Shown piece after piece: positions 1 to 64,000 of a stretch of 64,000 nucleotides of DNA. This DNA comes from Terriglobales bacterium. Its GTDB lineage: Bacteria; Acidobacteriota; Terriglobia; Bryobacterales; Bryobacteraceae. The notes under the pieces are model-generated. The model had not been told where the DNA came from. It did not search any database and was given only the letters and a program-made list of their open reading frames with translations. The DNA lies in assembly GCA_027485675.1 (NCBI GenBank), contig JAIXQP010000021.1:1-64000 (forward strand), in the 5' to 3' direction. Positions within the stretch are counted from its first letter, which is position 1. Every line of letters starts with the position of its first letter. The position numbers were made by a program, and so were the translations under genes.

Positions 1-2269
1 ACCGCCGGCCCAGCTCCCGCCGCAGCGCGGGATAGTGCCGCTCCCAAAAGCCGGCCAGGTCCTGGGTAACCTGCACGGGCCGCTGATTCGGCGCCAGCAG
101 ATGCACCACCACCGGCGTCTGCCCGGCCCGCGGCGTCTCCTTCATGCCAAAGAAATCCTGCAAACGCGAAGCCACCCACGGCGGCTGGCCGTCCACGTAA
201 TGCACGGCCACGGACCGCCCCTTGGCCAGCTTCACGCGCTCCGGCGCCTTATTCTCGAACGCCGCCCGGTCCGGCATCCCGTCGAGCAGGATCCGCTCGA
301 GTCCCCCCTCCCCCAGCAGCCCCTTCAACTCCGCGAAGCTCCGCAGCCCGTAACAAGCCCCCGCGATCGCCTGCCGCAAGTCCGGCTCCGGCAACCCCGC
401 AAACCGCCAGCGCGCCAGCAATCCGGAGACATCCGCGAACCGTTCAATCCCCGCCTCCAGCGCCTTGGCGGCCAACAACTCCGCCGCCTGCTCCGCGTCC
501 GGCCCCCCGCTGCGCGTCTCCTCGATCACCATCCCGTCAAACAGCAGCGCGCTCACCCGCTCCACGCGCTCGGCGGTCCGGTTCCATTCCACTCCGTCCC
601 GGCTGTCCATCCGCTCCGGAAACAGGTCCAGCAGCCACTCCGGCTCCACCTTGCTCGCCAGCCGGATCAACGGCGTCCCCCGGTTCTCCATCTCAATCGC
701 CACCACCAGCTCCGCCTGCCGCACCCCGGAACTCTCCGCCAGCGCCGCCTGCCCCCCGGCCGCCAGCAGAATCTCCCCGTTCGGCCGCCGCTTCCCCAGC
801 CGGTCGCTAAACGCCGCCGTCAGCGCCAGCAGCAGCGCATGGTCGTCCTTGCGCGGCGGCCGCGCCGCCCGCCGTAACTGCTCATAGGTGCGGATCGTCT
901 GCGGTCCCCACGGCCGCTCCAGCAGCAGGAACAGGTCGGAATCCACGAGATGCGGCGGCTTGCCCTCCAGGCGGTCGCCGTTCGACAGCACCGCCGCCGC
1001 CCGGCAACCGTCCTCCCCGCCGTCCACAATCAGGCGCCCGAGCCGCGGGTGCACCGGCAACTGGGCAATCTTCTGCCCCAACGGGGTCAACGCCCCGTTC
1101 TCGACGACGCCCAAGCGCCCCAGCAACGTCTCCGCCGCCGCGATGGACGGCCCCGGCGGCGGCGTCAACCATGGCAGCGCCAACGGATCCTTCACCCCGC
1201 AACCGTGCAGGTTCACGAGCAGTTGCGACAGCTCCCGCCGCGTGATCTCCGGGGCGTCCTGCGCCGGCCGGCGGACAAACTCTTCCTGCGGATACAGCCG
1301 GATCACCCGCCCCGGCGCCGTCCGCGCGCTGCGGCCCGCCCGCTGCGCCGCCGAAGCCTGGCTGACCCGCGCCACCTCCACCGACGGCATCCCCGTCCAC
1401 GGCGAATCCACGGCCACGCGCGCCAGGCCGCTATCCACCACGGCCGTCACGCCCGGAATGGTAATCGAACTCTCGGCCACATTCGTCGCCAGAATCACTT
1501 TGGCTTCGTTTCGTAAAGCCAGTGCCTCGTCCTGCTCCTCCGGCGACATATCGCCGTGCAAGAGAAAAGTACGAAACGAAGCCAATAGCCGCTGCGCCCG
1601 CCGCATCTCGGCGATCCCCGGCAGAAAGACGAGCACATCGCCCGTCAACCCCTTTTTCGCCAGCCGCTCCACCCCCGCGGCCACCATCTGCTCGAGCGGC
1701 GCCCCCGAGTGCGGCGTGTACTCCACCTCCATCGGAAACAGCTTGCCTTCGCTCGTCAGCACCGGGCAGCCGCCCAGGTGCTCCGCGATCGGCGCGGCGT
1801 CGAGCGTCGCCGACATCACCACCAGCCGCAGGTCCGGCCGCTTCCGCCGCTGCAGGTCCAACAGCAGCGCCAGCGCCAGATCGCCGTCCAGATGCCGCTC
1901 GTGGAACTCATCGAGCACCACCACCTGCACGCCCCGCAGCGTCGCATCGCTCAGCAGCCGCCGCGTCAGCACGCCCTCGGTCAGAAACCGCAGCCGGGTC
2001 TTCGGCCCGCTCACATCTTCAAAGCGAACCTGATAGCCGACGGTCTCTCCCAACTTCTCGCCCCGTTCGGTCGCCACCCGCCGGGCCGCCAACCGCGCCG
2101 CCAGCCGCCGCGGCTCGAGCACCAGCACTTCGCCCATCCCCGCCGCCAGCAGCGCCGCCGGAACCCGCGTCGTCTTCCCCGCCCCAGGCGGGGCTTCAAT
2201 CACCAGATTGGGCGTCTTTTCAAGCGAAGCGACAATCTCCGGCAACAGGCTGTCAATTGGAAGTCTCAA
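1..2269 (-). CDS. hrpB: ATP-dependent RNA helicase HrpB (3' end outside window)
   Basis: DEAH-box helicase of the HrpB family, a cytoplasmic ATP-dependent RNA helicase. Translating the minus strand from a TTG at 2269 gives 756 uninterrupted codons. Visible are Walker A GAGKTT (residues 29-34), the DExH box DEFHER (120-125), an SAT motif shortly after, and at the window edge the HrpB-specific C-terminus (PPWVASRLQDFFGM, then APNQRPVQVTQDL and FWERHYP). Judging from family length only about 20 residues lie beyond base 1. TTG is chosen because the protein aligns from its first residues, AGGA lies 7 nt upstream, and a TAGGAT hexamer ends 6 nt upstream. Divergent from the aminotransferase with a 17-bp gap. 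Family assignment is very secure; the cellular role of HrpB is poorly defined in most bacteria. Confidence 0.93.
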   Translation of the reverse strand, partial: MRLPIDSLLPEIVASLEKTPNLVIEAPPGAGKTTRVPAALLAAGMGEVLVLEPRRLAARLAARRVATERGEKLGETVGYQVRFEDVSGPKTRLRFLTEGVLTRRLLSDATLRGVQVVVLDEFHERHLDGDLALALLLDLQRRKRPDLRLVVMSATLDAAPIAEHLGGCPVLTSEGKLFPMEVEYTPHSGAPLEQMVAAGVERLAKKGLTGDVLVFLPGIAEMRRAQRLLASFRTFLLHGDMSPEEQDEALALRNEAKVILATNVAESSITIPGVTAVVDSGLARVAVDSPWTGMPSVEVARVSQASAAQRAGRSARTAPGRVIRLYPQEEFVRRPAQDAPEITRRELSQLLVNLHGCGVKDPLALPWLTPPPGPSIAAAETLLGRLGVVENGALTPLGQKIAQLPVHPRLGRLIVDGGEDGCRAAAVLSNGDRLEGKPPHLVDSDLFLLLERPWGPQTIRTYEQLRRAARPPRKDDHALLLALTAAFSDRLGKRRPNGEILLAAGGQAALAESSGVRQAELVVAIEMENRGTPLIRLASKVEPEWLLDLFPERMDSRDGVEWNRTAERVERVSALLFDGMVIEETRSGGPDAEQAAELLAAKALEAGIERFADVSGLLARWRFAGLPEPDLRQAIAGACYGLRSFAELKGLLGEGGLERILLDGMPDRAAFENKAPERVKLAKGRSVAVHYVDGQPPWVASRLQDFFGMKETPRAGQTPVVVHLLAPNQRPVQVTQDLAGFWERHYPALRRELGRR

Positions 2270-2286
2270 AACGATATCCTATCGAG
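2270..2286. promoter_or_regulatory. Symmetric bidirectional leaderless promoter (hrpB / aminotransferase)
   Basis: The 17-bp gap holds the heptamer TATCCTA (2275-2281). Plus strand: TATCCT (2275-2280), 6 nt, ATG at 2287. Minus strand: TAGGAT (2281-2276), 6 nt, TTG at 2269. Both genes would start transcription at or next to the start codon. No convincing -35 box is seen. Prediction from sequence only. Confidence 0.6.
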
Positions 2287-3399
2287 ATGTCTTATACACT
2301 TGCTCCGTTATCTCCGCCTAAGCGATTACTGTTTGGACCGGGCCCGTCCATGGTGGCACCTCGCGTGTATGAGGCAATGGCAAAACCTGTCGTTGGCCAC
2401 TTGGACCCGTTCTTCTTCCAGGTAAACGAAGAGATCCGCGCCGGCCTCCAACAGGTTTTCGGCACCCAGAACCCCTTTACCCTCGCCCTCTCCGGCACCG
2501 GCAGCGCCGGTATGGAAGCCGCGGTCACCAACTTCGTCGAACCCGGCTCGAAGTTCCTCGTCTTCGCCAACGGCTACTTCTGCGACCGGCTCACCGAAAT
2601 GGGCATCCGCCAGGAAGCCAACGTCGTCCGCATCGAAAAGCCGTGGGGCCAGAAAGTTTCCGATGAGGAAGCCGCCGAAGCCATCCACCGCGAGAAACCG
2701 CAAGTGGTCGCCTTTGTCCACGGTGAGACCTCCACGGGCGTCTCCAACCCCGGCCACGCTATCGCCAAGGCCGCGCGCGAAGTGGACGCGCTCACCATCG
2801 CCGACTGCGTCACCTCGCTCGGCACCATGCCTATCAATCTGGACGCGGTCGGCCTCGACATCGCCTATAGCTGCACCCAGAAGGGCATGAGCTGTCCTCC
2901 GGGCCTTGCGCCCATCACGTGCTCGCCCCGCGCCATGGACCGCCTGCGCGCCCGCAAGTCTCCGCAGCGCACCTGGTATCTCGATCTCAAGCTGCTCAGC
3001 GAGTACTACGATGGCGCCCACCGCTATCACCACACGGCGCCCATCTCGATGTTCTACGCCCTGCGCGAAGGCATCGCGCTGATCCTCGACGAAGGGGTGG
3101 AAGCCCGTTTTGAGCGCCACCGGCAGAACGCCGCCAAGCTCACCGCCGGCCTCGAAGCGATGGGCCTCGAAATGCTCGTTCCGGCGGAAAACCGCATGTG
3201 GGCGCTGCACACCCCGAAGGTTCCCGCGGGCGTCAGCGACCTCGAAGTGCGCAAGAAGCTCATGGAGCGGCACGGCATCGAGATCCTCGGCGGCTTCGGC
3301 CCGCTGGCCGGCCAGGTCTTCCGCATCGGCCTGATGGGCGAAGGCTCGCAGTCCGCCCATGTGGATATGCTGCTCGGCGCCCTCAAGGAAGCGCTCTAA
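2287..3399 (+). CDS. Class V aminotransferase, alanine/serine-glyoxylate aminotransferase family
   Basis: PLP-dependent fold-type I aminotransferase of 370 residues, resembling alanine-glyoxylate and serine-glyoxylate (or serine-pyruvate) aminotransferases. The N-terminal LLFGPGPSMV segment is the family hallmark, and the PLP lysine is K199 in CTQKGMSCPPG. The middle HGETSTGV and D-C-V-T-S-L-G segments match phosphate and ring-binding positions of this family. The start at 2287 leaves a normal short N-terminus; longer in-frame extensions upstream would be antisense to hrpB and are not used. A TATCCT hexamer ends 6 nt before the ATG and there is no clear Shine-Dalgarno. Its stop overlaps the stop of the convergent ABC permease by 4 nt. 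Exact amino donor cannot be read from sequence. Confidence 0.9.
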   Translation: MSYTLAPLSPPKRLLFGPGPSMVAPRVYEAMAKPVVGHLDPFFFQVNEEIRAGLQQVFGTQNPFTLALSGTGSAGMEAAVTNFVEPGSKFLVFANGYFCDRLTEMGIRQEANVVRIEKPWGQKVSDEEAAEAIHREKPQVVAFVHGETSTGVSNPGHAIAKAAREVDALTIADCVTSLGTMPINLDAVGLDIAYSCTQKGMSCPPGLAPITCSPRAMDRLRARKSPQRTWYLDLKLLSEYYDGAHRYHHTAPISMFYALREGIALILDEGVEARFERHRQNAAKLTAGLEAMGLEMLVPAENRMWALHTPKVPAGVSDLEVRKKLMERHGIEILGGFGPLAGQVFRIGLMGEGSQSAHVDMLLGALKEAL

Positions 3400-4202
3400 A
3401 GCACGTCCGCAAAGCCGCGTTTCAAGTGGCGGAAGAACAGACCGCCCACGAAGAACGCTCCCACACTCCAACAGGCCATCACGGCCAATTCATCCGGGTT
3501 CGGCAGCTCTGTCGAGAGCAGCCGGGCCCGGTATGCTTTTACGAACAACGAAAGCGGATTCCCCCGCAGCAGAAACCGGACCCCCTCCGGCACCTGATCC
3601 TCGCTGATGAAGATCGGCGTGATCCAAAACCAGAGCGTCAGCAGGACGATCACGCCCTGCGCCGTATCCCGCAGATAGACCTGCAAACTCGCAAACACCC
3701 ATCCCACCCCGATCGCCAGCATCCCCAGCAGCCCCGTGTAAATCGGAAGGAAGAGCAGCGTCCAATAGAAGTGGCCATCCCAGAACGCCACCGCCGTCAC
3801 GGCCAGCAGCACGGCGAGCAGATGGTTCATCATCGAGGAGAAAAATACCGAAATCGGCAGCATTTCGCTGGGAAACAGCGTCTTCGTAATCAGGTTCGAG
3901 TGCTCGAGAATGGAGTTCGCGCTCCGCTGCACCGTCTCCTGGAACAGCATCCAGGGCAGATAGCCGCAGAGCAGAAACAGCGTGTAATTCTCCGTCGCCT
4001 CGCCGGGAGGCATCGGCGTCTTCATGCAGTAGGAAAACACGAACGTCCAACTCGCCAACTGCACAATCGGATGCACCAAACCCCACATCCAGCCGGCGGC
4101 CGAACCGATATACCGCTGCCGGAAATCACGTTGAATGAGTTGATACAGCAGATTACGGCGCGCAAACAGGTTGCGCAGAAACAAAGTACCGGGAAGCCCC
4201 AT
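3396..4202 (-). CDS. ABC-2 type transporter permease (polysaccharide-export-like), no ATPase partner nearby
   Basis: Integral inner-membrane protein of 268 residues with about six hydrophobic segments. The N-terminus (LLYQLIQRDFRQRYIGSAAG) and the later GWVFASLQVYLRDT segment are typical of ABC-2 permeases that export polysaccharides or polyol phosphates (KpsM/TagG/RfbA type). Such permeases normally sit beside a KpsT/TagH-type ATPase; none is in this window. The gene lies 10 nt behind the cupin gene on the same strand, so the two probably form one transcript. It converges on the aminotransferase with a 4-nt stop overlap. The exported substrate is unknown. Confidence 0.85.
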   Translation of the reverse strand: MGLPGTLFLRNLFARRNLLYQLIQRDFRQRYIGSAAGWMWGLVHPIVQLASWTFVFSYCMKTPMPPGEATENYTLFLLCGYLPWMLFQETVQRSANSILEHSNLITKTLFPSEMLPISVFFSSMMNHLLAVLLAVTAVAFWDGHFYWTLLFLPIYTGLLGMLAIGVGWVFASLQVYLRDTAQGVIVLLTLWFWITPIFISEDQVPEGVRFLLRGNPLSLFVKAYRARLLSTELPNPDELAVMACWSVGAFFVGGLFFRHLKRGFADVL

Positions 4203-4212
4203 GGAGTCTCTC

Positions 4213-4524
4213 TCAGTCTACCGGACCCCGGCCGCCCAGCGTCAGCAGCAGCGTCACATAAGTGGTCGCGCGCACGCCATGCACCTCGCCGGCCGGCAGC
4301 ACGAAGAAGGAGCCCGGCGACACCGGCTCCCACTCCCCACCCCGCAGGAGAGATCCTTCCCCAGCCAGGAAGTGCAGCGAGATCGGCGCGGGCGCCTGGT
4401 GCGCGGACAGTTCATGCCCCGGGGCGAACTGCAGCACCACCACCTTCAGACCCGGCTCGCTCGCCACCGTCCGGCTGACCATCGTCCGTCCGTTCCATTC
4501 CGGCTCCGTTAGCAGATCCATCAT
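4213..4524 (-). CDS. Small cupin-domain protein
   Basis: A 103-residue single-domain cupin (beta-barrel). Cupin motif 1 is seen around PGHELSAHQAP...ISLHFLAGEG, and motif 2 around PGSFFVLPAGEVHGV; metal-binding-type histidines are present in both, though motif 1 is partly degenerate. Function is not predictable: such proteins can be sugar isomerases, dioxygenase-like enzymes or ligand sensors. There are two adjacent ATGs (4524 and 4521) after a GGGGGG run. A TAGTCT hexamer ends 9 nt before the first. The gene is divergent from the PCYCYC lipoprotein and probably co-transcribed with the ABC permease 10 nt downstream. Confidence 0.82.
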   Translation of the reverse strand: MMDLLTEPEWNGRTMVSRTVASEPGLKVVVLQFAPGHELSAHQAPAPISLHFLAGEGSLLRGGEWEPVSPGSFFVLPAGEVHGVRATTYVTLLLTLGGRGPVD

Positions 4525-4544
4525 CCCCCCATTAGACTAGAAGT
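4525..4544. promoter_or_regulatory. Bidirectional -10 element between cupin and lipoprotein genes
   Basis: Heptamer TAGACTA (4533-4539). Plus strand TAGACT ends 6 nt before the lipoprotein ATG (4545); minus strand TAGTCT ends 9 nt before the cupin ATG (4524). Predicted near-leaderless transcripts both ways. Confidence 0.5.
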
Positions 4545-5015
4545 ATGCGCGCCCTACTACTCCTACTCCCCCTGCTGGCCCTGGTCGGCTGTACCACCGA
4601 ATCCCCCACCACCCCCACGCCCGTTCCCACCGCCAGCAACAAAAAAATTCCCGAGGCGCCCCCGATTCCCTACTTCCACGAAACCGCCGCCGCCGCCAAG
4701 CCCCTGCCGCTCACGCTCGACCCGAAGACCTTCACCGACCCCATCATCCAGAAGGCCTACCAGATCGCCAAAGAGATCCCCGAGATCCTCGCCCAGCAGC
4801 CCTGCTACTGCTACTGCGACCGCTCGGCCGGGCACAAGGGCCTGCTCGATTGCTTCCGCGACAACCACAGTTCGCATTGCGGCACCTGCATGAAGGAAGC
4901 GATCCTCGCCAAGAAACTCCACGACGAAAAGTACACGCCGGCTGAGATCCGCACCGCCATCATGCGCGGCGACTGGAAGACGGTAGATCTTGAGAACGCC
5001 CAATCCAGCCACTAA
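4545..5015 (+). CDS. Lipoprotein with PCYCYC cysteine motif (PF13798-like)
   Basis: A 156-residue predicted lipoprotein: hydrophobic signal followed by lipobox LVGC with the lipidated cysteine at 16, then a Thr/Pro-rich spacer to about residue 34. The C-terminal domain carries five further ordered cysteines plus one: C87, C89, C91 in PCYCYCD, C103 in GLLDCF, and C112/C115 in HCGTCMKE. This resembles the PCYCGC-motif family of unknown function. The spacing suggests metal or heme binding or disulfides, but that is inference. Transcription probably starts at the ATG (TAGACT, 6 nt). It is followed after 21 nt by the metalloprotease, which has its own -10-like box. Confidence 0.82.
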   Translation: MRALLLLLPLLALVGCTTESPTTPTPVPTASNKKIPEAPPIPYFHETAAAAKPLPLTLDPKTFTDPIIQKAYQIAKEIPEILAQQPCYCYCDRSAGHKGLLDCFRDNHSSHCGTCMKEAILAKKLHDEKYTPAEIRTAIMRGDWKTVDLENAQSSH

Positions 5016-5023
5016 CTATGCTG

Positions 5024-5029
5024 TAAACT
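5024..5029 (+). promoter_or_regulatory. -10-like TAAACT for the metalloprotease gene
   Basis: TAAACT ends 7 nt before ATG 5037; predicted leaderless start. No -35 match at 16-18 bp spacing. Confidence 0.4.
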
Positions 5030-5036
5030 CTCGGGC

Positions 5037-6974
5037 ATGACCGCAAAATGCGTCGTGCTGTTCGGGATAGCTACCATCCTCCTTGGCAAAGACGTCGTCC
5101 TCACCGAGGCCGGACGAGTCTCCCTTGACTTCGTCAACACCGAAGCCGAGTACCAAAACACGACGTTCCTCGTGCGGGCTGTTTTTCCCGGCGGGACCGA
5201 GGTCACCCTCGGTACCTCCGGCTGCTTGGCCGATACCCCGCGCAATGCGCGAGGCATTCCGCTCGTCACCGACAAGCGCTCGGCCTCCGGCTGCCGCGTC
5301 ACCCTGGATAGCAATCCCCGCACCCCGAACCAGATTGACGGCTTTCCCGCCGGAACCAGCTTCGAGCTTGGACTCTGCGTCGACAAACGCCAGGCCGGCG
5401 TCTGCGACGATTTCTGGTCCTCGGACCCGAGCAAGAACTCCGACAACGCCGACCATCTCCTGACCAAGGAGATCCATCCCGGCAGATACCAGGGCACCCT
5501 GCTGCAACTCGGCTGGGAAGACACGCGGAACAACGGCGACCAGGATTTCAACGACGCGATTCTCTACCTCCGCGTCGAACGGGACAGCGATGGCGACGGC
5601 CTCTGGGACGACTGGGAGACCTTCGGCGTGGACACCGATGGCGATGGCGAAATCGATCTCGATCTCCCTGCCCTCGGCGCCAGTCCCTTGCGCAAGGATG
5701 TCTTTCTCGAAATCGACTACATGGGCAAAGCTCCGGATGGTCATGACCACAAGCCGGCGGCGGAAGCCCTGCAGATCGTCGTCGACGCCTTCGCGGCGGC
5801 CCCGGTCCGGAATCCCGATGGCTCCACCGGCATCGACCTCCACATTGACGTGAGCAGCGAGATCCCCCATCAGGATGTGCTCATCTTCGGTACGGAGTTC
5901 GCCGCCCTCAAGGCGAACCGCGCTTACTTCGGCGAACGCAATCCCCGGCGCTTCGCCTACCGCTACGCTGTGTTCGGCCACCGCTACGACCGGGCCGATA
6001 ACCTCAGTGCCGGCGTCAGCGAAACGCCCGGCGACGACCTGATGGTCACGCTGCCGAATGACGACCCCGGCGCCGTCGCCGGGACGCTCATGCACGAACT
6101 CGGCCATAGCCTCGGTCTCCGCCACGGCGGGGGCGACGAGATCAATAACAAACCGAACTACCTCAGCGTGATGAACTATCGCCACCAGTTCCGAGGCGTT
6201 CCCTACCGGCAACAGACCTTCAAAGGCAGCCCCGATGCCAGCGACTTGCGCCCCGAACCGGAACAACTCCTCCACCGCTACGATTTTTCCCGCCTCGAAC
6301 TCCCGGCTCTGGACGAATCAAGACTGAACGAAGCCGCGCCCTTCTACCCCACGGCGAGCCTGCCTCCCCGCCGCCGTATCACGAATGCCAACCGGACGAT
6401 TGAAGAGCGGGTCGAAAGCCCGGCCGTCGCCTACAACTGCCGCTCCAGGGTCATCGTCGAACCCATCGTCGATGGAGACGGACTCGACTGGAACTGCGAC
6501 GGCAATCGCGGCGACCGCCTCGTGCAAGCGGACATCAACGGCGGCGAAGGAACCAACCTGCGCGGCTTCAACGATTGGACCAATCTCGTTTACCCCTTCC
6601 AGAATGACTCCTTGCGCTACGGTGCCGTTTACCCGGAGCCGGGCCTGGTCGAGCAGTCGCTCCGCCAAGCCGCCGAGGAGGAAGCCAAGATCATCCACCG
6701 GCCGGTGGCGACCATCGTGCCCACGGGGGGCCCGGCTCTCCAGCGCCAGAGTGAACTGGACGGCTCCCTGTCCACGGTTCCCGGTGGCGGGCGGATCGCC
6801 AGCTACCAGTGGCGCGTCACAGGGCTCCCCGCCGCCCTCACCAATCCGAACAGCCCCAAAGTGCAAGTCCAGTTCGGCGGCGGAGCGGGCCGCTACAGCT
6901 TTGAGCTGACGGTAACTGCAGAGAACGGTCTCTCCCACACCGCCCGGACCACCGTGGACTACAACGGCCGATAA
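5037..6974 (+). CDS. Secreted zinc metalloprotease-like protein with DUF4114-like and Ca-binding segments
   Basis: A 645-residue protein with a short hydrophobic N-terminus. Order of parts: a beta-rich N-terminal region; a DUF4114-like segment near 159-180 (GWEDTRNNGDQDFND); a thrombospondin-3-like Asp-rich stretch (DSDGDGLWDDWETFGVDTDGDG) near 183-205, probably calcium binding; the extended zinc motif HELGHSLGLRH (H353, E354, H357, H363), with a likely Met-turn at M379 (SVMNY); and a PKD/Ig-like domain over about the last 100 residues. The HExxHxxGxxH plus Met-turn is the metzincin pattern. Probably an exported protease acting on extracellular protein, but the substrate is unknown. It precedes the TIGR03437 protein by 45 nt, which has its own promoter. 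Confidence 0.85.
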   Translation: MTAKCVVLFGIATILLGKDVVLTEAGRVSLDFVNTEAEYQNTTFLVRAVFPGGTEVTLGTSGCLADTPRNARGIPLVTDKRSASGCRVTLDSNPRTPNQIDGFPAGTSFELGLCVDKRQAGVCDDFWSSDPSKNSDNADHLLTKEIHPGRYQGTLLQLGWEDTRNNGDQDFNDAILYLRVERDSDGDGLWDDWETFGVDTDGDGEIDLDLPALGASPLRKDVFLEIDYMGKAPDGHDHKPAAEALQIVVDAFAAAPVRNPDGSTGIDLHIDVSSEIPHQDVLIFGTEFAALKANRAYFGERNPRRFAYRYAVFGHRYDRADNLSAGVSETPGDDLMVTLPNDDPGAVAGTLMHELGHSLGLRHGGGDEINNKPNYLSVMNYRHQFRGVPYRQQTFKGSPDASDLRPEPEQLLHRYDFSRLELPALDESRLNEAAPFYPTASLPPRRRITNANRTIEERVESPAVAYNCRSRVIVEPIVDGDGLDWNCDGNRGDRLVQADINGGEGTNLRGFNDWTNLVYPFQNDSLRYGAVYPEPGLVEQSLRQAAEEEAKIIHRPVATIVPTGGPALQRQSELDGSLSTVPGGGRIASYQWRVTGLPAALTNPNSPKVQVQFGGGAGRYSFELTVTAENGLSHTARTTVDYNGR

Positions 6975-6981
6975 CAAACCG

Positions 6982-7010
6982 TTGCATTTGTTACGGGCGC
7001 AGGTTAACAT
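6982..7010 (+). promoter_or_regulatory. Sigma-70 type promoter of the TIGR03437 gene
   Basis: TTGCAT (6982-6987), 17-bp spacer, TAACAT (7005-7010). The -10 ends 9 nt before ATG 7020, so the predicted leader is only 2-4 nt. This is the best full -35/-10 pair next to a start codon in the window. Confidence 0.65.
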
Positions 7011-7019
7011 CCCTACACC

Positions 7020-8936
7020 ATGAAACTCGGGATAGCTTTTCTTTGCGCTGCCTTAGCGTCCGGTCCGGCTTTGGCGCAATGCGGTAGATGCGGACCTGAC
7101 GGCGGCGGCGACCCTCCGGGTCCGCCCCGGATCACTTACCGTCCCCAGGGTCCCCTACAGCTATCCGACGGACTGGGAAGCATCCAGGCCCAGCTCCGCG
7201 TCGACCGGCTGAATGCCGACCGCAACCAGGTTCGCTATGCGGCCTCCGCGGAGCTCCTCTTCGATGCAGTCATGGATCGCCCCGTCCGCCTGACGGAGGT
7301 CTCCCTCCGGCGTAGCGGCACGCCGCTCACGTTTGGCGTCACCGCGGCCAGCCCGCTCTCCCTCCCCGCCGGCCGCAGCACCATCGTTCTGCGTGGTTCT
7401 ACGTTCGAGACCATCGCCGGCGACTCCGGCTGGACGCTGTTTCTCCGTTCCGAAGAGCGCCCCGAAGGTTACTCCGTTGGCCCGGCCTTTACCCTGGAGA
7501 GTTCCGAGTCCATCACCATGGCGCAGTTGAGTCCCCCGCGCGACTTAGATGCTGCCGCGGTCTCCATCCGCGCGACTTACCTGCGACGGACCCCCAACTC
7601 CCCGATCACGGCCGCCGAGCTGCACTATCAGGTTCGCTATCGCACCGGTAACGCCGCGGCGTCCCTCACGGGTCTGGCGCTGCGCAGCGTCGCCGCCTTT
7701 GGCCCCACGGTCATTGAAGCGCCCATGCCCGCCACCGTAGCCACGGCCGGCACCTCCGGCACGGTAACGTTCCGGCAGACTCTCGATCCCGCGAATGCCG
7801 CCGCCATGGCCGGCCTCGAAGCCCTGCTGCAGAATCCGGCGTCCCTTTATGTCCAGCTCCGCTCCGCCGCCGGCAGTGGTGGCGCCCTGCTGCGCACACC
7901 GGAAAGCTTCACCTACGAAGTCCGGGGCACACCCGTGGCCCCTTCGTCCACGCCGGAGACGGCGACCGCCAGCGGACTGCTCACCGTCCACACCCTGCGC
8001 AACGAGGCGGGCGCCGTCCTGGCCGGCCTCGCCAACATCAGCCTGGGTGTCCGCGGTTTCACCCGGCCCGGCGCCGTCCTCGCCGGCTTCACCCTCGACG
8101 TGCCCCCGGTCCGGACGCTGCCCTTCCAGTCCGACCTCAACGATACCCGCTTCAACGCGACCGGCGACACCATGGTCTACCAGGAGTACCCGCTCCTCGG
8201 GGACGACCCGCTGTTGACCTACCTGCTTACGCCGGCCACGGTCCGCGCCCGGTTGAACACGGCCATCGATGCGCAAGGCGCCATGACGCTCGCGGCTGTG
8301 TCGCCGTTCCCCACGCTGGCTTCGCCCGCCATGGCCATCACGCAGATCGTTCCGGCTACCGGCACGCCGGGTTCCTTCGTCAGTATCTTCGGCCGTTCCT
8401 TCCCGGCCAACCCCAGCCAGGTGGCAGTCTCCGTGGAAGGCCTTCCCGCGGAGATTTACTACGCCAGTCCCACGCAGATCAACGTGCGTCTCTCGGACCG
8501 TATCTCGACCCTGAACGCCACGAGCCCACTCATCCGCAAGACGGTCTTAGTCGTGGACTTGCCGAAAGCGATAACGGCTACCGAGACGCTCGCCGTCGAT
8601 GTCGCCGAACCGTTCATCTTCCTGGGCCCATCCATCTTCTTTGCGGGATCGCCACGCCCCGTTCTTCCGGAAAGGCCGGCCGCGGCCGGGGACTTGCTGG
8701 ACATCTACTGCACTGGCATCACCCTCCGGCCGGATATTCGATACTCGGTCCAGATCGGCGACCGGGAAGCTGCATCGGTCGTGCCGCAGCAGTTCGGACC
8801 CGGCGTCTGGATGATCCGGGCGACGGTTCCTACGGGCCTCGCGCCCGGCAACCAACCGGTTTCCGTCTTCGCCAGGTTCGACAACGGCCGGGTGTTTCCG
8901 CGAGCCGCGCAAGCGGTCCCGCTCGCGGTTAGGTAG
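7020..8936 (+). CDS. Secreted protein with C-terminal TIGR03437-type domain
   Basis: A 638-residue exported protein with a Sec signal peptide (about 1-19, cleavage near ALA-Q). The middle is repetitive beta-rich sequence without a family I recognise. From about residue 440 it carries an IPT/TIG-like region (ITQIVPATGTPGSFVSIFG, then YYASPTQINVRL and a terminal PVSVFARFDNGR segment). That is the TIGR03437 C-terminal domain, which is expanded in Solibacter-like acidobacteria and one of the best taxonomic clues here. Function of the domain is unknown; surface adhesion or binding is a guess. The stop overlaps the convergent kinase gene by 8 nt. Confidence 0.85.
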   Translation: MKLGIAFLCAALASGPALAQCGRCGPDGGGDPPGPPRITYRPQGPLQLSDGLGSIQAQLRVDRLNADRNQVRYAASAELLFDAVMDRPVRLTEVSLRRSGTPLTFGVTAASPLSLPAGRSTIVLRGSTFETIAGDSGWTLFLRSEERPEGYSVGPAFTLESSESITMAQLSPPRDLDAAAVSIRATYLRRTPNSPITAAELHYQVRYRTGNAAASLTGLALRSVAAFGPTVIEAPMPATVATAGTSGTVTFRQTLDPANAAAMAGLEALLQNPASLYVQLRSAAGSGGALLRTPESFTYEVRGTPVAPSSTPETATASGLLTVHTLRNEAGAVLAGLANISLGVRGFTRPGAVLAGFTLDVPPVRTLPFQSDLNDTRFNATGDTMVYQEYPLLGDDPLLTYLLTPATVRARLNTAIDAQGAMTLAAVSPFPTLASPAMAITQIVPATGTPGSFVSIFGRSFPANPSQVAVSVEGLPAEIYYASPTQINVRLSDRISTLNATSPLIRKTVLVVDLPKAITATETLAVDVAEPFIFLGPSIFFAGSPRPVLPERPAAAGDLLDIYCTGITLRPDIRYSVQIGDREAASVVPQQFGPGVWMIRATVPTGLAPGNQPVSVFARFDNGRVFPRAAQAVPLAVR

Positions 8937-11292
8937 GCAGCGCCAGCCGCGTGATCAGTTTTTGAAAACGCGGCTCTCTCCGCACGGGGTCGTACTTCGG
9001 TTCGACCCCGTAGTAGTAAACCGGCCAGGAGTGGTCCGGATCCACGGATTGTTCGAGCAGATCGAGCGCGCGCGCGTTCTCGCCCAAGCCGATAAACGGT
9101 CCGGCCAAAAAGCACGGCGCCACATAGGAATTGCCCATCAGCAACTCAATCCGCCGGATGGCGTCCCGCGCCTTCTCCCGGTTGCCGTTCAAAGCCTGCG
9201 CCAATCCCCAGTCGCCCACCACGCCGTAATCGTCTTCCCCGATCCACTCCTGACATTTGTCGAGATCCGCGATGGCCGCCGCATACTGGCGCATGGCGAT
9301 CCGCACGGTCCCCAGCATGGACTTCGCCTGAATGAACTTCGGCTGATCGGCCAGCACCGCCAACAACGTCTTCTCGGCCTCGGGATAGCGCCGCGAGTGG
9401 TAGTAGGTAGTTGCCAGCGCGGTGGCTAGCGCCGGCGAAAGCGGGTCCAATTCGATGGCACGCTTCTGCCGGTCCTCCGCTTCGGAGAACCGCTTGAGCG
9501 CCGTCAATAAACGCGCATAGTAGGAATGCGTCGGCGCATAGCTTGGGTTTAGCGACAGCGCCCGCTGAAACGAAGCCTCGGCCGCGCCCCAGGCGTAGTC
9601 ATAGTGCATCTGCACAAACCCCAGCGCCGTGTGGCCTTCGCTCAGCGACGGGTCGAGTTCAATCGACTTCAAAGCCGCGGCCTTCGCCTTCGGGCAGACG
9701 TCGTTCGGCGGGCGGTTGCCGCTCTGCAAGGAATAGACGTCCGCTAGTCCGGCGTAGGGCAGCGGGTAGGAAGGGTCGGCTTCAATGGCCTGCTGAAACA
9801 GGTCCTGCGCCTTGGCGAAGGCATCCGGAACGCGGCGGTTGAGCGCGTGACGGCCTTTCAGATAGAGCAGGTGGGCATCGCCGTCCGCAAGGTGCGCCTT
9901 CGGCTGCTCGGCGCTGCGCCGGCGGACGCCGAGCGAGGTCATCACAAAATCGGCGATCTGTTGCGCCGCCTCCTGAAACCCGCTGAGGGAGGTCGAAAAC
10001 TGCCGGCTCAAAAGCTGCTGCGCCGTCGCCACATCCACCACTTCAACCGAGATGTTGATGGCGCCCTGCGCTCGCCGCAGCCGCCCCACCATCATCACCG
10101 CCGCATTCAACTGCCGCGCCACGGCCAACGGATCGTCGATCTTCCGGAAGCGGAAAACGGCGCTCCGCGAGATGACGCGGACGTCGCCGGCAGCCGCGAT
10201 CAGGTTGATCAGCGTCTCCGTCAACCCATCGCTCAACGGCGCGTCCTCGGCTCCCGAATCGTTTTCAAACGGGAGCACGGCAATCGAAGCCGGGCCGGCG
10301 GGCCGCAGATAGCGGTAGAGGCCCCAGCCCGCCCCGGCCAATCCCACGGCTCCGGCCGCACCGAGAGCGAGACGGCGGCGGGACATCCCGCTTGCGACAA
10401 CCGGCACGGCCAGCCGCGAGTGGGTCACCGATCCCCGCGACGTGTTCAGGCCCAGCCAGGCGCGCAGGTCGATGCCAATCTCCCGGGCGGACTGATACCG
10501 GTCGTCCGGATTCTTCTCGAGACACTTCCGGATGATCCGGTCCATCTCGTCGGGCGTGGCGTAGTTCCACTTCGATAACGGATCGGGAGCGGTGGAGATC
10601 ACTTTCGAAAGGATCTCCACCGGGTTCGCCCCCTGGAACGGCCGCCGCCCGGCGGCCATTTCGTAGAGCACAATGCCGAAGGAGAACAGATCGCTCCGCC
10701 GGTCGAGCGGCTTGCCGAGCGCCTGTTCCGGACTCATGTAGCCCATCGAACCGACGACGGCGTTCTCGGCCGTGAGTTGGGTCTCCGTCTCCGAGCCCGG
10801 CGTGTCCGTCTCCGGCTCGGTCAGCTTCGCCAGACCAAAATCGAGCAGCTTCACGATGCCGCTCGGGCCCATCATGACGTTCTGACTCTTCACATCGCGA
10901 TGCACGATCCCCAGGTCATGCGCCGCTTGCAGCACGTCGGCCAGCTGCATCCCGATGCGCGCCAGCTCCTCCCAGGCGAGGGTTCCCTTTTGAATCCTGG
11001 CGCTCAGCGTTTCGCCGGCGATGTACTCAATCGCCATGAACGCTCCGCCCTCCCACTCGCCGAAGGCGTAGACGTGGGCGGCGTTGGGGTGATTCAGGCG
11101 GGAGGCGGCTTTGGCTTCCTGCAAAAAGCGCTTGCTGCGGGGGGCCGACGACACGACATCGGCGGGCAGAACCTTCAGGGCCACTTCCCGGCCCAGCTTG
11201 GTGTCCTCCGCGAGGTACACCTCACCCATGCCACCCTTGCCGAGAAGTCGCAGGATGCGGTAGTCGGAGACGCGCGTATCAGCGGTCAGCAT
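8929..11292 (-). CDS. Ser/Thr protein kinase with TPR-containing sensor region
   Basis: A 787-residue Hanks-type kinase of the PknB class. The kinase domain (about 10-275) has the glycine loop GKGGMGEV (18-25), catalytic lysine K40, HRDVKSQN catalytic loop, DFGLAK metal motif and SPEQ. A single hydrophobic segment near 308-330 after an arginine cluster predicts membrane anchoring. The extracytoplasmic part begins with a FlgO/adenylate-cyclase-like segment (IAVLPFENDSG...GLTETL) and ends in several TPR repeats (for example DPSYPLPYAGLADVY). An ATG nine codons upstream (11319) is open, but the AGGGAGGT ribosome site lies between the two, so 11292 is preferred. Common architecture in acidobacteria; the signal and targets are unknown. 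Confidence 0.92.
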   Translation of the reverse strand: MLTADTRVSDYRILRLLGKGGMGEVYLAEDTKLGREVALKVLPADVVSSAPRSKRFLQEAKAASRLNHPNAAHVYAFGEWEGGAFMAIEYIAGETLSARIQKGTLAWEELARIGMQLADVLQAAHDLGIVHRDVKSQNVMMGPSGIVKLLDFGLAKLTEPETDTPGSETETQLTAENAVVGSMGYMSPEQALGKPLDRRSDLFSFGIVLYEMAAGRRPFQGANPVEILSKVISTAPDPLSKWNYATPDEMDRIIRKCLEKNPDDRYQSAREIGIDLRAWLGLNTSRGSVTHSRLAVPVVASGMSRRRLALGAAGAVGLAGAGWGLYRYLRPAGPASIAVLPFENDSGAEDAPLSDGLTETLINLIAAAGDVRVISRSAVFRFRKIDDPLAVARQLNAAVMMVGRLRRAQGAINISVEVVDVATAQQLLSRQFSTSLSGFQEAAQQIADFVMTSLGVRRRSAEQPKAHLADGDAHLLYLKGRHALNRRVPDAFAKAQDLFQQAIEADPSYPLPYAGLADVYSLQSGNRPPNDVCPKAKAAALKSIELDPSLSEGHTALGFVQMHYDYAWGAAEASFQRALSLNPSYAPTHSYYARLLTALKRFSEAEDRQKRAIELDPLSPALATALATTYYHSRRYPEAEKTLLAVLADQPKFIQAKSMLGTVRIAMRQYAAAIADLDKCQEWIGEDDYGVVGDWGLAQALNGNREKARDAIRRIELLMGNSYVAPCFLAGPFIGLGENARALDLLEQSVDPDHSWPVYYYGVEPKYDPVRREPRFQKLITRLALPT

Positions 11293-11341
11293 GGGGGAGT
11301 TCTCTACCTCCCTTAGCATAGTGCCACAAAGCGGCTCAAAG

Positions 11342-11418
11342 TGGGGTGCCCTACGGGGTTCGAACCCGCGACATTCGGAACCACAATCCGACGCTCTACC
11401 AGCTGAGCTAAGGGCACC
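11342..11418 (-). tRNA. tRNA-His (GTG)
   Basis: Complete cloverleaf on the minus strand: acceptor GTGCCCT/AGGGCAC, D-arm TAGCTCAGCTGGTAGAGC, anticodon stem TCGGA/TCCGA around loop TTGTGGT (anticodon GUG), T-arm GCGGGTTCGAACCCCGT. The extra G at -1 (11418) opposite C73 (11345) is the tRNA-His identity element, and CCA is encoded (11344-11342). Confidence 0.97.
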
Positions 11419-11494
11419 GCAGCAAACATGAGTTTACCACAATCGCCGTGGCCCGGGGTAACGTCACTCCGGCAAAATCCGTCCTTTCAGGCCT

Positions 11495-12382
11495 ATGGAC
11501 CGCAAAAAAGCCTCCGACTTCCCCCAGGAACTGCTGAACCTGTTTGACCTGTATGTCCACGGCGATATCGACCGCCGGGACTTCCTCGAAGGCGCCAAAC
11601 GCTTCGCCGTGGGCGGGGTTACGGCCGCCGGCCTTTGGGAAAGTCTGCGCGCCAACTACGCCTGGGCGCAGGAGGTGGCCAAAGACGATCCGCGGATCGT
11701 CACCGCCACCATCACGGTTCCCTCCCCCAACGGCAACGGCGAAATTCGCGGCCACCTCGCCAAACCCGCCAAGGGTAGCAAGTTCCCCGCCGTCCTTGTG
11801 GTCCATGAGAATCGCGGTCTGAACCCGTACATCGAAGACATCCCCCGCCGCCTCGCCGTGGCGGGATTTCTCGCCTTCGCCGGCGACGGCCTGACCTCGG
11901 TCGGCGGCTACCCCGGCAACGACGAAGCCGGCGGCAAGCTCTTCGGCACCGTGGACCGCGCCAAGATGCTCAACGATTTCGAGGCGGCGGCTCGCTGGCT
12001 CAAGGCCCACCCCAATGGGAACGGCAAAGTCGGCGTGGTGGGATTCTGCTTCGGCGGCGGCATCTCGAACGCCCTGGCCGTGCGCATGGGCGCCGACCTG
12101 AACGCCGCCGCTCCCTACTACGGCGGGCAGGCGCCGGCCGCGGACGTGCCGAAGATTCAGGCCCCGCTGCTGCTGCACTATGCCGGGCTCGATACCCGCG
12201 TGAACGCCGGCTGGCCCGCCTACGAAGAGGCGCTTAAAGCCAACGGCAAGAAGTACGAAGCCCACATCTACGACAACACCAACCACGGCTTCCACAACAA
12301 CACGACGCCCCGCTACGACAAGGCCGCGGCCGAACTTTCCTGGCAGCGCACCCTCGCCCACTTCAACAAACACCTCCGCTAA
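11495..12382 (+). CDS. Dienelactone hydrolase family protein, probably exported
   Basis: An alpha/beta hydrolase of 295 residues in the dienelactone hydrolase family. The nucleophile is a cysteine, C185, in GFCFGGG; E in VHENRGL, Asp in AGLDTRVNAG and His in NHGFHN complete the usual set. About 65 residues precede the hydrolase domain and contain DRRDFLEGAKRF then a hydrophobic stretch, which looks like a variant Tat signal although it starts 25 residues in. Close relatives are carboxymethylenebutenolidase-like proteins; the true substrate is not known. It lies between tRNA-His and the RraA/enolase-superfamily pair on the same strand, but a hairpin and a separate -10 box follow it. Confidence 0.88.
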   Translation: MDRKKASDFPQELLNLFDLYVHGDIDRRDFLEGAKRFAVGGVTAAGLWESLRANYAWAQEVAKDDPRIVTATITVPSPNGNGEIRGHLAKPAKGSKFPAVLVVHENRGLNPYIEDIPRRLAVAGFLAFAGDGLTSVGGYPGNDEAGGKLFGTVDRAKMLNDFEAAARWLKAHPNGNGKVGVVGFCFGGGISNALAVRMGADLNAAAPYYGGQAPAADVPKIQAPLLLHYAGLDTRVNAGWPAYEEALKANGKKYEAHIYDNTNHGFHNNTTPRYDKAAAELSWQRTLAHFNKHLR

Positions 12383-12400
12383 TTCTGATCCGCATTCTGG

Positions 12401-12425
12401 ACGCGCCGGGCAAGGTCCGGCGCGT
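12401..12425. terminator. GC-rich inverted repeat (terminator-like or operator)
   Basis: Perfect 9-bp arms ACGCGCCGG / CCGGCGCGT around a 7-nt loop. There is no T-run after it, so an intrinsic terminator is only weakly supported. It ends 6 bp before the TAATAT box of the next gene and would cover the -35 region, so an operator is equally possible. Confidence 0.4.
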
Positions 12426-12431
12426 TGCGGT

Positions 12432-12437
12432 TAATAT
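12432..12437 (+). promoter_or_regulatory. -10-like TAATAT for the RraA-like gene
   Basis: TAATAT ends 8 nt before ATG 12446; no clear -35 or Shine-Dalgarno. Confidence 0.45.
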
Positions 12438-12445
12438 GGTTGGCG

Positions 12446-13114
12446 ATGATCGAGTTAGCCAAGCAGATCGAACTCGCCGAGATGGCCGAGCGGGAACTCT
12501 ACACGGCCGTTGTGTCGGACGCGTTAGATCAACTGGGAGTACGCCATCAGGCCATGAGGGAGTATCTCCGCCCGGTGCACCCCGGCTGCGTTATGGCGGG
12601 CTGGGCCCGCACGGTGACCTGCTCGGATATCTACCACATCCCGGAGGATCCTTACGGGTTGGAGATCGAGGCGATCGACAGCCTCCGCCCCGGTGAGATC
12701 TGTGTCGTCGGCACCCAGAAATCCACGCGCAACGCCCCGTGGGGCGAACTGCTTTCGACGGCGTCGAAGGCCCGCGGCGCTCGCGGCGCAGTGGTGGATG
12801 GACTCGTGCGCGACATCCGCAAAATCGAAGACATCTCCTTCCCCGTTTTCGCCGCCGGCATCAAGCCGGTCGACTCCATGGGCCGCGGCATCGTAACCGC
12901 CTACAACGTTCCCGTCGAATGCGGCGAGGTGATCGTCAACCCCGGCGATTTCGTATTCGGCGATCACGACGGCATCATCGTCGTCCCGTCCGCCATCGTG
13001 GAAGAGGTTCTCAGCATCGCCAGCGACAAGGTGCGACGCGAGAACAACTCCCGCGCCGAACTGCAAAAAGGCGCCTTCCTCCGCGACGTCTTCGCCAAGT
13101 ACGGCGTGCTATGA
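12446..13114 (+). CDS. RraA-family protein (HMG/CHA aldolase-like)
   Basis: A 222-residue protein of the RraA/4-hydroxy-4-methyl-2-oxoglutarate aldolase fold. Recognisable segments are SDALDQLGVRHQAM at the N-terminus, CVMAGWARTV, the GARGAVVDGLVRDIRKI signature near residue 115, and NPGDFVFGDHDGIIVVP. The GxVxDGxxRD pattern carries the conserved Arg-Asp of the aldolase class, so retro-aldol or decarboxylase activity on an oxo-acid is more likely than RNase E inhibition. ATG 12446 is preferred to the TTG at 12425 because it fits the family N-terminus and the TAATAT box. It overlaps the next gene by ATGA (13111-13114), indicating translational coupling and a shared catabolic role. Confidence 0.87.
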   Translation: MIELAKQIELAEMAERELYTAVVSDALDQLGVRHQAMREYLRPVHPGCVMAGWARTVTCSDIYHIPEDPYGLEIEAIDSLRPGEICVVGTQKSTRNAPWGELLSTASKARGARGAVVDGLVRDIRKIEDISFPVFAAGIKPVDSMGRGIVTAYNVPVECGEVIVNPGDFVFGDHDGIIVVPSAIVEEVLSIASDKVRRENNSRAELQKGAFLRDVFAKYGVL

Positions 13115-14226
13115 AGATCACGAGCGTTGAGACCTTCCCGGTCCGGGTCCCCATCCGGCCCGAGATGGTGATCCGCGGCAGCTTGGGCCTGCACGACTGC
13201 TCGCCGTTCGTCTTCTTGAAGGTGCATACGGATGAAGGCATCACCGGCATCGGTGAGGTCTCCTGCACCGCCGTCTGGAGCGGGGAGGACGCCGTCACCG
13301 CGGTTCATGTTCTGGAGCAGTTCCTCGTGCCGGCGCTGCTTGGCGAGGATCCCCGCGATATCGAGCGGCTGACCGCGAAGATGCGCCGCGCCGTCTTCGG
13401 CCACTTCTTCACGAAGGCCGGCCTCGAAATGGCGCTCTGGGACATTCTCGGCAAAGCGGCCGGCCTGCCGGTCTACCGGCTCCTGGGCGGCGCCATCCGC
13501 GAGTGGGTGCCCATCAAGATGTCCGTCTCCGGTGTGGAACCCGCCGCGGCTGCTAAGCGGGCCGAGTGGGCGATGAGCATCGGCATCCGCGCCCTGAAAG
13601 TGAAGACCGGGATTGAGCCCAAGGCCGATATCGCCCGCGTCCAGGCCGTGCGGGCCGCCGTCGGGCCGGACTTCCCCGTTGGGATCGATTCGAACGGCGG
13701 CTGGAGCCCGCGCGTGGCCATTCAGTGCATCCGCACGATTCACGAAACCTGCAACATCATCTTCGCGGAACAGCCCGTGGCGGCGCTCGACATGCAGTGG
13801 ATGGTGGACGTCCGCCGGGCCGTCTCCGTGCCGGTGATGGCCGACGAGAGCTGCAACACGCCGCAGGATGCCATCGCGCTCGTTCGCTCCGGCGCGGCCG
13901 ATATTCTTTCGGTCTATGTCGGCAAAGGTGGGGGCATCGGTTCGGCGCGCAAGATCACGGCGATTGCCGAAGCCGCCGGCCTCACGTGCACGGTCGGCAG
14001 CAATCTCGAGCTCGGCGTGGCCAGCGCCGCCATGGCCCATCTGGCGATGGCCAGCCCCGGCATCGGCGCCGAAGAGTTCCCCTGCGATATTCTCGGACCG
14101 GTGTCTTATTTGGACGACGTTGTCGTGGAACCGATTGAATACGCCAAAGGCCGCGTCCGCGCTTCAGCCCGCCCGGGGCTTGGCGTCGAGTTAAGCGACG
14201 CCAAGCTCAAGCAGTACGCCTATTAG
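13111..14226 (+). CDS. Enolase-superfamily enzyme, muconate-cycloisomerase-like (mandelate racemase/MLE)
   Basis: A 371-residue member of the enolase superfamily. The barrel residues are complete and spaced as in the muconate lactonizing enzyme subgroup: K163-x-K165 in LKVKTG, metal ligands D193 (IDSNGG), E220 (FAEQPV) and D245 (ADES), and K272 in YVGKGGG. The product could be a cycloisomerase, a dipeptide epimerase or a sugar-acid dehydratase-like enzyme; sequence alone does not decide. Start ATG 13111 overlaps the RraA-like stop by 4 nt, so both are made from one mRNA and probably act in one catabolic route for an aromatic or sugar acid. It converges on serS with a 4-nt stop overlap. Confidence 0.88.
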
Positions 14227-15506
14227 CGCAGAATTCCGGACTTGGTGATGACCTCGGCCTGCAGGTAGGGCTGCAGGACGGCGGGCACGGCCACCGACCC
14301 GTCGGCCTGCTGATAGTTCTCGACGATGGCCACCCACGTGCGGCCCACGGCCAGGCCGCTGCCGTTGATCGTGTGCGCGTACTCCGACTTGCCCTTGCCC
14401 GTGCGCACGCGGATCCCGGCGCGCCGCGCCTGGAACGCTTCGAAGTTACTGCACGAACTGATCTCTTTGTAAGTCGCTTGCCCCGGCAGCCAGACCTCCA
14501 GGTCGTAGGTCTTGGCCGAGGAGAAGCCCATGTCGCCCGTGCACAGCAGCATGCGGCGATAGGGCAGCCCCAGCCGTTCGAGGATATCCTCGGCGTCCTG
14601 CGTCAACTTCTCGTGCTCGTCGTAGCTGGTTTCGGCGGTGGTGAACTTCACGAGTTCCACCTTCTGAAACTGGTGCTGCCGGATGATCCCGCGCACGTCG
14701 CGCCCGTGGCTGCCGGCTTCGCTCCGGAAGCAGGAGGTGTAGGAGCAGAAGTGGATGGGCAACTGCTCGGGCTCGAGCGTTTCGTCCCGCAGCAGGTTCG
14801 TCACCGGCACTTCGGCCGTCGGCGCGAGCCAGTAGTCGGAGTTTTCAATCTTGAACAGGTCGGCGCCGAACTTCGGCAGGTTGCCCGTGCCGAACAGGCT
14901 CGCCGAGTTGACGAGAAACGGCGGAAACACCTCGGTGTAGCCGTGGTCGCGCGTGTGCACGTCGAGCATGAAGTTCATCAACGCGCGTTCGAGGCGCGCG
15001 CCCTGCCCAAAGTAAACGGCGAAGCGGGCGCCCGTAATCTTGGCGGCCCGTTCAAAGTCCAGTATGCCCAGGTCGACGCCCAGGTCCCAGTGCGCCTTCG
15101 GCTCAAAGTCGAACGTCCGCGGCGTGCCGACGCGCTTGATCTCGGCGTTGTCGTCGGCGGAAGCGCCCGTCGGCACCGACTCGTGGGGCAGGTTCGGAAT
15201 GGCCGTCAACAGATCGCGGAACCGCTCATCAACGGCCACCACCTTCGCGTCCAACTCCGTAATCCGGTCGCCCATCGCGCGGACCTCGGCCTGCACCGCG
15301 GTGGTATCGGCCCCGGCCTTCTTCAGCTTGCCGATCTCCATGCTCTGCGCATTCCGCTGCGCCTTCAACTGCTCGGCTTCGGTGACGGCGGCGCGGCGCT
15401 CGGTGTCCAGCACCTTCCACTGCTCCACGTCAAACGCAAACCCGCGCGTGGCCAGGCGGTCCGCAATCGCCTCTACATTCGCCCGAAAATGGGATAGTTC
15501 GTGCAC
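14223..15506 (-). CDS. serS: Seryl-tRNA synthetase
   Basis: Class II aminoacyl-tRNA synthetase charging tRNA-Ser. The N-terminal coiled-coil arm spans about residues 25-100; motif 2 is [21 protein letters not shown]; the C-terminal [14 protein letters not shown] and [13 protein letters not shown] segments are motif 3. An ATG two codons upstream (15512) is open, but it directly abuts a TAGCAT hexamer. The GTG at 15506 lies 6 nt after TAGCAT, matches the leaderless pattern of the neighbours and gives a natural N-terminus ([14 protein letters not shown]). I therefore choose GTG. Divergent from valS. Confidence 0.95.
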
Positions 15507-15556
15507 CCTCATATGCTAGCGTGGCTGGCGGAGTTGGTAAACTGGTAGATTCACGA
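15507..15556. promoter_or_regulatory. Divergent serS/valS promoter region
   Basis: Minus strand TAGCAT (15518-15513), 6 nt, GTG 15506 (serS). Plus strand TAGATT (15546-15551), 5 nt, ATG 15557 (valS). Between them lies a stretch resembling the 5' part of a tRNA-Leu (15526-15553). No -35 boxes recognised. Confidence 0.5.
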
Positions 15557-18200
<2,644 letters not shown>

Positions 18201-18211
<11 letters not shown>

Positions 18212-19055
18212 TTACCAGCATCCGGAGATTCTTGACGCCGTCAAGCGCGCCCTGGCGGAGGACATCGGCCCCGGCGACCTCACCACCAATTCGACGGTGG
18301 CCGCGGACCGCCAAGCCACCGGGCGCTTCATCGCCCGTCAGCCCATGATCGTCGCCGGCATTGAACTGCTGCCGCTGATCTACTCCGAACTCGGCGGCGT
18401 CGACTTCCTCGGTCTGAACGTCTCGAGCGGTGATCGGGCCGCGGACGGCGACGTCCTGGCCACGGTCCGGGGCAAGGCCCGCACCCTGCTCACCGCCGAA
18501 CGCGTCTGCCTGAACTTTATGCAGCGCCTCTCCGGCATCGCCACTTACACGCGCAAGCACGTCGATGCCGTGGCCGGCACCGGGTGCCGCATCCTCGATA
18601 CGCGGAAGACGACGCCGGGCTTGCGGCGCCTCGAAAAGATGGCCACGTCGGCCGGCGGCGCCGTCAACCACCGGCTTGGCCTGTTCGACGCCGTGCTCAT
18701 CAAGAACAACCACATCACCGCCGCGGGCGGGGTGCAACAAGCCATCGCCGCCGTTCGCGCCGCCGGCATTCCGCCCGGCGTCCGCATCGAGATCGAAGTC
18801 CGCACCCGGCTCGAGCTCGAAGAGGCGCTCACGTTCGGCGCCGAGCATCTCCTGCTCGACAACCTTACCCCGGAGGAGGCGGCCGAATGGATTCGCATCA
18901 TCAACCGGCGCGCTACCGTGGAACTCTCGGGCGGCATGCGCCTTGAAAAACTGCGCGACTACGCCGTCACCGGGCCTGACTTCATCTCGATCGGCGCGCT
19001 CACCCATTCGGCCGTCGCGGTGGATATCAACTTCCGCTTGCAACTCGAAGCCTGA
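18201..19055 (+). CDS. nadC: Nicotinate-nucleotide pyrophosphorylase (carboxylating)
   Basis: Quinolinate phosphoribosyltransferase of 284 residues, making nicotinate mononucleotide from quinolinate and PRPP in de novo NAD synthesis. The family motifs are clear: EDIGPGDLTT near the N-terminus, RTLLTAERVCLNFMQRLSGIAT, DTRKTTPGLR, KNNHITAAGG and IEIEVRT, ending in VELSGGMRLEKLRDYAVTGPDFISIGALTHS. Length is normal. It overlaps valS by 11 nt and birA by one base (TGATG), so it depends on the valS promoter. nadA and nadB are not in the window. Confidence 0.96.
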
Positions 19056-19777
19056 TGCCCTTCGACGCCGATCTGGTTCGCGCCGCCTTCCCCGGCCGCC
19101 GCGTTGACTTCTACGAGGAAATTGGCTCCACCATGGCGGCCGCGGCCAAAGTTCACGACGATGGCGCCGTCATCATCGCCGACGCGCAGTCGAGCGGCAT
19201 CGGCCGCTACAACCGGCCGTGGCACTCCGCGCCGGGCGACGGACTCTACTTCACCGTGGTCCTGCGCACCAATCCCCTGCCCGTTCTCACGATGGCCATC
19301 GGCCTCGCCGTGCAGGAGGCCATCGCCCGGTATACTGGTTTGCTCTGCGACATCCGCTGGCCGAACGACCTGCTCGCCAACGGCAAAAAGTGTTGCGGCA
19401 TTCTCACCCAGTTGCATGAGGAGCGCGTGTTGGCCGGCATCGGTATCAATGTGAATCACGAGGCGTTTCCGCCTGAGCTCGCCGCCATCGCCACCAGCCT
19501 GCGCCGCGAAACCGGCCGCTCCTGGCCGCGCGAAGGGCTGTTGATCGAAGTGCTGCGCGGCCTCGACGGCTTCCTCCGGCTGCCGCAGGAGTCCGTGCTC
19601 GCGGCCTTCACGCAGCATTCGAGCTACGTCCTTGGCCGCCGCGTCGCCGTCGAACTCAACGGCACCGAGGTCCGGGGCACAACCGCAGGCCTCGACCCGA
19701 ACGGCTACCTGCTGCTCGTTGACGACGCCGGCCGCCGCCACACCATTCTCGCCGGAGGCGTCCGCCCATGCTCTTAG
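19055..19777 (+). CDS. birA: Biotin-[acetyl-CoA-carboxylase] ligase, monofunctional
   Basis: Biotin protein ligase of 240 residues that activates biotin as biotinyl-AMP and attaches it to the carboxylase carrier protein. Catalytic core motifs: STMAAA, the biotin-loop region SSGIGRYNRPW, DIRWPNDLLANGKKCCGIL and GIGINVNHEAFP. It starts immediately at the catalytic domain and lacks the N-terminal winged-helix of E. coli BirA, so it should not repress biotin genes. The biotin loop reads GIGRYNR where many enzymes have GRGRxGR. One-base overlap with nadC and a 10-nt overlap with coaX. Confidence 0.93.
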   Translation: MPFDADLVRAAFPGRRVDFYEEIGSTMAAAAKVHDDGAVIIADAQSSGIGRYNRPWHSAPGDGLYFTVVLRTNPLPVLTMAIGLAVQEAIARYTGLLCDIRWPNDLLANGKKCCGILTQLHEERVLAGIGINVNHEAFPPELAAIATSLRRETGRSWPREGLLIEVLRGLDGFLRLPQESVLAAFTQHSSYVLGRRVAVELNGTEVRGTTAGLDPNGYLLLVDDAGRRHTILAGGVRPCS

Positions 19778-20529
19778 CCCTCGACGTTGGCAATACCAAC
19801 ATCACGATTGGCGCCTTCCGCGGCGAACTGCTGATCGGCCGCTGGCGCCTCCGCACCATTCGCGAGCAGACGGCCGACGAATGGGGCATTCTGCTCCGCA
19901 ACGTCTTCGCGCTTTCGAACCTGAGTCTCGCCGACGTCAGCGGCATCATCATCTCCTCGGTCGTCCCGGTCATCAACGGCACGCTCGCCGAGATGGTCGG
20001 CAAATACTTTGACCGGCAGGCGGTCTTCGTCTCGACCGCCATGGATCTCGGACTCACCATCCGTTACGACAACCCGAAGGAGGTGGGCGCGGACCGCATC
20101 GTCAACGGCGTCGCGGCCTACTTTCTCTATGGCGGCCCGGCCATCGTCGTCGATCTGGGCACGGCAATTACCTTCGATGTCATCTCCGCCGAGGCCGAGT
20201 ATCTTGGGGGACTCATCTACCCCGGCATTGGTATCTCACTCTCCGGCCTCTTCGCCAAGACAGCCCTGCTGCCCCAAGTAAATTTCGAACAGCCGAAAAA
20301 GCTCATCGGCACCAACACAGTCGGCTCCATTCAAAGTGGCTTGTACTACGGCACGATGGGGATGGTGGACGGCCTGCTTGAACGCCTCACGGCCGAACTC
20401 GGCGCCGCGCCGCAGGTAATCGCCACCGGCGGACAGGCGCCGCTTATCCGCTCCGGCTCCCGCCGCGTGCAGCACCTTGACGAAGACCTGACGCTAAAGG
20501 GGTTGCGCTTGCTATGGGAGAGGAACTGA
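19768..20529 (+). CDS. coaX: Type III pantothenate kinase
   Basis: CoaX of 253 residues, the first enzyme of coenzyme A synthesis, ATP-dependent and of the acetate/sugar-kinase fold. Diagnostic motifs are LALDVGNTNITIG at the N-terminus, DNPKEVGADRIVNGVAAY, VVDLGTAITFDV, GGLIYPGI and a C-terminal VIATGGQAPLI. Length is typical. It overlaps birA by 10 nt and the next unknown gene by 16 nt. The birA-coaX adjacency is widespread among bacteria. Confidence 0.96.
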   Translation: MLLALDVGNTNITIGAFRGELLIGRWRLRTIREQTADEWGILLRNVFALSNLSLADVSGIIISSVVPVINGTLAEMVGKYFDRQAVFVSTAMDLGLTIRYDNPKEVGADRIVNGVAAYFLYGGPAIVVDLGTAITFDVISAEAEYLGGLIYPGIGISLSGLFAKTALLPQVNFEQPKKLIGTNTVGSIQSGLYYGTMGMVDGLLERLTAELGAAPQVIATGGQAPLIRSGSRRVQHLDEDLTLKGLRLLWERN

Positions 20530-21176
20530 ACTACTTCAACTACTTCACGGAAGTAGAGGAGCACTTTCAGAAAGCGCGGGGCACCAGTCTGTTTCTGATG
20601 TCGCCCATCGATTGGGCGCTGGTTGAAACCTGGAAGGCATCGGGCGTTCCACTCGAAGCGGCGCTGCGCGGCATCGACGATGCCTTTTCCCGCAAGCGTC
20701 CAAAGTTTCAACAGGTCAACTCGCTCAGTTACTGCAGCCAGGCCGTGAAGAAAGCGGCCGAAGATATGGCGCGGAACCGGCCCGCCAAGGTGGCGCCGAC
20801 TAACGAAGACTCCCTGCCCCAGGACCGCCTGCAAACCTTTCTGACGGCCAACAGCGCGGCACTACGGGAGAAAGGATTTACCGAGGAAGCCGATTCACTG
20901 GCTGGCCTCGCCGCCGGTGTGGACGAAGCCCACGCGGACCTCGAGGCGCTCGAGCAACGCCTGACGGCGCTCGAAGAACGCGTCCTCGCCCGGGCGCGCT
21001 TGCAACTCAGCGAGGCCGACTTAGTAGCGCTCCGGCAGGATCTTGAGACACAACTCAAGCCGCATCGCAGCCGCATGGGTGCGGCCGAACTCGCGCTGCT
21101 TGAAAAAAGTTTCCTCGACCGGCAACTATTCGAGAAACTCGGCATCCCCAGATTGAGTCTATTCTTTCTATACTAG
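20514..21176 (+). CDS. Conserved protein of unknown function in the coaX operon
   Basis: A 220-residue soluble protein that I do not recognise as a named family. The N-terminal half (FNYFTEVEEHFQKARGT, MSPIDWALVETWKASGVPLEAALRGID) is compact and looks conserved; it resembles segments I associate with acidobacterial unknowns. The second half (about 125-190) is a predicted coiled coil rich in Leu, Glu and Arg. The last residues are hydrophobic (LSLFFLY). It overlaps coaX by 16 nt and is followed 15 nt later by the TPR gene, so it is certainly transcribed with the cofactor genes. Confidence 0.8.
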   Translation: MGEELNYFNYFTEVEEHFQKARGTSLFLMSPIDWALVETWKASGVPLEAALRGIDDAFSRKRPKFQQVNSLSYCSQAVKKAAEDMARNRPAKVAPTNEDSLPQDRLQTFLTANSAALREKGFTEEADSLAGLAAGVDEAHADLEALEQRLTALEERVLARARLQLSEADLVALRQDLETQLKPHRSRMGAAELALLEKSFLDRQLFEKLGIPRLSLFFLY

Positions 21177-21191
21177 GGAGTCAGGCGAATC

Positions 21192-21734
21192 ATGTCGAAA
21201 CCGGGACCCAGCAAGAACACACCCGCTAGTGCGCCGGCCAAAGCGGCAAATCCACAGTTGGTGGCCTTTGAAGAGGCGATGCAGTTATTCCATCGCCGCG
21301 AGTTTGCCGCTGCCATGCCGCTGTTCAGCCAAGCCAGCCAGGGGCCCAGCCTGGACGTGGCGCAAACGGCTCAAATGCACGCCCGGATGTGCCAGCAGCG
21401 CCTAGGCGCCGCGCAGCCGCCGCCGCTGATATCGGCCGAGGATCACTATGCCTACGGACTCGCGATGACGAACCAGCGGAAGCTGGCCGACGCGGAGAAG
21501 TCCCTGGCCAAGGCAGCGGCGCTCGAGCCGCGCGCCGACCACATTCACTACGCGCTGGCGCTTGCCCGCGGTTTGCAGGGAGATTACCGCGGCGCCGCGG
21601 AAAGTCTCGCGCGCGCCATCGAAATCCAGCCCGGCAATCGTGCCGCCGCCCGTACCGATGCCGACTTCCACGAAGTGCTCCAGCACTCACCGGTAAGGGA
21701 ACTTGTCTACAGCGAAAAAATCGCCGGACACTAA
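21192..21734 (+). CDS. Small TPR protein
   Basis: A 180-residue cytoplasmic protein with a low-complexity Ala/Pro/Lys N-terminus (1-24) and about three TPR helix pairs (AFEEAMQLFHRREFAAAMPLFSQA, HYAYGLAMTNQRKLADAEKSL, HYALALARGLQGDYRGAAESL). Likely a scaffold; the partner is unknown. AGGGAG lies about 14 nt upstream. Its 3' end overlaps the TTG start of yvcK by 32 nt, which suggests coupled translation. Confidence 0.82.
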   Translation: MSKPGPSKNTPASAPAKAANPQLVAFEEAMQLFHRREFAAAMPLFSQASQGPSLDVAQTAQMHARMCQQRLGAAQPPPLISAEDHYAYGLAMTNQRKLADAEKSLAKAAALEPRADHIHYALALARGLQGDYRGAAESLARAIEIQPGNRAAARTDADFHEVLQHSPVRELVYSEKIAGH

Positions 21735-22770
21735 GTCCGTCCTCCGGGGTCCACTGCGCATTGTGACGATCGGCGGAGGCAGCGGTCTGTCCTCCCTTCT
21801 CAAAGGCCTGAAGCAGCACGCCTCCTCCTCGGAGCCAATTGTTTCTTTAACCGCCATTGTCACCGTCACCGATGATGGCGGCAGCTCCGGCCGCCTGCGC
21901 CGGGACTTCGCCGTGCTGCCCCCGGGCGACGTGCGGAACTGTCTAGTGGCGCTCGCCGAAGAGGAGGCGCTGCTCAGCCAGCTGTTTCAATACCGGTTCG
22001 CGAGCGGGCGCGGATTGAAGGGCCACAGCTTCGGGAACCTGTTCCTGACCGCGCTCACGCATCTGACGGGAGACTTCGCCAGCGCGGTCCGCTTTGCGAG
22101 CGGCGTCCTCGCCTCCTGCGGCGAAATCATTCCCTCCACCGCCGAAAACGTCGTCATTACGGCGAAGCTCCACGATGGCACGCTGGTCACCGGCGAGAGC
22201 AATATCTCGAAAACCCGTTCGCCCATTCGTGATGTCCGCATCGTGCCCAAACGCCCCAAGCCCTTGCCGGAGGCTCTCGCCGCCATTGCCGATGCCGACT
22301 TGATCACCCTCGGGCCCGGGTCGCTGTTCACGAGCATCATCCCGAACCTCCTGGTCGCCGGCATTCCGCAAGCCATCGCCACCAGTCCGGCCCTCAAAGT
22401 CTGCATCGGCAACCTGATGTGGCAGCCCGGCGAGACGGTGAATTTCACCGCCTCGGACCATATTCGCGCCATCCTCCGCCACACCGGCCTCACCGGCGAG
22501 GAGCGGCAGCGGTTCCTCGACTATGTCGTCCTGAACTCGCAGGGCATCCATCCGCGCCAACTCGGCCGCTATGCCGCCAAACAGGCGCTGCCCGTCGAAA
22601 ATGATATGGTGGCCTTGCGCGAGATGGGGCTGCAGATCCTGAAAGCGGAACTTCTCGGGGAGGGCGAAAAGATCCGCCACAATCCCACCGCCACCGCAGA
22701 GGTGGTTCTGAAACTGGCCCGCCTCGGCCGGCGCCGCCGCCAAATCCAAGGAGCAACTTTCTCCCAATGA
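21703..22770 (+). CDS. yvcK: YvcK/CofD-like gluconeogenesis and cell-shape factor
   Basis: A 355-residue protein of the YvcK (GlmR/CuvA) family. Motifs include VTIGGGSGLSSLLKGLK near residue 21, VTVTDDGGSSGRLRRDF, LPPGDVRNCLVALA, GHSFGNLFLTAL, LGPGSLFTSIIPNL and a conserved IRHNPTATAEVVLKL at the end. In Firmicutes YvcK binds UDP-GlcNAc and stimulates GlmS, so its place directly before glmU (4-nt ATGA overlap) is functionally coherent: both act on UDP-GlcNAc supply. The start is a TTG within the TPR gene; the only alternatives are internal to the nucleotide-binding motif. Confidence 0.92.
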   Translation: MSTAKKSPDTKSVLRGPLRIVTIGGGSGLSSLLKGLKQHASSSEPIVSLTAIVTVTDDGGSSGRLRRDFAVLPPGDVRNCLVALAEEEALLSQLFQYRFASGRGLKGHSFGNLFLTALTHLTGDFASAVRFASGVLASCGEIIPSTAENVVITAKLHDGTLVTGESNISKTRSPIRDVRIVPKRPKPLPEALAAIADADLITLGPGSLFTSIIPNLLVAGIPQAIATSPALKVCIGNLMWQPGETVNFTASDHIRAILRHTGLTGEERQRFLDYVVLNSQGIHPRQLGRYAAKQALPVENDMVALREMGLQILKAELLGEGEKIRHNPTATAEVVLKLARLGRRRRQIQGATFSQ

Positions 22771-24134
22771 GCACCCCCGTTTCCGTCGTTATCCTCGCCG
22801 CCGGCATGGGCACCCGTATGCGTTCGAAAACGCCCAAAGTGCTCCACCGCGCCGGTGGGCTCGCCCTGGTCGAACACGTCGTGCGGCTGGCGCGCACCGT
22901 GGCCGAGCCCGAAAACATTGTCGTCGTAGTCGGCCACGGGGCGGAGGAGGTCCGCGCCGTGCTCGCCCCCTACGGCGTGCGCACCGCCGAGCAGACCGAA
23001 CAACTCGGCACCGGCCACGCCGTCCGCTGCGCCCGCGCGGCCGCCCCCGCCACGGGCCATCTGGTGGTGCTGTACGGCGACGCTCCGCTGCTCACCGCGG
23101 CCACCCTCGCCGGGCTCGTGGGCGAACGGCCGGAGACCGCGACGGTCCTCACGGCGATCCTGGACGACCCCACCGGCTACGGCCGCATCCTGCGCGATCC
23201 GGAAGGCCACGTGGCCGGCATCGTCGAACACAAAGCCGCCACCGCGGCCCAGCGCGAGATCCGGGAGATCAACTCCGGCATCTACTGCTTCCGCGCCGAA
23301 AAGCTGTGGGCCCACATTGACGCCATCGGCACCAACAACCCCGCCGGGGAGTTCTATCTTACGGACATCGTCGAACTGCTCCGCGCCGCCGGCCATCTGA
23401 CGCACGCGCGCATCCTGGCCGATCCCGACGAGCTGCTGGGCATCAACACCCGCGTCGAATTGGCGAAGGTCGATGCCATCTTCCGCGCCCGCAAAGCCAA
23501 CGAACTGATGCTCAGCGGCGTCACCCTGGAGCGGCCGGAGACGATCACCGTGGATGCCGACGTCACCGTCGGCCCGGACACGATCATTGAGTCCGGCGTC
23601 CGCCTGCTCGGCCAAACTCAAATTGGCGGGGACTGCCGCATCGGCGCCGGCTCCGTACTGGCCAACGCCGCGCTCGCCGACAACGTTCTCGTCCACCCCT
23701 ATTCCGTCATCGAAGACTCGCGCATCGGCGCCGGCTCCCGCATCGGCCCCTTTGCCCGTCTGCGCATGAACAACGTCGTCGGAGAAAACGCCCACATCGG
23801 CAACTTCGTCGAACTGAAGAAGACTCAGCTCGGCGATGGCGCCAAGGCCAATCACCTGGCCTATCTCGGTGACGCCGTCGTGGGCGCCCGTACCAACGTC
23901 GGAGCCGGAACCATCACCTGCAACTACGACGGGGTCCACAAGCACCAGACCACCATTGGCGAAGGAGTCTTTGTGGGCAGCAACTCCACGTTGGTCGCCC
24001 CGGTGACGCTCGAAGCCCGAAGCTACATCGCCGCCGGCAGCGTGATTACGGAAACGGTTCCCGGCGAAGCGCTCGGCATCGGCCGTGGCCGCCAAGTGAA
24101 TAAACCGGGCTGGGTGGCGAAGAAGAAGGGTTAG
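22767..24134 (+). CDS. glmU: Bifunctional GlcNAc-1-P uridyltransferase/glucosamine-1-P acetyltransferase
   Basis: GlmU of 455 residues, making UDP-GlcNAc for peptidoglycan and outer-membrane glycolipid. The N-terminal pyrophosphorylase domain has LAAGMGTRMRSKTPKVLH (10-27), YGDAPLL and EINSGIYCF. The C-terminal left-handed beta-helix has hexapeptide repeats, the KKTQLGDGAKANHLAYLGD segment with the acetyltransferase histidine, and NVGAGTITCNYDG. Length matches E. coli GlmU. Last gene of the valS operon; its stop overlaps the convergent lipoprotein gene by 4 nt. Confidence 0.97.
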   Translation: MSTPVSVVILAAGMGTRMRSKTPKVLHRAGGLALVEHVVRLARTVAEPENIVVVVGHGAEEVRAVLAPYGVRTAEQTEQLGTGHAVRCARAAAPATGHLVVLYGDAPLLTAATLAGLVGERPETATVLTAILDDPTGYGRILRDPEGHVAGIVEHKAATAAQREIREINSGIYCFRAEKLWAHIDAIGTNNPAGEFYLTDIVELLRAAGHLTHARILADPDELLGINTRVELAKVDAIFRARKANELMLSGVTLERPETITVDADVTVGPDTIIESGVRLLGQTQIGGDCRIGAGSVLANAALADNVLVHPYSVIEDSRIGAGSRIGPFARLRMNNVVGENAHIGNFVELKKTQLGDGAKANHLAYLGDAVVGARTNVGAGTITCNYDGVHKHQTTIGEGVFVGSNSTLVAPVTLEARSYIAAGSVITETVPGEALGIGRGRQVNKPGWVAKKKG

Positions 24135-24373
24135 TCCTTCACCTGCTCCTTCACTTTTTTGGCCGCCTTCTCGGTCGCTTCGGCGGCCATGCCGACGCCT
24201 TTGCGCGTCTGCTCGGCAATCTCTTTTCCGACTTCCTTGGCCACGTCGCCGGTCTCTTTGGCGGCTTCCTTGATGGCCTCGCCCGCTTCCTTGCTTTCAC
24301 GGCGAAGATCGGCCTTCCGGTCTTCGGCGCATCCCGCCAGCAGAAGCGCGGCGGCAATCAGTATCGGCTTCAT
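24131..24373 (-). CDS. Small amphipathic lipoprotein
   Basis: An 80-residue predicted lipoprotein: signal MKPILIAAALLLAGC with lipobox LAGC (C15), then about 60 residues of highly charged Lys/Glu/Ala heptad-like sequence (EAGEAIKEAAKETGDVAKEV). This predicts a long amphipathic helix, as in YtxH-like or apolipoprotein-like proteins. Function unknown; envelope spacer or stress role is a guess. TATGCT ends 6 nt before the ATG. Confidence 0.78.
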   Translation of the reverse strand: MKPILIAAALLLAGCAEDRKADLRRESKEAGEAIKEAAKETGDVAKEVGKEIAEQTRKGVGMAAEATEKAAKKVKEQVKD

Positions 24374-24379
24374 AGGGGA

Positions 24380-24385
24380 AGCATA
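24380..24385 (-). promoter_or_regulatory. -10-like TATGCT for the small lipoprotein gene
   Basis: TATGCT on the minus strand ends 6 nt before ATG 24373; predicted leaderless. Confidence 0.5.
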
Positions 24386-24403
24386 CGCCCTCCTGGCCTT
24401 CCG

Positions 24404-25276
24404 TTACAAGACCAGAAACGGGTGATACAGATTCGGCAGCTTAATCTCGCCAATCGCGACCAAGGCGCCGGAGGCGTCCACCGCCCGGACGTACGGCGCC
24501 CCCTGCTGCACCCGAAACGGATTCACCCGGAAATCGCGGCCCTGCCGGATGAAACCCGCCGTCACGTCGTTCACGCGTTCGGCCGGAAACTCCGGCAAGA
24601 GCGCGTTTGACGGGATCAGCGCCGCCGCCAGCACCGCCGGGTCGGCCAACTGCTCCAGCGTCCGGGCGTGTTCGAGCGTGAACATGCCGGCCCGCGTGCG
24701 GCGCAGCGCCGTCAGATGCGCCCCGCAGCCCAGCGCCGCGCCCAGGTCGTGCGCCAGGCTGCGAATGTAGGTCCCCGTCGAACAATGCACCCGTACCCGC
24801 GCCGTATCGCCACCGCATTCGAGCAGCGCCAACTCATGAATCGTCACCGGCACGGCCTTCAGTTCCACCGGCTTATTCTGCCGCGCGAGCTTATAGGCCG
24901 GCACCCCGTTGATCTTCTTGGCCGACACCGCCGGCGGCATCTGGATGATGTCGCCGCGGAAGGCGTCCAGCGCCCGTTCGAGCGACGCTTCGTCCAGGCT
25001 CACGGGCACGGCCGCGGTGGTCGCTTCGCCATCGGCATCGTAGGAGTTGGTCGCAAAGCCGAAGCGAATCACCGCCTCATAGACCTTATCGGCATGGGTG
25101 AAAAACTGCGCCAGGCGGGTCGCCCGGTTCAGCACGAGCGGCAGCACGCCGGTCGCCATCGGGTCCAGCGTTCCTAAATGCCCCACGCGCTTGGTCTGCG
25201 CCAGCCGCCGCATCTTGCCCACCACGTCGTGCGACGTCCATTCGGTAGGCTTATCCACCACAATCACTCCGTCCAT
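24404..25276 (-). CDS. truB: tRNA pseudouridine-55 synthase
   Basis: TruB of 290 residues, isomerising U55 in the tRNA T-loop. GVIVVDKPTEWTSHDVV opens the enzyme, and the catalytic aspartate is D38 in GHLGTLDPMATGVLP. KVYEAVIRFG, RVHCSTGTYIRSLAHDLG and a C-terminal PUA-like segment follow. A GTG six codons upstream (25294) is open; ATG 25276 is preferred because Bacillus-type TruB begins at the same position, and GGAAG precedes it by 4 nt. Divergent from the ABC exporter with a 34-bp gap. Confidence 0.95.
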   Translation of the reverse strand: MDGVIVVDKPTEWTSHDVVGKMRRLAQTKRVGHLGTLDPMATGVLPLVLNRATRLAQFFTHADKVYEAVIRFGFATNSYDADGEATTAAVPVSLDEASLERALDAFRGDIIQMPPAVSAKKINGVPAYKLARQNKPVELKAVPVTIHELALLECGGDTARVRVHCSTGTYIRSLAHDLGAALGCGAHLTALRRTRAGMFTLEHARTLEQLADPAVLAAALIPSNALLPEFPAERVNDVTAGFIRQGRDFRVNPFRVQQGAPYVRAVDASGALVAIGEIKLPNLYHPFLVL

Positions 25277-25297
25277 CAACTTCCAGGTTGGCACAAG

Positions 25298-25303
25298 TAG
25301 ACT
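25298..25303 (+). promoter_or_regulatory. -10-like TAGACT for the ABC exporter gene
   Basis: TAGACT ends 7 nt before GTG 25311; predicted leaderless. This box supports the GTG over upstream in-frame starts, which run antisense into truB. Confidence 0.5.
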
Positions 25304-25310
25304 GGTAAGG

Positions 25311-27077
25311 GTGGAACAAGAGCAGGTTCAGGGCAAGCTTTATGACAGCCAGTTGCTGCGCCGGCTGGCGGTCTATCTCAAACCGTACCGCAAGCAGGTA
25401 GCGGCCACGCTCGCGCTGCTCACCCTCCATTCGCTCCTTGAGTCCGTCGGCCCGATTCTCACAAGCATCGCTGTCGACAAGTATCTGGTCCGCCGGGCTC
25501 CCGGCGCCTTCGAAGGTATCGCGCAGCTCTCGCTGCTGATGCTGGGCGTCGCCATTCTCATGCTGCTCGCCGAGTTCGGCCAGGCGATGCTGATGCAGTG
25601 GACCGGCCAGCAGGCGATGTTCTCCCTGCGCCGCGACCTGATGGCCAAGCTCCATCAGCTCGATATTGCTTACTTCGACAAGCATCCGGTGGGCCGCCTG
25701 GTCACCCGCGTCACCGGCGACGTCGATACGCTTAACGAACTCTTCAGCTCGGGCCTGGTGGCCATCCTCGGCGACGTCATCATGCTGACGTGGTTGCTGG
25801 GCGTCCTGCTTTGGATGAGCCCCGGGCTCACGGCCATCATCCTCGTGGTCACCCCGGCGATCTATGGCGCCACGATGCTCTTCCGCTCCCAGGTTTCGGC
25901 CAGTTACCGCCGCATCCGCCTGGCCGTCGCCCGCATCAGCGCCTTCCTGAACGAACACATCAACGGCATCGCCGTCCTGCAGGCCTTCAACCGGGAGCAG
26001 GCCGCGCGCGACGAGTTCGCCGAGATCAACCGGGAGCACATGCTCGCCTTCAAGCAGAGCGTCTTCGCCTACGGCTGGTTCTACCCCGTGGTGGAATTCC
26101 TCAGCATGCTGGCCTTCGCCGGCCTGATCGTCTATGGCGGCTGGCAGGTGCCGGGCGGCGGCCTCTCGCTGGGCATTCTCATCGCCTTCTTCCAGTTCGC
26201 CCTCCGCTTCTTCCGGCCCATTCAGGACCTCAGCGAGAAGTACAACATCCTGCAGTCGGCCACGGCCGCCAGCGAACGCATCTTTCAGTTGCTCGATACG
26301 CCCGTCGCCATTCAGGCCCCCGCCGCTCCGAAGCCCGTCCCCGAAGACCTGACGATTGCCTTCGAAAACGTCTGGTTCGCTTACGCCGCCGAAGATTGGG
26401 TGCTCCGCGACGTCAGCTTCACCATAGCCCCCGGCGAAGCCATCGCCATCGTTGGCCACACCGGCGCCGGCAAGACCACCGTCACCAACCTGCTGCTCCG
26501 CTTCTACGACGTCCAACGCGGCGCTATCAAAATCGGCGGCATCGACATCCGCGAGTTCGACCCCCACGAACTCCGCCGCCGCTTTGCCATCGTCCTGCAG
26601 GACCCCTATCTGTTCACCGGCACCGTCGGCTCCAACATCAGCCTTGGCGACGCGAGCATCAGCGAAGCCCGGCTCACCGCCGCCGCGGCCGAAGTGAACC
26701 TGCTCGATTTCATTGAGCGCCTCCCCGGCCGCTTCGCCGAACCGATCCAGGAACGCGGCGGCAACCTCTCCACCGGCCAGAAGCAACTCGTCAGCTTTGC
26801 CCGGGCTCTGGTGCACGAACCGAAAATTCTCATCCTCGATGAGGCCACTTCCAGCGTCGAAACAGATACGGAGCTGCGCATCCGCGACGCGCAGAAGAAA
26901 CTCATGACCGGACGCACCTCCATCTCCATCGCCCATCGCCTGTCCACGATTCAGAACGCCGACCGTATCTTCGCTTTCCACAAAGGCCAGCTCCGCGAAG
27001 CCGGCACCCACGCCGAGCTGCTGCAGCAGCGGGGCCTGTACTGGAAGCTGTACCAACTGCAATACCAGGAAGCCTAA
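25311..27077 (+). CDS. ABC exporter half-transporter (MdlB-like, membrane plus ATPase)
   Basis: A 588-residue fused type IV ABC exporter subunit: six-helix membrane domain (about 20-310), then an ATPase with Walker A GHTGAGKTT (382-390), Q-loop VLQDPYLFTG, signature LSTGQ (near 486, a Thr variant of LSGGQ) and Walker B ILILDEATSS (507-516), ending with the IAHRLSTI switch histidine. The membrane part resembles MdlB/YheH multidrug-type exporters, so it probably works as a homodimer or with an unlinked partner. Substrate unknown. GTG start chosen from the TAGACT box and domain fit. Followed by a secreted unknown with a TAATG overlap. Confidence 0.92.
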   Translation: MEQEQVQGKLYDSQLLRRLAVYLKPYRKQVAATLALLTLHSLLESVGPILTSIAVDKYLVRRAPGAFEGIAQLSLLMLGVAILMLLAEFGQAMLMQWTGQQAMFSLRRDLMAKLHQLDIAYFDKHPVGRLVTRVTGDVDTLNELFSSGLVAILGDVIMLTWLLGVLLWMSPGLTAIILVVTPAIYGATMLFRSQVSASYRRIRLAVARISAFLNEHINGIAVLQAFNREQAARDEFAEINREHMLAFKQSVFAYGWFYPVVEFLSMLAFAGLIVYGGWQVPGGGLSLGILIAFFQFALRFFRPIQDLSEKYNILQSATAASERIFQLLDTPVAIQAPAAPKPVPEDLTIAFENVWFAYAAEDWVLRDVSFTIAPGEAIAIVGHTGAGKTTVTNLLLRFYDVQRGAIKIGGIDIREFDPHELRRRFAIVLQDPYLFTGTVGSNISLGDASISEARLTAAAAEVNLLDFIERLPGRFAEPIQERGGNLSTGQKQLVSFARALVHEPKILILDEATSSVETDTELRIRDAQKKLMTGRTSISIAHRLSTIQNADRIFAFHKGQLREAGTHAELLQQRGLYWKLYQLQYQEA

Positions 27078-28258
27078 TGCGCCTTTTCCTTTGTTTCCTG
27101 TTCCCCTTCGCCCTCCTCGCCGCCGAGATCCCGGAGCTGGCCACGCAGGTCGCACCGGAAATCGGCGCCGATGCTCTGCTCCGGCTCATTGAAAAGGGCC
27201 GCGTCAAGGGCCTCGAAGAACAGAAGAAGACCATTCAGCGGGCCGCGGAACTGGCCCGCATCGCCAAGGAGCCGGTGCTACGCCGCCCCATTCCCGGCTT
27301 GAATCAGCAAAAGCTGCCGGAGGTCGCCCTCGACCGCCTCTCGCTCGAAACCCGCGCCATCTTCGCCCTGACGCAGATCGACGCCGAAGCCGGCGCCAAG
27401 CTGTTCCGCTCCGTGCCGCGGCCGGCGCCCCGCCCGGTCACCTGCGCGGATGACTCCTACGACGACATCACCGCCTACGCCGCTCTGCTGCGCGTCTTCG
27501 GCTCCACCGAAGACAAGCTGTCGTTCATCCAGAGCGTCCGCAGCCACGCCGAACTCGCCCCCGCCGTCTGGCTTGCCGATGAGGAGGTCACTCGCGGAGC
27601 GTTAGGCGGCGTCCTGGCCCGGCTCACCGGCGAAGAGCGCCTGTTCACCGGCCTGCTGCCCGATACGCTTGCCAAATTCCGCGGCCTGCCCGTGGGCGAT
27701 GCGTTGAAAGACTACGTGAAGCGGAACCTCGAAGTCGAAGCCTGCAAGGAGAGTGGCGCCGAAGGCTGGCAGCGCAACACCCGCTCGGCCGCGGCGGCCG
27801 AGTTCAAGCTCGAAACGAAACCGCCGGCCACGGGCGGTGGGCTCGAAACCCGCAACTGGCTCGAAGACGATCGGGAGAGCCAAACGCTCTTCCACGAACT
27901 GCTCTTCACCCGCGACAAAACGACTCCGCAATGGCAGGACAAATTTGCCGCTTATCTGAAGCGTATTCGCGACGGCAAGGCCTCTTTCGACCGCCAGGCC
28001 GAGATGTTCGGCGCGGCCTATGTCGCCTCGCCGCGCGGGTTGATCCGCGAAAGCGTGCTGGCCGAGTACGTCAACGTGCTCGCCCAGGCGAGTCTGCAGC
28101 GGGAGAGCCCCTCGGCTTGGTACAAGCAGGCCATCGCGCTGCCGGCCTCGGTCGTCAGCCTGCCGGAGGCCGAGTACGAAAGCGTTCTCCGCGCCTATGA
28201 GCGTAGCGGCAACCCCGCCTTGGTGCTCATCGCCACGCAGCAGCGGACGGGACTTTAG
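27077..28258 (+). CDS. Secreted protein of unknown function, coupled to ABC exporter
   Basis: A 393-residue protein with a clear Sec signal peptide (1-16, cleavage after LLAAE or nearby). The rest is predicted mostly helical, without recognisable catalytic motifs; two cysteines (CADDSYDD and VEACKESG) could form a disulfide. I do not recognise the family. Its ATG overlaps the exporter stop (TAATG), so the two are coupled, suggesting a role with that transporter or in the same envelope process. Its stop overlaps the convergent small membrane gene by 4 nt. Confidence 0.75.
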   Translation: MRLFLCFLFPFALLAAEIPELATQVAPEIGADALLRLIEKGRVKGLEEQKKTIQRAAELARIAKEPVLRRPIPGLNQQKLPEVALDRLSLETRAIFALTQIDAEAGAKLFRSVPRPAPRPVTCADDSYDDITAYAALLRVFGSTEDKLSFIQSVRSHAELAPAVWLADEEVTRGALGGVLARLTGEERLFTGLLPDTLAKFRGLPVGDALKDYVKRNLEVEACKESGAEGWQRNTRSAAAAEFKLETKPPATGGGLETRNWLEDDRESQTLFHELLFTRDKTTPQWQDKFAAYLKRIRDGKASFDRQAEMFGAAYVASPRGLIRESVLAEYVNVLAQASLQRESPSAWYKQAIALPASVVSLPEAEYESVLRAYERSGNPALVLIATQQRTGL

Positions 28259-28473
28259 TCGCCGCTCGTTCGGCGGCCCTTCAGCCCCACCCCCACCAGC
28301 AGGACCCCGGCCAGCAGGAAAAAGGCTCCTGCCGAGAGCCGGTCCACGGCGGCGTGGACGTTGTCAAAGGAGGCCGTCGCCACATGGGCGCCATCCTGAT
28401 AGAGCCAGATGGCCGCTAACAGCGCGGCACACAAGCGGAGAAGCCAGATTCCTACAGCCAGAGGATTACGCAT
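28255..28473 (-). CDS. Small two-helix membrane protein
   Basis: A 72-residue protein with two hydrophobic segments (LAVGIWLLRLCAALLAAIWL and GAFFLLAGVLLVGVGL) joined by a short loop, ending in a positively charged tail. No family recognised. The longer open frame reaches 28704 but would run antisense-free into the Memo gene's 3' end, and lacks codon character there, so ATG 28473 is used. No Shine-Dalgarno. A predicted leaderless 13-codon upstream reading frame (28493-28452) overlaps its start. Confidence 0.6.
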   Translation of the reverse strand: MRNPLAVGIWLLRLCAALLAAIWLYQDGAHVATASFDNVHAAVDRLSAGAFFLLAGVLLVGVGLKGRRTSGD

Positions 28474-28547
28474 CGGTCCGTTCGCATCTTCATTGGGATA
28501 ACCTAGGGTATTTCCCGGATGCTCACCGACCCATAGAACCGGGGTAC

Positions 28548-29648
28548 TCAGGGTCCTAGGCGGTTCCCCGTACCTTTTCCGAACGTCATTCCGGCAAACG
28601 TCACCACGCTGCGGGGGTCGATCTGCCAGTGCTCGTAGGTCAGCAACTCCCCGCGGGCGCCGGGATGGGCCGCCAGATAGGAGTAGAACGGCGCGGTGCC
28701 GCACCAGTTCAGGTCATCGTTCCGCTCCCGCACCTGCGACCAGAACGCCGCCCGGTCCCCTGCCGCGAGGGCGGCGATGCGTTCGCGGTCCCGCGCTTCA
28801 ATCTCGGCCATGGAGTCGGTATAGGCCCGGCGCGCCTCCCGGTCGCCGTAGCGCGGCCCTTTGTGGGCCATATCGACGCCCAGCACCCACCGCAGCCGGT
28901 CCCCTTCCTTGGCCGACCACTCGCCCAACTCTTGAAGAAACGGGTGCCCGGGCGCCGTTAGCGGACCGCAGAGAATCGGCACAATCTCGATCTCCGGCCC
29001 GTAGAGATACTGCAGAAACACCACCTGGAACTCGATCGAGTGCTCGACGGCGAAGCACGGGTCCTCCATCGCGGCCAGGGCCGCCAGCTTCTCCGGCACC
29101 CGGGTGCGGCTCTCGCCCACTGGCGTTGCGAAGCGCTTCCGGGTCATCCCGAAGCGGTCCCGGGCGCCCTGATGCGAGGTGCCCAGCACGACGAAGGTCT
29201 TTTCCTGCGCCTCGGCCTTAGTCAGGCTGGCGGCCAGCGCGGCGTAGGCGCTGACGTAGGATCCCCGGGCCGGCTCCGGACTCGCGTGCGGCGAGGCGAT
29301 GGCGTGCAGCGGACCCGCCGGGCCGGCCTCGGCGAACCAGGTATCGAAGAGCTGCCGCAGCGCCACGCCGTCGGTCGGGTAGTTCCCGGGACCGCCATGC
29401 CGGGCCGGCAGCGTCTCGGCACGGGCGAAGGCGTCAAACATCCGGGCAAAGTTGTCGTCGTCGAGGAATCCCGCTTCGCTCAGCGGCCCGGCCAGTTCCG
29501 GCGGCAGCGGATCTTCGGCCAGCGCCGGCACCAGTCCCGGCGGGATCAGCAGCATCGCCGTCGAAATGCCGGTCGGATCGTGCAGCACCAGCCCCGGCTG
29601 TTGCGGATCGTTCGATGGAAACGCATCGATTTCCGGGCGTATACCCAT
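28548..29648 (-). CDS. Memo-family protein (AmmeMemoRadiSam protein B-like)
   Basis: A 366-residue protein. The Memo domain occupies about 120-366: PHASPEPARGSYVSAYAAL, VVLGTSHQG, ATPVGES, EHSIEFQVVFLQY, DMAHKGPRYGD and WCGTAPFYSYL. The histidines of TSHQG and EHSIE and the cysteine of WCG match the metal or active-site trio known for Memo proteins. The first 120 residues form an extra domain not in human MEMO1. In many genomes Memo lies with AMMECR1 and a radical SAM enzyme; here neither is adjacent. Biochemical role unresolved. Divergent from the pterin dehydratase across a 17-bp symmetric promoter. Confidence 0.88.
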   Translation of the reverse strand: MGIRPEIDAFPSNDPQQPGLVLHDPTGISTAMLLIPPGLVPALAEDPLPPELAGPLSEAGFLDDDNFARMFDAFARAETLPARHGGPGNYPTDGVALRQLFDTWFAEAGPAGPLHAIASPHASPEPARGSYVSAYAALAASLTKAEAQEKTFVVLGTSHQGARDRFGMTRKRFATPVGESRTRVPEKLAALAAMEDPCFAVEHSIEFQVVFLQYLYGPEIEIVPILCGPLTAPGHPFLQELGEWSAKEGDRLRWVLGVDMAHKGPRYGDREARRAYTDSMAEIEARDRERIAALAAGDRAAFWSQVRERNDDLNWCGTAPFYSYLAAHPGARGELLTYEHWQIDPRSVVTFAGMTFGKGTGNRLGP

Positions 29649-29665
29649 GGGACTATCATAAGGGC
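29649..29665. promoter_or_regulatory. Symmetric bidirectional leaderless promoter (Memo / pterin dehydratase)
   Basis: Heptamer TATCATA (29654-29660) in a 17-bp gap. Plus strand TATCAT ends 6 nt before ATG 29666; minus strand TATGAT ends 6 nt before ATG 29648. The geometry is identical to the hrpB/aminotransferase gap. Confidence 0.6.
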
Positions 29666-29959
29666 ATGGCCAAACTTAACGATACGGAACTCGAAGCAGC
29701 ACTCGAATCGCTTCCGGGCTGGACTCTGGTGAACGGGAAAATGCATCGGGAGTACGCTTTTGCCGACTTCGTTCACGCGTTTGGATTTATGGCGACTTCC
29801 GCCATCGCGATCGAGGCAATGGAGCACCACCCCGAGTGGTCCAACGTGTGGAACAAGGTCACCGTCGACCTGACCACGCACGACGTGGGCGGCATTACCT
29901 CGAAGGACATTCTCCTGGCCAACAAGCTGGAAGCGATCGCGAAAAAACTGCTGGGATAG
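29666..29959 (+). CDS. 4a-hydroxytetrahydrobiopterin dehydratase (PCD/DCoH family)
   Basis: A 97-residue pterin-4a-carbinolamine dehydratase, which recycles oxidised pterin after aromatic hydroxylase reactions. The family motif is visible as MEHHPEWSNVWNKVTVDLTTHDVGGIT, containing the conserved His-His-Pro-Glu-Trp cluster. Length is normal. ATG 29666 is preferred to upstream in-frame ATG 29615, which would be antisense to the Memo gene. No phenylalanine hydroxylase is in the window; in such cases the protein may serve molybdopterin or another pterin. The stop is 6 nt before the muropeptide-hydrolase fusion, so both may share the promoter. Confidence 0.92.
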   Translation: MAKLNDTELEAALESLPGWTLVNGKMHREYAFADFVHAFGFMATSAIAIEAMEHHPEWSNVWNKVTVDLTTHDVGGITSKDILLANKLEAIAKKLLG

Positions 29960-29965
29960 GGATTG

Positions 29966-32278
29966 ATGAAAAAGATTGGGTTCGTTTTGTTGGCCTGCGC
30001 CGGGCTTGCCGCCGCGCAGGAGTTGGCGGATATCCGTCGCGTCATCGATGAGGCGGTCGCCGCCGGCCAACTGCCGGGCGCCGTGTGCCTCGTGAGCCAT
30101 CAGGGACGGGTTGTGCACCAGAGCGTCCACGGCTCCCGCGCGCTCGTCCCCGCGGTCGAACCCATGACCGCCGACACGATCTTCGACGCGGCGTCGCTCA
30201 CCAAGGTCGTCGCCACGACGGCATCGATCATGAAGCTCGTCGAGCAAGGGCGCATCCGCCTGAACGACAAGGTGACCACCTACCTGCCCGACTACCAGGG
30301 CGGCAAGAGCGACATCACCGTTCGCCTGCTCCTCACCCATTTCTCCGGTCTCCGCCCCGATCTCGATCTCAAGCCGGAATGGTCCGGCTACGACCTCGGC
30401 ATTCGGAAGGCGCTCGTCGACAAGCCGGTGAACGCCCCCGGCGAACGCTTCGTCTACAGCGACATCAATTTCATCCTGCTCGGCGAGATCGTGCGCCAGG
30501 TCAGCGGGCGCCCGCTGGACCAGTACGCCCAGGAGGAGATCTTTAAGCCGCTCGGCATGAAGGATACCGGCTTCCGCCCGGCTGCCGATTTGACGCCCCG
30601 CATCGCCCCCACCGAACAGTATCCCGGCATGACGGCGCCCCTCCGCGGCGTCGTCCATGACGAAACCACGCGCTTCATGGGCGGCGTCGCCGGGCACGCC
30701 GGCTTGTTTACGACTGCCGACGATCTCGCCCACTTCGCCCAGGCCATCCTCAACGGCGGCGAACTCAACGGCGTCCGCATCTGGAGCCCGCTCACCGTCC
30801 GCAAGTTCACCGAGCCGCAGACCCCCTCCGACCAGCCCATCCTCCGCGGCCTCGGCTTCGATCTCGATTCCCCCTTCTCGGCCAACCGGGGCGAACTCTT
30901 CCCGATCGGCTCGGTCGGCCACACCGGCTTCACGGGAACCTCCATGTGGATCGACCCTGCCACGCAGTCCTACGTCATCCTGCTCGCCAACACCGTCCAC
31001 CCCAATCGCCGCCCGGCCATTACGCCGCTGCGCGCCAAGGTCGCCACCATTGCCGCGGCCAGCCTCGGCGTGGACGCTCCACGCACCACCCTGACCGGCT
31101 ACAACGAAACGATGTCCGGCGTCCGCCGGCACGTCAACCGGGTCGGGCAGGTGCAGACCGGTCTTGATGTTCTGGTGGCCGAAAAGTTCGCGCGCCTTAA
31201 GGGGAAGCGGGTGGGGCTCATCACGAACCACACCGGCCTCACGCTCTCCGGCCGGCTCGGCTACCTGGTGATGCGCGAGATGGGAGTCAACGTCACCGCT
31301 CTCTTTTCGCCGGAACACGGCATGTTCGGCAAAGAGGACCGCGAGGACATCGCCGACGCCCGCGAGCCGCAGACCGGCATCCGCATCTATAGCCTCTACA
31401 ATCAGGCCAATCGGAAGCCGCAGGCGTCCGTCCTGGCGGAGCTGGACGCCCTGGTTTTCGACGTTCAGGATATCGGGGCCCGGTTCTACACCTACACCAG
31501 CACGATGAAGAACACGATGGAGGCCGCGGCGGCCGCCAAGATCCCCTTCTACGTCCTCGACCGTCCCAATCCCATTACCGGCGTCCGCGTGGAAGGGCCG
31601 CTGATGGATCCGGAGCTCCAGAGCTTCATCGGCTGCCACAACATCCCGCTCCGCCACGGCATGACCGCCGGCGAACTGGCCCGGATGTTCAACGCCGAAC
31701 TGAAAATGGGCGCCAAGCTCGAAGTGGTCGCCATGAAGGGCTGGCAACGCGGCGACTGGCTCGATTCCACCGGCATCGTTTGGGTGAACCCGTCGCCCAA
31801 CATGCGCAGCTTGAACGCGGCGCTGCTCTATCCCGGCGTGGCCATGCTCGAAAGCTCGAAGAACTATTCGGTCGGCCGCGGCACGGATGCGCCGTTTGAA
31901 CAGATCGGCGCCGAATTCATTCAGGGCCGCGAACTGGCCGCGCACCTGAACGGCCGCAAAATCCCCGGCCTACGGGTGTACCCCACGCGCTTCACCCCCA
32001 ACGATTCGAACCTGAAGGGCAAGACCATTGAAGGCGTCCGCTTCGTGATCACCGATCGGGAAGGGTTCGACGCCGTCCGGCTCGGCATTGAACTGGGCGT
32101 CGCCCTGCAACGCCTCTACCCGGGACAGATGAACTTTCCGCTGAACGGAAAGCTCATTGGCAGCCAAGCCTTGCTCAAGGAGCTGGCGGCGGGCGCCGAT
32201 CCCCGGGCGGTACAGGCGCGCCTTGAAGAGGAGCTCATCCCCTTCCTGGCGCGCCGCGCCAAGTTTCTTCTTTACTGA
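29966..32278 (+). CDS. Exported fusion: beta-lactamase-fold hydrolase + DUF1343 (NamZ/GH171-like)
   Basis: A 770-residue two-domain exported protein. After a Sec signal (about 1-18, LAAAQ), the first half (to about 365) is a serine beta-lactamase/AmiE-type domain: SxxK at S77-LTK80, Y-S-D near 163 replacing YxN, and HTGFTG as the KTG-like motif. The second half (about 395-770) is a DUF1343 domain: LITNHTGL, ALFSPEHGMFG, FDVQDIGARFYTYTSTM, LDRPNPI and VWVNPSPNMRS. DUF1343 is the NamZ exo-N-acetylmuramidase family (GH171), and B. subtilis AmiE (YbbE) is a beta-lactamase-fold muramyl-amidase encoded beside NamZ. The fusion therefore likely degrades peptidoglycan fragments in the periplasm. ATG 29966 is used; a TTG precedes it directly. 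Confidence 0.88.
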   Translation: MKKIGFVLLACAGLAAAQELADIRRVIDEAVAAGQLPGAVCLVSHQGRVVHQSVHGSRALVPAVEPMTADTIFDAASLTKVVATTASIMKLVEQGRIRLNDKVTTYLPDYQGGKSDITVRLLLTHFSGLRPDLDLKPEWSGYDLGIRKALVDKPVNAPGERFVYSDINFILLGEIVRQVSGRPLDQYAQEEIFKPLGMKDTGFRPAADLTPRIAPTEQYPGMTAPLRGVVHDETTRFMGGVAGHAGLFTTADDLAHFAQAILNGGELNGVRIWSPLTVRKFTEPQTPSDQPILRGLGFDLDSPFSANRGELFPIGSVGHTGFTGTSMWIDPATQSYVILLANTVHPNRRPAITPLRAKVATIAAASLGVDAPRTTLTGYNETMSGVRRHVNRVGQVQTGLDVLVAEKFARLKGKRVGLITNHTGLTLSGRLGYLVMREMGVNVTALFSPEHGMFGKEDREDIADAREPQTGIRIYSLYNQANRKPQASVLAELDALVFDVQDIGARFYTYTSTMKNTMEAAAAAKIPFYVLDRPNPITGVRVEGPLMDPELQSFIGCHNIPLRHGMTAGELARMFNAELKMGAKLEVVAMKGWQRGDWLDSTGIVWVNPSPNMRSLNAALLYPGVAMLESSKNYSVGRGTDAPFEQIGAEFIQGRELAAHLNGRKIPGLRVYPTRFTPNDSNLKGKTIEGVRFVITDREGFDAVRLGIELGVALQRLYPGQMNFPLNGKLIGSQALLKELAAGADPRAVQARLEEELIPFLARRAKFLLY

Positions 32279-32281
32279 TAA

Positions 32282-32494
32282 CTAGACAATCGCCGTTTTG
32301 CTGGTGGCGGTAGCGCGGCCAACCGGTTCCTTCTCGGTATCGGTCGTTTTGCGCTTTGCCGCTTCCACCATCCACAGCGGAGGACGGCCTCGCCGCTTGC
32401 CCCGGCCCAAAGCGAGGCGCTCCAGAGTGGCGATTGCCTCCTCGAGCGCGTCTCTTTCCTGCTTCAATTCAGCCAAAATCTTGGTGACATCCAT
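32282..32494 (-). CDS. Small AT-hook-like coiled-coil protein
   Basis: A 70-residue basic protein: an N-terminal amphipathic helix (ILAELKQERDALEEAIATLERLA) followed by GRGKRRGRPPLW. The RGRPP core is an AT-hook-like minor-groove binding motif, and a Lys/Thr-rich tail follows. Likely a nucleoid-associated or small regulatory DNA-binding protein; related short proteins occur in acidobacteria to my knowledge. Converges on the muropeptide fusion with a 3-nt gap. Its upstream region contains an 18-bp perfect palindrome. Confidence 0.72.
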   Translation of the reverse strand: MDVTKILAELKQERDALEEAIATLERLALGRGKRRGRPPLWMVEAAKRKTTDTEKEPVGRATATSKTAIV

Positions 32495-32637
32495 TTGAGT
32501 ACCTACCGCGACGTATATTCCGTTTGCAGAACAAGGGTAGGTAAATTCAACCTTCCCCTTCTTCTTTGTACTCGAAAAAGGACATAGGTTTCAAGACTTT
32601 TGTTCTGAATTCAGAACAGACGGCCAAATTAAACGGG
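32495..32637. promoter_or_regulatory. Regulatory region of the AT-hook gene with 18-bp palindrome
   Basis: A 143-bp gap that is unusually AT-rich for this window. TGTTCTGAATTCAGAACA (32601-32618) is a perfect palindrome, and another TGTTCTG half-site lies near 32526-32532 (minus strand). A minus-strand TTGAAA...18 bp...TACAAA pair is a possible promoter just downstream of the palindrome. The palindrome lacks a T-run in the minus direction, so it is unlikely to terminate the permease operon. Confidence 0.45.
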
Positions 32638-33981
32638 TCAATTCGCGGATTTTAGGCGGCTCCAATGCCGGTAAAACGGGATGCCAATCGCGATAATGCC
32701 CAATCCCAGCAGGCTTTCGCGCGGCGATTCGAGCAGCGTCGAAACGATCAGGGCGCCCGCCACCAGAACGAACACGATCGGCACAAACGGATAGCCGAGC
32801 GTTTTGTACGGCCGCGCCAGGTCCGGCCGCTTCCGCCGCAACACGAGTACCGACGCCGTCGCCATGCCGTACAGAATCCACGACGCGAAGATCACGCAGG
32901 TGAACAGTTGATCGTACCGGCCGGTCAACACGAACAGCATCGACCAGGCCGAAAGCAGCATGATCGAATTCGCCGGGGTGAAATACTTGGGGTGAACCGT
33001 GGCAATGGAGGAGAAAAACAGCTTGTCCCGCGCCATGGCGAACGGCACCCGCGCGCCCGATAGGATCGATCCGTTCAGCGCCGCGAAGATCGAGATCATC
33101 GCCGCAATCGAAACGGCGTTGGCCCCCGGCGCATCCCAAATCCGCCGCATCATCTCCGCCGCCACCCGGTCGCTCGAAGCCACCACCTCCGCCGGCAGAA
33201 CGTAGAAATAGGCCAGATTCGCGCCCAAATAGATCGCCATGACGGTCAGCGTGCCCAGGATCAGCGCCAGCGGCAGGTTGCGCTGCGGATTCTTGATCTC
33301 GCTCGATACCATGCTGACGTTGTTCCAGCCGTCGTAGGCCCACAACGCCGCCACCAGCGCCGCGAAGAAGCCGGCGATGCCACCGGTTGAAGCGGGAATG
33401 CTCGTCGTGTAATTCGCGACCGTCCCCCCGCCAAAGGTGAGTCCGGCCAGGATGATCAAGCCAATCAGCGCGACCTTCAGAATGGTGACGCCGACCTGCA
33501 CCCCGCCGCCGACCTTGACCCCGAAATAGTTGAGAAAGCCGAGCGCCCCGATCACCACCATCGCCAGCAGCTGTCCCGACTTGATCTCCAGCCACGAGCT
33601 ACTGAAGATCGTCGCCTCCAATCCTGGGAAGAAGTTGGCCAGATAGATGAAGAAGGCCGTCGCCAGACTCGCAATCGATCCCGACTTAGCCACCCACAAC
33701 TGCGTCCACCCGTAAACGAAGGCGTAGAACGGACCGTAGGCTTCTCGCAGGTAAGCGTACTCCCCGCCCGCCTCCGGCATCATCGCGGCCAGCTCCGCGT
33801 ACGTCAACGCGCCCGCCAGCGAGAGCAAGCCGCCGAAGACGAAGACGAAAAACACCATCTCCGCCGACCCCACGCTCAGCACCATCTTCTTCGGCACCAG
33901 GAAGATTCCCGAGCCGATCACCGTTCCGACGACAATCGCCGCCGCCCCCCAGACGCCCAAATCCCGCTTCAGTTCAACCAT
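32638..33981 (-). CDS. APC-superfamily amino acid permease
   Basis: A 447-residue inner-membrane transporter with about 12 hydrophobic segments. The first helix carries GTVIGSGIFLVP, the broken TM1 substrate-binding motif of the APC superfamily, and PEAGGEYAYLREAYGP is the conserved loop after TM2/3. It resembles LAT/serine-threonine exchanger-like permeases. Substrate presumably amino acids, not further defined. It is downstream of, and overlaps by 8 nt, the sodium:solute symporter on the same strand, so the two transporters are co-expressed. Confidence 0.9.
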   Translation of the reverse strand: MVELKRDLGVWGAAAIVVGTVIGSGIFLVPKKMVLSVGSAEMVFFVFVFGGLLSLAGALTYAELAAMMPEAGGEYAYLREAYGPFYAFVYGWTQLWVAKSGSIASLATAFFIYLANFFPGLEATIFSSSWLEIKSGQLLAMVVIGALGFLNYFGVKVGGGVQVGVTILKVALIGLIILAGLTFGGGTVANYTTSIPASTGGIAGFFAALVAALWAYDGWNNVSMVSSEIKNPQRNLPLALILGTLTVMAIYLGANLAYFYVLPAEVVASSDRVAAEMMRRIWDAPGANAVSIAAMISIFAALNGSILSGARVPFAMARDKLFFSSIATVHPKYFTPANSIMLLSAWSMLFVLTGRYDQLFTCVIFASWILYGMATASVLVLRRKRPDLARPYKTLGYPFVPIVFVLVAGALIVSTLLESPRESLLGLGIIAIGIPFYRHWSRLKSAN

Positions 33982-35428
33982 TCCGGACCCTCTCTTCTCT
34001 CAGGAAAATCGAAACCAACAACGCCGTTCCCACAGTGACGGCCGAACCGATCAGGACATACCAGGTCCACGCAATGCTCGTGCCGAACTTCACATAGAGG
34101 TTCGTTAATAATCCAGCCAGCATACCCGCCATCGCCGCCTTCTCGCCAACGTGTTTGGTCAGCACCCCCAGCAGGAAGACGCCCAGCAGGCAACCGTACA
34201 CAATCGACGCAATCGACAGCCCCGACTCGAGCACGGACTGAATATTCTGGGCGACCAGCGCGATCGCGAACAGCACCCCGCCCCAACCCACCGTGATCCA
34301 GCGGGAGAACCGCAGATACTCCTCCTCGCTCCGCTGCACCTTCGCCATCGGCTTCCAGAAGTCCATCACGGTGGTGGAGGCGAGGGCGTTCAACGCCGCG
34401 CTGAGGTTCGACATGGCCGCCGCCAGCACGGCGGCCATCACGAGCCCCGCCACGCCGCGCGGCAGGTAGTCCCAGATGAACTGCGGATAGATCCGGTCCG
34501 GCACCGCGGGCGGCGCCTGCCCCGTGTCTTTGTAGTAGACGAACAGGATCAACCCGATCAGCAGAAACAGCGAGAACTGGAAGAAGATCACCACCCAACT
34601 GCCGAACAGCGCCAGGCGGCTCTCCGTCTCCGTCTTGCCGGCCAGCAGCCGCTGCACCATCAGTTGTTCGGTGCCGTGGCTCGCCGTGGTCAGGAACGCG
34701 CCGCCAATCAGCCCCGCCCAGAAGCTGTACGGCCGGCCGAAGAACTCGGCCGACCACTCGAACCGGAAGTCGAACACCCGCAGCTTGTTGCCGGCTTGCG
34801 CCACCTCCCAGATGTGCGGCCAGCCGCCGGGAACCAGTTGGAAGATGACGTACAGGCTCACCAGCGCGCCGAGGATGTAGAGGAACATCTGCACGACGTC
34901 GGTCCAGATCACGGCCGTCATGCCGCCTTCAAACGTGTAGAAGAGCGTCAGGGCCACGATGAGCAGAATCGAGGCCAGTTCGCCCGTGCCGAGGATGATC
35001 GAGATGACGATCGAAATGGCGAACACCCGGACGCCTTCCGCCATCGCCCGCAGCAGCAGAAAGCTTCCCGCCGTGAGCTTGCGGATGTTCGGGCCGAAGC
35101 GGCGCTGCATGAGCTCATACGCGGTGTACATTTCGCCGCGGAAGTACTGGGGCAGGAAGATGGTGCTGATGATGACGCGGGCGACGAGATAGCCGAAAAC
35201 CACCTGCAGAAAGCCGAAATCGCCGCGGAAGGAGATGCCCGGCGTGCCGATCACCGTCAGCGTACTGGTCTCGGCCGATACGATCGAAAACCCGATCGCC
35301 CACCACGGCGTGTTCCTCCCGCCGAGAAAATAATCCTTCAGCGAACGCTGCGAATTGCGGAATTGAGCCCCAAACCAGGTGATGCCGATCAGGTAAATCA
35401 GGATGACGCCAAGGTCGAAATAGCGCAT
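33974..35428 (-). CDS. Sodium:solute symporter (SSS family)
   Basis: A 484-residue inner-membrane protein with about 13 hydrophobic segments. RSLKDYFLGGRNTPWWAIGFSIVSAETSTLTVIGTP is the SSS N-terminal signature, and the middle carries FLTTASHGTEQLMVQRLLAGKTE; the GLVMAAVLAAAMSNLSAALNALAST segment holds TM8 sodium-site serines. Resembles SglT/NIS-like symporters of solibacterial genomes; the solute is unknown. The start ATG 35428 is selected because upstream in-frame sequence has no membrane or family character. TACACT lies 13 nt upstream of the ATG. First gene of a two-transporter unit. Confidence 0.9.
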   Translation of the reverse strand: MRYFDLGVILIYLIGITWFGAQFRNSQRSLKDYFLGGRNTPWWAIGFSIVSAETSTLTVIGTPGISFRGDFGFLQVVFGYLVARVIISTIFLPQYFRGEMYTAYELMQRRFGPNIRKLTAGSFLLLRAMAEGVRVFAISIVISIILGTGELASILLIVALTLFYTFEGGMTAVIWTDVVQMFLYILGALVSLYVIFQLVPGGWPHIWEVAQAGNKLRVFDFRFEWSAEFFGRPYSFWAGLIGGAFLTTASHGTEQLMVQRLLAGKTETESRLALFGSWVVIFFQFSLFLLIGLILFVYYKDTGQAPPAVPDRIYPQFIWDYLPRGVAGLVMAAVLAAAMSNLSAALNALASTTVMDFWKPMAKVQRSEEEYLRFSRWITVGWGGVLFAIALVAQNIQSVLESGLSIASIVYGCLLGVFLLGVLTKHVGEKAAMAGMLAGLLTNLYVKFGTSIAWTWYVLIGSAVTVGTALLVSIFLREERVRNG

Positions 35429-35510
35429 GGGAGGAAATGGGAGTGTAACATGGCAGTTGCTGGAACAATTTCGATCCGGGATCCATCTAAAGGGCGTAGT
35501 GCGAATAGCG

Positions 35511-35540
35511 TTGCGGCGCGGTTGGAGATTCGGGTATACT
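35511..35540 (+). promoter_or_regulatory. Sigma-70 type promoter of the TPR-like secreted protein
   Basis: TTGCGG (35511-35516), 18-bp spacer, TATACT (35535-35540). A leader of about 27 nt with GGGAGG (35563-35568) precedes GTG 35574. Unlike most neighbours this gene has a full leader and strong Shine-Dalgarno. Confidence 0.6.
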
Positions 35541-35573
35541 CCGGCTTTGCGCATTCTCACTCGGGAGGCATGA

Positions 35574-36848
35574 GTGTTTTTTCGGAAGACATTACTCATA
35601 ATGGGTTTGGCCGCTGGCCTGGCCCTCGGACAGGAACCCAGCTGGGTTGACCGGCAGGAATACGAATTGGTAGTGGAGCAGATCGGCAAAGCCACCGACC
35701 CGGCCAAGAAGCTGGAGCTCCTGAACCAGTGGAAGCAGAAGTATCCCAAGACCGCGTTCAGCATGCAGCGCCTCGGCCAGTTCCTGGTGACCTACCAGCA
35801 GCTCGGCAAGGCCGCGGAGATGCTCGGCGTCGCGAAAGAGATCGCGGCCGCGGATCCCAAGAATTTCACCGGTCCCTACTACGTGGCTCTGTTGACCACG
35901 TCCATGCAGACCACCGATCCCGCCGCGCTGGACGAAGGCGAAAAGGCCGCCAATCAGCTGCTGAGCGGCATCAATGACTATTTCGCGGAAGCCAAGAAGC
36001 CGGCCAACGTGGACGCCGCTGCCTGGAACAAGCAGAAAGCGGATGTGCAGAACACCGCGTGGCAGACGATCCTGTTCGTCTCGAACCAGAAGAAGGATCC
36101 GGCGCTGATCGAAGACCGTCTCCGCAAGTTCATCGACTTCAACCCGGCCAACGCCGAAGCCGCCTACAAGCTCGGCGCGGCCATCTTGGGGCAGAAGAAG
36201 CCGGAGCGGCAACCGGAAGCGCTGTGGCAGGTGGCTCGCGCCTGCGCCTTGACGGGTCCCGGCGAACTGCCGGCGGCCAACAAGAAGGCCGTCTGCGATT
36301 ACCTGAACCGGGTCTATCCGCAGTACCGCGGCGACAAGAAGGGCCTCGACAAGCTGATGGCGGATGCCGCGGCTGCCCCTTACGCTCCGTCTGGTTTTGC
36401 GATCGAAACGAAGCAGCAGGAAGATATCAAGCAGTTGGAAGAGCTGAAGAAGTCCAATCCGCAGTTGGCTCTGTGGGTGCAGTTAAAGCAGGAGCTCACC
36501 GGTCCGAACGCGGCGACGAACTTCGAGAGCAACCTGAAGGGCGCGGCGCTGCCGAAGCTCAAAGGCAAGCTGGTCTCGATGGAACCGGCTGTGAACCCGA
36601 AGAAGATCGTGGTTGGGATTTCGGACGCCGCAACGCCCGAGATCACCATCGAGCTCGAAGGCGGCACCCCGTTCCGCGGCAAGGCGGATCCGGGCACCGA
36701 AATTGAGTTCGAAGGCATCGGCAAGGAGTTCTCCGCTGATCCGTTCAACCTGACCGTCGAAGTGGAGAAAGAGAAGATCACCGGCTGGCCCGTCCAGGCC
36801 GCTGCTCCGAAGCCGGCCGCCAAGAAGGGCGCCGCGAAGAAGAAGTAA
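35574..36848 (+). CDS. Secreted TPR-like protein of unknown function
   Basis: A 424-residue exported protein. Signal peptide ends near LALGQ (20). Residues about 25-260 are helical with TPR-like pairs (LELLNQWKQKYPKTAFSMQRLGQFL, FNPANAEAAYKLGAAILG); about 300-400 is beta-rich (PEITIELEGGTPFRGKADPGTEIEFEG), and the tail is a Lys/Ala/Pro-rich basic stretch. Lysine is almost always AAG and codon choice is tidy, consistent with high expression, as is the combination of a good promoter, a strong Shine-Dalgarno and an intrinsic terminator. GTG start chosen from the Shine-Dalgarno and signal peptide. Family not recognised. Confidence 0.8.
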   Translation: MFFRKTLLIMGLAAGLALGQEPSWVDRQEYELVVEQIGKATDPAKKLELLNQWKQKYPKTAFSMQRLGQFLVTYQQLGKAAEMLGVAKEIAAADPKNFTGPYYVALLTTSMQTTDPAALDEGEKAANQLLSGINDYFAEAKKPANVDAAAWNKQKADVQNTAWQTILFVSNQKKDPALIEDRLRKFIDFNPANAEAAYKLGAAILGQKKPERQPEALWQVARACALTGPGELPAANKKAVCDYLNRVYPQYRGDKKGLDKLMADAAAAPYAPSGFAIETKQQEDIKQLEELKKSNPQLALWVQLKQELTGPNAATNFESNLKGAALPKLKGKLVSMEPAVNPKKIVVGISDAATPEITIELEGGTPFRGKADPGTEIEFEGIGKEFSADPFNLTVEVEKEKITGWPVQAAAPKPAAKKGAAKKK

Positions 36849-36871
36849 GTAGTCCTGACTGTAGTAACGTG

Positions 36872-36901
36872 AAAGGGCGAGGCTCCGGCTTCGCCCTTTT
36901 T
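36872..36901 (+). terminator. Rho-independent terminator after the TPR-like gene
   Basis: AAAGGGCGAGGC and its complement GCTTCGCCCTTT form a 12-bp stem (one G-U pair) with a short loop, followed by TTTTT. The T-run ends only 2 nt before the ATG of the next gene (36904), so that gene would depend on read-through or on a promoter inside the hairpin region. Confidence 0.85.
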
Positions 36902-36903
36902 CT

Positions 36904-37866
36904 ATGTTGCGCCTGCTTTTCCTTGCTCTGCTTGTGTTGACGCCAGCAGCGGCCCAACGCTTCGGTCGGCTGACGCGGGAGTTCCTCGAACTTACTGAGA
37001 ACCAGGATGTGCGGCTTCGCGAGATCGTCGAGCCCTTTTATCGGTGGGGAGAGACGCAACGCGAGCGCATCCGCCAGGTGGAAGCAGAGATCGAGGAAGA
37101 GGCGAGGAAGACGCCGCCCGATCCGATGGCCCTAGGGGTGCGCTTCGCCGAACTGGAATCCGTTCGCCGCCACAGTGTGGAACGGCTCGCCGAGGTAATT
37201 CGTCTCCGCCGGTCCGTTCTCACTCCGGAACAACTCCGCCGCGTCCAACTTCTCGAACAAGCGGCGCGCCTGTCCGACACCGTCCAGGACGCCAACTGCG
37301 AGTTCGTGATGCTCCCCGACGACCTGAACGGCGCCTGCGGCGTCGCCTCCGTGAATCTCCGAACGCCCCTCCCTTCTCCCGGTTCCGTCATCCCTACGGT
37401 CGTCGACCCATCGGTTCCCTTTGACCCCACGGCGCCGCTCCGCCGCTATCTGGAACTCACGCCCCAGCAGTCCGCGGTCTACCTTCGGAATCTGGAACTC
37501 CTGCGCACCCGCGAGGCGGCAGCCGGCAGCCGGCTGGCCTGCTCCGACGAGGAGGCGAACCGGGCCTTGGCGGCGAGTCCGCTCTCCCCGGCCGATATCG
37601 GCTTTCCCAAGGCGAACGCCATTAACGCCTACCGGCTGATCCGCTCGTTGTACGAGGAAGCGATCAACGAGAACGTGGCCCTGCTGACCCCGGCCCAGCG
37701 GCAGCGCCTCGAACTCCTCGAACAAGTGCAGATGCTCACCGTACCCGCGGATCTGGCTCGGCGATTCGCTCTGCTTCCACCGGTCCGGATACCAGCCGCA
37801 GGGTTCGTTTTCTTCTCCGGGATCCCCTTTGGCGCTTCGCTCTATTTTTGCCGGATGCCACTTTAG
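36904..37866 (+). CDS. Periplasmic LTxxQ-type (Spy/CpxP-like) protein, copy 1
   Basis: A 320-residue exported helical protein (signal peptide to about AAAQ 18). It contains two copies of a ~95-residue module: ELTENQDVRLREI...PDPMALGVRFAELES...LRRSVLTPEQLRRVQLLEQA and LELTPQQSAVYLRNL...LSPADIGFP...ENVALLTPAQRQRLELLEQV. The LTxxQ motifs recall the Spy/CpxP periplasmic stress family, but the module here is longer. Four cysteines lie in the second half and linker. It starts just after the terminator and is followed by a paralogue; function is presumably envelope-related. Confidence 0.75.
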   Translation: MLRLLFLALLVLTPAAAQRFGRLTREFLELTENQDVRLREIVEPFYRWGETQRERIRQVEAEIEEEARKTPPDPMALGVRFAELESVRRHSVERLAEVIRLRRSVLTPEQLRRVQLLEQAARLSDTVQDANCEFVMLPDDLNGACGVASVNLRTPLPSPGSVIPTVVDPSVPFDPTAPLRRYLELTPQQSAVYLRNLELLRTREAAAGSRLACSDEEANRALAASPLSPADIGFPKANAINAYRLIRSLYEEAINENVALLTPAQRQRLELLEQVQMLTVPADLARRFALLPPVRIPAAGFVFFSGIPFGASLYFCRMPL

Positions 37867-37869
37867 TAT
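37864..37869 (+). promoter_or_regulatory. -10-like TAGTAT for LTxxQ copy 2
   Basis: TAGTAT overlaps the stop of copy 1 and ends 7 nt before ATG 37877, which starts a clean signal peptide. It supports 37877 over the ATG at 37868. Confidence 0.45.
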
Positions 37870-37876
37870 GGACCCC

Positions 37877-38848
37877 ATGCGACTAGCCCTACTCTTCCTC
37901 TCCGCCGCCCCCCTCCTCGCGCAGGGCCCGCCGGTCCCGTCCTCCATTGCGGAGTATCTCGGTCTGACGCCGGCGCAGGTCGCCACGTTCGTCCGCAATC
38001 TTGATGAGCACTACGCCCGCGCCGTAGCCGTCGAGGAACGGCGCGACACGGTGGAAGCCGAGATCGCCGCCGAGGCTCTCCACGATCCCGTGGACCCCAT
38101 GGCTCTTGGCCTGCGCCTCGCGGAGTTGGAAACGACGCGCCGCGAGTTCGTTGCCCAAGGCCGCGAAATCATCGCCCGCCACCGGTCCCTCCTCACCCAA
38201 ACCCAAGCAGCGCGCCTCGAGATTGTCGTGGCCGCGATGATGGCGTCCAACCAACTGGGTGCTATCGCCAGCGACGCCGCGTGCCTTTACCTGATGGAGG
38301 GCTATAGTGGGTCGGGTTCGTTCTGCCACTTCATGTACGCAGGTGGCATTGCCTCGCAGGCAAAAGACCGCGCCCGGCGGACGACCGAAGAGCGCTCCGC
38401 GCTCGAACAGTTCCTCCAACTCACCCCGGAGCAGATCGCCCGCTACCGCGCCAACCAGCGAGAGTTCATGACCTGGGTGCATGCGCCCAACGGCTCCTAT
38501 GAGGCCAACCAGGAGGCCTGCCGGGCGTTGGCCAGCTCTCCGCTCGATCCGATGCGCATCGGTATCCCCGCCGCCCGGTTGGCTACCCTGACGCAGAGAC
38601 ACCTCCAGCGCGCCCGAGAACTCATCGCGGCCAACCAGGCTATCTTGACCGACAGCCAGCGGCTTCGCCTGAACATCCTCGAAGAGGCTCGCGCTCTTGC
38701 GCCTACCGCCGCCTTCGCGGAATCCGAAGCCTTCCTGGCACGGGCTGACGGACAACCCAACTTCAGCTTCAGCGGCGAAGGAGGCTACTACGGCTCCGGA
38801 CTTTACATGCGTCAGAGAAACTTCGGTCTATCCTGCTACGGTTACTGA
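37877..38848 (+). CDS. Periplasmic LTxxQ-type (Spy/CpxP-like) protein, copy 2
   Basis: A 323-residue paralogue of the preceding protein. Signal peptide to about LLAQG (17). Two modules again: YLGLTPAQVATFVRNLDEHY...DPVDPMALGLRLAELETTRR...LLTQTQAARLEIV, and FLQLTPEQIARYRANQ...LDPMRIGIPAARLATL...AILTDSQRLRLNILEEA. The conserved P-M-x-(L/I)-G segment between helices is shared by both paralogues. Tandem duplication followed by divergence is likely. The stop overlaps the convergent 99-residue gene by 7 nt. Confidence 0.77.
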   Translation: MRLALLFLSAAPLLAQGPPVPSSIAEYLGLTPAQVATFVRNLDEHYARAVAVEERRDTVEAEIAAEALHDPVDPMALGLRLAELETTRREFVAQGREIIARHRSLLTQTQAARLEIVVAAMMASNQLGAIASDAACLYLMEGYSGSGSFCHFMYAGGIASQAKDRARRTTEERSALEQFLQLTPEQIARYRANQREFMTWVHAPNGSYEANQEACRALASSPLDPMRIGIPAARLATLTQRHLQRARELIAANQAILTDSQRLRLNILEEARALAPTAAFAESEAFLARADGQPNFSFSGEGGYYGSGLYMRQRNFGLSCYGY

Positions 38849-39141
38849 CCGCCGAGACAACTCCGCAGATCCTGGTCAAACGTCCGCAACGCCGCCACCT
38901 CTTCCGCCTCGGCGCGCCGCTCGTACCCCTTCCCCACAAAGAACGCTTCCCCGCCCCGCCAGACGAGCGCGGCAAAGCCCTGCTCAATCATCAACCCCGG
39001 CGCGCCCACGTTGCCGAAGCCTTTCTCCCGCCGCTCCACCAACGAAACGAAGCCACCGCGCACAAACAGAAAATGCGTGGAGATCTCCGCCGGCAGCAGG
39101 TCAATCCCCGCCGCCGCCAACCGCTCGAAGATCTCCAGCAT
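38842..39141 (-). CDS. Small protein of unknown function downstream of DUF151 nuclease
   Basis: A 99-residue soluble protein (MLEIFERLAAAGIDLLPAEI...FVSLVERREKGFGNVGAPGLMIEQGFAALVWRG). Mixed alpha/beta composition with no signal peptide or known motif. Its ATG overlaps the DUF151 stop (TAATG), so it is translated from the same mRNA. A role with the nuclease or with the miaB unit is only inferred from position. Confidence 0.7.
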   Translation of the reverse strand: MLEIFERLAAAGIDLLPAEISTHFLFVRGGFVSLVERREKGFGNVGAPGLMIEQGFAALVWRGGEAFFVGKGYERRAEAEEVAALRTFDQDLRSCLGGQ

Positions 39142-39626
39142 TACATCTTGTACCGGCCGAGATCCTCGTCGTTCAGGCTCTCGAGCCACCGCTTCAACTC
39201 GTCGTTGGTCACCTTATCGGACACAGAGTTGGTCGCCTTCGACGTCCGGATCACCTGCTCGTCGACATAGATCGGACAATCGGTCCGCAGCGCCAGCGCC
39301 AAGGCATCCGACGGCCGCGAATCCACCGTGATCAACTCGCCATCTTTTTCGAGCCAGATCATCGCGTAGAACGTGTCGTCCTTCAACTCGTTCACCACCA
39401 CCTTGCTGACGTTCGTCTCCAAACCCGCCAACAGGGTCTTGATCAAATCGTGCGTCATCGGCCGCGGCGTCGCGACTTTCTCAATCTCCAGCGCAATGGC
39501 GTTCGCTTCATACATGCCCACCCAAATGGGCAAAATCGTACCGCCATCCACATCCTTCAGGATGACAATGGGCGTCTGGGTTACCGGGTCCATCATCAGA
39601 CCCCGAATCTTCATTTCGATCTCCAC
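39141..39626 (-). CDS. DUF151 / bifunctional nuclease family protein
   Basis: A 161-residue protein of the DUF151 (BFN) family. MKIRGLMMDPVTQTPIVILKD, GTILPIWVGMYEANAIALEIEK, RPMTHDLIKTLL, KDDTFYAMIWLE and DSRPSDALALALRTDCPIYVDE are all family hallmarks. Plant and bacterial members have been reported to have DNase/RNase activity; the bacterial role is unclear. The start is GTG 39626, 5 nt after an AGGAGG ribosome site, giving M-EIEMKIRG. A TAGAAT box overlaps the miaB stop, so it may also have its own promoter. Confidence 0.9.
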   Translation of the reverse strand: MEIEMKIRGLMMDPVTQTPIVILKDVDGGTILPIWVGMYEANAIALEIEKVATPRPMTHDLIKTLLAGLETNVSKVVVNELKDDTFYAMIWLEKDGELITVDSRPSDALALALRTDCPIYVDEQVIRTSKATNSVSDKVTNDELKRWLESLNDEDLGRYKM

Positions 39627-39645
39627 GCGCCCTCCTCGTTCCATT

Positions 39646-40965
39646 CTAAGCCGCTTCCCCAACCAGAGATACCGGGCCGGACCGCGTGACCAGCACATCC
39701 AGATAGCGCCCCTGCAACTCGGCCGCCTGCCCCTCGGGGTGCGAAAAGTTCACCGTCTTATGCTGGGTCGTCTTGCCGACCCATTGCCCGGTGGCCAGAT
39801 TGAAGAACTCCACGTGCACCTCGTAGGTCTCGCCCACATAGTTCGCGTTGTTCTGAATCTGGATCATCCGCTGCCGCTCCTGCACCTGCATGTGCCGCCG
39901 GCCCTTCTCTTCTTCTGGAATCTGATCGCCCAGCACCAGCGCCGGGGTGTTGGGCCGGGGCGAGTACTTGAAGTTGAAAATGGCATCGTACTGCACTTCA
40001 TCGAGCAGCGCCAGCGTGTCGTCGATATCCTGATCGGTCTCGCCGGGGAAGCCGACGATGATATCAGTCGTGATCGCCATCGGCCGCTTGGCGGCCTTCA
40101 TCCAACTGATTCGCTCGAGATACTCCTCCCGGGTGTACAGCCGCTGCATCCCATCGAGAATCCGGTTCGACCCGCTCTGCACCGGCAGATGGATGTGGTT
40201 GCACAGCGAGGGCGTGGCATCAATCGCCGCCACGATCTCTTTCGTAAAGTCCCGCGGATGCGAGGTCGTAAAGCGAACCCGCCGGATCCCGTTCACGAGC
40301 CCCACCTGTTCGAGGCACGTCGCGAAATCCCAACGCTTTGGCGAGGGGTCGCGATAAGAGTTCACGTTCTGGCCGAGCAGCGTGATCTCGGTATAACCCA
40401 GGTCCGCCAACCGCCGGACCTCTTCGATGACGCTATCCGCCGTCCGGCTCCGCTCCGGGCCCCGCGTGAAGGGGACAACGCAGTAGGCGCAGGCTTTGTC
40501 GCAGCCTTCAATGATCGTGACGAAGGCCCGGTAGGGGTTATCCCGTCGCGTGTACGGGGTATCGAACGCCTCTTCCGTATCCAGGCTCAACCCGGTCACC
40601 CGGCGATCGCCCTGTTCAATCTGGACGAGCAGTTCCGGGAACTTCGTGTAGCTCGCCGAGCCCACCACCAGCGAAACGTGGGGCGCCCGCTCAAAGATCT
40701 TCTCGCCTTCCTGCTGGGCGACACAGCCGAGCACCCCGAAAACCTGGTTGCCCTTCTTCGCGCCTTTTTTAAAATTCTGGAGTTTGTTGAAAACCTTCTG
40801 TTCGGCCTTATCGCGGATGGAACAGGTGTTGTACAGCACCAAGCCGGCCTCCTCGGCCGTCGGCACCTGCAAATAGCCGCGCTCCCGCAGCGTACCGATG
40901 ACCTTCTCCGAGTCATGCACGTTCATCTGGCAACCGAAGGTTTCGATGTAAAAAGAGCGATCCAC
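39646..40965 (-). CDS. miaB: tRNA-2-methylthio-N6-dimethylallyladenosine synthase
   Basis: Radical-SAM methylthiotransferase of 439 residues that thiomethylates i6A37 in tRNA. N-terminal UPF0004 domain with cysteines in TFGCQMN, NTCSIR and LGCVAQ; radical-SAM cluster CDKACAYC in the centre (GCDKACAYCVVPFTRGPERSR); C-terminal TRAM domain (YVGETYEVHVE...GRYLDVLVT). The open frame continues far upstream, antisense to the next gene; the start is GTG 40965, 6 nt after a perfect TATAAT and directly before the conserved M-DRSFYIETFGCQ. Confidence 0.96.
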   Translation of the reverse strand: MDRSFYIETFGCQMNVHDSEKVIGTLRERGYLQVPTAEEAGLVLYNTCSIRDKAEQKVFNKLQNFKKGAKKGNQVFGVLGCVAQQEGEKIFERAPHVSLVVGSASYTKFPELLVQIEQGDRRVTGLSLDTEEAFDTPYTRRDNPYRAFVTIIEGCDKACAYCVVPFTRGPERSRTADSVIEEVRRLADLGYTEITLLGQNVNSYRDPSPKRWDFATCLEQVGLVNGIRRVRFTTSHPRDFTKEIVAAIDATPSLCNHIHLPVQSGSNRILDGMQRLYTREEYLERISWMKAAKRPMAITTDIIVGFPGETDQDIDDTLALLDEVQYDAIFNFKYSPRPNTPALVLGDQIPEEEKGRRHMQVQERQRMIQIQNNANYVGETYEVHVEFFNLATGQWVGKTTQHKTVNFSHPEGQAAELQGRYLDVLVTRSGPVSLVGEAA

Positions 40966-40971
40966 TCTATT

Positions 40972-40977
40972 ATTATA
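40972..40977 (-). promoter_or_regulatory. Consensus -10 TATAAT of miaB
   Basis: TATAAT ends 6 nt before GTG 40965; the only perfect -10 consensus at this spacing in the window. A plus-strand TATTAT overlaps it (40970-40975) and could fire toward 41026. Confidence 0.6.
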
Positions 40978-41025
40978 GTGGCCGAAGAACTGTAGATTCT
41001 TCCTGAAACTGCCGAAATAGAGATT

Positions 41026-41952
41026 ATGCGTTTTTGGGCCTTCGCGTTTTGTGCCGTCGTCACCGTCTGGGGCCAGCCACAGAGCAGCACGACCCGGACT
41101 TACACCTTCGACGCCAACGGCACCCGCCAGCTCGCCTCGGAGGGCACGACGGCGAACGGATCGAGCGCACAAGCGGTGCAGAATCTGAACGGCGGACTGT
41201 CGCCCATCGAAAAGGTGGAGGAGCGCGTCCTGCGGGAAGATGCCGTGGGCCGCGTGATCGAGCGGATCATCCGCCCGTACGACGCCAATGGCCAGGCCGG
41301 TTCTCCGCAAAAAGTACAAATTGAGGAGCGCAAACGCCCGGACGGCTCCAAGTCCATCGAAACCCAGGTCTATTACGGCAACATCAGCGGCGGTTTTTCC
41401 CTCGCCGAGAAGACCACGTCCGTCGCCCGGACCGCCGGCAACGTGGAAACGATCGAGACCCAGGTCGCCCGGCCGACCGTGAACGGCTCCGTCGAATTGG
41501 TGGAGCGCAAACAGGCGCGCATCGAAACCGGCGACAAGACCAAGCAGGAGCTGCTGACCGTGGAGCGGCGCGACGCCAACGGCAACTTCCTTCCCGCCCT
41601 GCGCGAAGTGAAGCAGACCCAGCAACAGAACGGCAAGACCATCGAGACCGTGACCGAGTACATCGCCGGGTTTTCGGGCCAGCTGCAACTCAACGGGCAA
41701 TCCGTGGCCGAAACGCAGAAGCGGCCGGACAGCACCGAAATCCGGCAGGTGACCATCTTCGGGATGAGTTCGCCGGGCCGTCCGAACTCGGACAAGCCGC
41801 AACTCCGGGAACAGCAGATTATCGAAAGGCGGACCGCCAACGGCCAGACGATCGAGAGCCTGAGCATCCGCCGGCCCGCCGTCGACAACCCGGCCAACCT
41901 GGGCCCGGCGCAGAGGATCTCGGAGAAGGTTTGCACCGGGGCTTGCAAGTAG
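41026..41952 (+). CDS. Secreted repeat-rich protein of unknown function
   Basis: A 308-residue exported protein (signal to about VWGQ 17). The mature part is hydrophilic, Gln/Thr/Glu-rich and loosely repetitive (for example [38 protein letters not shown]; repeated V-E-x-x-R and E-T-Q-V strings), suggesting an elongated beta-repeat fold. Cysteines occur only at the C-terminus (VCTGACK) and in the signal. No family recognised. Divergent from miaB and 10 nt upstream of hemB, which however has its own -10-like box. Confidence 0.72.
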
Positions 41953-41955
41953 AAT
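41950..41955 (+). promoter_or_regulatory. -10-like TAGAAT of hemB
   Basis: TAGAAT overlaps the preceding stop codon and ends 7 nt before ATG 41963; predicted leaderless. No Shine-Dalgarno. Confidence 0.5.
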
Positions 41956-41962
41956 AGGGCGT

Positions 41963-42934
41963 ATGCCCTTCCCTATCGACCGCCCACGACGTCTGCGCCG
42001 CACCCCGGCGATTCGTGCGCTTGTCCGCGAAACGCACCTGCAGCCGTCCAATTTCATCTTCCCGCTGTTCGTCGTCGAAGGGGAAGGCATCCGCAAGGAA
42101 ATCGGCGCCATGCCGGGGAACTTCCAGATGTCGATTGACGAGACCGTCCGCGAATGCGCCCTGATCCACTCGCTCGGCATCGGCGGCGTTATCCTCTTCG
42201 GCATCCCCAAGCACAAGGATGAAGAGGCCAGTGGCGCTTTTGACGACGAAGGTATTGTCCAGCGCGCCGTCCGCGCCATTAAGCGGGAGGTTCCCGGTCT
42301 GCTGGTGGTGACCGACGTTTGCAACTGCGAGTACACCTCCCATGGCCACTGCGGCAAGATCGTGGATGGCGACGTGGACAACGACATCACCCTCGAATGG
42401 CTGGCCGCCTCGGCGGTCTCTCATGCCCGCGCCGGCGCCGATATCGTCGCCCCCTCGGACATGATGGACGGCCGCGTGGCCGCCATCCGGGATTCGCTCG
42501 ACGAGTCCGGCTTCTCGCACCTCCCCATCATGGCCTACGCGGCGAAGTACGCCTCGAGCTACTACGGCCCCTTCCGCGAAGCCGCCGAATCGGCGCCCCA
42601 GTTCGGCGACCGCCGCACCTACCAGATGGACCCCGCCAACGCCCGGGAGGCGATGAAGGAGATGGCGCTCGATCTCGAGGAGGGCGCCGATATTCTGATG
42701 GTGAAGCCGGCGCTCGCCTACCTCGATATCATCCGCCAGGCCTATGACCGCTTTGAGGTGCCCATCGCGGCCTACCAGGTCTCGGGCGAGTTCAGCCAGA
42801 TCGTAGCCGCGGCGCGTCTCGGCTGGATCGACGGCGAACGCATGATGATGGAGTCGCTCACGTCCATCAAGCGGGCCGGAGCGAGCATCATCCTCACCTA
42901 CTTCGCCAAGGATGCCGCGCGCCTACTCCAGTAA
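41963..42934 (+). CDS. hemB: Porphobilinogen synthase
   Basis: Delta-aminolevulinate dehydratase of 323 residues, condensing two 5-aminolevulinates to porphobilinogen in tetrapyrrole synthesis. The zinc-type triple-cysteine site is intact ([13 protein letters not shown]). Schiff-base lysines are K195 ([15 protein letters not shown]) and the one in [14 protein letters not shown] (about 248). [10 protein letters not shown] is also diagnostic. The last ~45 codons are repeated twice, degenerate, immediately downstream (42935-43204). Confidence 0.97.
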
Positions 42935-43204
42935 AGCCGCAGAGGGCATCTGCACAAACAGGGCGGCGGCGCGTCTCGGCTGCATTAGGATGACGTCGCT
43001 CACCTCCATCCAGCGGGCCGGAATCCTCCCCTGCTTCGCCAAGGATGCCGCGCGCCTACTCCAGTAGCGCCGCATAGGTCACCTGCACAAACATGGCCGC
43101 GGCGAGCCTCGGCTGGCTCGACGGCGAACGCATGAGGATGGCGTCGCTCACGGGCCGGAATCCTCACCGACTTCGCCAAGGATGCCGCGCGCCTACTCCA
43201 GTAA
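42935..43204. repeat. Two degenerate tandem copies of the hemB/beta-lactamase 3' junction
   Basis: After the hemB stop come two imperfect copies (stops at 43065-43067 and 43202-43204; unit 133-137 bp) of the last ~125 bp of hemB, each followed by the reverse-oriented C-terminus of the beta-lactamase gene. GATGCCGCGCGCCTACTCCA is identical in all three. On the minus strand each junction reads [22 protein letters not shown] or FVQMTYAALLE followed by TAG. Copies 2 and 3 of hemB carry small deletions and stop codons, so only the first hemB and the last lactamase copy are functional. Confidence 0.92.
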
Positions 43205-44332
43205 CGCCGCGTAGGTCATCTGCACGAAGGCGGTCCGCTCGTCGCTGCCGCCTTCGCGGTGGATGAGAAAGATCCCGATCAGGTCCTTGGCCGGATCGAG
43301 AAAGGAGAACGTACCGTAGCGCCCGCCGTGGCCGAAGGTCCCCGGGGTCATCCCCATCGGCGAAAAGCCGGGCCGCACGACGTAAGAACCGAGCCCCCAA
43401 CCCATCCCCGGCCCGTTCGTCGCCAGTTCGCCGGTATGCACCGTCCGCATCAGCCGCACCGCGGCCGGCGAAAGGAGCCGGAAGCCGTTGGCCGCCTTCC
43501 CATTGCGCAGCAGCGCCTGGTAGAGCAGAAACAAATCCGCCGCCGTCGAGTACACCCCGCCTTCGGGCAGCGAGTACTTCGCCCCGGCCCGGTACTTCAT
43601 CGCCCCTTCGCCCAGCGGGTCGTCGGTGTACTTCACCGGTTTCCCGTTGCGGAGGATATACGCCGTGGGCATCCGTCCCCACTTCTCCTTCGGCGGAAAG
43701 ATGTAGGAGTCCTTCATGCCCAGCGGCTCGAAGATTCGCTTGGCCAGGAACTCTTCAAAGCGCAGGCCCGAATGCACCTCCAGAATCCGCGCGAGCACGG
43801 CAATCCCCGCGTTGCTGTACTGCCACTTGCTGCCCGGCGGGTAACTGACGGGCGTCTGCGAGTAGACAAGCGCCACGTCCGCAAGCGGCTTATGCAAGGC
43901 GCCGTGCAACTCGCCAATCCCCGGCGGCGGGTTCAGCGGCAGGCCGGCGGTATGGGTCAGCAGTTGCTGCAGCGTGATCTTCTCGGGGAGAGAGCGGAAT
44001 TCGGGCAGGTGCTTTTCCACCGGATCCGAGATCGACAGCTTCCCCTCGTCGGCCAGTTGGAGAATCCCAATGGCCACCATCGGCTTGGTCATCGAGTGAA
44101 TCTGGAAAATATGGTCGGTCCGCAGCGGCGCTTTGGTTTCGAGGTCGAAGTAGCCCGTCGCCTGCAGGTCGGCTACCCCGCCCGCCCGTCCCACGAGCGT
44201 GACGACCCCGGCGACTTTCCCCGCGTCCACGAACTCCCGCATCCGCACCGGGATCGCCGCCAGGCGTCCGGCTTCAAACCCGCTCTGCGCCCATAGCGCT
44301 CCCGCGAAGAACCCAATCAGCAACAATCGCAT
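43193..44332 (-). CDS. Exported serine beta-lactamase-like hydrolase
   Basis: A 379-residue class C beta-lactamase/esterase-type serine hydrolase. Signal peptide 1-16 (GALWAQ). Active-site motifs: S-M-T-K in HSMTKPM, YSN in QYSNAGIAV, and HGG in FGHGGRYGTF in place of KTG. The family includes esterases, D-aminopeptidases and PBP4-like enzymes, so antibiotic resistance should not be assumed. ATG 44332 is preferred over 44374 because it begins the signal peptide and lies 8 nt after TACAAT. The C-terminal codons are part of the tandem junction repeat. Confidence 0.88.
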   Translation of the reverse strand: MRLLLIGFFAGALWAQSGFEAGRLAAIPVRMREFVDAGKVAGVVTLVGRAGGVADLQATGYFDLETKAPLRTDHIFQIHSMTKPMVAIGILQLADEGKLSISDPVEKHLPEFRSLPEKITLQQLLTHTAGLPLNPPPGIGELHGALHKPLADVALVYSQTPVSYPPGSKWQYSNAGIAVLARILEVHSGLRFEEFLAKRIFEPLGMKDSYIFPPKEKWGRMPTAYILRNGKPVKYTDDPLGEGAMKYRAGAKYSLPEGGVYSTAADLFLLYQALLRNGKAANGFRLLSPAAVRLMRTVHTGELATNGPGMGWGLGSYVVRPGFSPMGMTPGTFGHGGRYGTFSFLDPAKDLIGIFLIHREGGSDERTAFVQMTYAALLE

Positions 44333-44340
44333 CGCGGGTG

Positions 44341-44346
44341 ATTGTA
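44341..44346 (-). promoter_or_regulatory. -10-like TACAAT of the beta-lactamase-like gene
   Basis: TACAAT ends 8 nt before ATG 44332 on the minus strand. Confidence 0.45.
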
Positions 44347-44380
44347 TCAGTTCCCCCGCGGCATTAGGCACCAAGCCGCT

Positions 44381-44983
44381 TTAGGCCCAAAGCAGCAAAA
44401 ACGCGAACAGGCCGATCCAGAGCACGCCCATGAAGTGCCAGTACATGGCCGTCAGTCGGGCCTCCATGCGATGCCGGCGCAGCGGCTGCTCCTCGCCATC
44501 CACCAGCCGCTTCGACCGGCTGTACAGCCAGTGCATGCCCCCGATGCCACCGATCAGGTGCGCCCCGTGGATGAAGCTGAACACGTAGAACATGTTGCCT
44601 TGCGGATTGCCGGAAATCGTCACGCCCCGCGCCAGCAAAAGCCAAGCCCCGGCGATCTGTGCCGCCAGAAAGAGATACCCCAAGCCGATTGTGCCAAACA
44701 GTTGCCGCCGGTACTCCCCGAGGCGCGCGCGCCATAAGGCCCGCCGGGCCACCTGCAAGGTGAGGCTGCTCACCAGCATCAACCCCGTGCTGAGCCAAAA
44801 CACCCAGGGAATGGCGATCGAGGCGCGGGTTGGCTGGTCGGGAAGAATAAAGGCGTAGGCGATCACTAAAGCGCCGAAAAAGCAGGCGATGGAGACGAGC
44901 GTCAGCACCATGCCCATCGTGCCCAACCTCATCCCGGTAGAGGCTGGAACCTCTCCGGCTGTCTGAATTTCTGAGTCTGTCAT
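44381..44983 (-). CDS. Cytochrome c oxidase subunit III family protein (orphan)
   Basis: A 200-residue inner-membrane protein with five predicted helices, as in short bacterial COX3/CyoC proteins of the heme-copper oxidases. Typical segments are SIACFFGALVIAYAF, the internal QGNMFYVFSFIHGAHLIGG (the FxxIHGxHL motif), and the terminal YWHFMGVLWIGLFAFLLL. Subunits I and II are not in the window, so it is unlinked here. A GGGGGA run lies just upstream of the ATG. Confidence 0.88.
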   Translation of the reverse strand: MTDSEIQTAGEVPASTGMRLGTMGMVLTLVSIACFFGALVIAYAFILPDQPTRASIAIPWVFWLSTGLMLVSSLTLQVARRALWRARLGEYRRQLFGTIGLGYLFLAAQIAGAWLLLARGVTISGNPQGNMFYVFSFIHGAHLIGGIGGMHWLYSRSKRLVDGEEQPLRRHRMEARLTAMYWHFMGVLWIGLFAFLLLWA

Positions 44984-45023
44984 TGTCCCCCGGTCCGTCC
45001 TACCCCTTATGATGATCTAAGGA

Positions 45024-45611
45024 ATGGCCGACTCTCTTTATTTATCCTACTGGCTCCGGAACTTCTCCGCGCTCTCGATGCTCCGGTCGTTCGGCAAGAT
45101 GCTCGAACGGTTCCCGTACTCCCCGCAGAACCCCGGGCAAAGCGTCCTGCGCATTGAGGCCGTCTCGTCCACCGAGCCCCCCCTGCTGGAGCGCCCCTTT
45201 TCGGACCCGCTCGATGCCGGTGAGGTGATCGAGTGCGCCAACGAGTTCCTGCACGCCGACTGCGCCTACGTCCTCGAGACCTGGTGGGGCCTCTGGCAGT
45301 TCCGGAAGGAATGGGAGCTCCGGCCCGCCCGAGTTACCCTCTACTGCTACGGACCGGAGTTCGCCGATACCCCGCTGCTGGGCGACGATACCCCGGCCGA
45401 ACACCTCCGGATCGATTTCGGCCTCGACGCGCACTATCTCCCGCGGCCCGACGATCCGGCCAGCGCTTACTATACTCGATCGAATCTCCGCGGTCTGCTC
45501 CGTCTGGTCCAGCAGCTCGACGAGGCTCTCGCCGTGGAGCGGCGCGCCCTGTGGTCGGAGTCGGGGGGCAACTTCTCCGAAAAACTCGAGCATGCGATCG
45601 AAAACCTTTAG
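45024..45611 (+). CDS. Conserved hypothetical protein
   Basis: A 195-residue soluble protein (YLSYWLRNFSALSMLRSFGKMLERFPYS...CAYVLETWWGLWQF...VTLYCYGPEF). No signal peptide or membrane segment. Aromatic-rich N-terminal half and an acidic, helical C-terminus. I do not recognise the family. A TATGAT box ends 10 nt before the ATG and AAGGA abuts it, so the leader is very short. Divergent from COX3. Confidence 0.72.
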   Translation: MADSLYLSYWLRNFSALSMLRSFGKMLERFPYSPQNPGQSVLRIEAVSSTEPPLLERPFSDPLDAGEVIECANEFLHADCAYVLETWWGLWQFRKEWELRPARVTLYCYGPEFADTPLLGDDTPAEHLRIDFGLDAHYLPRPDDPASAYYTRSNLRGLLRLVQQLDEALAVERRALWSESGGNFSEKLEHAIENL

Positions 45612-45864
45612 GGCTGCAATGGCTTAGCGGCCGCTTAACCCCTCCCCGGCATCTGTTATTATGAGGCTATCCGAAAAGCACTAGTTCCGGTTTGCCAGCG
45701 GCGTACTACCCGCGTTCGAGGGCATTCCGGCAGCCATACGCCTTAGGGTAATAGGTAAGTTACGGAAGTTCCGTAAGGTCATCTCACTGTGCTGGCTTCC
45801 TAATGACCTGAATTGACCCCCGTACTACTCTCCCGTTACTATCGAGGCGAGGCTACTAAGAGCT
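45612..45864 (+). promoter_or_regulatory. Response-regulator upstream region: promoter and 17-bp palindrome
   Basis: The longest unexplained gap (253 bp). It contains the perfect palindrome TTACGGAAGTTCCGTAA (45760-45776), and further on a promoter TTGACC (45813-45818), 18-bp spacer, TACTAT (45837-45842), about 22 nt before ATG 45865. The first 140 bp (with a TTATTATGAGG tract at 45655-45665) hold no open frame I can support; a small RNA is possible but not demonstrable. Confidence 0.55.
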
Positions 45865-46605
45865 ATGCTAAGCGGCACTGTAATCATGGAACCGAATGAC
45901 ACCCTGATCGAAGGGGAACTCCCTAAAGTAAAGATGATTCGCGTCGCCATTGCCGATGACCATCCGATTGTCCGGGATGGTTTGAAGAAGCTCCTGGCGC
46001 TCGAATCGGACGTCGAGGTGATCGGCGAGGCCGGGGATGGCCGCGCCGTGATTGAACTGGTGCAGCAGACCGATCCCGATGTCCTGCTGCTGGACCTGCG
46101 GATGCCGAACCTGGATGGTCTTCAGGCCCTGCAGACGATTCAACAAACCAACCGCCGCACCCGCGTGATCATTCTGACCGCCTCGGACGATAAGAACGAG
46201 TTCGTTCAGGCCATGAAACTCGGTTGCTCGGGCATTGTGCTCAAGCAGACGGCTCCGGACCTGATCGTCAAGAGTATCCGTAAGGTTTACTCGGGTGAGA
46301 TCTGGCTTGACTCGCACACGACCGCGGCGGTGATGCGCCAGTTCGCTTCGCCCGGCGCGGAACTGACGGCGCAGAACAGTTCGGGTGGCAAGCAGCGCGA
46401 ACGCTCGCCGCTCAGCACCCGCGAACGCGAGATCGTGGCCTTGGTCGCGCAGGGCTACAAGAACAAAGAAATGGCCGAGAAGATGTTCATCAGCGAGCAG
46501 ACCGTAAAGAACCATCTGCACAATATCTTCGACAAGCTGGGAGTGTCGGACCGCCTGGAGTTGGCGCTATACGCCATCCACAAGGGCCTGCACATGCAAG
46601 GCTAG
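45865..46605 (+). CDS. NarL/FixJ-type response regulator
   Basis: A 246-residue two-component regulator. The receiver domain (about 24-140) has the acidic pair DD at 31-32, phospho-acceptor D77 in LLLDLRMPN and a conserved K in GIVLKQT. The LuxR-type helix-turn-helix is at about 175-240 (LSTREREIVALVAQGYKNKEMAEKMFISEQTVKNHLHN split over two helices). No histidine kinase is adjacent, so it is an orphan in this window. A start at ATG 45886 is equally possible, trimming seven residues. Targets unknown; autoregulation through the upstream palindrome is conceivable. Confidence 0.92.
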   Translation: MLSGTVIMEPNDTLIEGELPKVKMIRVAIADDHPIVRDGLKKLLALESDVEVIGEAGDGRAVIELVQQTDPDVLLLDLRMPNLDGLQALQTIQQTNRRTRVIILTASDDKNEFVQAMKLGCSGIVLKQTAPDLIVKSIRKVYSGEIWLDSHTTAAVMRQFASPGAELTAQNSSGGKQRERSPLSTREREIVALVAQGYKNKEMAEKMFISEQTVKNHLHNIFDKLGVSDRLELALYAIHKGLHMQG

Positions 46606-46620
46606 GCCGGAGCGATCGTT

Positions 46621-46626
46621 TATCCT
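46621..46626 (+). promoter_or_regulatory. -10-like TATCCT of the M24 peptidase gene
   Basis: TATCCT ends 7 nt before ATG 46634; GAGGAG occupies the spacer and could act as a Shine-Dalgarno only if transcription began earlier. Confidence 0.4.
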
Positions 46627-46633
46627 GAGGAGC

Positions 46634-47983
46634 ATGCGCCTTTTGTGCCTGCTCCTCATTTTCTTTTCCGGGCTCTCCGCCCAAACGCCCTCCCCCCTTC
46701 CCCCGGTCCGGGAGCAGGCCGCCATTCAACAGGATTGGCTGAAACTTCGCCTCGAGCGTATTCTGCCTCCGCTGCTGCGGAAACACGGCATCGACATGTG
46801 GCTCGTCGTCTCGCGGGAGTACAACGAAGACCCGGTATTCCACTCCCTCGTCTCGCCCACCATGTTCGCCGCCCGCCGCCGCACGATCTATATCTTCTTC
46901 GACCGCGGGCCCGGGAAAGGTGTCGAACGGCTCGCCCTCGGCGGCGGTTCGAACGGCGGCCTCTATGAGGTCTATCGCGATCCCAATCCCGCCCCCGGCA
47001 ATCAGACCCGGGAACTCTGGGGCGAGGGGCAGTGGCTGCTGCTGAAGAAACTGATCGAGGAGCGCCAACCGCGCACCATTGGCGTCAATATCTCCCGGAC
47101 GCACGCGTTCGCCGATGGGCTCACCGCCGGCGAGCACGAACAGATGCTCGAGTATCTCGGCCCGGACATCACCAAACGGTTCCGGAGGAGCGAACTGCTT
47201 GCCCTCGAGTATGTCGAAGCCCGCCTGCCTGAGATGATGCCGCTCTATACCCGGCTGATGACGGTCGCTCATGACCTCATCCGCCGGGCCTTCTCCGCCG
47301 AGGTCATCCGTCCTGGGGTCACCACCAACCACGACGTCGTCTGGTGGCTCCGCCAGCAGGTGGCCGACCGCAGTCTGGGCACCTGGTTCCAGCCCTCCAT
47401 TCGCGTCCAGCGTAAGGCCAAGACGGCCACGGCCGCCAGTTTCCTCTCCGAAGACGGCCCGGTCGTCATCGAACGCGGCGACGTGCTGCACGTCGATTTC
47501 GGCGTCCAGGGGCTGCGATTGAACACGGATACCCAGCACATGGGTTACGTCCTCCGCGACGGCGAGACCGCACCCCCGCCCGGCATTGTGCGGGCGCTCG
47601 AGAAAGCCAAGCGCATGCAGGACCTGCTGCTCGAACGGATGAAGCCGGGCCGCTCCGGCAACGAAGTACTTGCCGAGACCCTGGCGCAGGTGCTCGATGA
47701 AGGGATCCGCGGAACGGTCTACTCTCACCCGATCGGCGACCACGGGCACGGCGCCGGACCGATCATCGGGCTCTGGGACCGGCAGCAGGGCGTTCCCGGC
47801 CGCGGCGATGTCCCGCTCAAGACCGGAACGTGGTTCTCGATTGAACTCTCCGCCCGGACCCCCGTCCCCGAATGGGACGGCCAGGAGCTCTTCGTCGGGA
47901 TGGAGGAGGAGGCATGGTTGACGCCAGAAGGCAAAATGCAATGGGTTTTGCCGCGCCAGGAGCGGTATCACCTGATCAAGTAA
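46634..47983 (+). CDS. Exported M24-family (Xaa-Pro aminopeptidase-like) metallopeptidase
   Basis: A 449-residue pita-bread-fold peptidase with a signal peptide (1-16, GLSAQ). An N-terminal creatinase-like domain (about 30-190, GIDMWLVVSREYNEDPVF) precedes the M24 catalytic domain. Metal ligands are visible as D in HVDFGV, D in LNTDTQHMGY, H in SHPIGDHGHG, E in WFSIELSA and E in FVGMEEEAWL. Likely cleaves Xaa-Pro or related peptides in the periplasm. The stop overlaps the convergent RNase III-like gene by 8 nt. Confidence 0.9.
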   Translation: MRLLCLLLIFFSGLSAQTPSPLPPVREQAAIQQDWLKLRLERILPPLLRKHGIDMWLVVSREYNEDPVFHSLVSPTMFAARRRTIYIFFDRGPGKGVERLALGGGSNGGLYEVYRDPNPAPGNQTRELWGEGQWLLLKKLIEERQPRTIGVNISRTHAFADGLTAGEHEQMLEYLGPDITKRFRRSELLALEYVEARLPEMMPLYTRLMTVAHDLIRRAFSAEVIRPGVTTNHDVVWWLRQQVADRSLGTWFQPSIRVQRKAKTATAASFLSEDGPVVIERGDVLHVDFGVQGLRLNTDTQHMGYVLRDGETAPPPGIVRALEKAKRMQDLLLERMKPGRSGNEVLAETLAQVLDEGIRGTVYSHPIGDHGHGAGPIIGLWDRQQGVPGRGDVPLKTGTWFSIELSARTPVPEWDGQELFVGMEEEAWLTPEGKMQWVLPRQERYHLIK

Positions 47984-48281
47984 GTCCCAGACGCTTCCGC
48001 CGGTTGAGCTCCTGCTTTTCAAAGAGCGGCACCAGCCGGCTTTCAATGTAGGCGAACGCCGCCGGGAGGCCTTCCTGCTGGTAGACCACCCCGATGGCGG
48101 CCTCCACCGCGCTCGGCTCCCCGAGCGCGCTCAGGAACTGGTTCGACGTCATCCGGGTATACTTCTCTCCGTCGAGCACGCCATCCTCCCGCAGAATCTT
48201 CTCGCGGACGTAGAGCGCCAGCACGGCATCGCCCAGCCAGGCATGCTGGAGCAGAGTAGAACGATCATCAAAGCGGGTCAT
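47976..48281 (-). CDS. Minimal RNase III-domain protein (Mini-III-like)
   Basis: A 101-residue protein consisting only of an RNase III endonuclease core. HAWLGDAVLALYVREKIL carries the signature with the metal-binding aspartate, and SAVEAAIGVVYQQEGLPAAFAYIE matches the second motif (E-A-x-x-G-x-x-Y). The canonical Asp three residues before that Glu is Ser, as it is Ser/Thr in Mini-III (MrnC) enzymes. It lacks the dsRNA-binding domain and is shorter than B. subtilis Mini-III. A 23S rRNA maturation role is inferred. Three start codons follow each other (TTG-GTG-ATG); the ATG is used. Confidence 0.78.
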   Translation of the reverse strand: MTRFDDRSTLLQHAWLGDAVLALYVREKILREDGVLDGEKYTRMTSNQFLSALGEPSAVEAAIGVVYQQEGLPAAFAYIESRLVPLFEKQELNRRKRLGLT

Positions 48282-48300
48282 CACCAACGCTCATTGTCGC

Positions 48301-51300
48301 TTACGGTGGAACCAGCCACGCACCGAGAATCGTCCACGGACTCGTTTGCACCGAGAGATTCTGCACCGCCCCCCAGATGCCGCGCGGCCCGGCGAAAGCC
48401 GGCTTGACGGTGTAGTTCAGGGTGAGCGTCAACTGGTTCCCCGCCCGGACGGCGCTGGACCCTTGGGCGTTGATCCGGCAGTAGCTGTTCTCGATCGTGT
48501 TCGATCCGCTCAAGGCGATGGCCGTGGCCTGACTGCCATCCCCGTTATCCGGATACAGAAACAGCAGATTTCCCGGCACAAAGTACGCGATATAGCAGGC
48601 CTGCAAGGCGTCCACCGCCGTATTCATCAACAGCCAGACGGTCTGGAGATTGTTCACGTTCGAGACATCCTGAAAGGTGGCCGTCAGCGTCTGCGACGCA
48701 GCCGTCGCGGTGGGCGGCGTGAGCGCGTTGGCGCGGGGATAGCTCAGCGCAGCCTCGGGAACCAGCGCCGCGCCCATCGTCTGCCATCCGGAGGTGATGT
48801 TACTTACCGACTGGGCCGCGGTGTAAATCACGCGGTTCCCCCGGAAGGAGGCCGCAAAACTCACCGCCAGCGTCAGCGTCAGCGAGTTTCCGCTAATGAC
48901 CGCCGAAGTGCCCTGCCCGGAGATCGTGCATTGGCCATTGCTTACCGATGCCGCGCTGCCGGGAATCAGCGGGCCAATCAATCCCTCCGCCGTGCCGCCA
49001 TCGCGCACGAGGAAGAGCAGGCCGAACGGCCGCGAATAGGCGATGTAACAGGCGTTGCCGCCGTCGAGCGCCCGGTTGATCAGGACGTTCACCACCCCCA
49101 AATACTCCGCCCCGGCGGGGTGCGAGTACCGCGCGACAATCGTCTGCGCATTGCCACTGGGAGCGATCGGCCCGCCGTCCCGGGCGCTCGGCACGAGAGT
49201 ATTGGGATTGGCCCCCTGGTTGACGGTAAAGGCCTGACCGCCAATCACGATGATGCCACTACGCGAACTCCCCGGATTCTCCTGATAAGCGAACTGGACC
49301 GCGTTCCCGGACTGCGTTCCGCTCAGCCAACTCACCGCCGGAACGATCGGGATGGAGCATCCGGCGCCCGTCGTCACCGTAACGGTGCCCGAACCCGCCA
49401 AGCCCGCCACGTTCGCGCTCGCCGCCCCCAACTGGAACGTACAGGCGAAGTTCGCGGTCACCGACCGCACTGCGCTCATCTCGAGCGCCTGGGGATTCGC
49501 CGTCCCACTTAGGGATCCGGAGAATCCGGTGAACGCATAGCCGGGGGACGGACTGGCGGTCAAGGTCACGTTCGTACCCAAGGCGTAGAAGCCGTCGCCG
49601 GACCCCGGCGCCACTTGCAGGCTGCCGCCGCTGGCAGGGCTCACGGCGCCCGTCAGTTGGACCCGCGAGCTATAGTTCGCCGTGTAGAAGGATCCCTCCG
49701 TCGCAATCGTAATCGTTCGCGACGCCTGCCCACCGTCGCTCCAACTCGAAAAAGTCGCCTGGATCCCTGGCGAATTCTGGGAAACCGGGGCGCTCACGGC
49801 CACCACGGTGCCGGGAGGCAAGTCGAGGCTGAACGGAGCCGTCCGGTTGACCCCGTTCACCACCAACTGCAGCCCCGCGGGCACCGTCGCAAACGAGGTC
49901 ACTGCCGTCGCCGCAAATCGGCGCACCCGCTGGTTGCGGCTGTCAGCAACATAGATTTGGCCGGAGCTATCCAAAGCCACACCGCGCGGATCGTAGAGCG
50001 ATGCCGCGGTCGCCTGGCCCCCATCGCCGGAGTAATTGGCGACTCCCGTGCCCGCCGCCGTCCGAATCACTCCCGCCGCATTCACCTCCCGAATGCGATG
50101 ATTCCCGCTATCAGCGATAAACAGGCTCCCCGCCGAACTGAACGCCAAACCCGCCGGAAAATTCAACCCCGCCGCCGTGGCCGGCCCGCCGTCGCCCCCG
50201 GCCCCCGGGCTCAAGGTACCCGCCACGGTCGTTATGGTCCCTCCCGGCCGAAACCGCCGAATGCGGGAACCATCCGCCACATAAACGTTCCCCGCACTGT
50301 CCAGGGCCAAGCCGTTCGGCCCTGCCAGTTGCGCCGCCAGGGCGCTCCCTTCGTCGCCCGCCGTCCCATAGGCGCCCGAACCCGCCACCGTCGTAATCAC
50401 CCCGCTGCTCACCCGCCGAATCCGATTCGTGTAGTCGGCAATAAAGAGGTTCCCGCTCCCGTCCACGGCCACCGCCGAAGGCAGCACCAACCGCGCCGTC
50501 GTCGCCGCGACGCCCTCGGCCGGAGAGGTGCCCCCACCGGCCACCGTCGAGATCACCCCGCCCGGAGTCACCCGGCGGATCCGGTCGTTAAACGTGTCGG
50601 CAATATAGAGGTTTCCGGCTGCGTCCACCGCGACGCTCGAGGGACGGTAGAGCGTCGCCGCGGTCGCCGGTCCGCCATCGCCGCTGAACAGGATTCCCCC
50701 CGAACCCGCCACGGTGGTCACCGTGCCCGCCGGGCTCACGCGCCGGATCCGGTGGTTCTCCGCGTCAGCGATGTAAAGGTTCCCGCCGCTATCCACCGCC
50801 GCCCCCGCCGGGCCGTACAGTTGGGCGCTCGTCGCCATGGCCCCATCGCCGCTGAACCCGGCGGTCCCGGTTCCAGCCACTGTCGTGATGACCCCGCCGG
50901 CGGAAACCAGGCGGACCCGAAAGTTACTCGTATCGGCGACGTAGACAGACCCCGCCGGCCCAGCGCAAACCCCCAGCGGTTGATACAACGCCGCCCCGGC
51001 CGCCGCCCCGCCATCGCCGCCGTAGGCCGGTGTTCCGTTTCCCGCCAGCGTCGAGATGACGCCTCCGGCCACCCGCCGAATCCGTTGGTTGGCCTGGTCG
51101 GCGATATAAATCGTCCCGGCCGCATCCACGCCCACCCCGGCCGGATCCCCCAGTTGCGCCGCCACAGCGCTCCCCCCATCTCCCGTAAATCCCATCGTCC
51201 CGACGCCCGCCACCGTGCTGATCACCCCGTTCCCCGCCACCAGGCGGATCCGCCGGTTCCAACGATCGGCAATGTAGACGTTCCCCGCCCCATCGACAGC

Positions 51301-51921
51301 CACCCCGCGCGGCTGCCAGAGCATGGCGGCCGTCGCCGCCCCCCCATCGCCGGCGAATCCGGCCACGCCGGTCCCGGCAATCGTCGTCAGCGTCCCCCCA
51401 ATTAAACGCCGTACCCGGTTGTTCCCGGTATCCGCCACGTAAACATTGCCCGCCCCATCCACGGCCACCCCGGCCGGAGCGTTCAACTGGTCCGCCGTCC
51501 CGCCCGCCACCGTCGAGATGGTCCCGCCCGGCGTCACCCGCCGAATCCGGTTGTTCCCCGTATCGGCGATGTAAAGGTTCCCCGCCGCATCCACGGCCAC
51601 GCCATTTGGATCCTGCAACTGCGCCGCCGTCGCCAATCCCCCATCCCCGCTGAACCCCGGCGCTCCGGACCCGGCCACCACCGCAATCGCGCCGCCCGGC
51701 GTTACCCGCCGCACCCGCTGGCTCTCGGTATCCGCTATGTAGAGGTTACCCGCCGAGTCCACCGCTACCGCCCGCGGAGACCGCAGCGCCACGGCCGTCG
51801 CCACGGGGCCCTCGCCAGCCCCGCCGGCCACGGTAACAATCGTGTTCTGGCCGAACAAGACGATCGGCAAACACACGACGGCCAGGACTCGGATACACGC
51901 ACGGACCTCGGATTGCACCAT
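48301..51921 (-). CDS. Large secreted NHL-repeat protein with BACON-like C-terminal region
   Basis: A 1206-residue exported protein (signal about 1-27, VLFGQ). Twelve consecutive NHL blades of about 50-56 residues (pattern L-x-x-P-x-G-V-A-V-D-x-x-G-N-x-Y-I-A-D ... R-I-R-R-V ... T-V-A-G) span about 35-690 and would form two six-bladed propellers. Then come divergent InlB-type beta repeats (VTLTASPSPGYAFTGFSGS), a BACON-like segment ending FTVNQGA, and two C-terminal copies of a beta domain (each with ACYIAYSRPFGLLFLVRDGG or ACYIAYFVPGNLLFLYPDNG). A binding or scaffold role at the cell surface is likely. TTG 51963 is open upstream, but ATG 51921 fits the signal peptide. Confidence 0.88.
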   Translation of the reverse strand: MVQSEVRACIRVLAVVCLPIVLFGQNTIVTVAGGAGEGPVATAVALRSPRAVAVDSAGNLYIADTESQRVRRVTPGGAIAVVAGSGAPGFSGDGGLATAAQLQDPNGVAVDAAGNLYIADTGNNRIRRVTPGGTISTVAGGTADQLNAPAGVAVDGAGNVYVADTGNNRVRRLIGGTLTTIAGTGVAGFAGDGGAATAAMLWQPRGVAVDGAGNVYIADRWNRRIRLVAGNGVISTVAGVGTMGFTGDGGSAVAAQLGDPAGVGVDAAGTIYIADQANQRIRRVAGGVISTLAGNGTPAYGGDGGAAAGAALYQPLGVCAGPAGSVYVADTSNFRVRLVSAGGVITTVAGTGTAGFSGDGAMATSAQLYGPAGAAVDSGGNLYIADAENHRIRRVSPAGTVTTVAGSGGILFSGDGGPATAATLYRPSSVAVDAAGNLYIADTFNDRIRRVTPGGVISTVAGGGTSPAEGVAATTARLVLPSAVAVDGSGNLFIADYTNRIRRVSSGVITTVAGSGAYGTAGDEGSALAAQLAGPNGLALDSAGNVYVADGSRIRRFRPGGTITTVAGTLSPGAGGDGGPATAAGLNFPAGLAFSSAGSLFIADSGNHRIREVNAAGVIRTAAGTGVANYSGDGGQATAASLYDPRGVALDSSGQIYVADSRNQRVRRFAATAVTSFATVPAGLQLVVNGVNRTAPFSLDLPPGTVVAVSAPVSQNSPGIQATFSSWSDGGQASRTITIATEGSFYTANYSSRVQLTGAVSPASGGSLQVAPGSGDGFYALGTNVTLTASPSPGYAFTGFSGSLSGTANPQALEMSAVRSVTANFACTFQLGAASANVAGLAGSGTVTVTTGAGCSIPIVPAVSWLSGTQSGNAVQFAYQENPGSSRSGIIVIGGQAFTVNQGANPNTLVPSARDGGPIAPSGNAQTIVARYSHPAGAEYLGVVNVLINRALDGGNACYIAYSRPFGLLFLVRDGGTAEGLIGPLIPGSAASVSNGQCTISGQGTSAVISGNSLTLTLAVSFAASFRGNRVIYTAAQSVSNITSGWQTMGAALVPEAALSYPRANALTPPTATAASQTLTATFQDVSNVNNLQTVWLLMNTAVDALQACYIAYFVPGNLLFLYPDNGDGSQATAIALSGSNTIENSYCRINAQGSSAVRAGNQLTLTLNYTVKPAFAGPRGIWGAVQNLSVQTSPWTILGAWLVPP

Positions 51922-52040
51922 GAGACAAACAACGGGAAAACCGCGGCGGGATCTGTCTCGCAATGGACAGACACGCGGCCTATGCTGTTTATCGGAAACT
52001 TAGCCCTGTATCATCAGGGAACGTGGGCCTAGGATTTTGC

Positions 52041-52976
52041 CTAACGCCAAGGTGCTTTCTGGTAGAACGTCACATAGGCATCGCCATCGAGCACGATCAT
52101 CGGATCGCCGGTCTTCGGATGGTTCCGCCGCTCGAGCCGAAACGTCACGGCGCCTCCCCGCAGACGCGAGTTCGCGGTGATGCTATTGGCCGTCGCCGTC
52201 CAGGTCCCCGAATCCGAGGTCTGGCTGGTCACCCCGCCATTTGGGTTATAGCTATCGGTCTCTCCACCGTAGACAAACGTGCCGTTACCGTTCAAGACGA
52301 TGCACGCGCTCGAATTGTAAGCCCCGCCGTTGGTCGCGCTGAAGTTAGTTACTTTGCACCACTTCCCCACTAACTCCCCCGCCCCCGCGCTCGGGGCGGC
52401 CGCGGCCGCCGCCTGCCCGGGCGCCCGCCGGGTCAACCGCACCGGCGTCCCGTCCACCGCCATCACTAGCGTATCGCCGCTCAACTGGAACGGAAACACC
52501 TGGCTGCCCTCCGGGCCCCCGGTGGCGATGATCTGATTCCCTTTGACGACATACCGGTAACGGTTGGGCCCCCAAGATGCGGTCCCGTCCGCCGCCAACG
52601 TCAGCACACCCTCACCGGCCTGCCACTCACCCACCAAACCACTCTGCGGCGCCGCGGCCGCAGCCGCCGCCGGCTTGGCGCCAACCGCCCGGAGTTCGTA
52701 CCGCTGGCCATCACTCACCAGCACCAATCCCTGCGCCGAACGCATCGCCTCAAACGGGTACGACTGCCCCCCGCTGCCGAACGAACCCGCCAACCGCTCC
52801 CCCGCGGCGGCCGCGCGCACCGGCATCGACTCGCCCTGCGCGCGAATTGTCCCCACGTATGCCGTTCCCTCTCGCCGTAGCTCCAAGGTGAACACCTCGT
52901 TCGAGAAGGTCCCCGCAAACGGGTCACCCTGGGCGAACAGCACCGCCGTGCAGAAAAGGAAGCGAAGAAGCATCAT
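52041..52976 (-). CDS. Secreted beta-rich protein of unknown function
   Basis: A 311-residue exported protein (signal 1-16, VLFAQG). Two similar beta units (DPFAGTFSNEVFTLELRREG and LVGEWQAGEGVLTLAADGTASWGPNRYRY-like) are separated by Ala-rich linkers, followed by a third unit (LVGKWCKVTNFSATNGG...CIVLNGNGTFVYGGE). These resemble lipocalin/META-like or DUF5640-type small barrels. Two cysteines in the last unit may pair. The open frame extends upstream to 53240, but that part is antisense to katG. Start at one of two adjacent ATGs (52976/52973). Confidence 0.75.
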   Translation of the reverse strand: MMLLRFLFCTAVLFAQGDPFAGTFSNEVFTLELRREGTAYVGTIRAQGESMPVRAAAAGERLAGSFGSGGQSYPFEAMRSAQGLVLVSDGQRYELRAVGAKPAAAAAAAPQSGLVGEWQAGEGVLTLAADGTASWGPNRYRYVVKGNQIIATGGPEGSQVFPFQLSGDTLVMAVDGTPVRLTRRAPGQAAAAAAPSAGAGELVGKWCKVTNFSATNGGAYNSSACIVLNGNGTFVYGGETDSYNPNGGVTSQTSDSGTWTATANSITANSRLRGGAVTFRLERRNHPKTGDPMIVLDGDAYVTFYQKAPWR

Positions 52977-53080
52977 AGAATCCGGCCCGTCGATTTCTAT
53001 CGTACAAACTCCCGCCCCCAAACGCAGGAGGACGGCCGCGCCCGCAAGCGCCGCCGTCCTTCTGCCCGGATTCGACTCTC

Positions 53081-55380
<2,300 letters not shown>

Positions 55381-55402
55381 ATTTCCTATGCCGGGCCGCG
55401 GC

Positions 55403-56644
55403 CTATTTGGCGCGGACGTCGTAGGCCCAGATCGTCTGCAGATCCCGGATGTACAGCGTGCCGTTGGCGACCACGGGATAGGCCCAGGAAGCCTCCCGGC
55501 TCCGCGTGTGTTGGGGACGGTTCGGCGGCGTAAACCGCCCTTTTTCGCGGTACCCCTCCGGGTTTGCCTCCACCAGACGAACCTCGCCGTCTTCTCCGTG
55601 TACATACAACCGGCCATCGGCGAACAGCACGGAGCCGGGCCCCGTCTCCGTCTTCCACTTCATCTTGCCCGTCAGGAACTCTCCGGCCGCCAGCCCTTGC
55701 GAATTCGTCCCGTACAGGATGCCACCCAGCAGCACTTGCCCGCCGAGCGTATTCGGCATGTCCCGCTCGAAGTACACCTCCTCGGCGGCCACCCCGCCGG
55801 GCTTGGCGTTCAACTGCACCAGGCCGCCGCCGAACCGGCGCGAGTTCGAACTGTAGACGTAGTTCTCAAACGCCACCGGCGTTGGAATGTTCGCCGGGCC
55901 CGTGCTCGTCTTCTCGTAGCGCCAGAGGAATTCGCCGGTCTTGGCGTCCACCCCCACCACGCCTTTATCGAGAAACTGCACGTACTGCCCCCGGCCCGCC
56001 GCATTCACGCGGATAGCCGACGAGTACGCCGCCACGTCCCCGCCCGGGACGGCCGACTTCCAAATCACGGCGCCGGTCTTTTTCTGCAACGCCACCATCG
56101 TCGCCGACTTCCCGCCCGGCGTCACCACCAGCACCTCGCCATCGACGAGCGGCGACTCCGCATACGCCCACTTGCCCGGCTCCCCGCCGAAATCAGCCCG
56201 CAGGCTCTTCTTCCAGTGCAGCTTCCCGTCGCTCGCCCGCAGGCTCACCAGGTCGCCGTCCGAACTCAACGCATAAAGCGTGCCCTTGTCCACGGTCGGT
56301 GTAGAACGCGAACTCGGATACGGCGGCTGCTGGTCCGGATTGCCCACCTTGCCCAGCTTATAGGTCCACACCAACTTGCCGTCCGCGGTCGCATAGGCGT
56401 TGAGAAACTCCTCCTCCACGCCCTTGTTGCCAATCACGTAGAGCAGCCCGCCCGCCACCGCCGGCGTGCCGTAGCCGTCCCCAGCCGAGTCCACCCGCCA
56501 GCGCAGCGGCGGACCGCCCGCCGGCCACTCGGCCAGCAGATTCCGCTCCTGTGAAATGCCCGTGCGCTCCGGCCCGCGCCACTGCGGCCAATCGGCAGCC
56601 ATTGCTACCAAGGTCAGACCCAGCCAGCCGCACAGCGTCTTCAT
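55403..56644 (-). CDS. Exported PQQ-like beta-propeller protein
   Basis: A 413-residue exported protein (signal 1-16, LVAMAADWPQWRG). The DWPQWRGPERTGIS opening and repeated blades with D-G-K-x-x-W (ATADGKLVWTYKLG, ASDGKLHWKKSL, KKTGAVIWKS, AKTGEFLWRYE, LTGKMKWKTE) identify an outer-membrane/periplasmic PQQ-like eight-bladed propeller of the PQQ_2 type. Such proteins need not bind PQQ; scaffold or dehydrogenase-like roles are both known. TATTCT ends 7 nt before the ATG. Separated from katG by a possible terminator. Confidence 0.88.
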   Translation of the reverse strand: MKTLCGWLGLTLVAMAADWPQWRGPERTGISQERNLLAEWPAGGPPLRWRVDSAGDGYGTPAVAGGLLYVIGNKGVEEEFLNAYATADGKLVWTYKLGKVGNPDQQPPYPSSRSTPTVDKGTLYALSSDGDLVSLRASDGKLHWKKSLRADFGGEPGKWAYAESPLVDGEVLVVTPGGKSATMVALQKKTGAVIWKSAVPGGDVAAYSSAIRVNAAGRGQYVQFLDKGVVGVDAKTGEFLWRYEKTSTGPANIPTPVAFENYVYSSNSRRFGGGLVQLNAKPGGVAAEEVYFERDMPNTLGGQVLLGGILYGTNSQGLAAGEFLTGKMKWKTETGPGSVLFADGRLYVHGEDGEVRLVEANPEGYREKGRFTPPNRPQHTRSREASWAYPVVANGTLYIRDLQTIWAYDVRAK

Positions 56645-56650
56645 GCTGCC

Positions 56651-56657
56651 TAGAATA
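56651..56657. promoter_or_regulatory. Symmetric -10 heptamer TAGAATA above the propeller gene
   Basis: Minus strand TATTCT (56657-56652) ends 7 nt before ATG 56644. The plus-strand TAGAAT (56651-56656) could start a transcript with a ~53-nt leader for the gene at 56716. Confidence 0.45.
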
Positions 56658-56715
56658 CTGCAACTGATCGAAACCGGCGGTCCCCCGCGCCTGTACCAGC
56701 GAGGTACCGGTTTTC

Positions 56716-57801
56716 ATGTTTGCTTCGATCCTGGTTTTGTTGGGCGCTGTTGTGATAGGCCTCCTCTTTTTCGGCGGCGGCGGAGCCGTCACTCGCGACC
56801 TCGACGGCGTCGCCACCGTCTCCGTTCCGAAGGACTGGACCCAACGGGCGCCACGGCGAAACGCCCACTGGGTGGCCTTTCCCTTCGTCAAAACGCAGTC
56901 CTGGTGGTGGGGCGCCGGCAATCCGCACGAGGTGGAAGCCTGGGTCATCCTCGGCGCGCCCGATTGCTCGACGGCGCAGATCGAAGCCGGCATGATGGAG
57001 GCGTTCGAAGCCTTGCAGACCAACACGCAAAGGTTCCCGGAGTTCGGCAGCTACCAAACCACCCAAGGAGAGAAGTGGATCTCCGAAGGCAGCTACCAGA
57101 TCAGTTCTCTGCACGATCCACAAAAGGTCACCTTCCTCCGTTCCGTCGACCGCGTGAAAAAGGTAGCCTTCGTCGTCCGCGTCTATACGAAAAAGATTCC
57201 CCACGAAAAGCTGCAGAAGATCCAGACCCAGCTCTACTCCTCGCTCCAATTCACGGCCCAGCGCGCCACTTACTTCGCCGAGGTCAACGATTGGCCCGCC
57301 GTAGCCGCGCGCCGGCAGAAGGCCGAAATCGACTTTGCCAACGGGGTCCTCGCCCAGTTCGGCGCCGGGCCCGTGGGCGCCACGGACACGTTGCAGGAGA
57401 ACAACGGCTGGCTGGTCGACCGCTGGGAGGACACGCTGATCATCGGCCGCCGGCTGGGCGAACGCGCGATGGACTCGCCCGCCTACGAAGCCCGCGGCGA
57501 GCTCACCTGGCTGCGCTGGCGCGGCCAGGAGTGGGACTCCTGGACCGCCTCCAATCGCTCGAAGCCCGGAGGCGGACAGCCCTACTTCCCCTCCGACTCC
57601 GTGCCCATCTCCTGGATCCGCGCCGCCGGACCGGAGCCCGACCGCAGCAAGTTCTACTTCTTCACCGTCATTCGCATCCCGCTCACCGGCGAGACCTGGC
57701 AGCCGGAGACCGACCCGGCCACCTGGAATCTCGAAGCCTGGATGCAAAACGCACTCCGCATCGAAGCCGAATTCCGCGACGGCAAGCTAAAGATCGAATA
57801 G
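56716..57801 (+). CDS. Membrane-anchored protein of unknown function
   Basis: A 361-residue protein with one N-terminal transmembrane helix (FASILVLLGAVVIGLLFFGGGG) followed by a large soluble part. Two similar halves begin with V-x-V-P-K-D-W-T-Q and the later LTWLRWRGQEWDSW region; a KKIPHEKLQKIQTQLYSSLQF stretch resembles a PsbP/DUF1795-like fold, but I cannot confirm it. It is probably extracytoplasmic. GAGGTA lies about 9 nt before the ATG. It converges with the esterase gene, leaving a 2-nt gap. Confidence 0.7.
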   Translation: MFASILVLLGAVVIGLLFFGGGGAVTRDLDGVATVSVPKDWTQRAPRRNAHWVAFPFVKTQSWWWGAGNPHEVEAWVILGAPDCSTAQIEAGMMEAFEALQTNTQRFPEFGSYQTTQGEKWISEGSYQISSLHDPQKVTFLRSVDRVKKVAFVVRVYTKKIPHEKLQKIQTQLYSSLQFTAQRATYFAEVNDWPAVAARRQKAEIDFANGVLAQFGAGPVGATDTLQENNGWLVDRWEDTLIIGRRLGERAMDSPAYEARGELTWLRWRGQEWDSWTASNRSKPGGGQPYFPSDSVPISWIRAAGPEPDRSKFYFFTVIRIPLTGETWQPETDPATWNLEAWMQNALRIEAEFRDGKLKIE

Positions 57802-57803
57802 CC

Positions 57804-59489
57804 TCAGTAACGCCACGAACGCAGGTCTGCCCCGGCCGGATGGCTCGTCTCCATGCGCTTCAGGATCTTCTCGAGATACAGCATGTGGTAGCGGAGCCGG
57901 GTCAAATGGTTCGGGTTATTCGGATCGCCGTTCCAACAGTGCTCGGCGCGGTCGCCATACTTCACCTCGCCGCCATAGTTGGTGGTCTTGAGAAAATCCT
58001 CCATCAGGTAAACCGCGTTGTTGAGATAGAAGTTGTCCATGTCGCCGCAGTAGATATGCAGCTTGCCCTGCAACTGGGGGCCGAGCTTGGCCCAGTCCCG
58101 CTGCAGAATGTGACGCAGATCGAAATTCTCCCGCCAATAGGCGGCCACCTGCGGGTCGATCACCCCGGTCTGTTTGTCCCAGATCCGTTGCGGATACCCA
58201 TCAGGGCCGACGGGCGAATAGACGGCCTCCCAGATGTCGAACTGCTGTCCGCTCCGGGTCTTTGACCCGAGCGCGAGCTCCATCTGATTCATCGACTCGA
58301 TGGTCGCCGACACATGGCCCAGATAGTCGCGCTTCCCCGGCCGCGGAATCCGCTGGTGCGGCCCTTCGGTGTAGTAGGCGTTCTTGTCCGCATAGAGATT
58401 CACGGTCGAATAAGCCCGGAAGTCGATCGGATCCGGGCAGGCGCCAAAGGCCCCGTTGAACTCGGTGGGATAGAAGATCTGCGCCGCCAGCGCCTCCCAG
58501 CCGCCCGTGGAACCGCCGTAGGTGAACCGGGCCCAGCCCTGCCCAAGGCCCCGGAAGCGGCGCTCAATCTCGGGCAACAGTTCAAACATAATGGCGTCGC
58601 CGTACGGCCCCAGATTGGCCGAGTTCACGGCGTAGGAGTCGTCGTAATAGGGGTTCGCATGCTGCACCTCCACCACGAGAAAGCGGGGGAAGTTCGGGCT
58701 GGTCCATTTCTTGTAGAACTCGTGCGCCTCCTGCTGCACGATGCGGTTGTAGCCGGAAACCTTGAAGCGCTCCGAGTAGTCCGGCTTCAGATTCGGGTCC
58801 GGCGGCTCAGGTCGGAACCCCGAGAAATCGGCCGGAAAATGGCCGTGGTACAGCATCAGCGGGAACTTCGCTTGCGGGTGTTCGTCAAAGCCGTGCGGCA
58901 GCAGGACGTGGGCGCCGAGATACACCGGCCGACCCCAGAACTTCGTCAGCTTTTCGCTTTGGATGCGCACATGGCGGATGTACTTCGTGTCGGCCGGCGG
59001 AGGGATCGGCGGAATCACCTCGCTCAGCGAGAGCGCGAGCTTCGAACCCGCGTGGACCATCAACTTCACCGGCTTCGAGTAGAGATTGCCCGGCGCGCGA
59101 TTCCATTGGCGGCCTTCGCCGCGGTCGGTCGGCAGCTTCACCGTATGCCCGTCCGCCCGCTGGAACGTCTCGTACAAATCGAGCAGCGCTTGGACGTGAT
59201 ACTCCCCCGGCCGCAGATCCGCCAAACGCCGGACCGGATAACCGTAAGCCTCCGCCCCCACGGAGTGGAAAGCGCCCGGGCGCAGGCCTTCGACATCAAC
59301 CCCGAAGACGACCTGCGTCCCCGGCCCATCGCTAATCTGGAAGCGCGGCTCGGCGGCGGGATCGGTGGAGAACAACAGCAGCAGCCGACCATCCACCGGT
59401 TTGGCGGCCCGTTCGGCGGGTAGTTGCACGGTAACTTCGAGAGCACAAAGAGGCAGAGCGGCAAGCAAGAGAGCAGCGGCGCGAATCAT
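57804..59489 (-). CDS. Exported esterase-like alpha/beta hydrolase
   Basis: A 561-residue exported protein (signal 1-16, LPLCALE). An N-terminal beta domain (about 20-150) is followed by an esterase-D-like alpha/beta hydrolase: YGGSTGGWEA holds the nucleophilic serine, GDMDNFYLNNA the acid, and DRAEHCWNGDP the histidine. VYLGAHVLLPHGFDEHP and FPLMLYHGHFP are typical of this group of acidobacterial/Planctomycete putative esterases. Substrate may be an acylated polysaccharide; this is a guess. TACACT ends 6 nt before ATG 59489. Confidence 0.82.
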   Translation of the reverse strand: MIRAAALLLAALPLCALEVTVQLPAERAAKPVDGRLLLLFSTDPAAEPRFQISDGPGTQVVFGVDVEGLRPGAFHSVGAEAYGYPVRRLADLRPGEYHVQALLDLYETFQRADGHTVKLPTDRGEGRQWNRAPGNLYSKPVKLMVHAGSKLALSLSEVIPPIPPPADTKYIRHVRIQSEKLTKFWGRPVYLGAHVLLPHGFDEHPQAKFPLMLYHGHFPADFSGFRPEPPDPNLKPDYSERFKVSGYNRIVQQEAHEFYKKWTSPNFPRFLVVEVQHANPYYDDSYAVNSANLGPYGDAIMFELLPEIERRFRGLGQGWARFTYGGSTGGWEALAAQIFYPTEFNGAFGACPDPIDFRAYSTVNLYADKNAYYTEGPHQRIPRPGKRDYLGHVSATIESMNQMELALGSKTRSGQQFDIWEAVYSPVGPDGYPQRIWDKQTGVIDPQVAAYWRENFDLRHILQRDWAKLGPQLQGKLHIYCGDMDNFYLNNAVYLMEDFLKTTNYGGEVKYGDRAEHCWNGDPNNPNHLTRLRYHMLYLEKILKRMETSHPAGADLRSWRY

Positions 59490-59495
59490 TTCGTG

Positions 59496-59501
59496 AGTGT
59501 A
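59496..59501 (-). promoter_or_regulatory. -10-like TACACT of the esterase gene
   Basis: TACACT ends 6 nt before ATG 59489; no Shine-Dalgarno; predicted leaderless. Confidence 0.5.
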
Positions 59502-59518
59502 GCGGACAATAGAGGGGA

Positions 59519-62167
59519 ATGCGGATTTTGGTTTTGCTCGCCGGGCTCACGGCGGCATTGGAAGCAGCCGAGTTGCGAGGCATCGTGAAGAGGGAGGGCT
59601 CCCCGGCGGCCGGCGCGGTCGTGACCGTCACCCAGGGCGCCGCGCGGCGCACCGCCCAGACGAATGAGCAGGGGGAGTACGGGTTTCGCGGGGTCGCCGA
59701 GGGCGCCTGGATGGTCCAGGTGGAATTGCCAGGCTTCAAAACGGAGCGCCGGGAACAGATCGCGGGCTCGGCGCCCGAAGAGTGGAATATGCAGCCGGGT
59801 CTCTCCTTTGAGCGGCCCGCCGCCGCCACGCCCGCCCCTCCGCGCCGGGGCCCCGCTCCGCCGCCGCCCGTCAAACCCAAGCCGGAACCCGCGGCGCCCC
59901 TGGTCACCGAAGCCTTGCGGCAGAGCGACGAGAAGGAGGAAGCCAAACCCGGCACCACCCCGCTCGCCGACTGGCAGGCGCCGGAGATCCGGAAGGCGAA
60001 GTCCTCGGCCTACAACGGCTCGCTGGCCGGCCTTTGGAACCAACCCGCCTGGGACGCACGCGCCTACTCCCTCACCGGCCAGCGGATGGCCAAGCCGGAC
60101 TACCATCGGGGCCAAGGCCTGGCCGCACTCGGCGGCCGGGATTTTTCGCTGAACTACCAATGGATGCGAAACCGCAGCCCGCAAACGGTCACCGGCCTGG
60201 TTCCCACCGCCGCGCAGCGTGCCGCCGTGCGGAATCCGCAGGCCGCCGAGTTAGTCAAGCTCTACCCCGATGCCAACTTCGCCGGAAGCTCGCAATACAA
60301 CTTCCAGAAGATGGTCACCAGCGGCTTTCATCAGGATGAGGTACAGAGTAAGTGGCAGCGCACCGTCAGCCGCCACACCCTGCTCAGCAGTTTCGCCTGG
60401 CAGAGTACCCGGACCGACACCGAGGACCTGTTTGGATTCGTCGACCAGACCCGTACCGGCGGCGGCAACCTGAGCGCCGGCTACCGCCGCGCCTACGGCG
60501 CCCGCGCCTTTCTCCGCATCGGCGGCCAACTGAGTTGGCTCGAAAACGAGGTCACGCCCTACTTCGCCGGCCGGCGCAACGTCTCCGCCGCGGCCGGCAT
60601 CACCGGCAACAATCAGGATCCCATCAACTGGGGGCCGCCGACGCTCGAGTTCAGCGGCGGCATCGCGGCGCTCAAATCGCCCCAGGCCGTTTGGCGGCGG
60701 AACCAGGTGGCCGGAGTAACAGGCGACGGCTCCATCGTGCGCGGCAAACATACCTGGAGCGGCGGCATGAGTTACCGCCGCCAACAGTTCAACATCGTGG
60801 GGCAGGAAGAGGCCCGTGGCGCCTTCGCCTTCACCGGCGACGATTGGAGTAAGTTCAGCGCCGGCCTGCCGGATACGGCCATGATCGCCTTTGGCAACGC
60901 CGATAAGTACCTGCGCGGCGCGACGGTGGAAGTCTTCGCCAACGACGATTGGCGCGTCCGGCCGTCCCTGACGCTCAACCTCGCCCTGCGCTGGGAGTAT
61001 TGGGCGCCCCTCACGGAGAAGTACGGCCGCCTCGTCAATCCCGGCGGCCCGCTGCGGCCCGATCGCAATAACTTCTCGCCCCGGCTCGGCCTTGCCTGGC
61101 GCCCCTGGACGGCCCCGGTGGTCGTGCGGGCCGGGTACGGCGTCTTCCACGACGCCGCCGTCTACGCCCCGGTCATGATGCGCATGGCCCAGCAGGCGCC
61201 GCTCTCCCGCAGCCTCCGCATCGGCGGCCCGCTCACGCTGGCCAACGGATTCCCGGCATCCGCCGAAGCCGCCTTCTTCGGCGTCGATCCCAACTTCCGC
61301 GTCGGCTACGCCCATAGCTGGCAGGGCTCCGTCCAAGCCGTCCTGCCCGCCGAATGGGAGCTGCTGCTGCTCTATCAGGGCACCCAGGGCACCCGCGGCC
61401 AGCAGCAGTTCCTCTCCGGCACCGAACCCGGCCGCGCCGTTCCCGGCGTGGGCGCCACCTTGCTGACCACCAACGGAACCTCCAACCGCCAGGCCGGCAG
61501 CATCCGCCTCAGCCGCCGTCTGGGCGGACGCGTCTCGGCCACCGCCAACTACACCTGGGCCAAAGCGCTCGACAACACCGCCCTCGGACCCAAGGGCCAG
61601 GGCGCCACGCACGTCGCGCAGAATTGGCTCGATCTGGACGCCGAACGCGGCCGGTCGAACTTCGACCAGCGCCACGCCTTCACCGGCACCGCCGAATTCA
61701 ACTCCGGCGCGAAGACGCCCTGGCGCTGGACCCGCGACTGGAGCTGGACCGTGCAGTGGGCCGCCGGTTCCGGGCTGCCGTTGACGCCGCACTGGCTGCT
61801 GCCCGTGCCCGGCACCGGCGTCACCACCAGTTGGCGGCCGGATTACACCGGCGCGAACCTCTATCAAGCCCCCGAGGGCCTGAACCTGAACCCTGCCGCC
61901 TACGCCCCTCCCGCCCCCGGCCAATGGGGCAACGCCGGCCGCAACTCCATCAACGGGCCCCGGCAGATCGCCATCAACACCTCGCTCACCCGGGTCTTCC
62001 GCACCAAGGGCCGCGCCGTTTGGGAGTTCCGGGCCGAGGCCGCCAACGTCCTCAACAACGCCACCTTCCCCCACTGGAATACCGTCCTCGGCAACGCGCA
62101 ATTTGGGGTGCCGGTGGCCAGCAACCCCATGCGCATGGTCCAGGTGCTCGGACGAATTCGCTTCTAA
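59519..62167 (+). CDS. Outer-membrane beta-barrel (Oar-like) with carboxypeptidase-regulatory domain, no plug seen
   Basis: An 882-residue exported protein (signal to about LEAAE 17). Residues about 18-90 form a carboxypeptidase-regulatory-like/CNA-B fold (LRGIVKREGSPAAGAVVTVTQ), then a Pro/Ala/Lys linker (about 100-135), then a large beta-barrel ending in the aromatic C-terminus LGRIRF. It resembles TonB-dependent Oar proteins abundant in acidobacteria, but is shorter, and I find no TonB box or plug motif between the linker and the barrel. It may be a plug-less variant. FANDDWRVRPSLTLNLALRWEYW and the NFSPRLGLAW segments are typical barrel strands. Convergent with the SDR gene (4-nt overlap). 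Confidence 0.85.
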   Translation: MRILVLLAGLTAALEAAELRGIVKREGSPAAGAVVTVTQGAARRTAQTNEQGEYGFRGVAEGAWMVQVELPGFKTERREQIAGSAPEEWNMQPGLSFERPAAATPAPPRRGPAPPPPVKPKPEPAAPLVTEALRQSDEKEEAKPGTTPLADWQAPEIRKAKSSAYNGSLAGLWNQPAWDARAYSLTGQRMAKPDYHRGQGLAALGGRDFSLNYQWMRNRSPQTVTGLVPTAAQRAAVRNPQAAELVKLYPDANFAGSSQYNFQKMVTSGFHQDEVQSKWQRTVSRHTLLSSFAWQSTRTDTEDLFGFVDQTRTGGGNLSAGYRRAYGARAFLRIGGQLSWLENEVTPYFAGRRNVSAAAGITGNNQDPINWGPPTLEFSGGIAALKSPQAVWRRNQVAGVTGDGSIVRGKHTWSGGMSYRRQQFNIVGQEEARGAFAFTGDDWSKFSAGLPDTAMIAFGNADKYLRGATVEVFANDDWRVRPSLTLNLALRWEYWAPLTEKYGRLVNPGGPLRPDRNNFSPRLGLAWRPWTAPVVVRAGYGVFHDAAVYAPVMMRMAQQAPLSRSLRIGGPLTLANGFPASAEAAFFGVDPNFRVGYAHSWQGSVQAVLPAEWELLLLYQGTQGTRGQQQFLSGTEPGRAVPGVGATLLTTNGTSNRQAGSIRLSRRLGGRVSATANYTWAKALDNTALGPKGQGATHVAQNWLDLDAERGRSNFDQRHAFTGTAEFNSGAKTPWRWTRDWSWTVQWAAGSGLPLTPHWLLPVPGTGVTTSWRPDYTGANLYQAPEGLNLNPAAYAPPAPGQWGNAGRNSINGPRQIAINTSLTRVFRTKGRAVWEFRAEAANVLNNATFPHWNTVLGNAQFGVPVASNPMRMVQVLGRIRF

Positions 62168-62892
62168 AGCACGGTCGGCAGAATCTCAAGCTCCGGCACG
62201 GCCGCCCGCGGATGCAGGACGGCGACCCCGTAGATGATCTCCGCCACGTCCTCCGGCTGCAGCGCCTTCGACAGCGTCTCCGCCGAGGGCTTCACCGGCC
62301 GCTTCTCCATCAACTCGGAATCGACGAGGCCCGGGCACACGACGCAGGTGCGGATGCCGTTCTCGCGCTCTTCCTGCCGGATCGCCGCTGCCAAGCCCAG
62401 CATGCCGCGCTTCGACGCCTGATAAGCCGCGCCCGAAACGTCGCCGTACTTGCCCGAGATGGACGAAACGTAGATCAGATGCCCCTTCTTCGCCGTCCGC
62501 ATCGCCGGCAGCAGCGCCGCCGTCAGCGAGTAGGGACCGTTCAGGTTCACCTCAATCAGCTCGTTCCAGATGGTCCGGTTCAGCCGCGTCATCGCGCGGT
62601 CCGGCGTGTTGGTTCCGGTGGCAAACACGAGGATATCCACGCCCCCGAGTTTGGCCACGGCGTCCGCCGCCAGCGCTTCCATCGATTCGTGCGAGGAGGC
62701 ATCGGCGGTGCCGTAGGCGATCTCGTGGCCTTCGGCGGCCAATTCGGTGGCCAGTTCAGCGAGGCGCTCGGCACGGCGGGCGGAAGCGTACACTTTGGCT
62801 CCGGCGCGGGCAAACAGGCGGGCAGTGGCGCGTCCAATTCCGCTGGAGGCGCCGACGATGAGGGTTCTTTCCCCTTGAATAGATACAGGCAC
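62164..62892 (-). CDS. Short-chain dehydrogenase/reductase
   Basis: A 242-residue classical SDR. Cofactor motif GASSGIGR (14-21) after LIVGA, catalytic YQASK (Y-x-x-x-K), catalytic serines in YVSSISG, and the structural N in VNLNGPYSL. The RR after the cofactor motif (SARRAERL) suggests NADP preference. Substrate unknown. The start is GTG 62892, 6 nt after TATAGA on the minus strand. Divergent from the isomerase-like gene at 62951. Confidence 0.9.
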   Translation of the reverse strand: MPVSIQGERTLIVGASSGIGRATARLFARAGAKVYASARRAERLAELATELAAEGHEIAYGTADASSHESMEALAADAVAKLGGVDILVFATGTNTPDRAMTRLNRTIWNELIEVNLNGPYSLTAALLPAMRTAKKGHLIYVSSISGKYGDVSGAAYQASKRGMLGLAAAIRQEERENGIRTCVVCPGLVDSELMEKRPVKPSAETLSKALQPEDVAEIIYGVAVLHPRAAVPELEILPTVL

Positions 62893-62950
62893 GAACTATC
62901 TATATCACCATCCGGGCAAGTCCCGAACACCTTCGATATGATGTTTTGGA
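62893..62950. promoter_or_regulatory. Divergent promoter region (SDR / isomerase-like gene)
   Basis: Minus strand TATAGA (62904-62899), 6 nt, GTG 62892. Plus strand TATGAT (62937-62942), 8 nt, ATG 62951. Both fit the leaderless pattern, the first with a final A instead of T. Confidence 0.45.
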
Positions 62951-63799
62951 ATGCAGACCTTGTCCCGTCGTACCTTTCTGGCCGCCTCGGCAGCGGCCGT
63001 GGCGCTCGAAGCCAAGCAGTTGAAGACGTTTGGGGCCCAGCTCTATTCGCTGCGCACGATCATCGACAAAGATCCGCTCACCGTCCTCAAAGGCCTGGAA
63101 GACGCCGGCTACACCGAAGCCGAAGTCATCCGCGCCAACATGGACAAGATCTGGTCCGCCCTCAAGCAGACCAAGCTGAAACCCGTCAGCCTCCACATCG
63201 ATACCCAGATGTTCACCAAGGACATCGACAAGCTCAACCCCGCCCTCGACGACGCCAAACAGCGCGGCTTCAGCTACGTCGTCTGCCCCTACATCGCCCC
63301 GCAGGACCGCGGCGGCGTCGACGTCATCAAGAAGCTCGCCGACACCTTGAACAAGGCCGGCCAGCGCTGCAAATCCGCCGGCATCCAGCTCTGCTATCAC
63401 AACCACGCCTTCGAGTTCGAACCGGTGAAGGAGGGCGGCAACCTCCTCGACGTCCTGATGAAGAACACCGACCCCAAACTCGTCGCCCTCGAACTCGACA
63501 TCATGTGGGCCAAGGTCGGCGGCGTCGAGCCGGTGAAGGTCTTCGAGCAGTACAAGGGCCGCATCCCGCTCGTCCACATGAAGAACGTCAAGGCCGGCAT
63601 CGGCCCGCAGTACAACGAAAAGGTGCCGCGGGATGCGTTCGAGGAAGTGGGCAAGGGCGTCATCGCAATTGGCCCCGTGCTGAAAGCCGCGCAGAAAGCC
63701 GGCGCCAAGCATTTCTTCGTCGAGCAGGACCAGACCCCCGGCAACCCGCTCGACAGCCTGCGCGGCAGCGCGGGATATCTGAAGTCGCTGAATTTCTAG
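62951..63799 (+). CDS. Tat-exported sugar phosphate isomerase/epimerase-like protein
   Basis: A 282-residue AP-endonuclease-2/xylose-isomerase-like TIM barrel. The N-terminus LSRRTFLAASAAAVALEA is a twin-arginine signal. Barrel motifs: VSLHIDTQMF, YVVCPYI, LCYHNHAFEFEP (metal-binding His/Glu), LELDIMWA and PLVHMKNV, and an E near the end (FFVEQDQTPG). Export of an isomerase-like barrel by Tat is common in acidobacteria and planctomycetes; the carbohydrate substrate is unknown. Followed 9 nt later by a second family member. Confidence 0.88.
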   Translation: MQTLSRRTFLAASAAAVALEAKQLKTFGAQLYSLRTIIDKDPLTVLKGLEDAGYTEAEVIRANMDKIWSALKQTKLKPVSLHIDTQMFTKDIDKLNPALDDAKQRGFSYVVCPYIAPQDRGGVDVIKKLADTLNKAGQRCKSAGIQLCYHNHAFEFEPVKEGGNLLDVLMKNTDPKLVALELDIMWAKVGGVEPVKVFEQYKGRIPLVHMKNVKAGIGPQYNEKVPRDAFEEVGKGVIAIGPVLKAAQKAGAKHFFVEQDQTPGNPLDSLRGSAGYLKSLNF

Positions 63800-63808
63800 G
63801 AGACAGAC

Positions 63809-64000
63809 ATGAGCAAGCGGACGTCCATTGGGACGTGGGCCTACACCATTGGCCCCTACGGCCCGAATCCGATTGATTTTGAGACAGTGTGCGCCAAGCT
63901 GAAGGCGCTGGGTTTCGACGGTGTCGAACTCGGCTCCTTCCCGCCGCATCCGAACCCCGGCAACCCCAACGGCCCCAACGAAGGCTGGGCCGGCGCCATG
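63809..64000 (+). CDS. Second sugar phosphate isomerase/epimerase-like protein (3' end outside window)
   Basis: The first 64 codons of a cytoplasmic TIM-barrel protein (MSKRTSIGTWAYTIGPYG, then FETVCAKLKALGFDGVELGSFPPHPNPG). The GFDGVELG strand is typical of the xylose-isomerase-like family. Unlike its neighbour it has no Tat signal. AGGAGA lies 6 nt upstream of the ATG, and the two genes form one unit. Confidence 0.82.
   Translation, partial: MSKRTSIGTWAYTIGPYGPNPIDFETVCAKLKALGFDGVELGSFPPHPNPGNPNGPNEGWAGAM

What the first reader, a model, noticed from the sequence alone, without database searches (positions are those of the whole stretch)
2267..62953. Recurrent TANNNT box 5-9 nt before start codons: widespread leaderless transcription
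At 22 transcription-unit-leading starts a TANNNT hexamer (one is TATAGA) ends 5-9 nt before the start codon, most often exactly 6 or 7. Starts: 2269-, 2287+, 4524-, 4545+, 5037+, 7020+, 12446+, 15506-, 15557+, 24373-, 25311+, 29648-, 29666+, 37877+, 40965-, 41963+, 44332-, 46634+, 56644-, 59489-, 62892-, 62951+. A -10 box at this distance puts the transcription start on or beside the start codon. If A and T are each near 18%, a hexamer match within this 5-nt spread is expected by chance at about 3% of starts. The class includes ATG, GTG and TTG starts and housekeeping genes. TANNNT-driven leaderless genes are established for Deinococcus and actinobacteria; I do not know of a description for this lineage.
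Basis: partly seen in the sequence, partly recalled or inferred. Interest (0 to 1): 0.75.

Follow-up and report, generated by a model that had tools for sequence, protein, structure and literature searches.

The report
Start codons placed directly at promoters
In this soil acidobacterium roughly a quarter of the genes that head a transcript have their start codon about where RNA synthesis should begin, and some back-to-back genes seem to share one tiny symmetrical promoter, a compact layout that mapping of RNA ends could test.

Summary
In detail: all 22 boxes are present (21 TANNNT, one TATAGA). They are more than chance. In 684 kb of the same genome, with starts called without the motif, 63/273 transcript-heading starts carry TANNNT 5-9 nt upstream, against 5.9% at gap 25-29 and 27/3577 internal ATGs. 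EM finds TAnaAT first. In three congeners 36/39 comparisons keep the box. Aligned sites show a partly extended -10 and no detectable -35. Leaderless transcription is the best explanation but is inferred; no RNA ends are held. It is not new for the phylum: Zheng et al. 2011 predicted it in 3/3 Acidobacteria. 15557+ is probably wrong, 37877+ doubtful. Motif-blind, 7 of 13 pairs 12-30 bp apart carry boxes both ways (shuffled mean 0.73; 0/2000). With ATG starts the centred pattern occurs 59 times in 19 congeners against 6 reversed controls, but with any start codon there is no excess (194 against 184). New variant of a known kind.

The parts
2275..2281 (.). Shared symmetric -10 TATCCTA for 2269- (TAGGAT, gap 6; TTG start; gene has a Walker-A-like motif by eye, no family search) and 2287+ (TATCCT, gap 6; class-V aminotransferase); start codons 18 bp apart
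   Evidence: boxes and both starts kept in G001, G009, G015; Pfam for 2287+
4533..4539 (.). Shared symmetric -10 TAGACTA for 4524- (gap 9, cupin protein) and 4545+ (gap 6, PCYCGC protein); starts 21 bp apart
   Evidence: the 4524- gene has no relative in the fetched G009 and G015 stretches
5024..5029 (+). -10 TAAACT, gap 7, start 5037+
7005..7010 (+). -10 TAACAT, gap 9, start 7020+; position kept within 1 nt although letters change in relatives
12432..12437 (+). -10 TAATAT, gap 8, start 12446+ (RraA-like)
15512..15518 (.). Symmetric -10 TATGCTA: 15506- (seryl-tRNA synthetase, gap 6, leaderless) and, by inference, 15557+ (class I tRNA synthetase with Val-type arm) with a leader of about 30 nt
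15546..15551 (+). TAGATT, gap 5 before 15557+: rejected as the promoter; TGGATT in G009 and G015
24380..24385 (-). -10 TATGCT, gap 6, start 24373-
   Evidence: G001
25298..25303 (+). -10 TAGACT, gap 7, start 25311+ (GTG)
29654..29660 (.). Shared symmetric -10 TATCATA for 29648- (Memo-like, gap 6) and 29666+ (pterin-4a-carbinolamine dehydratase, gap 6); starts 18 bp apart
37864..37869 (+). TAGTAT, gap 7, start 37877+; not kept in G001, doubtful
40972..40977 (-). -10 TATAAT, gap 6, start 40965- (GTG; radical SAM/TRAM protein)
41950..41955 (+). -10 TAGAAT, gap 7, start 41963+ (delta-aminolevulinic acid dehydratase)
44341..44346 (-). -10 TACAAT, gap 8, start 44332-
46621..46626 (+). -10 TATCCT, gap 7, start 46634+
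   Evidence: G009
56652..56657 (-). -10 TATTCT, gap 7, start 56644-
   Evidence: no relative in the fetched stretches
59496..59501 (-). -10 TACACT, gap 6, start 59489-
   Evidence: no relative in the fetched stretches
62899..62904 (-). TATAGA, gap 6, start 62892- (GTG); not TANNNT, model posterior for -10 only 0.21
62937..62942 (+). -10 TATGAT, gap 8, start 62951+

Best explanation
The boxes are -10 elements, most likely of the main sigma factor, of a partly extended type (GNTANNNT) without a recognisable -35. Transcription starts about 7 nt downstream, at or within a few nt of the start codon, so the mRNA has little or no leader and the ribosome starts on a 5'-terminal start codon. Operon-internal genes more often have Shine-Dalgarno sites. 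Because no leader is needed, head-to-head genes can be packed to 18-28 bp between start codons; there one pseudo-symmetric -10 (TANNNTA), or two overlapping -10s, can load RNA polymerase in either direction. Shown: the box, its position, composition and conservation, the lack of -35 information, two-way boxes in close pairs. Inferred: TSS, sigma factor, leaderless translation, actual bidirectional firing.
For: Position-specific enrichment with motif-blind starts; top EM motif TAnaAT at gap 6-10; mixture 31% -10 over 800 genes, mean posterior 46% in divergent heads against 22% at same-strand gap <25; reversed -10 matrix 11% against 27.5% for the true one with matrices fixed; 108 aligned sites: G at -14 56%, no column above 0.06 bit from -45 to -4 relative to the first T; 36/39 boxes kept within 1 nt, T/A/T columns 90.6% identical against 68.3% upstream and 69.7% downstream. 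Close pairs, motif-blind: 7 of 13 two-sided against 0.73 shuffled, 0/2000; TANNNTA in 6 of 13 spacers against 1.23, overlapping boxes in 8 of 13 against 2.02, each 0/2000; box-bearing starts fall with distance 19/26, 20/54, 17/50, 9/62, 4/44. CATN5TANNNTAN5ATG: 59 sites in 19 congeners, 6 reversed, 11 and 12 for the two orientations of an off-centre version. The 18-bp start spacing equals the commonest TSS spacing of E. coli bidirectional promoters.
Against: No transcript data. The gene caller is home-made; refined starts use the motif, so fractions are partly circular (and the blind half of 64 are not). The shuffles keep base composition only. The SD component is weakly fixed: its reversed matrix still takes 33% against 40%. 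Conservation comparisons are not independent (G009 and G015 are near-identical). Orthologous sites are counted repeatedly; own genome alone 7 against 2, and not all 7 have two convincing genes. With any start codon (CAH/DTG) the symmetric pattern has no excess: 194 against 184 in 19 congeners, 56 against 74 in 12 same-order genomes. Strict pattern: family f4 is below its control, 7 against 25 in 31 genomes, and 12 genomes reached through named loci, three acidobacterial MAGs among them with no site, give 13 against 13. 15557+ and 37877+ fail conservation.
Confidence: 0.85

Rival explanations
1. The boxes are real -10 elements but starts are mis-called: the true start lies a little downstream, so the mRNAs have short ordinary leaders.
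For: In nine congeners the 83-aa gene starts 12 nt after the box, not 6.
Against: For 18 window starts at least one congener aligns from residue 1 with a start codon kept; motif-blind starts still peak at gap 6-8; SD-like 4-mers are fewer at heads (22%) than at operon genes (38%).
Confidence: 0.08
2. The signal is an artefact of AT-rich upstream DNA.
For: Upstream A+T 46% against 35% in the window; TNNNAT and ANNNTA 39/273 each near starts.
Against: Position peak, T/A/T column conservation, distal and internal controls, 0/2000 composition-preserving shuffles of close spacers.
Confidence: 0.03
3. In close divergent pairs the symmetric sequence is a regulator's operator rather than one bidirectional -10.
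For: The DegT/83-aa spacer is identical in the 9 genomes with 83-aa proteins at least 90% identical and holds the palindrome CTCTAGAG; that is more than a -10 needs.
Against: In 8 of 9 more distant congeners that spacer differs yet keeps TANNNTA (by eye); between gene pairs the other letters differ freely.
Confidence: 0.15
4. Each close pair has two separate promoters whose -10s overlap because of packing, with no functional coupling.
For: Of 16 refined pairs 12-30 bp apart, 12 have overlapping two-way boxes but only 8 hold TANNNTA; some are offset, such as ATGTTACGCT at C48:13672/13696.
Against: Excess of the centred 18-bp ATG form over off-centre forms.
Confidence: 0.3

Closest known systems
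TA-led leaderless genes of bacteria (Zheng et al. 2011, PMC3160421)
   Same: TANNNT about 12 nt before the start; predicted in 3/3 Acidobacteria, mean 13.3% (passages)
   Different: Genome statistics; one search counts no 'divergent' or 'bidirectional' in it (one search counts one 'divergent transcription', probably a reference title)
Deinococcus-Thermus -10 motif adjacent to ORFs (PMC12340547)
   Same: TANNNT acting as the -10 of leaderless genes, with experiments (passages)
   Different: Other phylum; one search counts no 'divergent' or 'bidirectional'
Bidirectional promoters with symmetric -10 elements (Warman, Grainger; PMC12825309 passages; the 2021 paper is not held)
   Same: Shared pseudo-symmetric -10; divergent TSSs most often 18 bp apart, also 10 and 23
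   Different: E. coli; one search counts no 'leaderless' in the 2026 text. Here both start codons appear to sit at the TSSs
M. tuberculosis leaderless transcriptome (Cortes et al. 2013, PMC3898074 passages)
   Same: Closely juxtaposed divergent promoters called common; prpD and its divergent regulator both give leaderless mRNAs
   Different: No shared symmetric -10 or 18-bp start spacing in the passages seen

Membership tests
TA-led leaderless bacterial genes | TANNNT -10 about 12 nt (first T) before the start | tested here: met
TA-led leaderless bacterial genes | 5' end of mRNA at or within a few nt of the start codon | not testable with these tools
   no RNA data held
TA-led leaderless bacterial genes | Concentrated at transcript-heading genes, SD at distal genes | tested here: met
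   -10 posterior 46% divergent heads against 22% same-strand gap <25, SD 30% against 51%; same-strand gap >=50 only 26% -10
Symmetric -10 bidirectional promoter | Shared or overlapping -10 elements on both strands at characteristic spacing | tested here: met
   not met as an excess when any start codon is allowed
Symmetric -10 bidirectional promoter | Transcription in both directions | not testable with these tools
   no RNA data held
Extended -10 promoter | TG at -15/-14 | tested here: inconclusive
   G at -14 56%, full TG 23/108
Canonical sigma-70 promoter | -35 TTGACA-like element 15-19 bp upstream of -10 | tested here: not met
   no column above 0.06 bit from -45 to -4 (background taken from the first 20 of these columns); no TTGA peak; 108 sites

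The most novel reading that the evidence does not exclude
Some acidobacterial lineages maintain minimal bidirectional control regions: a 17-nt gap between two start codons that holds a single symmetric -10, from which RNA polymerase makes one of two leaderless mRNAs per loading event. The same short stretch is promoter, both TSSs and both ribosome entry points, so the two genes are expected to be coupled and mutually exclusive at initiation. Particular gene pairs keep it across species or genera (DegT aminotransferase/83-aa protein; GNAT/E1 dehydrogenase; pterin dehydratase/Memo).
Probability: 0.5. Interest if true: 0.6.

Novelty: new variant of a known kind. Interest (0 to 1): 0.45.

Why it matters
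Gene starts in a large, little-cultured soil phylum should be annotated with a -10/leaderless model as well as Shine-Dalgarno sites. The shared boxes link two known themes, leaderless genes and symmetric bidirectional promoters, in a very small form, and give a clean test of whether leaderless starts let divergent genes pack and of what that does to their co-expression.

Tried and rejected
Symmetric pattern with any start codon (CAH...DTG): no excess, 194 against 184 in 19 congeners and 56 against 74 in 12 same-order genomes (own genome 14 against 7), so the excess claimed rests on ATG-ATG pairs. Raw scan of TANNNT-gap-ATG without gene calls gives a weak peak (70, 64, 74 at gaps 6-8 against about 50). 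Phylum survey of GNTANAATN6ATG: 1880 against 488 in 109 genomes, 106 of 109 above control, but AT-rich genomes dominate the sums. Strict symmetric pattern in the phylum sample: 120 of 297 genomes have a site; I summed only families f4 (7 against 25) and f24; f24 was chosen for because it looked positive, and part of its genomes are in both calls. The sister genus g8 has 1 against 2 in 2 genomes. Twelve genomes reached through named loci: 13 against 13. RNA structure in the 15557+ leader: no relevant Rfam match, fold z-score 0.04, leader not seen in L029-L031. Print on leaderless pairs sharing a divergent promoter: 3 of 3 listed; none; 12 of 157 listed; 15 of 23; 12 of 36; nothing closer than the M. 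tuberculosis prpD case in the listings and passages seen; open-licence papers only. In one search the 23-bp identity is by construction, since I searched for the exact string; the evidence is. Rows dropped: one search classified 510 of 513 called genes; 795 of 800; one search binned 118 of 133 divergent pairs (the rest overlap or lie closer than 12 bp); one search gave 39 comparisons from 18 of the 22 starts. The pairs 2269-/2287+ and 29648-/29666+ are not among the 133 as 18-bp pairs: my caller has no gene for 2269-, which runs off the window, and chose 29615 for 29666.
Full report
Setting. The window is G000:C39:1-64000 of a 6.59-Mb genome in 54 contigs, GC about 65%. The best named matches to its Val-type tRNA synthetase are a Bryobacterales MAG and an Acidobacteria MAG (65 and 64% identity), so the host is an acidobacterium of the Bryobacterales or near it; the genome itself is unnamed.

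Observation. One search prints all 22 upstream regions. 21 have TANNNT ending 5-9 nt before the start and 62892- has TATAGA. The list is of positives only. The chance rate is nearer 6% than 3%: TANNNT at gap 25-29 is found at 5.9% of heads.

Control analysis. I wrote a gene caller that uses only codon-pair statistics and start-codon type. In 684 kb, 63 of 273 transcript-heading starts have TANNNT at gap 5-9, with maxima at gap 6 (7.3%) and 8 (7.0%); internal ATGs have 27 of 3577; operon-type starts (gap under 25 nt) 25 of 200. TNNNAT and ANNNTA reach 39 of 273 each at heads, so AT-richness and partial matches explain part of the excess. EM on 30-nt upstream regions of 310 genes returns TAnaAT at gaps 6-10 as its best motif. 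A mixture model in 1.056 Mb gives 28% none, 31% -10, 41% SD over 800 genes; mean -10 posterior 46% in divergent heads, 41% at same-strand gap 25-49, 26% at same-strand gap of 50 or more, 22% below 25, where SD is 51%. With fixed matrices and flat positions the reversed -10 matrix takes 11%, the true one 27.5%; for SD the figures are 33% and 40%, so the SD share is weakly fixed.

Promoter type. 108 sites (head classes, posterior above 0.8) aligned on the hexamer show G at -14 in 56%, TG in 23 of 108, purines after the box, and no column above 0.06 bit from -45 to -4 relative to the first T. With gap 6 the expected TSS, 7 nt past the box, is the first base of the start codon; this step rests on general sigma-70 knowledge.

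Conservation. For 18 window starts against stretches of three congeneric genomes, 39 comparisons were possible; 36 keep TANNNT within 1 nt of the same distance. T, A and T columns are 90.6% identical, the three middle ones 78.6%, upstream 68.3%, downstream spacer 69.7%. The comparisons are not independent, G009 and G015 being close. Misses: 15557+ in G009 and G015 (TGGATT), 37877+ in G001. For 15557+ the likelier promoter is TATGCTA at 15512-15518, shared with the seryl-tRNA synthetase gene (15506-), giving a leader of about 30 nt. The last four starts (56644-, 59489-, 62892-, 62951+) had no relative in the stretches fetched.

Shared boxes. In the 1.056-Mb sample with motif-blind starts, 13 divergent pairs lie 12-30 bp apart (19-30 in fact). 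7 have boxes both ways (gap 4-10), against 0.73 (sd 0.85) in composition-shuffled spacers, 0 of 2000 reaching 7; 6 hold TANNNTA (1.23 shuffled) and 8 have overlapping two-way boxes (2.02), each 0 of 2000. The share of box-bearing starts falls with distance: 19/26, 20/54, 17/50, 9/62, 4/44. With refined starts 8 of 11 pairs at 20-26 bp are -10 type on both sides, against 2 of 21 from 200 bp up. Without any gene call: CATN5TANNNTAN5ATG occurs 59 times in 19 congeneric genomes, reversed control 6; the same letters off centre 11 and 12 times in the two orientations. Own genome 7 against 2. 17 of 19 genomes have a site. Allowing any start codon removes the excess (194 against 184), so I claim it for ATG pairs only.

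Conserved pairs. Many of the 59 sites are orthologous, so they are not independent events. The clearest is a DegT aminotransferase gene facing an 83-aa protein without Pfam match. In all 9 congeners whose 83-aa protein is at least 90% identical the 23 bp from start codon to start codon are the same (10 of the 23 letters are fixed by the pattern, but searches found the genes by protein). In the 9 further genomes with 63-70% identical proteins the spacer differs: by eye 8 of 9 keep TANNNTA, all 9 keep the DegT-side box 6 nt from a GTG or ATG, and the 83-aa start lies 12 nt from the box, so that side would have a leader of about 5 nt. One search found no relative in one incomplete genome. The window pairs 2269/2287 and 29648/29666 are kept in every congener stretch that covers them: three and two.

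Breadth. In a phylum sample of 297 genomes 120 have at least one strict site. Family f4 of the same class is below its control (7 against 25 in 31 genomes) yet keeps the one-sided signal (163 against 40 in 11 genomes). Family f24, picked because it looked positive, has 44 against 13 in 41 genomes; there a GNAT acetyltransferase/E1 dehydrogenase pair keeps TANNNTA and both ATGs in the 8 genomes I fetched because they had it, from two genera, with spacer letters changing (Pfam on one of them), and a pair with a tRNA-synt_1c protein does so in 2 more. Twelve genomes reached through named loci, three actinobacteria and three acidobacterial MAGs among them, show no excess (13 against 13).

Against print. 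Zheng et al. 2011 (passages) already predicted leaderless genes with TANNNT in 3 of 3 Acidobacteria, mean 13.3%. Deinococcus has experimental support (PMC12340547, passages). Symmetric -10 bidirectional promoters with 18-bp TSS spacing are known in E. coli (PMC12825309, passages). In M. tuberculosis one divergent pair with both mRNAs leaderless is shown (PMC3898074, passages). I found no description of leaderless gene pairs sharing one symmetric -10 (searches; partial listings, open-licence papers only).

Verdict. Observation confirmed. Leaderless interpretation likely (0.85) and known for the phylum by prediction. The shared symmetric box between two start codons is the part worth following; it is a new variant combining two known kinds, with transcription itself untested.

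Noticed in passing
window 15518-15556 (+): Leader of the Val-type tRNA synthetase resembles, by eye, the 5' half of tRNA-Leu (own tRNA-Leu). It is conserved in three congeners but not seen in L029-L031; no relevant Rfam match and no unusual fold. Could be a tRNA mimic, a tRNA remnant or chance.
   Followed up: partly
L153:2926-2948 and L154-L161, L178-L195: 23 bp from start codon to start codon identical in 9 congeners between a DegT aminotransferase gene and an 83-aa protein with no Pfam match; holds palindrome CTCTAGAG. In 9 more distant congeners the spacer differs but mostly keeps TANNNTA.
   Followed up: partly
L149:2634-2656 and L164-L167: Conserved symmetric box before a 488-aa protein; the opposite 86-aa (60-aa in L164) frame looks unlike a real gene by eye, so conservation there may serve one direction only.
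   Followed up: no
window 41950-41955: A conserved -10 overlaps the end of the upstream gene; the delta-aminolevulinic acid dehydratase gene starts 10 nt after that gene: a leaderless start inside an apparent operon. 63 of 332 genes with same-strand gap under 25 are -10 type by posterior.
   Followed up: no
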